Shown piece by piece: positions 1 to 30,445 of a stretch of DNA of 30,445 nucleotides. This stretch comes from a virus. The notes beneath the pieces were generated by a model, which saw only the letters and a program-made list of their open reading frames with translations, did no database searches and had not been told where the DNA came from. A program made the translations under genes and the position numbers. The stretch covers positions 1 through 30,445 of IMG/VR virus record IMGVR_UViG_3300032298_000989. One strand, 5' to 3'. Position 1 is the first letter of the stretch. Each line of letters starts with the position of its first letter.

Positions 1-1046
1 AAACCCAACCTAACTGTTCCAACTCCCAACCATTCAATATCCATCCACAAAATTTGTGCTTTGGAAATATCTAATGTAATGCCTGATGGATTGAGATGCC
101 CTGCACCAAGCATCGTATCAATATTCCAGTTGTTTTGTGCAACTCTTGTTGTTGTTCCAGTAGATAAACTTCTTTCCACAAAATATAAAGTGCTTCCATC
201 AAGTTCCAGATACATTCCATTATCTGCACCAAAGTATCCTACTCTTTGACGAAGATTTGCTTTTGCTGGGTTCATTACAAATGTATTCAATACCTGTAAT
301 GATTTTCCTGGTTGATAAGAGAATACTTTTGTGGTTTCCCTAATCACAGAACATCCAGCAGTAGTTCCTATACCAATATTAATCAAACCTTGTGCTGTTA
401 CAAATCCAACTGTTGAACCAGTTCCTACAACTAAACCACTCCAAAGATTATTGTCCCTGTATCTGTGAGAACTATCAAAAAGTGTAAGTGGAGTTGAAGT
501 TCTTAAACGACCAAATGCATCAGTTGCTATTGGTGGTAATTCAATATCAACAGTTCCAGTAACAGGAAATGGATTTGTGGTGCTGACTGGTGAATTGTTG
601 AGGTTGATTGATACTTGCCCCGTTGTTCCAATTCCTACTGTTCCTTGAACTGTAACAGTAGAACCAATACCTGATACTGCGACTGTTGTGACTGGATTGG
701 TTATGTAGAATGAAGTGTTAGAGATTGATACAGTATTCAGTAATGTGGAAATACCAACTGGAAGATATGTAAGATTTAAATTATTAGTTCCAATGCCAAC
801 GGGCATATAAGGAATACTTTCATCTTCCAAAAGACCACTTGAACCAATTTGAGTAATATGAGTATGAACTGGATTTGCAGGAGAACTTGCAACACTTACA
901 GTTGTTGGAATTGTAATGCTTCCATTAATTGTAATACTTGAACTTCCAAGAGATACTGGAAATGGATTAGCATAAGTAACTAATGATGTTCCAGCACCTG
1001 TAAGAACTACGGATTGTGCTGGTTGGGGAAGAGGATTATAAGACAT
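1..1046 (-). CDS. Virion structural (tail fibre-like) protein, 3' end cut by window edge
   Basis: Reading leftward from an ATG at 1046-1044 there is an open frame of 348 codons plus two bases that runs off the window, so the C-terminus is missing. The start lies one base after the stop of the upstream gene, which suggests translational coupling. The first 170 or so residues are rich in Thr, Ser, Gly and Ile with GIGTT-type runs, as in beta-rich phage fibre proteins. The next part contains DAFGRLRTSTPLTLFDSSHR, then VFSYQPGKSLQVLNTF, NLRQRVGYFGADNGMYLEL and, at the cut end, QILWMDIEWLGVGTVRLGF. From memory these match a widespread phage virion protein that is usually annotated only as structural. 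Role in the particle is inferred; a fibre or an adhesion-related decoration is most likely. Confidence 0.72.
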   Translation of the reverse strand, partial: MSYNPLPQPAQSVVLTGAGTSLVTYANPFPVSLGSSSITINGSITIPTTVSVASSPANPVHTHITQIGSSGLLEDESIPYMPVGIGTNNLNLTYLPVGISTLLNTVSISNTSFYITNPVTTVAVSGIGSTVTVQGTVGIGTTGQVSINLNNSPVSTTNPFPVTGTVDIELPPIATDAFGRLRTSTPLTLFDSSHRYRDNNLWSGLVVGTGSTVGFVTAQGLINIGIGTTAGCSVIRETTKVFSYQPGKSLQVLNTFVMNPAKANLRQRVGYFGADNGMYLELDGSTLYFVERSLSTGTTTRVAQNNWNIDTMLGAGHLNPSGITLDISKAQILWMDIEWLGVGTVRLG

Positions 1047-1047
1047 A

Positions 1048-2049
1048 TTAGATTAAGAACCAATTAGAACCATTGTAAAAATAAGTAAAACTTTGATGAT
1101 TGATAGTCATAATAACTGAACTATCATTCTCTACACTTGTTCCAGCACCTGCCTGAACTGTTATATTGTATGTAGCAATCTTATTACCCTCGTCTTTTAC
1201 GATAAGTTTTTTGCCAGTATTTGGAGATGTTGGAAGGACTATTGTTACTGGAACATTTGCATTTACACCAATATAATCATCAACATTTGATGCCTGATAG
1301 TAGTTAGTAGTTCCACTAATATTGACTATTGTTGTTCCACCAACATCATTTGGGTCAACAAACTCTGCTTTATTCGTTGTAGAATTCCATTGTAAAAATT
1401 TATTATTATAAGCACCAGGATTTGTTGCAATACCTACGACATCATCTAAGTATCTTAGACGAGTTTCTCCACCGCCACCTAATGTGGAAATCTGTTGCTG
1501 AATGCGAGTTAGGAAAGTATTATAATGTTTCTGTAAATCATCAAGTGTTGCAAACTTTTGGTCTAATGGAGTTAATGGATCATTTTGTTGCTTAACATCT
1601 GATGGATCAGCAAGAAGTCCTAATGATTTTTCAATCAGGTCTTCTTTTGGTTCTTCAAGTTCCTCTTTGTGGTCTTCAAGAACTTCAAGAACTTCATCCA
1701 AAGATTCTTCAATTACATCCTCAATAATTTGTTCTTGTTCTTTGGTTGTCTCTGAGTACAACCACTTCTCAAATGCCTGAACTGTTTTTTGTTCTTGTAC
1801 CTTTTTCTTTTTAGTTTCTTTCTTTAAATTAGCAACTTCCTTAAAAACAGAATCTAAAGTAATTTCTCCTATAATAGATTCTTGTTTTTTCTGCTCTTCT
1901 ATTTTCCTTTCTTTCTCCTTTTTCTTAATTGTTGCAAATTCATTAAAAAGTGAATCTAATCCCAAGTCACCAACTACAGAATCAAATTCTTCTTTTTTCT
2001 TTTTTTTGTCTTCTGCTAATAATTTAAAAAAATCATTTAGTTCATTCAT
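1048..2049 (-). CDS. Lys/Glu-rich coiled-coil virion protein with beta-rich C-terminus
   Basis: 333 residues. Residues 1-150 are highly charged (Lys/Glu runs) and look helical or coiled coil. They contain a duplicated unit: SVVGDLGLDSLFNEFA (about 24-39), then SIIGEITLDSVFKEVA (about 58-73), each followed by a lysine-rich stretch. A junction near 157-195 reads DPLTPLDQKFATLDDLQKHY and ends in a GGGG linker. The C-terminal 130 residues are Thr/Asn/Val-rich and end in FTYFYNGSNWFLI, a beta-type tip seen on many phage fibre and structural proteins. The architecture of stalk, linker and globular tip suggests a fibrous virion component. It starts three bases after the upstream stop. I recall related proteins in marine T4-like phages but no defined function. 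Long A runs encode the lysine stretches at the N-terminus. Confidence 0.65.
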   Translation of the reverse strand: MNELNDFFKLLAEDKKKKKEEFDSVVGDLGLDSLFNEFATIKKKEKERKIEEQKKQESIIGEITLDSVFKEVANLKKETKKKKVQEQKTVQAFEKWLYSETTKEQEQIIEDVIEESLDEVLEVLEDHKEELEEPKEDLIEKSLGLLADPSDVKQQNDPLTPLDQKFATLDDLQKHYNTFLTRIQQQISTLGGGGETRLRYLDDVVGIATNPGAYNNKFLQWNSTTNKAEFVDPNDVGGTTIVNISGTTNYYQASNVDDYIGVNANVPVTIVLPTSPNTGKKLIVKDEGNKIATYNITVQAGAGTSVENDSSVIMTINHQSFTYFYNGSNWFLI

Positions 2050-2052
2050 AAT

Positions 2053-3603
2053 TTACCACTTCACTTTATTTGCCCAATATGCTGCAGACATTTTACCTTT
2101 AGAAATATTTTTTGCATGTCTAGTTTGAAATCTATGGCGACGACTTGCATAATCTTTTGATTCACCCTCTTTTTTTGGCGAACCTTTTACACCTCTTTGA
2201 CCAAAACGAAGGAGTTTTTCTTTTCCATTATCACATGCTTTAACTACATGAGATTTTCCCGTGAGTGAATCGCCCACGGGTTCAGACTTTGGGGAGTTGC
2301 ACTTCATTTCTGATTTTTTTGCTTCAGTCATAAAAGATTCAAAAGTTTTGTTCTTTGAGGGATGATTTTTTGCAGCATGAGTCAAAACTTTTATTCTAGT
2401 TTTTTTATCTTTCAGTGCCATTGCGGTATTTACTGCATTATCAAATTTTTTGTAATCTTCTTTTTCATGATCTTCACTCATTCTCTTCATTTTTTCCGGG
2501 CGGATAATATCTATAATCTCTAAGAAAGTATTTCCCTTGGAGTCTTCTATAGTTACTGATTCTTTATTTACTTTAGGTAAATCAACTTTAGCTACTTTCT
2601 TTTTTCTTAGTTCTTCCGCTTTAGGACCTAATTGTTTTGCTGCTTCGGGAGTTAATGCTCCAGCACCACTAGATTTTTTTATTTGAGTTCCTGGATCTTT
2701 TAGTGGATTTCTAGATTCTGGAATATTTCCTGGATGTGGCATTGTTATATTATAATCTTTTTTTGAACTAATTAACTCTGCTGGTAAAGAAAACATATCC
2801 CAATATTTTGTACCATATTTACATTCACTTCTTATTTCAAGTTTTTCACATTTTGGGCAATATCTATCCGCTCTTTCACGAACTGGAGTATGCCAATCAT
2901 ACTCTAACGGATCAATACCTTCAGATTGTGTTCTGAAATTCAAGGTCTCTTCTACTGAAACACAATTGGGAACTTCTTTACCATTCTTAATTTTAGTTGA
3001 AGGATTTCCAACTTTCTTACCGGGCCAACACTTACTTGCCCTGACATTTTTACGTGCTTGTTTTAAACCTTCTTCAATATCTAAAGTTTTTGGATATCCT
3101 TGTTGCCCTGGTTTTTTTGGAGAAAGACCTTTTTTCCTACGAGCATGAATATTTGCCCAAAGACCCTTTTCTTCTTTCATTTCGTTTTTGTCCTTAATCC
3201 AGGAGTCGGGAGTTTGATTATGCTTATCGACAAAATCATCATGAAGTTTTTTAGCAGTCACATTCCTCTTTTTCATAATACGTCTCATAAGACTATCCAC
3301 CGAATCATATGAGGCATCTTCTAATTCAGTAAGACCTCTTTGAAGATCAGTTACTGCATCTTCTTTCACATCCTTGAACTTTCTATGTTCTTTCTTTGCG
3401 GATGCTTCCATTTTTTTCAGGCGAGTATAATAATCTGGAATCTCATCTAAATGCTGAAGAGCAATATCAGTCGCCAAAACTTTATCGCGTGTATGCTCAT
3501 GTTCAATAGGAACACCCATATCAAGTTGCTTCTGAATATCTAAGACATTCATGCGATGTTTCCTAGCAATTTGTTCAACTGATTTATGAGACTTTATCTG
3601 CAT
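2053..3603 (-). CDS. Multi-module protein of unknown function (DUF5661-like N-terminus)
   Basis: 516 residues, basic overall, apparently a string of short modules. Residues 1-75 resemble the DUF5661 family (GVPIEHEHT at 30-38, HLDEIPDYYTRL at 51-62). Residues 105-130 contain MRRIMKKRNVTAKKLHDDF. Residues 142-172 contain KGLWANIHARRKKGLSPKKP. Residues 187-214 read RASKCWPGKK then NGKEVPNC, a Cys-bounded module. Residues 248-265 hold CPKC and a third Cys eight residues later (SECKYGTKYWDM), possibly a small metal site, although a fourth ligand is not obvious. Residues 450-516 (KACDNGKEKLLRFGQRGVKG, RHAKNISKGKMSAAYWANK) form a basic module found at the C-terminus of several phage proteins. The modules look familiar from marine phages, but I know no function. 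It sits directly after gp16, where T4 has the large terminase gene. Confidence 0.62.
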   Translation of the reverse strand: MQIKSHKSVEQIARKHRMNVLDIQKQLDMGVPIEHEHTRDKVLATDIALQHLDEIPDYYTRLKKMEASAKKEHRKFKDVKEDAVTDLQRGLTELEDASYDSVDSLMRRIMKKRNVTAKKLHDDFVDKHNQTPDSWIKDKNEMKEEKGLWANIHARRKKGLSPKKPGQQGYPKTLDIEEGLKQARKNVRASKCWPGKKVGNPSTKIKNGKEVPNCVSVEETLNFRTQSEGIDPLEYDWHTPVRERADRYCPKCEKLEIRSECKYGTKYWDMFSLPAELISSKKDYNITMPHPGNIPESRNPLKDPGTQIKKSSGAGALTPEAAKQLGPKAEELRKKKVAKVDLPKVNKESVTIEDSKGNTFLEIIDIIRPEKMKRMSEDHEKEDYKKFDNAVNTAMALKDKKTRIKVLTHAAKNHPSKNKTFESFMTEAKKSEMKCNSPKSEPVGDSLTGKSHVVKACDNGKEKLLRFGQRGVKGSPKKEGESKDYASRRHRFQTRHAKNISKGKMSAAYWANKVKW

Positions 3604-3613
3604 TATGCTTAAA

Positions 3614-4033
3614 TTACTCTTTATTATTTAGAAAACCTTTCTTCAGTAATTTTGACAATTCGGAAGTTGATCCAGTGAATATTGCTAGATTATTAGTCGT
3701 ATTAGTAGTTTTATTACTATCTTGCTCCACATCTTTTAATTTTTTCTGTAGATCTATAAGTTTATCCGTTACGTCACCCACACTTTTGATTAATTGTCCG
3801 GCAACTTCATATGCTCTAGGACTTCCACCTTCACCTGCAAGTTCCATAATTCCATTAATTGCTTCTTGTCCCTTTTCGATTAATGAATATAAATTTGCCC
3901 TAGTATACTCATAATCTTTTTTAATATCATCTTCTAAAGGTTTAATTATTTCAAGATTACTAGTATTCACCTCAACTTCTACAATATTGCTTTCAACATT
4001 GAGTGCTTTATCTATCGAATCGTAATTTGCCAT
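3614..4033 (-). CDS. gp16: Small terminase subunit gp16
   Basis: About 139 residues. T4 gp16 oligomerises on DNA and stimulates the large terminase gp17 during headful packaging. The recognisable region is the helical core around residues 40-105: DDIKKDYEYTRANLYSLIEKG, then SPRAYEVAGQLIKSVGDVTDKL, a helical arrangement typical of gp16 of T4-like phages. The C-terminal third is Asn/Thr/Ser-rich, then ends in basic KLLKKGFLNNKE. I chose the ATG at 4033-4031 (MANYDS), two bases past the gp15 stop. An in-frame TTG at 4039-4037 would add two residues and overlap the gp15 stop, but it is a weaker start. Position after gp15 agrees with T4 order. Length is slightly below the T4 protein (164 residues). 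Confidence 0.85.
   Translation of the reverse strand: MANYDSIDKALNVESNIVEVEVNTSNLEIIKPLEDDIKKDYEYTRANLYSLIEKGQEAINGIMELAGEGGSPRAYEVAGQLIKSVGDVTDKLIDLQKKLKDVEQDSNKTTNTTNNLAIFTGSTSELSKLLKKGFLNNKE
3625..3632 (-). promoter_or_regulatory. Degenerate late promoter upstream of the 516-residue gene
   Basis: TCTAAATA on the minus strand, one mismatch from NATAAATA, inside the last codons of gp16 and ending 22 bases before the ATG at 3603. Spacing matches the stronger sites. Confidence 0.4.
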
Positions 4034-4035
4034 AT

Positions 4036-4833
4036 TCAAATATCAGTTTGTTTAGTAGGACTATATTCTTTAGAATCTTGGAAGAATTCTAAGTTCTCAG
4101 TAAATCCAAAATCATCTCCTAGAGAAGCATCAATTGGATCTGGAGTTACAGTATATCTCATTTCTCTCTTTGCAGTTTGAGTATCAGTACTGGAATAATA
4201 ATCCACTTGAACTTTACGAATGAGACCATCCGTAGTATCTGCAATTGGACCGAAGAGATAAGTTTTAGCAGTAAAATTAAATGTATATATCAGTGCTCTT
4301 CGAGTTGTGAAATCTCCTTCATATTCATCTTGAAAAGAAACACTATCTAATACTACAGGTATATCTTTCTTTTCACCTATAGAATCGATCAAATCGATAG
4401 TGATATTATATGAAGGCTGAAAATATGGTAAAATTTGCTCCACTACCTGTAGAGCGTCATCATTTAGTTTGGTAATTAAATTCAGTTCAAATCCAATATT
4501 ATATGGAACTGGCATATAAACTTTCTTCAAATTTTGCCCATCAGATGCCTTAAATGTTTGGGAAACACTTGCTTTTCTTTGGGAATCATATTGAATAGAA
4601 GTCATCTCAAATGACATTCTTGGAAGAGTAATTTGGATTGGTTTATTTAAATTTGGTTGTTGTTCCATACGAGCAAGAAATTTTTGTATGGGACCATATG
4701 CCAATGGAACTCTCATATCACTTATAGTGGCATTAGTATCATCTTCATGTTGAATATGAATTTCATTAAATAATGACCCAAAACCAAAAATGGTTTTTCT
4801 TATAATTTGGTGATAATAATAGGTTCTTAACAT
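4036..4833 (-). CDS. gp15: Tail sheath stabilizer and tail completion protein gp15
   Basis: 265 residues, close to T4 gp15 (272). In T4 a hexamer of gp15 caps the tail tube and sheath and forms the surface that docks with the gp13/gp14 neck. The N-terminus MLRTYYYHQIIRKTIFGFG, the block DMRVPLAYGPIQKFLAR near 60-75 and the central ITLPRMSFEMTSIQYDSQRK are typical of gp15 in T4-like marine phages, as is VPYNIGFELNL near 130. The C-terminus is acidic and poorly conserved. Its ATG overlaps the gp14 stop by one base (TAATG), so it is probably translated by reinitiation. The order 13-14-15-16 supports the call. Confidence 0.93.
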   Translation of the reverse strand: MLRTYYYHQIIRKTIFGFGSLFNEIHIQHEDDTNATISDMRVPLAYGPIQKFLARMEQQPNLNKPIQITLPRMSFEMTSIQYDSQRKASVSQTFKASDGQNLKKVYMPVPYNIGFELNLITKLNDDALQVVEQILPYFQPSYNITIDLIDSIGEKKDIPVVLDSVSFQDEYEGDFTTRRALIYTFNFTAKTYLFGPIADTTDGLIRKVQVDYYSSTDTQTAKREMRYTVTPDPIDASLGDDFGFTENLEFFQDSKEYSPTKQTDI

Positions 4834-6215
4834 TAGTAATTACCAAATGGATTTGATTCTGAAAAATCTAAAATGAGATTTGCTTCTTCTTGAATCTGAT
4901 CGTTTTCTTGATATTTATCATGCAAACTGTTCATATTGTACATTTTAACTAGATAAGTTGCTGATGATGCTGTACCTACTACTATTTCTCCATCATAAAA
5001 CTCACCATCATTAATAGAAACTTCGAGAATATTTGTATCACTATCCCAAGACTTTACTCTTGCAGTTGTACTGGATATTGATCCAACAACAACCTCATTA
5101 AATTGATAAGTTCCAATTCCAACTAAAAGTGGCGGAGAATCTATCGATAGTAATGGAGCAGATGTAAATCCAATTCCAGAATTTGAAATTAATATTTGCG
5201 AAATTTGTCCATTTGTACCTATTTTTGGAATTGCTGAAGCTCCTATTCCAGGTCCACTTGTGGGTAAACTGATTGAAATATTTGGAGGAATAGCATATCC
5301 AACTCCATTGTTAGTAATATTAATTGTTCCAATACCACTGTAAGTAGTTTCAATACCACAAGTTGCAATTGCTCCAAATCCACCTCCACCAACAATGGAG
5401 ATATTTGGAATAGTAGTATATCCGGAACCGGAATTTATCAATAAAATTTCTTTTATTGAACGAACTTCTCCTTTAATTGTAGTTATTGCAACCGCTTTAG
5501 CATTAACTCCTCCAATAGGAGCATTATCTATGACAATATTAGGAGTTGAAGTATATCCAGAACCATCATTATCCAAATATATTTTTTGTATATAACCCGT
5601 AGATAATGTTGCTTGTGCAGTTGCTGTCGTTGCAACTGATACTAACTGTAATGAAGTAATGTATCCTTGATCTTGTATTGTTTTATCTATTTCATCAATT
5701 GTAGTATCAATAACTTCATCTTCATATTCAAATAATTCACAACTTAATTCATAAACATATAATTTCCCTAACTGATAGAAAGGTTTTTCATGTTCTACAA
5801 ACTTAACTTCAAATAATCTTCGACCTAACGGGAAATAAATCATATCCCCTTCCCTAGGTCTAGTTGCCAATTCTATTTCAGTATCATCCATAGAATCTAA
5901 AAATGGAGAAATAAAATCTTCAAATCGTTCTCTAGAAATAATTAAATTTATTTCATCCTTTAAACTTACTCCAAATTTTGATAAGATATCTCCGGATCCA
6001 GTATATCCCTCATAATTATTCATATAAGCTTCCAATGAGAAGTTATCATCAAATTTTGATGAAGTTACTTCCTTAATAATGGTTTGTTTTTTTATAAATT
6101 TTCTGGGAATATAAGTAATTTCTACCCCATAAATTTTCAATTGTTCATTAATTAACTCTTGAATGAGTCTTTGTTCTCCTGGAGATCCTTGTAAAAAAAA
6201 GGGATTTAGTGCCAT
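4833..6215 (-). CDS. gp14: Neck protein gp14 with an internal GSGY-repeat insertion
   Basis: 460 residues, much longer than T4 gp14 (256). gp14 forms part of the neck that closes the head portal after packaging. Residues 1-185 carry the conserved part (MALNPFFLQGSPGEQRLIQE, YGVEITYIPRK, RPREGDMIYFPLGRRLFEVK, YQLGKLYVYELSCELFEYE). The C-terminus, about 430-460, has QIQEEANLILDFSESNPFGNY-like sequence typical of the family end. Between them, residues 205-365 hold four copies of a Gly-rich repeat (DNDGSGYTSTPNIVID, INSGSGYTTIPNISIV, NNGVGYAIPPNISI, SNSGIGFTSAPLLSID), followed by a further beta-rich stretch to about 425. The extra length is therefore an insertion between two conserved ends. The gene overlaps gp13 and gp15 by one base on each side. 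Confidence 0.94.
   Translation of the reverse strand: MALNPFFLQGSPGEQRLIQELINEQLKIYGVEITYIPRKFIKKQTIIKEVTSSKFDDNFSLEAYMNNYEGYTGSGDILSKFGVSLKDEINLIISRERFEDFISPFLDSMDDTEIELATRPREGDMIYFPLGRRLFEVKFVEHEKPFYQLGKLYVYELSCELFEYEDEVIDTTIDEIDKTIQDQGYITSLQLVSVATTATAQATLSTGYIQKIYLDNDGSGYTSTPNIVIDNAPIGGVNAKAVAITTIKGEVRSIKEILLINSGSGYTTIPNISIVGGGGFGAIATCGIETTYSGIGTINITNNGVGYAIPPNISISLPTSGPGIGASAIPKIGTNGQISQILISNSGIGFTSAPLLSIDSPPLLVGIGTYQFNEVVVGSISSTTARVKSWDSDTNILEVSINDGEFYDGEIVVGTASSATYLVKMYNMNSLHDKYQENDQIQEEANLILDFSESNPFGNY
5120..5605 (-). repeat. Four protein-level GSGY repeats inside gp14
   Basis: Codes for residues about 205-365 of gp14. Each unit runs roughly: hydrophobic strand, (N/D)xGxG(Y/F), x(3), P, x(1-2), I/L-rich strand, then a Gly/Ala-rich stretch. 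Spacing between GxGY cores is about 45 residues. The DNA copies have diverged, so the repeat is clear only in the protein. The same unit occurs in three other virion genes here. Confidence 0.85.
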
Positions 6216-7054
6216 TATCCAATAAAATCGTAAGGTGGAAGTTCATAATCCATTGCCATTCTTGATTTTAATTCTTCAAGTTCTTTCTCCGCATCATCAT
6301 ATAGTTCTCTTCCATTCAGTTCAATTCCACCAGGAAGTTTAACACCTCTAAATTTAATTAAATTCTGACCCCACTGCTTCTTAATAAGTGAAGTTAGATA
6401 TTTTTTAAGAAAACTATCATTATAAACTTTAGTAAAATCATTTGGATCTAAAATTCTATAGCAATCTATAATAAAAAATGTTCCTGGTACTTGGGTTCCC
6501 CAATCAATGTCCAGATACATTCTATTTTGTCTTTTATTAAATCTAATTTGCTTATCAGTTTTCAATAGAAAATCAATATCTTCAAGATAAGTTTTTACCA
6601 TGGCATATTGTAAAAGTTCAACTGAATTAAAATAATACAAATCATTCAAGAATAGTTGATACTTGATACTAAACATACCACCAGAAATATCGCTAGTATC
6701 AAACTTAATAACTTTCTCAATTCCAATAACTGAATCTGGAACTTGAATGAAATTAGAAGTTTCATAGAAATTGAAAGTTGTACTGCCAATTCCACTAATA
6801 TTGGATGTTCCGGTAGTTGTAACTATTCCGACTCCTGTAGTATTTTTTCCTTTTCCTCTATCAATATCTGCTTGAGTCAATTGATATTTTAAGTACATTC
6901 TCTCAACACCGTCAAAGTGCCTCTCATAGAAGTACTGGAGGGCATCGTCCACCAAATCATCTATTTGGTCATCGTCTACGTTAATCTCCAGTACAGGGGC
7001 ACCTAGGCGCCTTAGACAGTAATCTATGAGTTGTTGGCGACTACTTGGTTTCAT
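6215..7054 (-). CDS. gp13: Neck protein gp13 (head completion)
   Basis: 279 residues against about 309 in T4. gp13 joins gp14 in the neck connecting portal and tail. The start MKPSSRQQLIDYCLRRLGAP, the acidic INVDDDQIDDLVDDALQYFY (about 24-43) and FDGVERMYLKY are the hallmark N-terminus of T4-like gp13. Later blocks include YFNSVELLQYAMVKTYL, the aromatic-rich FNKRQNRMYLDIDWG, and KYLTSLIKKQWGQNLIKFRG. The start is supported by a strong GGAGG site nine bases upstream (7064-7068). The first 150 bases of the gene are about 48 percent GC by hand count, far above the rest of the gene. The 61-base gap upstream is the largest gap in the window and carries a weak late promoter match. Confidence 0.94.
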   Translation of the reverse strand: MKPSSRQQLIDYCLRRLGAPVLEINVDDDQIDDLVDDALQYFYERHFDGVERMYLKYQLTQADIDRGKGKNTTGVGIVTTTGTSNISGIGSTTFNFYETSNFIQVPDSVIGIEKVIKFDTSDISGGMFSIKYQLFLNDLYYFNSVELLQYAMVKTYLEDIDFLLKTDKQIRFNKRQNRMYLDIDWGTQVPGTFFIIDCYRILDPNDFTKVYNDSFLKKYLTSLIKKQWGQNLIKFRGVKLPGGIELNGRELYDDAEKELEELKSRMAMDYELPPYDFIG

Positions 7055-7063
7055 TGACAGGTC

Positions 7064-7068
7064 CCTCC
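7064..7068 (-). promoter_or_regulatory. Ribosome binding site of gp13 (GGAGG)
   Basis: A full GGAGG on the minus strand with nine bases to the ATG at 7054. It is one of the few strong Shine-Dalgarno sites in the window; most genes here have weak sites and rely on coupling. Confidence 0.8.
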
Positions 7069-7076
7069 ATCTATTA

Positions 7077-7084
7077 TATTTACA
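7077..7084 (-). promoter_or_regulatory. Degenerate late promoter upstream of gp13
   Basis: TGTAAATA on the minus strand, one mismatch from the NATAAATA late motif, ending 23 bases before the gp13 start. This spacing matches the better motifs at 7478, 16272 and 30163. The match alone would be unconvincing in AT-rich DNA; the position in the largest intergenic gap is the main support. Confidence 0.4.
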
Positions 7085-7115
7085 AAACTAGAAATTCTTG
7101 AGGAATTATTAAACA

Positions 7116-7454
7116 TTATCTGGTCGCTCCCTCTCTTACTAAAGCCATACCTTCAATAACTCTAGTAGTAATAGAATTTTTAGTAATTACAATATCATAG
7201 ATATACCTTCCAGGTTTTATATTTCCAGTGATCGAACTCGACAATCCAATACCAATTTGACCTGATGCTGAATTTACTATAAAAGTATTAAAATTAATCC
7301 AAGTAGAACTGGCAGAATGTTTTCTCATTTGAGAATTTATAGTATATCCACTAAGTTCTAGAAAGGAATTATCACTGGAACTTTCTAGAGTGTAGATCTG
7401 ATTGAAATCAGATCCAGCATTGATGATTATGTTACTAACATATACTGCCGCCAT
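7116..7454 (-). CDS. Small conserved virion-type protein, beta-sandwich-like
   Basis: 112 residues: MAAVYVSNIIINAGSDFNQ, then LELSGYTINSQMRKH, GNIKPGRYIYDIVIT and RVIEGMALVREGATR. The alternating hydrophobic pattern suggests a compact beta domain. The layout (strand, D-F-x-Q, LxGYT...SQMRKH, G-x-Y-x-YD) resembles the N-terminal domain of baseplate and receptor-binding upper proteins (BppU-like) and small proteins of marine T4-like phages; this is recognition by eye only. It lies between the baseplate genes and the neck genes, where T4 carries fibre, short-fibre and whisker genes. It has its own late promoter-like motif 24 bases upstream and is followed by a 61-base gap, so it may be a single-gene late unit or be read through into gp13. 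Confidence 0.72.
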   Translation of the reverse strand: MAAVYVSNIIINAGSDFNQIYTLESSSDNSFLELSGYTINSQMRKHSASSTWINFNTFIVNSASGQIGIGLSSSITGNIKPGRYIYDIVITKNSITTRVIEGMALVREGATR

Positions 7455-7477
7455 TTAAATAGACCACATCTACATTT

Positions 7478-7485
7478 TATTTATA
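7478..7485 (-). promoter_or_regulatory. Late promoter TATAAATA upstream of the 112-residue gene
   Basis: A perfect TATAAATA on the minus strand, ending 24 bases before the ATG at 7454 and within the 31-base gap after the 58-residue gene. It equals the T4 late promoter -10 element recognised by the gp55 sigma-like factor and fits the cyanophage consensus NATAAATA. Confidence 0.72.
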
Positions 7486-7662
7486 TTAATGTTGGAGGTG
7501 TAAATTTGATATCACTTCCTGTTGAAAAAAATATAATTTAATATATGATTTTGCAATATTTTTTAATTCAATAATATTATCACATGTATCAATTTCTCTT
7601 GAAATTTTTTCATATTCAAACATTTTAGTCACTGTATTTAATTGAATTTCAGATGGATCCAT
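7486..7662 (-). CDS. Small conserved phage protein, 58 residues
   Basis: An ATG at 7662-7660 opens a frame that ends with TAA at 7488-7486. The product begins MDPSEIQLNTVTKMFEYEKI, continues SREIDTCDNIIELKNIAKSY and ends IKLYFFQQEVISNLHLQH. It overlaps the end of the preceding small gene by 14 bases in another frame, as is usual in this compact region, and it fills what would otherwise be a 194-base gap. The EYEKISREID core and the pattern ELKNIAKSYIKLY look mostly helical and, from memory, resemble a short conserved protein of marine T4-like phages. No function is known to me. No clear ribosome binding site is visible, so coupling to the upstream gene is likely. Confidence 0.62.
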   Translation of the reverse strand: MDPSEIQLNTVTKMFEYEKISREIDTCDNIIELKNIAKSYIKLYFFQQEVISNLHLQH

Positions 7663-7855
7663 TTTTTTCTAGCAATTGTTTTAATAATAATTTTATTTCA
7701 CCCAATTCATTTTTTAAATTTATAATCTCTTTTTTTTGAGATTCCCTGCTATTTAATGAATTCACGTATTGGTTATATGAAATTTGATCATAATTAATTA
7801 TAGCACCAGTCTTCTCATCTCGGTATAGGTTGGGATGACCTTCAACTTTTAGCAT
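7649..7855 (-). CDS. Small conserved phage protein with C-terminal coiled coil
   Basis: 68 residues. The first half, MLKVEGHPNLYRDEKTGAII, has a 'GHxNLYRDxxTGAI' signature that I recall from many small proteins of marine T4-like phages. The second half (QKKEIINLKNELGEIKLLLK) has heptad spacing of Ile/Leu and is probably a short coiled coil, so the protein may oligomerise or act as an adaptor. Its ATG overlaps the stop of the 2283-residue structural gene by one base (TAATG), which points to coupled late expression and a structural or assembly role. No enzymatic motif is visible. Confidence 0.75.
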   Translation of the reverse strand: MLKVEGHPNLYRDEKTGAIINYDQISYNQYVNSLNSRESQKKEIINLKNELGEIKLLLKQLLEKNGSI

Positions 7856-10800
7856 TATCTTATTGCAATGGATCTCAAATCTTTAATTCTAGGTGCATAT
7901 GCTTGATCAGTTCCAGACATGACGATCTTAATTGTATATCCAGAAAATTCTTCAAGATTATTAGCAGTATATTGATATTCTAGAAATTCATCATTAACAC
8001 TTGAAGGTACAAATGCATCAGGTTTTCCATCATTTTTGGATGGATCAGTTACATTGTCAGGATATCCATCCCCATTTGTATCCGTGTTTAAATTATCATA
8101 ACCTGGGAAAAGTTCAAAAGTAGGTTGAACCTCACTTGAATCGGGTCTAATTAAGCTATAAAGGACTCTAAAATCGGAAGATGAATGACGGTATCCACTA
8201 AGAATTACTTTAAGTGAAGTAGCATTTTGTGCTAATTTAACAGTATTTGAAACATAAATTGCAGAATGTGGATCATAGAGTAGAGAATTTACATCATTAT
8301 CAGACGCATAATCTGAAATTGGAGAATTTAATCTATTACTATGCAATTCAATGGAAGCATTATCACAGAACAACATTGGAGATAGGTTACTATCTTTACT
8401 GCTCAATGTAATACCGGAAGTAAATGATTTATTAGAATTTAAATAAGTTATTTCATTAACCTTTGAGCAAATAATTCTAGTAGAATTTAATTTGTTCAAT
8501 TTATTTAATTGTACAGATTCAAATCCATTATCATTAAATGAAACTTCAGATCCATTTACACTGGTCCCACTAACAGTTTTGATTTGAGCAGATGCGGAAG
8601 TAGTGGATCCAGGAGTTATAATCTGATATGAGGGAATAATTGAATCATATTGAATATTTTCAGTAGCATAAACATTATTTCCTCCTAATGTAGATTCAGA
8701 TGTAAATGATACTTGTGGAGTAGTTCCATCAGAATTTCTAGAGGTTCCATTTAATGATCTACCAATTTCCAAATAATAACCATCTAAAGTAATATCAAAA
8801 TCACTAATATCATGAGTAGTATTAATTCTTCTTAATGACATTCCATTCAATTCATACTTATAAACTAAATCTGAAATTGAATGTGATGAAGAAAGTGTTG
8901 AATCTTGATTTCTAATGCAAGTATTCAAAGTCCCATTACCCACACCTTGATAACCAATAATTTCATTATTAATTTTTACATACCCAGTATTTCCTCCCCC
9001 TACAGCAACTCCTTCAAATGTTCCAAAATTAGAAGTATCTCCAATTGCAATTTGAGTATCTCCAATTAATACTGAAGAAGTAAGTACTGCTGGAGCATAA
9101 CTAGATTTTACATCACTTATCACCAATTTATTATTTTTTGCATACATTCCGTGATTAAAATGATTAACTCTCAAATAATTTCCAGAATATTCATTTCCTT
9201 GAGGTGTTATGTATGTGACAAGAGTGGATGCAAGACTTACAACTGAACCTGCATTATTATAATAACTTAATCCATAACCAACTGAACAAACAGATTCACC
9301 CTGAACACCTGAAAGATATAGTGTATCTAAACCAGTAATTGCAGATACTGTAATTTGTGCTCCAATTCCAGTTGCTCCAGCACTTGCAGTAGTTATTCCA
9401 ACAATATCACCAACTGCATATCCAGTTCCATTATTAACTGTGGAAATTCCTGAAATTTGTCCGGAGCCATTAGCAGTAATATTGAGAATTAGACCAGATC
9501 CATTTCCTGAAATAGCATAAGTTGTTACATTTGTAGATGAGGTATAACCCACTCCGGTAGTAGTAATACCCAATGTGGAAACAGAACTTCCAGTACCAAC
9601 AATATAACCATAAGATACATTTCCTCCAACTTTTCTTCCAACACTTAAATCACTAATTAAAGTAGAATTTGTAGTAGTTTGTATACCAATTTTTAATTTT
9701 CTTGGAAAAGTTGTCAATGGATTTTGATTTAATTTCTTAACATAACCATTACTTTCATCTAAAGTTGGATTGCTAAAATAAACAGTTCCACTAGTAGAAG
9801 TAAATTTAGATTTATATAATTTAAATTTCAAATCTTGATAATCATTTGCTGACCATTCGGAACCATTTTGGGATTTATACAATCTTCCTAAAGCAAATTG
9901 TCTAGTATATCTAACACTTTCAGCATCAGGAAGATTTTTTGTATTTACCGTAACTTTACCCATTTCAGCAATCCATAATTCATATTGATCAGTTGTTGGC
10001 GCTAAAATTACAACTGCATATTGATTTCCTGGGGAAAGATATATGGGATAATCAAATGTCACTTTAGTGGCAATTGAAGCATCAGATGAAACTTGAATTT
10101 GATCTGGTCTTAAAGTTACGGTATTTCCTATCACAGTTCTAGTTGGAGTTCCGAGTTCAACTGTCCTTATTTGGACATTAACTGGATTATTTCCACTATC
10201 CTTATGTGCAAAGAACAAATCAACAGCAGTTACAAATACACCATTTGCATCATCGTTTGAACCATTAGAATCTGGTGCCTGACCAATAGTACCACCAACA
10301 CTAAATGACTGTGCTAGAGGATCAACAAAATATTCGGTTCTAGTAGTAGTTTTATTTAATTGTTTTACTTCCAATACACCTTCAGATTTATATTGTGCCT
10401 CAGCAGAAGAAATTAATTTACTTCCTGGTAATGGAGTTTCATTAGTAGAACTTGAAGTAACTTTATAAGTTTTAATTCCAGTACCAATTCTTATCGGAGG
10501 GGCAGGATTAGTATTTGGATCTCTTAGGAAGAAAGTACCAATTAAATCTCCATAATTATCCGAAATCAATCTCAAATCTTTAACATATGCCACAGCACCA
10601 CTAGTTTGTCCAACCAGCTTCATAGATCTTACTAGGTATCCAGAATATTTTCCTTGTGCTTCTTCTGACAAGGAATAAGTATCAATATTTAAAATTTTAC
10701 TGGAAGCACTATATGAAGAGGTAAGATTTTCTGATTTGATATATGGATTTATATTATACGTTGTTGTTGGTGAATTATATTTACCATACTTATGATTTGC

Positions 10801-13800
10801 AGTTGCAACTCTAAATTTAATTAAATTGCTTCCATCATAAGATCCAATTACAGTCTCCCCAACTTGGAATGCTGTAGATGCTCCATAATTTTGTAGTGTA
10901 GAATCTGTTGCAATTTCTACTAATTTTGGAATAAAATCTACAGAACTATTTCCATCGAAGAATTGATAATATTGAGTCAGAGGTTTAATATTTGTAACTG
11001 AAAATTCAGTATTCCTAGATCTCATATAAAGTTCGGAACCACTGGAAATTAATATATTATTAGTGGAAACATCAGTTGTCCAATATAAAGTTTGTCTAGT
11101 TCCAGTTGCTCTTACCCAAATATGTCTTTCCTGTTCAATAATTTTATCTTCCAATTGGATAGTTCTTACCCAACTATCATTTTCTGGGGATAATTTAATA
11201 TTTCCAGTGTACTGAATTACATGGAATGGATTAACATTTTCAACATCTGTCGCTAATGCTTGTTCAATCCAATCAATAGAATCATATTTTAAAGTAACCA
11301 CATTACCAGTTTTTTGAACATTTGAATCAAATAATGAAAAATTAGTAGAAAGATCTAAGTCTTCATCATTTACATTTACTGCAGGTACTAATTTACTCTT
11401 AATTGTATTTTTACTGATAATTGGTCTTAATTCTTTTGCATCAGCATCAACTTCAATTTGGGAAAATTCTGAGTTAATTAATGCAGAATTTTTAAAATCA
11501 TCAACAAAAAATCCAGTCTTAAATCTGTTTAGTCCTGCAGAATCTAAAACTTGTAAAGTCTGTGTATTAACTTCTAATAATGATAAAGAAGTAGTTTTTT
11601 CTAGATTATCTACTCTATGTTCAATATCTCCAATATCTCTCATAGTATATCTTCTATTATCAACCAAAGATAACCTAGCATGTGCCGGATCATATAAGTA
11701 TGGTGGTAAAGTAATAGTTCCAATATTCATTACCTCATCCACATTAATTGGAGGTTTTGGGATAAGGGAGGAAATACCTTTTGAAACAACTAAATTTCCA
11801 AGTTTATCTAGATATAATCTATCAATTCTTCCCAAATAGTATTCATATCCAACAAAAGAACTTTCATTGGGGGAAAGAATTAATTTTGGATCTCCATTGA
11901 ATGTTCTAGATGAAAAATCAAAAGGTGATGATGTAGTACTCGAAAAAACAGCAACTCTAGGTCTAAAATCTAAAGTATCAGATGCTCTTATATTTCCGGA
12001 ACCAATTGAAGGTATATCCTTTTCAAATCTTTCTTGCTGATAACTTAATACGGTAAATACATCTCCATCATTATTTGAAGTTACTGAATAATAATCGAAT
12101 ACAATCAAAAGTTTTTTGGAAGGTTCAGTAGCACTCTTGTTACGAATGATCTTGGAATAATCATAATACTGCTCTTTCTGTCCTTTATCTAGAGTATAAT
12201 TATTAGTCAAATTATTATACTTACCTACAGTTATAGTATTAATTTCAGTTTTGATATTAGAATCTTCAAATACGACAGATTCTCCAATTAAGAATTTATT
12301 AGTATTCAGATATACAATTCCTAAAGTATCAGTAGAAGTATTAGATACAACTCTAGCAATTGCTTTACTAGTATTTCCAATAATATTTTCACCAATAATT
12401 GCATTCGTACTTACATTTGCGGTAGAAGTAAATTTAACAGTATCTAAAACTGGCGCCGAAGTATCTAATGACTCATAGACTGCAATTACTCTTACCACAT
12501 CCGGATAATTGAGAGAAATTTCTTCATCTTGAACTCTCAATCCATAAAATTTATTATAAGTTAATCCATCATTAACTGTAGAATTATTTGAACTTCCAGA
12601 TTGTGGATATTTTGATAAATTTACTGAAATTGATTGACTTTTAGTATAAGTTTTTACTTTGCTTTGCGTACCATTTTTGACTAATGAAGTATTCACAACA
12701 ACTCCAGATTGATTTGTTGCAATTCCACTAATAGTTACAGTATTATTATTGAGAACAAATTTATCGGAAGTTAAATTTGCAGTTGTTCCATCAGAGTAAT
12801 GGACGGAATATCTTTCAATATTGAATGGTTGGAAAGAACAACTCGATATTCCAGAAATTTGAGCAAGTGTAAATGATAAAACACCACTAGAATTAGTAGT
12901 CTCTCCAGTAATTTGATATGAGAATGATAAATTTGAATCTCCTAAATTTACTGAAGAAACATTATCATTTGGAAGTTTTGCATATAAATATCCATTCTCT
13001 TCATTTGTGATTTTAGGAGTTCCAGAAGCATCCGCTATAAATGCGATAGGAAACCCAGTTGAAATCGCCTGGTATACGGATTTAATATCCTGAGAACCAT
13101 ATACGACTATTTCTTTAATAGTTCTTGGTGTAATTTCAACACCATTAATGAGTATTTGTTCACCTCGGATAAAAGATCCTGAAGTTTGTCTGAGACTAAT
13201 AGTTGTAGATCCTCCACCATTAGCAGTTGCATACCCACTTGCACCACTACTTTTACCTTTTACAAATGAAGTTATAGGTAATTCACCATTAGAAACACTT
13301 TGGTTTAATGTTAAAGATGTATATGTTTGAATGTCATACAAATACAAATTCCAATCACTGGAAGACCCTGTATATGCAGAATCTTTTACATTAAAAGTAT
13401 AAACTCTAGCATCTCCAATTTTAGTTCCATTTGGAGTAGTTGTTGAATTTTTTAACCCATTATATAAATCTATAGATGCTTTAGATTTTGGAGCACCTGT
13501 AACATTATTAACCTGCAAGTTATTCCCCATCAGAAAAGGAACACCTTCACTTATTACTGATTGAGTATCTCTTGGTTTTTTTACATCAATAATAGTGGTT
13601 CCGGTTTTTACTATATCATATCCCCTCACATATGCCTTTCCAGGAGATACTTTTACACACATTAGATCATCAGAGGGAGTTTCTCCACCATCAGTTTTTT
13701 CAGTATCAAAAAATAATCCATTATTTCCCAATCTATCGTTCAATGAATTATGAACTGAAACTTTAAATGGATCTACGGAATAATCGCCAGATTCATCATA

Positions 13801-14706
13801 AGTTCTTTGAGCTAAATAATCACGTATTAATGAATATTGAGTTTTGTCTTGAACTTTCTTAATTTTTCCATCTTGAACTCTTAGTAGTTCAACAAAATCA
13901 GTATCATTTAAATCAGTTAAAAGTTTTTTGGTTAGAATTAGTGATATCTTAAATCTATCAGCACCTGGAGCTGCATAATTTGAGAATCCCTTTGCATTGT
14001 CATATAAAGAAGAATCATCCTTCGCAGTAACTATTTCCTCTACTACCTTCAATCCTACTCTATATGATGGAGTATTAGTATAATAATCTAGTATTAATGT
14101 TTGCTGAGATACTTTTACGAAAGAACCTCGAATAAAATAAATACCGCTCCCAATAGAGGTTGCGGAACCAGTTGATGTTGCATTTAAACTAATTAATGAT
14201 GCAAATACTGTTCCAGCATTGATGGTAGTATTTCCATAAGTAATATTTTCTTCTGCTGTAAGTGCTTCGCCATCAGAAAATGGATTAAATATAAAATTAT
14301 TATCAGAATCTAAATATTTTACATATAATGTTAAATATTCGATATCATTCCCATCAGGTAAAACTACTTTTTGTATAGTTGCAGTAGTTCCTGATGATTG
14401 ACCAGTTATTTTTTTCCCAATAAATTTATCAATATAAAGAGAAATATCAATTCCAAAATTAGTTGGATTTAATTTCACCGAATAAAATTGTGAATCAAAT
14501 GCAATATTTCCGGGGATCACCATAGATCCTTCTTTGAAAATATGACTTCCAAATGATTCTACTTGATTTTGTAGAATTGATTGTAATGTACTTAATTCCC
14601 TAGCTTGAATTGGACGACCTGGATTAAATAGGACTTTATAAAAATTTTTCTCAGAATCAAAGTCATCATAATATGGACTGACATTGAGGTTTGTTTTTTG
14701 TGCCAT
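7855..14706 (-). CDS. Large virion structural protein, DUF4815-type (baseplate region)
   Basis: 2283 residues. The N-terminus (NVSPYYDDFDSEKNFYKVLF, GRPIQARELSTLQSILQNQV, FGSHIFKEGSMVIPG) is the signature of the DUF4815 family of phage virion proteins. Most of the rest is beta-rich. Recognisable parts are an ARLSLVDNRRYTMRDIGDIE segment near 1010-1030; FVDPLAQSFSVGG near 1460, typical of large baseplate or fibre proteins; GSGY repeats at about 1715-1790; an NNEIIGYQGVG...CIRNQDS unit at about 1915-1945 that is shared with the giant protein; and a Ca-binding-like DTNGDGYPDN at about 2209. By position after gp8 it may do the job of T4 gp9/gp10 in the peripheral baseplate, but I cannot show homology to them. 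It starts five bases after the gp8-like gene and overlaps the next gene by one base. Confidence 0.82.
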   Translation of the reverse strand: MAQKTNLNVSPYYDDFDSEKNFYKVLFNPGRPIQARELSTLQSILQNQVESFGSHIFKEGSMVIPGNIAFDSQFYSVKLNPTNFGIDISLYIDKFIGKKITGQSSGTTATIQKVVLPDGNDIEYLTLYVKYLDSDNNFIFNPFSDGEALTAEENITYGNTTINAGTVFASLISLNATSTGSATSIGSGIYFIRGSFVKVSQQTLILDYYTNTPSYRVGLKVVEEIVTAKDDSSLYDNAKGFSNYAAPGADRFKISLILTKKLLTDLNDTDFVELLRVQDGKIKKVQDKTQYSLIRDYLAQRTYDESGDYSVDPFKVSVHNSLNDRLGNNGLFFDTEKTDGGETPSDDLMCVKVSPGKAYVRGYDIVKTGTTIIDVKKPRDTQSVISEGVPFLMGNNLQVNNVTGAPKSKASIDLYNGLKNSTTTPNGTKIGDARVYTFNVKDSAYTGSSSDWNLYLYDIQTYTSLTLNQSVSNGELPITSFVKGKSSGASGYATANGGGSTTISLRQTSGSFIRGEQILINGVEITPRTIKEIVVYGSQDIKSVYQAISTGFPIAFIADASGTPKITNEENGYLYAKLPNDNVSSVNLGDSNLSFSYQITGETTNSSGVLSFTLAQISGISSCSFQPFNIERYSVHYSDGTTANLTSDKFVLNNNTVTISGIATNQSGVVVNTSLVKNGTQSKVKTYTKSQSISVNLSKYPQSGSSNNSTVNDGLTYNKFYGLRVQDEEISLNYPDVVRVIAVYESLDTSAPVLDTVKFTSTANVSTNAIIGENIIGNTSKAIARVVSNTSTDTLGIVYLNTNKFLIGESVVFEDSNIKTEINTITVGKYNNLTNNYTLDKGQKEQYYDYSKIIRNKSATEPSKKLLIVFDYYSVTSNNDGDVFTVLSYQQERFEKDIPSIGSGNIRASDTLDFRPRVAVFSSTTSSPFDFSSRTFNGDPKLILSPNESSFVGYEYYLGRIDRLYLDKLGNLVVSKGISSLIPKPPINVDEVMNIGTITLPPYLYDPAHARLSLVDNRRYTMRDIGDIEHRVDNLEKTTSLSLLEVNTQTLQVLDSAGLNRFKTGFFVDDFKNSALINSEFSQIEVDADAKELRPIISKNTIKSKLVPAVNVNDEDLDLSTNFSLFDSNVQKTGNVVTLKYDSIDWIEQALATDVENVNPFHVIQYTGNIKLSPENDSWVRTIQLEDKIIEQERHIWVRATGTRQTLYWTTDVSTNNILISSGSELYMRSRNTEFSVTNIKPLTQYYQFFDGNSSVDFIPKLVEIATDSTLQNYGASTAFQVGETVIGSYDGSNLIKFRVATANHKYGKYNSPTTTYNINPYIKSENLTSSYSASSKILNIDTYSLSEEAQGKYSGYLVRSMKLVGQTSGAVAYVKDLRLISDNYGDLIGTFFLRDPNTNPAPPIRIGTGIKTYKVTSSSTNETPLPGSKLISSAEAQYKSEGVLEVKQLNKTTTRTEYFVDPLAQSFSVGGTIGQAPDSNGSNDDANGVFVTAVDLFFAHKDSGNNPVNVQIRTVELGTPTRTVIGNTVTLRPDQIQVSSDASIATKVTFDYPIYLSPGNQYAVVILAPTTDQYELWIAEMGKVTVNTKNLPDAESVRYTRQFALGRLYKSQNGSEWSANDYQDLKFKLYKSKFTSTSGTVYFSNPTLDESNGYVKKLNQNPLTTFPRKLKIGIQTTTNSTLISDLSVGRKVGGNVSYGYIVGTGSSVSTLGITTTGVGYTSSTNVTTYAISGNGSGLILNITANGSGQISGISTVNNGTGYAVGDIVGITTASAGATGIGAQITVSAITGLDTLYLSGVQGESVCSVGYGLSYYNNAGSVVSLASTLVTYITPQGNEYSGNYLRVNHFNHGMYAKNNKLVISDVKSSYAPAVLTSSVLIGDTQIAIGDTSNFGTFEGVAVGGGNTGYVKINNEIIGYQGVGNGTLNTCIRNQDSTLSSSHSISDLVYKYELNGMSLRRINTTHDISDFDITLDGYYLEIGRSLNGTSRNSDGTTPQVSFTSESTLGGNNVYATENIQYDSIIPSYQIITPGSTTSASAQIKTVSGTSVNGSEVSFNDNGFESVQLNKLNKLNSTRIICSKVNEITYLNSNKSFTSGITLSSKDSNLSPMLFCDNASIELHSNRLNSPISDYASDNDVNSLLYDPHSAIYVSNTVKLAQNATSLKVILSGYRHSSSDFRVLYSLIRPDSSEVQPTFELFPGYDNLNTDTNGDGYPDNVTDPSKNDGKPDAFVPSSVNDEFLEYQYTANNLEEFSGYTIKIVMSGTDQAYAPRIKDLRSIAIR
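8018..8097 (-). other. Calcium-binding-like Asp-rich loops near the C-terminus of the DUF4815 protein
   Basis: Codes for LNTDTNGDGYPDN followed by VTDPSKNDGKPDAF at about residues 2205-2235. DxNxDGxxD matches the loop consensus of thrombospondin type 3, dockerin and EF-hand sites, and the second loop (DPSKNDGKPD) repeats the spacing with fewer ligands. Calcium binding is inferred. Confidence 0.55.
9350..9566 (-). repeat. GSGY repeats in the DUF4815 protein
   Basis: Codes for two units, ITTTGVGYTSSTNVTTYAIS and VNNGTGYAVGDIVGI, separated by a Gly/Ser-rich stretch (SGNGSGLILNITANGSGQIS). The unit is the same as the one inserted in gp14. Confidence 0.75.
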
Positions 14707-14711
14707 TTCTT

Positions 14712-16253
14712 TTAGAATTCCAGAATAATTTTAACGTCTTCTTTTTGTCTAGGATTTCTTTCGACCAGAGGTCTATTATCAATGTAAATGATATCTCCCG
14801 ATCCTTTATTTATCTCCGGAGAAGCAAGACCTCCAGTAAATATCACTCCCAAATTTACATTTTTATTTCCAACTGTTGCAATTCCAACATTAAAGTTAGT
14901 ATCAATTGAACCTGTAAATGAAGGACCTATAATATTTCCCCCGGATGAAGAAAAATCAATTACTTTACCCTCGGATGATACAGTATCATAATCAGTTTGA
15001 TCATATGTGTTGCCATAATATAAAGATCTACTTCTAAAGTATTTTAATACTTTTGTTTCTACATCATAAGATGCAACATACCCCTTCGCAGTTCCTACCC
15101 CAGTAATTGATTGTGTAATTTCATTCCCATATACCAATGTTTGATCTTCGGATGAAAGAAATTTAATTGCATATAAAGAAGAAAATTGATTATCTGTAAA
15201 TGTACTTATTGAACCATATGTGGTTGGATTTTTAACTATTCCAACTTGAGCAAATGCAGTATCAGTTGGGAAATCTTTAGTAGAATCGTCAAATCTAGCA
15301 TAAACTAAAACTTTATCTGTACCCAATTCCTTGTAAATATCATATCCATGCCCTTTAGATGGAGGAATAATAGGAATTAATTTTGCTGGATTTGCAATAT
15401 TTCCACTAGGTTGATGAGCACCTAAATCTACAATACCATAAGTATACCCTTTACCCCCAGTTATTACATTTGTGGATGTAATTTCCCCACTACTATTAGT
15501 AGTAATTTGAACTCTTCCTCCAGTTCCATCTCCTAAAATGTCAACTTCACCTGAAGAATATCCAGATCCTGCATTATCAATATATACTTTTTGAATTTGA
15601 TTATTATTTAAAGTAGAATCTCCATAATCTCTTATGTTAGAAATTGCAGAATCGGTTGAGGTATCCCAATTATTAGGAACTGTAATATATTGAGTAGAAT
15701 CAAATTTTATGATATCACTTGGACTTATCGTAAATAGATATTTCCACACATAACCATCACCACTCAATCCAGCTACAGTAGGATTTGGGTTAGTGAATGT
15801 TGGTTCATCTTGTGAGGCATTTCCAAAAGTATTAATTCCAGAAGAACCATTATCAATACAAATATAAATTCTATAATCGGAATTCATTACATAATAATTT
15901 GTATCATATAATCTAGATGAATTTGTTATAGGCGAAGGTTTTTCTATACTATAATCGTGACGATACATTTCATATTTGGTATTTGAAGACCAATCAATTC
16001 TTTTGATAACTCTTCTTGCATTTGAACTGGTAATTTTTTTACCAAACATCATAGTATCATGATAATGACTGATATAATTGAAACTATCAACTGGGGAAGG
16101 TGTATTAGAATCCCATTGAGTAGTCCCACCAAATCCTACTGTAGGATTTGGAAGGCCTAAAAATGCATAATAAGAATTTGAAGAATTCTCTATGGAATCT
16201 ATAAAATTATTAGCATTTAAAATTCTAAACTGATCTGTTATAATTGCCGCCAT
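14712..16253 (-). CDS. gp8: Baseplate wedge protein gp8-like
   Basis: 513 residues against 334 in T4 gp8. In T4 a gp8 dimer binds gp10, gp7 and gp6 in each baseplate wedge. The N-terminus MAAIITDQFRILNANNF, the SYYAFLGLPNPT block (27-38), RRVIKRIDWSSNTKYEMYRH (80-99), and DGYVWKYLFTISPSDIIKFD (166-185) match the proteins annotated gp8 in marine T4-like phages. A GSGY repeat pair occupies about 222-285 (IDNAGSGYSSGEVDILG, ITGGKGYTYGIVDLGA), which partly explains the extra length. The C-terminus (YIDNRPLVERNPRQKEDVKI) is characteristic of the group. The gene follows a 31-base gap with a perfect TATAAATA motif and has no good Shine-Dalgarno site. Confidence 0.82.
   Translation of the reverse strand: MAAIITDQFRILNANNFIDSIENSSNSYYAFLGLPNPTVGFGGTTQWDSNTPSPVDSFNYISHYHDTMMFGKKITSSNARRVIKRIDWSSNTKYEMYRHDYSIEKPSPITNSSRLYDTNYYVMNSDYRIYICIDNGSSGINTFGNASQDEPTFTNPNPTVAGLSGDGYVWKYLFTISPSDIIKFDSTQYITVPNNWDTSTDSAISNIRDYGDSTLNNNQIQKVYIDNAGSGYSSGEVDILGDGTGGRVQITTNSSGEITSTNVITGGKGYTYGIVDLGAHQPSGNIANPAKLIPIIPPSKGHGYDIYKELGTDKVLVYARFDDSTKDFPTDTAFAQVGIVKNPTTYGSISTFTDNQFSSLYAIKFLSSEDQTLVYGNEITQSITGVGTAKGYVASYDVETKVLKYFRSRSLYYGNTYDQTDYDTVSSEGKVIDFSSSGGNIIGPSFTGSIDTNFNVGIATVGNKNVNLGVIFTGGLASPEINKGSGDIIYIDNRPLVERNPRQKEDVKIILEF
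15398..15592 (-). repeat. GSGY repeat pair inside the gp8-like protein
   Basis: Two units at about residues 222-285: YIDNAGSGYSSGEVDILGDG and VITGGKGYTYGIVDLGAHQ, with the linker GGRVQITTNSSGEITSTN between. Same repeat family as in gp14. Confidence 0.75.
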
Positions 16254-16271
16254 ATTAGTAGACTTTTTTGT

Positions 16272-16279
16272 TATTTATA
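16272..16279 (-). promoter_or_regulatory. Late promoter TATAAATA upstream of the gp8-like gene
   Basis: Perfect TATAAATA on the minus strand, ending 19 bases before the ATG at 16253, inside the 31-base gap after the giant gene. A start of transcription about six bases past the motif would leave a leader of roughly a dozen bases. Confidence 0.75.
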
Positions 16280-16284
16280 ATCCA

Positions 16285-19200
16285 TCAAAGAGTCTTTCTT
16301 AAAGAACCAGTATTTCTTAATCCATAACCTCTTCTTTGAATTGTTGGGAAAGTTGATAATCCAACATCTACAGTATTTCCAGTTACTCCGATAGATATGG
16401 GAGAACTAGATCTAGTAAATCCCGACAATTTACCCCAAGAAAATTCTCCAACATATAGTCCAGAAGTTGAAAGTCCTATAGTAGATGTTGTGGATAATAT
16501 ATTACAAGTAACTATGCCAACTGAACCATTAAGAGAATATGCACTAACATTGTAGATATTATCGAGGAAAGTAGTTCCAATTCCTACTATAGAAGTATTT
16601 GAATTATAAATTGATGTAACCCCCTTTCCAATGTTAGTATTAAAAATATAAATTGGATTTCCAACAGTTAATGTTTCTGTGGAATTTAAATAGAATTTTA
16701 ATGCTAGAGGTACTCCAATTCCAGTTGAAGTAGTTATTCCAGTTACAATTCCGGAAGATCCTTCAATTGAATTTATATTGGTTATTAATTCAACAGATCC
16801 AATTGCATCAGTTGAAATACCATTAACAACTAGAGAATCAAATTTTATAGGAGATTGATTTTCATAATGGAAAAACTGTGCATCATCTACAAAAATTTTA
16901 TCATCAGTGGTAGAAAAACTGCCAATAATTTTTGCGGTTGGATAAATCATAGATTCTATAGAATCTCTAGTTTTGTAAATAAATTGTTCATTAATTTTTT
17001 GATCTCTTTTTTGTTTAGTCCAATTCAATGGTCTATAATTTATAGAATCAACACCTTGATTATCATATAAATTAGTTTCCAATGTATCTGATGATGCTAT
17101 ATTATAAATTGTACGGAGATTTTGTTCTGGTGTTGATCCTGTTGAATTTTTTAATAGTTTAATTTCATCACCAATTTTAATAGTTTCCCAAATATTAGAA
17201 TCCGCTTTAGAATCAATATCTCTAGATCCTCTATAAAAGAAAATTGAAACTTTATCTTCATATGATGGAGCAGTAGTAAAGGTAAAAGTTGATCCTCCAG
17301 TAAATTCGTATGCTGATCCAGGTTCCTGAATAACTCCATTTATGAAAATTAATAATAGTGAATTAAAATCTATTCTTGAATTATCATCTTTTTGGAAACT
17401 TAGTAACAATGAATTATAATTTAATGGGAATGTTACTCTTGTGCCATTTTGTAAATTTTCAATTGAGTCAATATAATCAAGTTCACCAAATTGCCATGAT
17501 GCAAATGAATCATTAAATGTATCTAAAACTTCTAATTGGAATTCTTGTAATGGTGAGGAAATACCTCTAGCAGTAACTAATCCTACAGGTTTAATTATAT
17601 CCCCTTTATTAAAACCATACCCAGATCTAGAAATACTAAATTTGGAAATTTCAAATAAAGTAGATCCAATTCCAGTTGTTGAACTTGCCCCAACACTTAA
17701 ATTGAGTAATAATCCGGTTCCAGTTTGAGTAGTAAGTCCAATTCCTAATCTTGAAACCCCAATTACCGGTAAATTACTATATGAAGGTGAAGGAGTGATA
17801 ATTACTGGGTTCACATATCCACTTCCACCATTAACTACTGTGAATGCTAATGTTCCCCCAGCACCTACGGATGCAGTAATAACGGCATTTGTACCGGAAG
17901 TTTTACTAAAATCTGTGATTCCAATGGAAACATTTCCATAATATCCAGACCCTAGAACATCAGTAGTTCCTAAACCAACAGATATAATAGATCCTCCAGA
18001 AACTACTGCAGTTACAGATGCTCCAACTAATGGTGCATATCCAAGTCCAGTAGTAGACCCTAAAGATACAATTAATCCACCTCTTGGAAGTTGATTTTGA
18101 TTAACATCATCTACCGATCTAATAATACTTCCATTTACTGAAGTTATTCCAGTAAATACTATACTAGATATTCCAACATTAGTATTTTCAATAATATTAA
18201 AGTTGTTGTTGGTATTATTTTGAGTGCTAGGAGATTGGAAAATATTATTTAAAAATACTATTCCATTTCCTCCACTTGTTCCTAATCCAACTGTATTGAT
18301 TCCTCCTACAGTTAATGAATAAGTTTGTCCAATACCAGTAAATTTATCTGAAATATTATCATATAATTGATTAGTACTATAATCCTGCCTTAAAAATACT
18401 CTTCCACTAAACTCAGATTTTTGATATGAAAGATTACTCGAATTTAATAAATTTCCAGTATCTCCAGTTGGAGGTTCAGTAAAATAAATTTTATTTCCAG
18501 TTATATTATAAGATCCCCTATAAACTGTAACAGTAGTTGAATCTGTATGTGAAGTTGCAGAAGAACCGACAAAACCTCTAGAAACTTGAACCAATAAATT
18601 AGATCCAGTATTACTAATAGGACCAACATTAGTTGTTCCTAATCCAACATTAACAACCTTAACATATTCATTTTCTATTTTAAGAAGATCTTCCGATCTT
18701 ATAGAAGAAATTCCACTTAATTTAAATATTTCACTAGAATCACTTATCTGTCCACCATTACCAAATAAAGTATACGATATTGGAGTATATGTAATTGGAT
18801 ATTGTATGAGATTATCTAAAGTAATAATGGTTCTTTCAAGTTTCTTCTCCATTTCTAGTTCATGAGCATTACCTTCACCGTAAGAAGTGAAAGTTACGCA
18901 TATTCCACTTAAAGCATTACTTTTAGTAGTAGATAATTTAAATGTATCATCAGAAAGTTTGTGAACATATACTGTAGATGGTAGTATAGTTGAAGGTCCA
19001 ATAAGAAGAGAAGATTGTCCAATTCCAATGAAAGTTGATTTTGGAGTATAGGTAATTTTTTCCCCATCACTGAAGAAATGATTTACCAAAGTAAATTCTC
19101 CAGTTACTGGATTTAATACTGATGAATTGGTTGGATTAAATACTTTTTTAAATATTGGATAACCACTGTAATTTAAATCAAAATATGTTTTTTGAAGTCT

Positions 19201-22200
19201 TAATCCATTTATAGAATTATATTCTACAATATCATAAGAATTTGTTAATGTACCAAATGTTAAATCTTCAGGTTTATTAACAATATCACTTTGCTTATAA
19301 AAAATTTCAGTAAATAATTTAGTAGTTACAATTCCAGAAATTCCAGAATTTGGATAAAATTTTAAAATAACATTTGATCCCGAATATTCTCCACCAAAAG
19401 TACCAATACCATTCGTACTTCCAATTGAAAGAAATGGATATTGTAGAGTGGAAATATTTGTATTATCATGTACCAGTGATACTTGATGTAATGCACTAGT
19501 AGATCCTATACTGAGTTGAATTGTGGATTTTAATGATAAAAATGTAGTACTATCAAATGAAAATATAGTTGATATTCCGGAAATATTTCCATGTGAAGAT
19601 GAATAAATTGAAGTTCTTTCTGCACCATCTAATTGACCATTAGTTTTAAATCTATAAGTTCCAGATCCAATTGCAGTACTGCCAAATCCTACAATTTTTG
19701 ATCTAATTCTGACAGTATTATTTGAAGTATTAGTATAAGTTAATGAAAGAATACCAGAAGATATAGATGCTCCAAAAGATCCTATAAAATTACTTGAGAA
19801 ATTATTTGAAACATAATTAGAATCAATATAATATTCGGAAACATAAGGAGTATTTCCATCATGACTTAAATATAATTCTACAAAATTCATTTCATTTGTA
19901 GTAGAATTTATAACTTGAATATTTGAATATAGCGAAGTAAATTTATTCGATTGTACGGAAATTATAGATGATGTTAATCCAGAATTGATATTTAAATTAG
20001 ATCCAGTTAAGTTTATAAATCCAATAGAAGTAGTACCAATACCTGCAGAATTGGTATTAAAATTATCTCTAAGTATTTTAATATCATAATCTTTATTATA
20101 TTGATCAATTGGAGTAAATTTTAAAAATGAACTTCCAGTAATTTCATCAACATATCCAGAAATATCCGAAATTTTATATTCAGTATTTCCAAGATATGAA
20201 TTTTCAATTGTAAATAAATTATTTCCATCATTCAATACAGTTACTTCAGACAATTGAATCTCAGATTCATCGGTATTTAAAACCTGCACTAAAAATTTAT
20301 TATAAGTATCGGATGGTAAAATTTCGATTAAATTATTTTGATATGAATCTAAACTTCCACTATTTGAAAATTGTGAACTTATATCATCAATTTTTAGTAC
20401 TCTATTTGTTACACAATTAATATACGGTATGAGTTTTTTATTTTTTAATGATATGAATTTTGATTTAGAATCATAAGTATTCAAATCTCTACCTAAATCA
20501 AAATTATTAATAGTATCAACTCTTTTCTCATCAAAAATATCATAAACTTTAGTTGCTATACTACTAGATCCAATTCCAACCGAAACCGTTGACATCACTT
20601 CAGTATCAGCAAAATTTTTGAGACCACTGGTATGTACTAAATTATTGACTGGAGTAATTAATTTATCAAATGTAATAGGACTTTTAATCGCATATGAAAG
20701 ATTCTGATAATAATCATTATCAGAAATAACTTGATGATCTTCATCTAATTTACCAACATCATTAGACCATCCCAAATTCTGTTTTGAAGAATAATTTACT
20801 TCAAATTGTCCATAAATTTCATTAATTGTATTAATTTTGGCAATGGTCCCAGTTTGAGATCCCCTAATACTTTCCCCAACGGATAAATCATAAGAACCAA
20901 AAACTTTAATAAATGAATTATTACTAGATACAATATAAAGATCCCTTTCAACAAATAAATTACCACTTTGAGTATAAATTTGTTCCCCCTCACTAAAATA
21001 TGAATAAGTCAGCGTAACATTAAATTGGGGATAATTTTTATAATTTATAATATTAGCAAAAGATTCTTGAGCAGTTTTTGCTATTCCTGGATTTGTAGTA
21101 AGACCCGCAACACTATATTCTAATTTTGCTGGATTAGTATTAGTAAAACTAGTAATGGTAAAGAACTGATATTCATAATCTTCTGAATTAAATCCAGAAC
21201 CATCAGTGCTAAATTTTTGAATTCCTTCAACAAAAATTTTATCTCCACTTTGGAAAGGTGGAATAGTAAATGCATTAATTGGTGTAGTGAGATAGCATGT
21301 TACTATTCCAGAACTAGAAGATTCAATTGTATTAATTGGTATTCCATTCGAATTATTAATTGTAAAAATCTCAACAGTTGGTGGAAGACCTTTTGGATTA
21401 TCTAAAATATTTGTAGAAGTAATTGAATTTGATGTAATAACTGCTTCAATCAATCCTCCATTGATTTTTTTTCTAGTATCAGAATCAATAATGATCAAAT
21501 CTGGCGCTTCAATATAATTTTTTCCACCAAAAATAACTTCAATATTTGAAATGGTATTCGAAGAATCTATTATTATTTGTGGAGAAATATATGCGGTAGG
21601 TCTTAATGTTTTATCGGAAGAATATTCATAAGATTCATTGGTAATTTTAATCTGATTTATCTTTCCAATTTGATTTGATTTTGGAACAATATATGATCCA
21701 CTACCATTTATCGATTCTACACCAGTTATTGTGGGAATATTTTTGTAATTTAATCCAGAAGAAAGAATTTTAACTTTATTGATTGAACCATTAGCAGTCT
21801 GTGAGTTTGTGGAATACTTCAAAATATCACAACCACTCTGAACATAATTTAATTTTTCTGGAGTTTTTATCAGAGAAATTTCGAAAGTTGTTGTACCTAC
21901 ACCAGATATTTTATAAGATCCAATATAATCACTATCTACAAATGTTATTTGAGATCCGCTAGAAACCTCCCTATCAGAAGTACTAATATAACCAGATTTT
22001 TCTAATGCATAAAATAGATTTGTTGGAAGATCTGAAGTATATTTGAGAGTCAATGATGCATTAGTAGAAACACCTACACTACCAATACTTAATATTGATG
22101 CTGTTGAATTTGTTCCCGTAGATACAAATTCATCATTAAAAGTTTCATCATAGAATAACTTAAAATTATACCCATTCAATGTGGTATCACTCAGATTAAA

Positions 22201-25200
22201 TACCAAATCATTATTTTTTATTACTGAAATTTTTGGATTAATAGGAGAAATTTGTTGATATTTGCCACCAGTAGAAGCAATACTTACAATGGTTGGGGGA
22301 TTTTTTTTAGAATCAATATAAGTTTCAGATAGTTTTAAATTATTATCATCAATTTTATAAACATAATATGATCCAGTTGAAAGTCCCGATGCAGCCAAAT
22401 CTGTATATGAATATAAAATTTTGTCCCCAGTATTCAAATTATGAGAATTAATTGTTATAGTATTTGATGAAGTATTAATCCCAGTAGAATTAAATCCTAA
22501 TGGATTAATTATTAATTTTTGTTTTTGTGAATTAAATTTAACATATACAGAGGATGAAGTTCCAATACCTACAGATAGATTTGGATTAACTACTAAATCA
22601 ATCTGATCACCATTGGATAGATTATGGGAAGTAGAAATAGAAACTGTAGATTTTATTTTTTCTATTTTTCCAGTTACTTGTTCATAATTAGATTCTAATG
22701 AATATTCATAGTCATTAGATCCTGAAGTTAAGAAAAATAACTCTGTAGAAGTTAGTGAAGTTTTTATACCTATAGTATCTTTAGTTTTTTTGTTAATATA
22801 AATTTTCTGAAAATCTCCTGTTAATGGTAAAGAAAATGGAGATTGTCCAAATATTGCATTTACTAAAAGTGCAGAAGTACCATTTGGTTTTCTGAGGATA
22901 ACTTCTTGGTTAGTTGTAAATGGATGATTCTCAATATAAATTGATTGAGTTGGAATTTCTCTAGTGAAAGTATTAGATGCAAATACAAAATTAATTGAAG
23001 TTGATACTCCTATACTAGATCCAATACCTATAGATTGAGTTGGATTAAAAAATACCTTATCATTTACTTTAGAATCAAAATATTCAGTAGATTCCGAAAT
23101 AATGAAAGAATTTGGAATAAGATTTATGGGAGTTGTGGTGCTATGAGATATGCCAATAGAACCTCTCTTAACTCTCAGAACATTAGAAGAATTGAAAATA
23201 TTTAAAACTGATAAAGTTTCATTTTCTATAGTAATAGTACTTCCAACTGATACTGACTCGGGAACTTGAGTAACATAAATATCCGTCACAATCCCTACAC
23301 TTGCGGGGAGAGTTGATGATAATGAAACTATACTATCAGATATAATATTAATTGTATGTAATTTGTTTATTTGACTCAGTGAAGTAGTCAAACCAGAAAT
23401 AACTATATTATCACCAGAAGATAAATTATGATAAGGTAAAATAGTTATTTGGATATTATTTCCATCCTTTCTAGTGAAAATAGAATTTTGGTAAGTTTCA
23501 ACTGTAGTATCTACACTTACTATTTCCTTTCCATATAAATTTGAAACAATTGCATCTAGTCCTCCCCCACCAGTATTAGTATTATCAACTATTAATCTAT
23601 CATTTATTTTATATTGATCTCCTCCGTCAATAATTTTAAATGATTCAACACTACCTTTAGATACGGATTCTATAATTGATTTTCCATTTATTACTTCATT
23701 AGATTCAAAAATAAAATCATTACCAGCATATTGATCACTTACTTTGTAAGGAAATGTATTTCTAATTAAAGTAGAATTATTAAAATCAAAATTTTGATTT
23801 AAAGTATAATTATCAGTAATGTAATTTGATCTATAAGTATTTCCAATAAAATATGGAAATGTGGAATTTAATTCGGAATCAATTGTTGCAAAATATGCAT
23901 ATACTCCATTTGGGAATTCTGGAGTTTTTCCAAATCTTCCATTATTAGAATCTAAATTATTGTAATTTACGAATGAATAGTCCTCTATAAAGAATCCAGA
24001 ATTGAATCCTGACGGTCTATTAGTAATATTTGAAGTATTTAAAATATAACCTGATACTAATCTAGTCGTTGAACTTGTATCCCATGCACTAGAATATCCG
24101 TATGGTCCATAAATTGGATTTCCATCATATGCCCATCCAATTATTGGTGAATGTCCAGTAACAGTATTTGGGTCATCAAAATAATTTTTTAAGTTTGGAG
24201 AATAACCACAAACGGAATATTGTAAATTATTTTCAGTTTGGCGTAATATCTCATCTCCAAATCTGTAATGATTGTTTACAGTTAAAGATCTAACATTTGA
24301 ATTTAAAATTGCATTCAACCCAGCAGAAATAACTTTAATAGTAGTGTCATTTTCATTATAATTTATTCCTGGATTAATAACTACAACTTCAGATATTTTT
24401 CCATTTGTAATGATAGGTCTTAATACTGCACCAGATCCAGTACTGGAAACTGTAACTAATTCTGGAGTAGAATAATATTCAATTCCACCATATTGAACAT
24501 TAACGGCATCAATTTTTCCGTTTATAATAATTGGAGTTAAATTGGCATTAGATCCATTTTTTATGGTTATAATTGGTTTTTTATGTAAATTTAATACTGT
24601 TGATCCATATTCAGTACCAGATTCATATAGGTACATATCAACGATACTTCCCCTAACAATTGGTGTTGAAGTTAAAGTATTTCCAATTCCAGAACCAATA
24701 ACAGAATATTTAACAGTAACTTCAATATCTGGATATTTAAATATTTGATACCCACTTCCAATTGAGTTAAAATTTACATATTTTTTCCTATCATAATTTG
24801 ATTTATCCGTTCCACCAATACCTGCACTGGATAATTTAAATGTATTATCATTTATTTTTATTACATAATATTGATTAGAAGTTGATAATCCAGATATTGG
24901 AGTAGTTTGATATTCATATGCAATTAACTCCCCATCATTGAAATTGTGATTTTTGTATGTAACTGTATTTTCAGTTATCGATATTGAGGATGGATTTACA
25001 ATTAATTTTCTATTTTCATATCCAACTCCACCATCTAAAACTTTAATTTCGGCAATAGTATTCTTTTGGGAAACAGTTTCAAATTTATGTATGCCAGTAG
25101 TATTAGAAGTAGTAAATCCAATAGTATTGATTCCAGATGAGTAATTTACTAAAGAATTGTATAATTTAATTGTTTTACTATTTACTATTTGGGGATAATA

Positions 25201-27837
25201 TATTGTACCATCTTGTAATGTCGTATTCTGATCTAAATTAGATCCACCAAAATTGCCAATTCCAATTTCAAAATTTCCATTTGAGTTATAAACAATAGGA
25301 TCTCCATTTACAAGTTTATGATCCGTTAGGAAAGTTAATGTTTCTGAAATTACATCAATTCCCCCAGAATTTGTACTTTCACGAGCATCAAATTCAAGTT
25401 CTCTTCTTTTTTTCTGTATAATTGGTTCAAATACTGCACCAGAACCATTTCCTCCAGTAATTGCAATTGAAACTACACTATTAACCTCAAATTCTTGTGG
25501 ATCAACTAAAATTTTATCTACAGATCCTCTAATTACTGGTTGAGCAAGTGCAGTCGTACCATTACTAGAACTTATAGAAATTTCTGGTAGATTAATTACA
25601 TCGTAACCTGTACCACCATTTAATACTTCTATTGATTCTAATGGACCATAATAAATTTTATCTTCGGATTTATAATTTAAAATCTCCACACCATTGATTA
25701 ACATTCCAGTAGAACCTGGAATAGTTAATTCACTAGTTCCATCTTGAATATTACTTTCAATTGGAAATTTTTTTAATAATTTTTGTGGTCCAATTGTAGT
25801 ATCTTTTTGTGAATATAGAGTAAAATAATGTTCTCCAGAATTTTCTGGTAGTGGTTTAAATGTTACATATTGATTACTTCCAATAAATGATGGAGATGTA
25901 TATAATTTTATTTGATTTGGAGAAGATTGAATTTCGACATAATATATTCCAACAGATAATCCAATAATTGGAGTTAATTCTGCTTCATAATAAATTTTAT
26001 CGCCAGTAATAAACGACAATGAATTATCCACAAATGAAATTATTGACCAATCTTCTGTAGTAGAACTGTATCCTCGAATTTGAATATTTGCTGTTGCATC
26101 ATTTAAAGTGTAACGAATTACATTTTTAGATATTGTATATGATGGTAAGGAATTAAATGCAACATATAAACTAGAGTCATCTAGATATACATTTTGAATA
26201 TCTGATGTTACTGTATTATTTCCAAATATAATAGGCACAATTGAACTTGAAGAAGTATTAATTCTTCTTCTTATATCATATTTTTCATTTGTGTTTGGAA
26301 ATCCTAAAGGAAGTCCACTTAAATTTCCTAAAGTAATTTTATTATCTTCAATTTTATCTACATATGGAATATTTTGAGTGGATTGTTGTATATTTTCTGT
26401 ACCACGCTCTAAAATATCAACAAAATCACCTACTTTGATACTAGATTTATCGGGAGTACTGTATAATACAAAATCAGTACCACTAATAGATTTAACTTGA
26501 TATCTAGTACTTGTGTTATAAATTAAAGAATTGGATAAAATTTCTTTTTTATCTTTGCCAGTATTTTTAATTACTTCCCCAATATTTTTCACATAAATTT
26601 CTTCACCTTCAGACGTATTGTAATTCTCTGTTGATGGAATAAATTCGGATAGTACTCCAGTAATTCTTAGTTTTACTATGTTAGAAGTATTTCCATTTCC
26701 ATAACCATAGTAATATTCATCAGATCTTACAATACTGGCAGATGGAATACCTGATGATGGAATTGAAGTACAACCAAAGAATTGATTGATAGACTTACTA
26801 GTATATGTAATAGTAGTACCATCATAAACTATTTTTCCACTAGATGGAAATCCAATTGTTGAATCGACAGTAATTACAGAAGAATTTGCAGAAATAACTC
26901 TTGTACTTGGAGTTATATTAAATGTTCCTGTTACTGCAGATGAATTATTATATCCAATAAACAGAAAAATCTTATGATATATTCTTCCTTGATGAGACAT
27001 AATCTGAACATCTGATACAGATGCATTCGTATTTAAATCAGTCGATTTTACTATAGACTGACCAATAAGATTAATTGGATCACCAGAAATTGCTTCTGCT
27101 ACTACGACTTCTCTTCTTACATAGTCTGCAGATGATGGTTTATTAAGTAAATTTTCCAAATTTACTATGTTTGGAGTTACACCATATAAAACATTAAACA
27201 AAATTCTGAAGGATTCATCAGTACCTTTTGACTGATAAAATGATTTTGCATTCTTAATAAAATTACCAACATTTAAATCGGAAACAAAATCAAGATCTTC
27301 AAGTCCTGGAGTTAAAGAATATTTGAGTTTTTTATAAAATTCTTTTAAAAATAGTGTACTAAGATTCTGTACAGATACACCATTTGAATGAGAATTTGAA
27401 ATTGAAGTAGAGAATACTAATTCTTCCGGATTATTAGATCTATGATAAGAAGTAATTCCACTAAATCCACGAATACAACCTGTAAATGTATTTGTAGTGA
27501 TACCAGTATAGGTAATTATTTCATCATCAATTTTAATCAATCCATATTTGGAAGGAAATCCTTTAGTACTAGATACAGTAACAATTCCAGAAGTTGGAGT
27601 AATATTTCCATTTAATGAAGTAAATCCTACCACTACTTCTGGAGTAAGATTGTCAAGTTTGAGATATTGATCTAAATTCTCTGCAATATCAGTTGGAGCT
27701 CCTTGATATTCCTGAGAAATATAATACTGTTTTAAAAATTCTACAGTATTGGGACTTTCATCTAATATGAATTCAGGAAGTTGATTTTCAATTATCTGCT
27801 GTACTTTAACTCTAGTTTCAAATCCAGTATGAATCAT
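16285..27837 (-). CDS. Giant repeat-rich baseplate-region structural protein (gp7 position)
   Basis: 3850 residues, almost four times T4 gp7 (1032), in the gp7 slot between gp6 and gp8. The start at 27837 has AGAGG five bases upstream, and the ATG is one base past the gp6 stop. The N-terminus (ETRVKVQQIIENQLPEFILD, VEFLKQYYISQEYQG) is conserved in large structural proteins that follow gp6 in marine T4-like phages. Four module types recur: 'GFP...IDDEIITYTG...CIRG' (about 92-129, 329-362, 1536-1569, 3049-3099); GSGY repeats (about 739, 937, 1079-1156, 1409, 2027, 2107, 3299-3409); 'HNLxxGD...YYVxKIDDNxxKLS' (about 616, 842, 962, 1469, 1741, 1799, 2919); and a YHYH-like domain at about 1180-1320. 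Near 3497-3535, FINGVIQEPGSAYEFTGG resembles a T7-fibre-type beta domain. A baseplate or arm role is inferred from position; homology to gp7 is not shown. Confidence 0.7.
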   Translation of the reverse strand: MIHTGFETRVKVQQIIENQLPEFILDESPNTVEFLKQYYISQEYQGAPTDIAENLDQYLKLDNLTPEVVVGFTSLNGNITPTSGIVTVSSTKGFPSKYGLIKIDDEIITYTGITTNTFTGCIRGFSGITSYHRSNNPEELVFSTSISNSHSNGVSVQNLSTLFLKEFYKKLKYSLTPGLEDLDFVSDLNVGNFIKNAKSFYQSKGTDESFRILFNVLYGVTPNIVNLENLLNKPSSADYVRREVVVAEAISGDPINLIGQSIVKSTDLNTNASVSDVQIMSHQGRIYHKIFLFIGYNNSSAVTGTFNITPSTRVISANSSVITVDSTIGFPSSGKIVYDGTTITYTSKSINQFFGCTSIPSSGIPSASIVRSDEYYYGYGNGNTSNIVKLRITGVLSEFIPSTENYNTSEGEEIYVKNIGEVIKNTGKDKKEILSNSLIYNTSTRYQVKSISGTDFVLYSTPDKSSIKVGDFVDILERGTENIQQSTQNIPYVDKIEDNKITLGNLSGLPLGFPNTNEKYDIRRRINTSSSSIVPIIFGNNTVTSDIQNVYLDDSSLYVAFNSLPSYTISKNVIRYTLNDATANIQIRGYSSTTEDWSIISFVDNSLSFITGDKIYYEAELTPIIGLSVGIYYVEIQSSPNQIKLYTSPSFIGSNQYVTFKPLPENSGEHYFTLYSQKDTTIGPQKLLKKFPIESNIQDGTSELTIPGSTGMLINGVEILNYKSEDKIYYGPLESIEVLNGGTGYDVINLPEISISSSNGTTALAQPVIRGSVDKILVDPQEFEVNSVVSIAITGGNGSGAVFEPIIQKKRRELEFDARESTNSGGIDVISETLTFLTDHKLVNGDPIVYNSNGNFEIGIGNFGGSNLDQNTTLQDGTIYYPQIVNSKTIKLYNSLVNYSSGINTIGFTTSNTTGIHKFETVSQKNTIAEIKVLDGGVGYENRKLIVNPSSISITENTVTYKNHNFNDGELIAYEYQTTPISGLSTSNQYYVIKINDNTFKLSSAGIGGTDKSNYDRKKYVNFNSIGSGYQIFKYPDIEVTVKYSVIGSGIGNTLTSTPIVRGSIVDMYLYESGTEYGSTVLNLHKKPIITIKNGSNANLTPIIINGKIDAVNVQYGGIEYYSTPELVTVSSTGSGAVLRPIITNGKISEVVVINPGINYNENDTTIKVISAGLNAILNSNVRSLTVNNHYRFGDEILRQTENNLQYSVCGYSPNLKNYFDDPNTVTGHSPIIGWAYDGNPIYGPYGYSSAWDTSSTTRLVSGYILNTSNITNRPSGFNSGFFIEDYSFVNYNNLDSNNGRFGKTPEFPNGVYAYFATIDSELNSTFPYFIGNTYRSNYITDNYTLNQNFDFNNSTLIRNTFPYKVSDQYAGNDFIFESNEVINGKSIIESVSKGSVESFKIIDGGDQYKINDRLIVDNTNTGGGGLDAIVSNLYGKEIVSVDTTVETYQNSIFTRKDGNNIQITILPYHNLSSGDNIVISGLTTSLSQINKLHTINIISDSIVSLSSTLPASVGIVTDIYVTQVPESVSVGSTITIENETLSVLNIFNSSNVLRVKRGSIGISHSTTTPINLIPNSFIISESTEYFDSKVNDKVFFNPTQSIGIGSSIGVSTSINFVFASNTFTREIPTQSIYIENHPFTTNQEVILRKPNGTSALLVNAIFGQSPFSLPLTGDFQKIYINKKTKDTIGIKTSLTSTELFFLTSGSNDYEYSLESNYEQVTGKIEKIKSTVSISTSHNLSNGDQIDLVVNPNLSVGIGTSSSVYVKFNSQKQKLIINPLGFNSTGINTSSNTITINSHNLNTGDKILYSYTDLAASGLSTGSYYVYKIDDNNLKLSETYIDSKKNPPTIVSIASTGGKYQQISPINPKISVIKNNDLVFNLSDTTLNGYNFKLFYDETFNDEFVSTGTNSTASILSIGSVGVSTNASLTLKYTSDLPTNLFYALEKSGYISTSDREVSSGSQITFVDSDYIGSYKISGVGTTTFEISLIKTPEKLNYVQSGCDILKYSTNSQTANGSINKVKILSSGLNYKNIPTITGVESINGSGSYIVPKSNQIGKINQIKITNESYEYSSDKTLRPTAYISPQIIIDSSNTISNIEVIFGGKNYIEAPDLIIIDSDTRKKINGGLIEAVITSNSITSTNILDNPKGLPPTVEIFTINNSNGIPINTIESSSSGIVTCYLTTPINAFTIPPFQSGDKIFVEGIQKFSTDGSGFNSEDYEYQFFTITSFTNTNPAKLEYSVAGLTTNPGIAKTAQESFANIINYKNYPQFNVTLTYSYFSEGEQIYTQSGNLFVERDLYIVSSNNSFIKVFGSYDLSVGESIRGSQTGTIAKINTINEIYGQFEVNYSSKQNLGWSNDVGKLDEDHQVISDNDYYQNLSYAIKSPITFDKLITPVNNLVHTSGLKNFADTEVMSTVSVGIGSSSIATKVYDIFDEKRVDTINNFDLGRDLNTYDSKSKFISLKNKKLIPYINCVTNRVLKIDDISSQFSNSGSLDSYQNNLIEILPSDTYNKFLVQVLNTDESEIQLSEVTVLNDGNNLFTIENSYLGNTEYKISDISGYVDEITGSSFLKFTPIDQYNKDYDIKILRDNFNTNSAGIGTTSIGFINLTGSNLNINSGLTSSIISVQSNKFTSLYSNIQVINSTTNEMNFVELYLSHDGNTPYVSEYYIDSNYVSNNFSSNFIGSFGASISSGILSLTYTNTSNNTVRIRSKIVGFGSTAIGSGTYRFKTNGQLDGAERTSIYSSSHGNISGISTIFSFDSTTFLSLKSTIQLSIGSTSALHQVSLVHDNTNISTLQYPFLSIGSTNGIGTFGGEYSGSNVILKFYPNSGISGIVTTKLFTEIFYKQSDIVNKPEDLTFGTLTNSYDIVEYNSINGLRLQKTYFDLNYSGYPIFKKVFNPTNSSVLNPVTGEFTLVNHFFSDGEKITYTPKSTFIGIGQSSLLIGPSTILPSTVYVHKLSDDTFKLSTTKSNALSGICVTFTSYGEGNAHELEMEKKLERTIITLDNLIQYPITYTPISYTLFGNGGQISDSSEIFKLSGISSIRSEDLLKIENEYVKVVNVGLGTTNVGPISNTGSNLLVQVSRGFVGSSATSHTDSTTVTVYRGSYNITGNKIYFTEPPTGDTGNLLNSSNLSYQKSEFSGRVFLRQDYSTNQLYDNISDKFTGIGQTYSLTVGGINTVGLGTSGGNGIVFLNNIFQSPSTQNNTNNNFNIIENTNVGISSIVFTGITSVNGSIIRSVDDVNQNQLPRGGLIVSLGSTTGLGYAPLVGASVTAVVSGGSIISVGLGTTDVLGSGYYGNVSIGITDFSKTSGTNAVITASVGAGGTLAFTVVNGGSGYVNPVIITPSPSYSNLPVIGVSRLGIGLTTQTGTGLLLNLSVGASSTTGIGSTLFEISKFSISRSGYGFNKGDIIKPVGLVTARGISSPLQEFQLEVLDTFNDSFASWQFGELDYIDSIENLQNGTRVTFPLNYNSLLLSFQKDDNSRIDFNSLLLIFINGVIQEPGSAYEFTGGSTFTFTTAPSYEDKVSIFFYRGSRDIDSKADSNIWETIKIGDEIKLLKNSTGSTPEQNLRTIYNIASSDTLETNLYDNQGVDSINYRPLNWTKQKRDQKINEQFIYKTRDSIESMIYPTAKIIGSFSTTDDKIFVDDAQFFHYENQSPIKFDSLVVNGISTDAIGSVELITNINSIEGSSGIVTGITTSTGIGVPLALKFYLNSTETLTVGNPIYIFNTNIGKGVTSIYNSNTSIVGIGTTFLDNIYNVSAYSLNGSVGIVTCNILSTTSTIGLSTSGLYVGEFSWGKLSGFTRSSSPISIGVTGNTVDVGLSTFPTIQRRGYGLRNTGSLRKTL
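17600..17960 (-). repeat. GSGY repeat cluster near the C-terminus of the giant protein
   Basis: Three units at about residues 3299, 3336 and 3409: DVLGSGYYGNVSIGI, VVNGGSGYVNPVIIT and SISRSGYGFNKGDIIKP. The last keeps the 'GxGY/F...GD' form also seen in the DUF4815 protein. Confidence 0.7.
23880..24290 (-). other. YHYH-like domain within the giant protein
   Basis: At about residues 1180-1320 the protein reads GHSPIIGWAYDGNPIYGPYG, preceded by NLQYSVCGYSPNL and followed by GRFGKTPEFPNGVYAYFAT. This AYDGxPIYGPYGY core is the conserved part of YHYH-type domains found in secreted and phage structural proteins; the literal Y-H-Y-H motif is not evident, so the site may be altered. Confidence 0.65.
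24350..25640 (-). repeat. GSGY repeat cluster in the N-terminal third of the giant protein
   Basis: Units near residues 739 (VLNGGTGYDVINLPEI), 937 (VLDGGVGYENRKLIV), 1079 (YESGTEYGSTVLNL), 1119 (VQYGGIEYYSTPELV) and 1156 (VINPGINYNENDTTI). A 'GSGAVLRPIITNGKISEV' type linker joins several of them, and similar linkers occur before the first unit (GSGAVFEPIIQKK). Confidence 0.72.
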
Positions 27838-27838
27838 A

Positions 27839-29737
27839 TCAGCCTCTTTCTAATTTTCCGTTTGAATAACTTGAAGTATAATAACTTTTGTTGAATACGA
27901 CACCAGATATATCGTCTCCTGATGTAATCACATCCCTGACCATATTTATTGTACTCTTAGAAACGTCAAAATATAGATACAATTCTTTTAATCCAACTAC
28001 ATCGTTTGATTCTGGATATGCCTGAATTTCTATAATATTATTAGAAAGTGCAGTAGACGTAATATTAATTGTTCCTAGTATTATTTCACCTTTAGTATAA
28101 TTAACAGTACCAGCAGATTTAACAATTACTCGAATTGTTCCATCGGATAATGGTTTTACTATAGATATAGTACCAGTTTGATCCCCTGTAGTATTATTAT
28201 TTGGAGTGTCAGTAAAATATACTAAATCGGGATCAGAAGAAATTTTAAATCCTGTAGATTTTATATTGTATCCATCACTATTAAAATGAAATTTATTACC
28301 GAAACAAAGTTCATATTGAGCAAATTGATTTACAGATGCTTGTAAATCTCTTCTAATTCTAACTTTTGTAATATTGGAAGTTATCGCATTATCTGTATTG
28401 TCTATAATTTGAAGCATTTTACTATATTTAAATCTCCCACCAAAAGTATTCAGATCGATTGATTTTGAATAAGTGTTCAAAGAATCTTGTACTTTAGTTT
28501 TTAATGAATCAATAGATGTTACTTGGGAGGCATTATAATAAATCGAAGAATCTATTTCAACGTAAAGTAATTTAAGATCTGCAATTTTTTGATTAATACC
28601 AGAAATACTATATTGTTTTAATTTTGATAGAATTTGTGACTTATTAAACTCTGATACATATGTACCATTCTTCGGTTTAATAGTAATAATTACATTACCA
28701 AATTCGGGAGGATCTAATTCTTCCCCGCCAACAATAGAAACCGATTCAGTATCTGGATATATTTTTTTAATGATGTATTCATAATCTTTAGATGTTACTG
28801 CTCTATTTTGTGAAGAATAATTTCTGGGAGCAAAATATTTGATTGAATCTAGTGGTTCAATATCAGCACCATTCTGTGAAGATTGAATTGTGGTAATATT
28901 ACCTACAATAGGTCTTACTGTTATATTTGAAGAATTTTTTATAGTTCCAGAAAATGCAAAATTAGTGGCACCATTACCATCCTTCCCATCAGTAATGATA
29001 TAAGTTACGGTAATAACTGAATTATTTTCTAATTTTTTACCAAATGTATTATCGCCAAAGATTAATTCATATTTTTCATCTTGAACTTCTTGAATTAAGT
29101 ATATTTCCGATTCTGAATTTACATTCAAAATATTATCAACAAGTGAATATTCAATTCCCAATCCAGTATCACTTGGACCTTTCACATATACGATGATGGT
29201 AGAACTATCAATATATGAGTTATCTAAAACAAATTTTTGATCCAGTGATCCATCAACGGTAAATGTTTTCTTTAAGAATGTGCCCTGATAGATGTTAATA
29301 TCAGTAAACTTGGCAATGCCATTGGTTACGGTTGCTGAAATATTCTCTGGTATCGAGAAGGTATAGGAAGTATTGTCATATGTTCCCACACACACCAGAC
29401 CCTCCTGCAAGGTCAGTGTCGGAGAATCTCCATCATAAGTCACATCAAAAGAAACTTGTGCCTTGGAGGAGGTTCTGGAGCGAGGTACGTATCCAATATT
29501 TCTTGCCAGAGATACCACATTCTCTCGAAGTGTTGCAGAATCCAGAAAGGATTCATTCACGATCATGTTCGAGTTAAATGCCGTAATGTAGGTATTATAT
29601 GCAAGAGTATCGATTAGTACCGAAAAATTAGATCCCTCAAAGTCAAAATCCGTGAATGTAGAGTTAGCACGGAGATAATCCTTGATGGATACTTTAATTT
29701 GATCAAAGTCTAAATTCGTAAATTTGGTAAAAGGCAT
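27839..29737 (-). CDS. gp6: Baseplate wedge protein gp6 (Baseplate_J-like)
   Basis: 632 residues, close to T4 gp6 (660). gp6 dimers link wedges into the inner ring of the baseplate. The N-terminus MPFTKFTNLDFDQIKVSIKD, DFEGSNFSVLIDTLAYNTY (about 39-57) and SATLRENVVSLARNIGYVPR (about 77-96) are the classic gp6/J-like start. Further blocks include YFAPRNYSSQNRAVTSKDYE in the middle, which is also typical, then a weaker C-terminal half. The first 400 or so bases of the gene are about 45 percent GC by hand count, against roughly 27 percent in a sample further on. It starts one base after the gp25 stop, with GAGG about 12 bases upstream, and ends one base before the giant gene. Confidence 0.95.
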   Translation of the reverse strand: MPFTKFTNLDFDQIKVSIKDYLRANSTFTDFDFEGSNFSVLIDTLAYNTYITAFNSNMIVNESFLDSATLRENVVSLARNIGYVPRSRTSSKAQVSFDVTYDGDSPTLTLQEGLVCVGTYDNTSYTFSIPENISATVTNGIAKFTDINIYQGTFLKKTFTVDGSLDQKFVLDNSYIDSSTIIVYVKGPSDTGLGIEYSLVDNILNVNSESEIYLIQEVQDEKYELIFGDNTFGKKLENNSVITVTYIITDGKDGNGATNFAFSGTIKNSSNITVRPIVGNITTIQSSQNGADIEPLDSIKYFAPRNYSSQNRAVTSKDYEYIIKKIYPDTESVSIVGGEELDPPEFGNVIITIKPKNGTYVSEFNKSQILSKLKQYSISGINQKIADLKLLYVEIDSSIYYNASQVTSIDSLKTKVQDSLNTYSKSIDLNTFGGRFKYSKMLQIIDNTDNAITSNITKVRIRRDLQASVNQFAQYELCFGNKFHFNSDGYNIKSTGFKISSDPDLVYFTDTPNNNTTGDQTGTISIVKPLSDGTIRVIVKSAGTVNYTKGEIILGTINITSTALSNNIIEIQAYPESNDVVGLKELYLYFDVSKSTINMVRDVITSGDDISGVVFNKSYYTSSYSNGKLERG

Positions 29738-29738
29738 T

Positions 29739-30140
29739 TTATCTTGTTGCCTCTAATAGAAAGGTGAAAGATTGTGTGGGTATTTCTTGACCAATAATAT
29801 CAAAATTTACGGTAACTTCAAATTCATTTGTGTCTGGACTAGGCAATACCTCAACTTGAACATTATTCACCCTAGGTTCATAATTTGAAATTGTGGTTAA
29901 AATCTGATCCTGTATTACGGATGCAGTACCATAATCACAAAATTCAAATAAACTAGATCTAACTTCAGATCCAAGTAATGAATTAAAGAATCTTTCGGTT
30001 GGAATTGTTTCTACAAGATTACGAATTGATCTTATAATTGCACGTTCATTTGTAAGTATTGCTAAATCACCTGTTACCGGATGAGGTACAAAGGATAAAC
30101 TAATATCTTTAAATGATCTAGATATCCTCTGTACTGCCAT
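29739..30140 (-). CDS. gp25: Baseplate wedge protein gp25 (GPW/gp25 family)
   Basis: 133 residues, equal to the usual family length (T4 gp25 is 132). gp25 sits at the inner end of the wedge, contacts gp6 and gp53 and helps trigger sheath assembly. Motifs seen are SFVPHPVTGDLAILTNERAI near 17-36, TERFFNSLLGSEVRSSLFEF near 48-67, and ISNYEPRVNNVQVEVLPSPD near 86-105, the last holding the family's EPRV signature. The C-terminus ends in hydrophobic strand SFTFLLEATR. It heads the gp25-gp6-giant block with one-base gaps and has a late promoter motif upstream but no clear Shine-Dalgarno site. Confidence 0.94.
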   Translation of the reverse strand: MAVQRISRSFKDISLSFVPHPVTGDLAILTNERAIIRSIRNLVETIPTERFFNSLLGSEVRSSLFEFCDYGTASVIQDQILTTISNYEPRVNNVQVEVLPSPDTNEFEVTVNFDIIGQEIPTQSFTFLLEATR

Positions 30141-30162
30141 TGTTAATATAAAATTATATTGT

Positions 30163-30170
30163 TATTTATG
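30163..30170 (-). promoter_or_regulatory. Late promoter CATAAATA upstream of gp25
   Basis: CATAAATA on the minus strand overlaps the stop of the upstream small gene and ends 23 bases before the gp25 start. It fits NATAAATA, the cyanophage form of the T4 late motif, and would drive the gp25-gp6-giant block. Confidence 0.65.
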
Positions 30171-30417
30171 CTTGATTCCAGGAAGAACCATAGGATGGTT
30201 CTGTTCCATAGGACCAGTCATCATAGTCCATATCATTGCGAATTTTTTCATGCAATTCGGTCTGTTTTTTGAAATTATGCTTTGGGGCATAATCGTGCAT
30301 AATCTCCTGAAGAACTCTTTGAGAAGGTTCTACTGGTGCATAATCGGTGGCGAGTTTAGTGGTTCCCCACATTTCTCTCATATAGTCGGTGTTTCTATCG
30401 ACTTTTAGGTTTGACAT
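30166..30417 (-). CDS. Small protein of unknown function upstream of gp25
   Basis: 83 residues, hydrophilic, starting MSNLKVDRNTDYMREMWGTT and ending rich in Tyr, Trp, Ser and Asp (YDDWSYGTEPSYGSSWNQA). No known motif or membrane segment. A good AGGAG site lies five bases before the ATG at 30417, and its GC content (about 45 percent over one 60-base stretch I counted) is above that of the long genes to its left. Neighbouring position to gp25 suggests a late gene with a role in baseplate assembly, but nothing in the sequence shows this. Confidence 0.72.
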   Translation of the reverse strand: MSNLKVDRNTDYMREMWGTTKLATDYAPVEPSQRVLQEIMHDYAPKHNFKKQTELHEKIRNDMDYDDWSYGTEPSYGSSWNQA

Positions 30418-30422
30418 TTTAG

Positions 30423-30427
30423 CTCCT
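30423..30427 (-). promoter_or_regulatory. Ribosome binding site of the 83-residue gene (AGGAG)
   Basis: AGGAG on the minus strand with five bases (CTAAA) before the ATG at 30417. It supports this start. Confidence 0.75.
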
Positions 30428-30443
30428 GTTTTTGTTAAAACAG
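30426..30443 (-). other. Small inverted repeat upstream of the 83-residue gene
   Basis: CTGTTTT-AACA-AAAACAG on the minus strand: a perfect 7-bp stem with a 4-base loop, directly overlapping the upstream edge of the ribosome binding site. It has no following T run on the minus strand, so it does not look like a terminator for leftward transcription; it may be an mRNA hairpin in the leader. The window ends two bases beyond. Confidence 0.4.
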
Positions 30444-30445
30444 AA

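Follow-up and report, generated by a model that had tools for sequence, protein, structure and literature searches.

The window analysed here, a stretch of 30,445 nucleotides that covers positions 1 to 30,445 of the IMG/VR virus record IMGVR_UViG_3300032298_000989, encodes several virion proteins in which a short Gly-rich unit recurs. The initial annotation ascribed these copies to one module shared by four unrelated proteins, spreading by recombination and possibly decorating the virion surface. This raises the question of whether the copies form a single family, how they came to lie in these proteins, and what they may do there. The reading that we prefer, with a probability of about 60%, is an old in-frame insertion of one beta-rich repeat, here called the GSGY repeat, followed by vertical descent, with the arrays probably serving as exposed decoration in the style of Ig-like domains.

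One repeat family in four virion proteins

According to Pfam and PHROGs, the structural genes of the window all lie on the minus strand in a T4-like order:

4036-4833, minus strand, gp15 (Pfam/PHROGs)
4833..6215, minus strand, gp14 neck or head-closure protein, 460 aa (Pfam T4_neck-protein, 1.8e-30; PHROG 460)
6215-7054, minus strand, gp13 (Pfam/PHROGs)
7855..14706, minus strand, DUF4815 or VriC-like virion protein, 2283 aa (Pfam DUF4815, 1e-63; PHROG 358)
14712..16253, minus strand, gp8 baseplate wedge protein, 513 aa (Pfam Phage-Gp8, 9.6e-14)
16285..27837, minus strand, giant gp7-like baseplate wedge protein, 3850 aa (PHROG 2885, E 0)
27839-29737, minus strand, gp6 (Pfam/PHROGs)
29739-30140, minus strand, gp25 (Pfam/PHROGs)

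Three of the repeat hosts match distinct Pfam families (T4_neck-protein, Phage-Gp8 and DUF4815) and the P-SSM2 orthologue of the giant protein is annotated gp7, so that the description of the hosts as unrelated is correct as far as tested. The virus is of a marine cyanophage type; among its closest named relatives, judged by gp8, are the Synechococcus phages S-SRM01, S-T4 and S-SKS1 and the Prochlorococcus phage P-SSM2. Alignment of gp14 to its counterparts in T4, LIMEstone1, S-PM2 and S-RIM2 divides the protein into a T4 gp14 core (aa 1-179), a four-unit array (aa ~190-378), and a conserved VKSWD domain with a C-terminal helix (aa ~380-460), and the two units of gp8 fall, by alignment, within an insertion relative to T4 gp8. 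The giant protein also contains a YHYH domain (aa 1223-1322, window 23872-24177; Pfam PF14240, E 6.7e-25), which is flanked by two GSGY arrays.

A seed HMM built from the four gp14 copies alone matched gp8 (i-E 1.3e-5) and missed the giant and DUF4815 proteins, because a seed of four sequences is too narrow. In contrast, the profile obtained by iteration over 170 loci and reference phages (43 columns, consensus GSISSITITNGGSGYTSAPTVTISSPPSGGTGTGATAIAEIVT; unit of about 39-43 residues) cross-detected all four proteins. It recovered four units in gp14 (E 7.5e-16 to 1.2e-11), seven in the giant at E<1e-3 and ten at E<0.1, two in gp8 (9e-10 and 0.003), and one clear unit (2.9e-4) plus a marginal one (0.12) in the DUF4815 protein. 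The seven remaining proteins of the window had no unit below E 0.1 by the same profile; among 100 sets of shuffled proteins none gave a match at E<1e-3, and the mean was 0.21 matches per set below 0.1. The repeat is thus present at the sites where it had been noticed, and the counts first given, four in gp14 and about ten in the giant, hold. The units are:

5475..5597, minus strand, gp14 unit 1 (aa 207-247; HMM E 7.5e-16)
5346..5459, minus strand, gp14 unit 2 (aa 253-290; HMM E 9.6e-15)
5214..5333, minus strand, gp14 unit 3 (aa 295-334; HMM E 1.2e-11)
5088..5210, minus strand, gp14 unit 4 (aa 336-376; HMM E 6.8e-15)
9337..9462, minus strand, DUF4815 unit, NNGTGYAVGDIVGI variant (aa 1749-1790; HMM E 2.9e-4)
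9493..9585, minus strand, DUF4815 marginal unit (aa 1708-1738; HMM E 0.12; G..Y conserved in the orthologue alignment)
15501..15599, minus strand, gp8 unit 1 (aa 219-251; HMM E 9.3e-10)
15441..15488, minus strand, gp8 unit 2 (aa 256-271; HMM E 0.0028; 4.1e-6 with a broader profile)
25531..25647, minus strand, giant unit (aa 731-769; HMM 2.9e-9)
24406..24519, minus strand, giant unit, central in the tandem triplet aa 1063-1178 (aa 1107-1144; HMM 2.2e-7; AF2 strand pattern)
24310..24402, minus strand, giant unit (aa 1146-1176; HMM 5.8e-5)
23539..23655, minus strand, giant unit downstream of the YHYH domain (aa 1395-1433; HMM 2.6e-8)
21694..21789, minus strand, giant unit (aa 2017-2048; HMM 8.4e-5)
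21478..21555, minus strand, giant unit (aa 2095-2120; HMM 1.5e-4)
17782..17844, minus strand, giant unit (aa 3332-3352; HMM 6.4e-4)
17866-17952, minus strand, weaker giant unit adjoining the preceding one (aa 3296-3324; HMM 0.044)

Both the position and the Gly-x-Gly-Tyr of the clear DUF4815 unit are kept across the aligned orthologues (n=31), and the Gly-x-Gly-Tyr positions of giant aa 690-1200 are likewise conserved (n=26). Comparison with PHROG profiles agrees independently: 17 virion families are matched by the gp14 array on its own and 18 by the consensus; those matched by the array comprise head closure, baseplate wedge, hub/lysozyme, fibre and other structural proteins. Annotation is lacking for many of the large virion proteins of T4-like cyanophages, through which the GSGY repeat recurs. 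Naming the repeat allows the 17-18 PHROG families to be taken as hosts of one module, not as related proteins, and cautions that the cross-hits among them reflect a common insert, not common ancestry.

The fold was predicted by AlphaFold2 (AF2) with orthologue alignments for gp14 and for giant aa 690-1200. The pLDDT was mostly 80-95 over gp14 units 1-4, and the giant model had a mean of 84. In both models, compared by strand pattern, the predicted unit consists of three strands in a long-short-long arrangement (E208-219, E226-229 and E240-248 in gp14; E419-427, E437-441 and E449-455 in the giant, where pLDDT is mostly 80-95). The units are short, and several of those in the giant, together with the DUF4815 units, are weak by sequence and near the detection limit, as would be expected if a beta-turn motif N-x-G-x-G-Y had simply recurred in Gly/Ser-rich proteins by convergence. 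We consider such convergence very improbable, since the profile covers the full 43-residue unit, no shuffled match fell below 1e-3, a single period holds across phages and bacteria, and the two modelled hosts have a single strand pattern. The GSGY units of the four window proteins are one homologous repeat family, cross-detected by the profile beyond chance, and the PHROG cross-hits and the common predicted strand pattern agree with the single shared module that had been proposed.

The GSGY repeat is apparently uncatalogued. The consensus had no match in Pfam, NCBIfam or PDB, and no Ig-type Pfam model reached an E below 1; the unit profile had none in PDB; and the motif was not found described in the literature searched. 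In Foldseek searches of PDB, the gp14 model matched solely the T4 gp14 core, with no confident match for the repeat array, and the giant model gave no confident match; against BFVD, many cyanophage structural proteins were matched. The segment TISTPGSNYAVGDKITV of T4 gp18 (about residues 105-122 of the open frame, L169) is similar to the unit in its GD variant and is the top T4 match to it (E 0.01 among 30 ORFs). It may thus be a distant relative whose structure is known, which we offer as a lead rather than a claim; a PDB-wide profile search did not recover it.

Descent of the copies within and between genomes

T4-like phages recombine readily, and the copies in the window genome might accordingly be exchanged or homogenised among the four genes, as the initial annotation implied in calling the module mobile. 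The four genes do share units, and homing endonuclease genes adjoin gp14 in S-SRM01 (between gp14 and gp15; L082 32514-33041) and in S-H34 (between gp13 and gp14; L173 19314-19967). However, the relationships among the units make ongoing exchange hardly tenable. In the viral and reference set for the four genes, the nearest neighbour came from the same gene for 637 of the 644 units and from the same genome for one. In a diverse set (160 units, 17 genomes), 131 units had same-gene neighbours, against 67.6 +/- 6.5 when gene labels were permuted within genomes, and again a single unit had its neighbour in the same genome. On a unit tree (n=153), gene labels changed 37 times versus 73 +/- 2.8 after shuffling, and genome labels changed 119 times versus 119, which is the chance level; the tree, being built from short sequences, must have poorly resolved branches, but the three measures concur.

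Position is preserved together with gene. Among the four-unit gp14 proteins (n=78), 303 of the 312 units match the equal position in another phage, and 272 still do so after close matches are dropped. The positions do not converge, as the similarity is 53.4 among units within a gp14 protein versus 52.9 between proteins, and the similarity of units from different genes is about equal within and between genomes. The units cluster by gene and position; therefore, the fixation of each set in its own gene preceded the divergence of the phages. Neither concerted evolution nor exchange is evident in the sampled clade, the orthologue sample being weighted towards close relatives of the window. The proposed spread by recombination among the copies of the window genome is thus refuted: units group by gene and position, not by genome, and copies of one genome do not group across genes. 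At long range, the idea of a mobile module stands, with gp14 carrying 0-8 units and with presence and absence in tail-tube and sheath proteins.

The gp14 proteins of T4, LIMEstone1, S-PM2 and S-H34 have no units, those of S-RIM8, S-RIM2 and ACG-2014i have two, and those of the window clade have four; Sf-FS3 has five, L161 six and S-CAM9 eight. In the proteins that were aligned, the array is flanked by the T4-like core on one side and by the conserved VKSWD domain on the other, and the arrays of S-RIM2 and the window occupy one common site. The giant protein has 16 units in the portion of S-RIM8 read and 19 in the portion of syn9 read. Meanwhile, the sheath of S-PM2 carries one unit, in a non-conserved stretch of the sheath alignment, and the other sheaths compared carry none. 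According to the reading that we prefer, a homologous beta-rich unit of ~39 residues would have been inserted in frame, as a cassette, at tolerant and probably exterior sites of virion proteins over phage history, the hosts being neck gp14, baseplate gp8, the gp7-like giant, DUF4815 proteins and fibres, and the sheath and tail tube of other phages. The cassettes would then have multiplied in place; in the window lineage the insertions would be old, and every copy has since been inherited vertically with its own gene and position.

Two observations on individual relatives may be added. The two additional units of the six-unit gp14 of L161 (aa 357-447) bear no close likeness to its own array or to any sampled source, so that neither a recent tandem duplication nor a recent transfer is supported for them. 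In Sf-FS3 (L171 11720-19144), carbamoyltransferase, sugar-kinase, epimerase and prolyl-hydroxylase-like genes are located just upstream of gp13-gp14.

Insertions in tail tubes and sheaths and the possible role of the repeat

In lambda-like tail-tube proteins of Pseudomonas phages and prophages, exactly two units are present in L190, L222 and PseuP_224 and none in D3 and SC_8, the proteins with and without them having an overall identity of 64-67%. The Pfam TTP_11 match spans the insert, and the solved relative 25vd_A is without it. This distribution in the aligned sequences would fit insertion or deletion alike. The sheath of Escherichia coli phage ECO1230-10 has an insert of two units, which lies at residue 135 in the alignment to the pyocin sheath. 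Tail tube and sheath both show two units, and a two-unit cassette is therefore likely to be the transferable piece; two consecutive units are probably the smallest cassette that folds and can be transferred. BLAST searches of phages with a synthetic consensus and of plasmids with the L190 cassette gave zero matches, where the low-complexity filter may hide copies, and the L190 cassette DNA had no match in E. coli genomes. Being present or absent at one site in orthologues, and occurring in several unrelated virion proteins (17-18 PHROG families, sheath and tail tube), the GSGY repeat is a promiscuous insertion module of virion proteins.

Ig-like domains on phages protrude from the tube exterior and have been proposed to contact cell-surface carbohydrates (PMC8718954). 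Those of lambda gpV, T5 pb6 and SPP1 gp17.1* (Big_2, Big_1, FN3) are, like the GSGY repeat, small, beta-rich and found in unrelated virion proteins, and both kinds of element are present or absent between relatives and occur on the tail tube. Unlike them, the GSGY repeat belongs to another sequence family, with no significant Ig/Big Pfam match, and forms repeats of ~39 residues inserted within proteins, whereas the Ig-like domains are C-terminal. The sections of PMC9230969 consulted describe extra sheath domains that sit at a distance from the tube and for which a part in adhesion or stability has been proposed; types 2 and 3 are beta-rich additions on a conserved core. The GSGY cassette in the sheaths of ECO1230-10 and S-PM2 is such an added segment. 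In the same sections, the additional domains are mostly described as Ig-like sandwiches, and the GSGY repeat is not named among them. Carbohydrate-binding modules of 936-group lactococcal siphophages are similarly accessory and occur at several sites on the virion, among them the neck passage structure, but they are recognised CBM folds (PMC6669499), and the GSGY repeat has no CBM match.

By these analogies, the role of the module would most likely be that of the Ig-like accessory domains: a rigid decoration, exposed on the virion, which makes weak, repeated contact with cell-surface polymers and/or stabilises neighbouring subunits. Surface decoration is plausible because of the tail-tube and sheath insertions, and the arrays of the window virion may likewise be surface-exposed, with a binding or stabilising role. 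The main rival to the decoration role is that of a structural spacer or scaffold, in which the arrays would add length or stiffness to neck and baseplate proteins and take up space in a larger tail, with no external binding. It accords with the high confidence of the folded prediction, with the 19 giant units in the portion of syn9 read, and with the suggestion, in the part of PMC9230969 consulted, that extra sheath domains stabilise the tail. Nevertheless, we hold it to be unlikely: relatives can do without the inserts of tail tube and sheath, and for this reason an accessory role suits the repeat better than a needed spacer. The lambda-like tail tube and the pyocin-like sheath provide natural pairs, with and without the insert, for testing the role of a decoration domain.

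The repeat in bacteria and archaea

A scan of genome contigs yielded at least 219 loci with the repeat, a number that reflects breadth, not frequency, because the loci were retrieved with the consensus as query. Among the matches listed, these loci belong to Verrucomicrobia, Planctomycetes, Bacteroidota, Chloroflexi, Proteobacteria, Actinomycetota, Firmicutes, archaea and others. The phage-built profile found units in all 80 of the loci retained, with a period of ~37-41 residues and a maximum of 23 units in one protein; for example, a Methanoperedens protein (L212) has 23 units and an Omnitrophota protein (L227) has 14. Some of the loci in cellular genomes are prophage tail tubes (L190, L250), and others encode large proteins. 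These large bacterial and archaeal proteins are like the phage hosts in unit and period, but differ from them in being cellular and, in some cases, in having Cu-oxidase_2 or fn3 domains. It is tentatively suggested, at slightly less than even odds, that the GSGY repeat is an undescribed and very widespread adhesive or stabilising beta-repeat common to the virions of phages and to large proteins of bacteria and archaea, which might constitute a second promiscuous decoration family beside the Ig-like domains and might have passed from cells to phages, or the reverse, as two-unit cassettes. Separately, a DUF2589 protein of Kordia aestuariivivens (L184 3767-4618) carries a two-unit GSGY segment in the middle of the protein.
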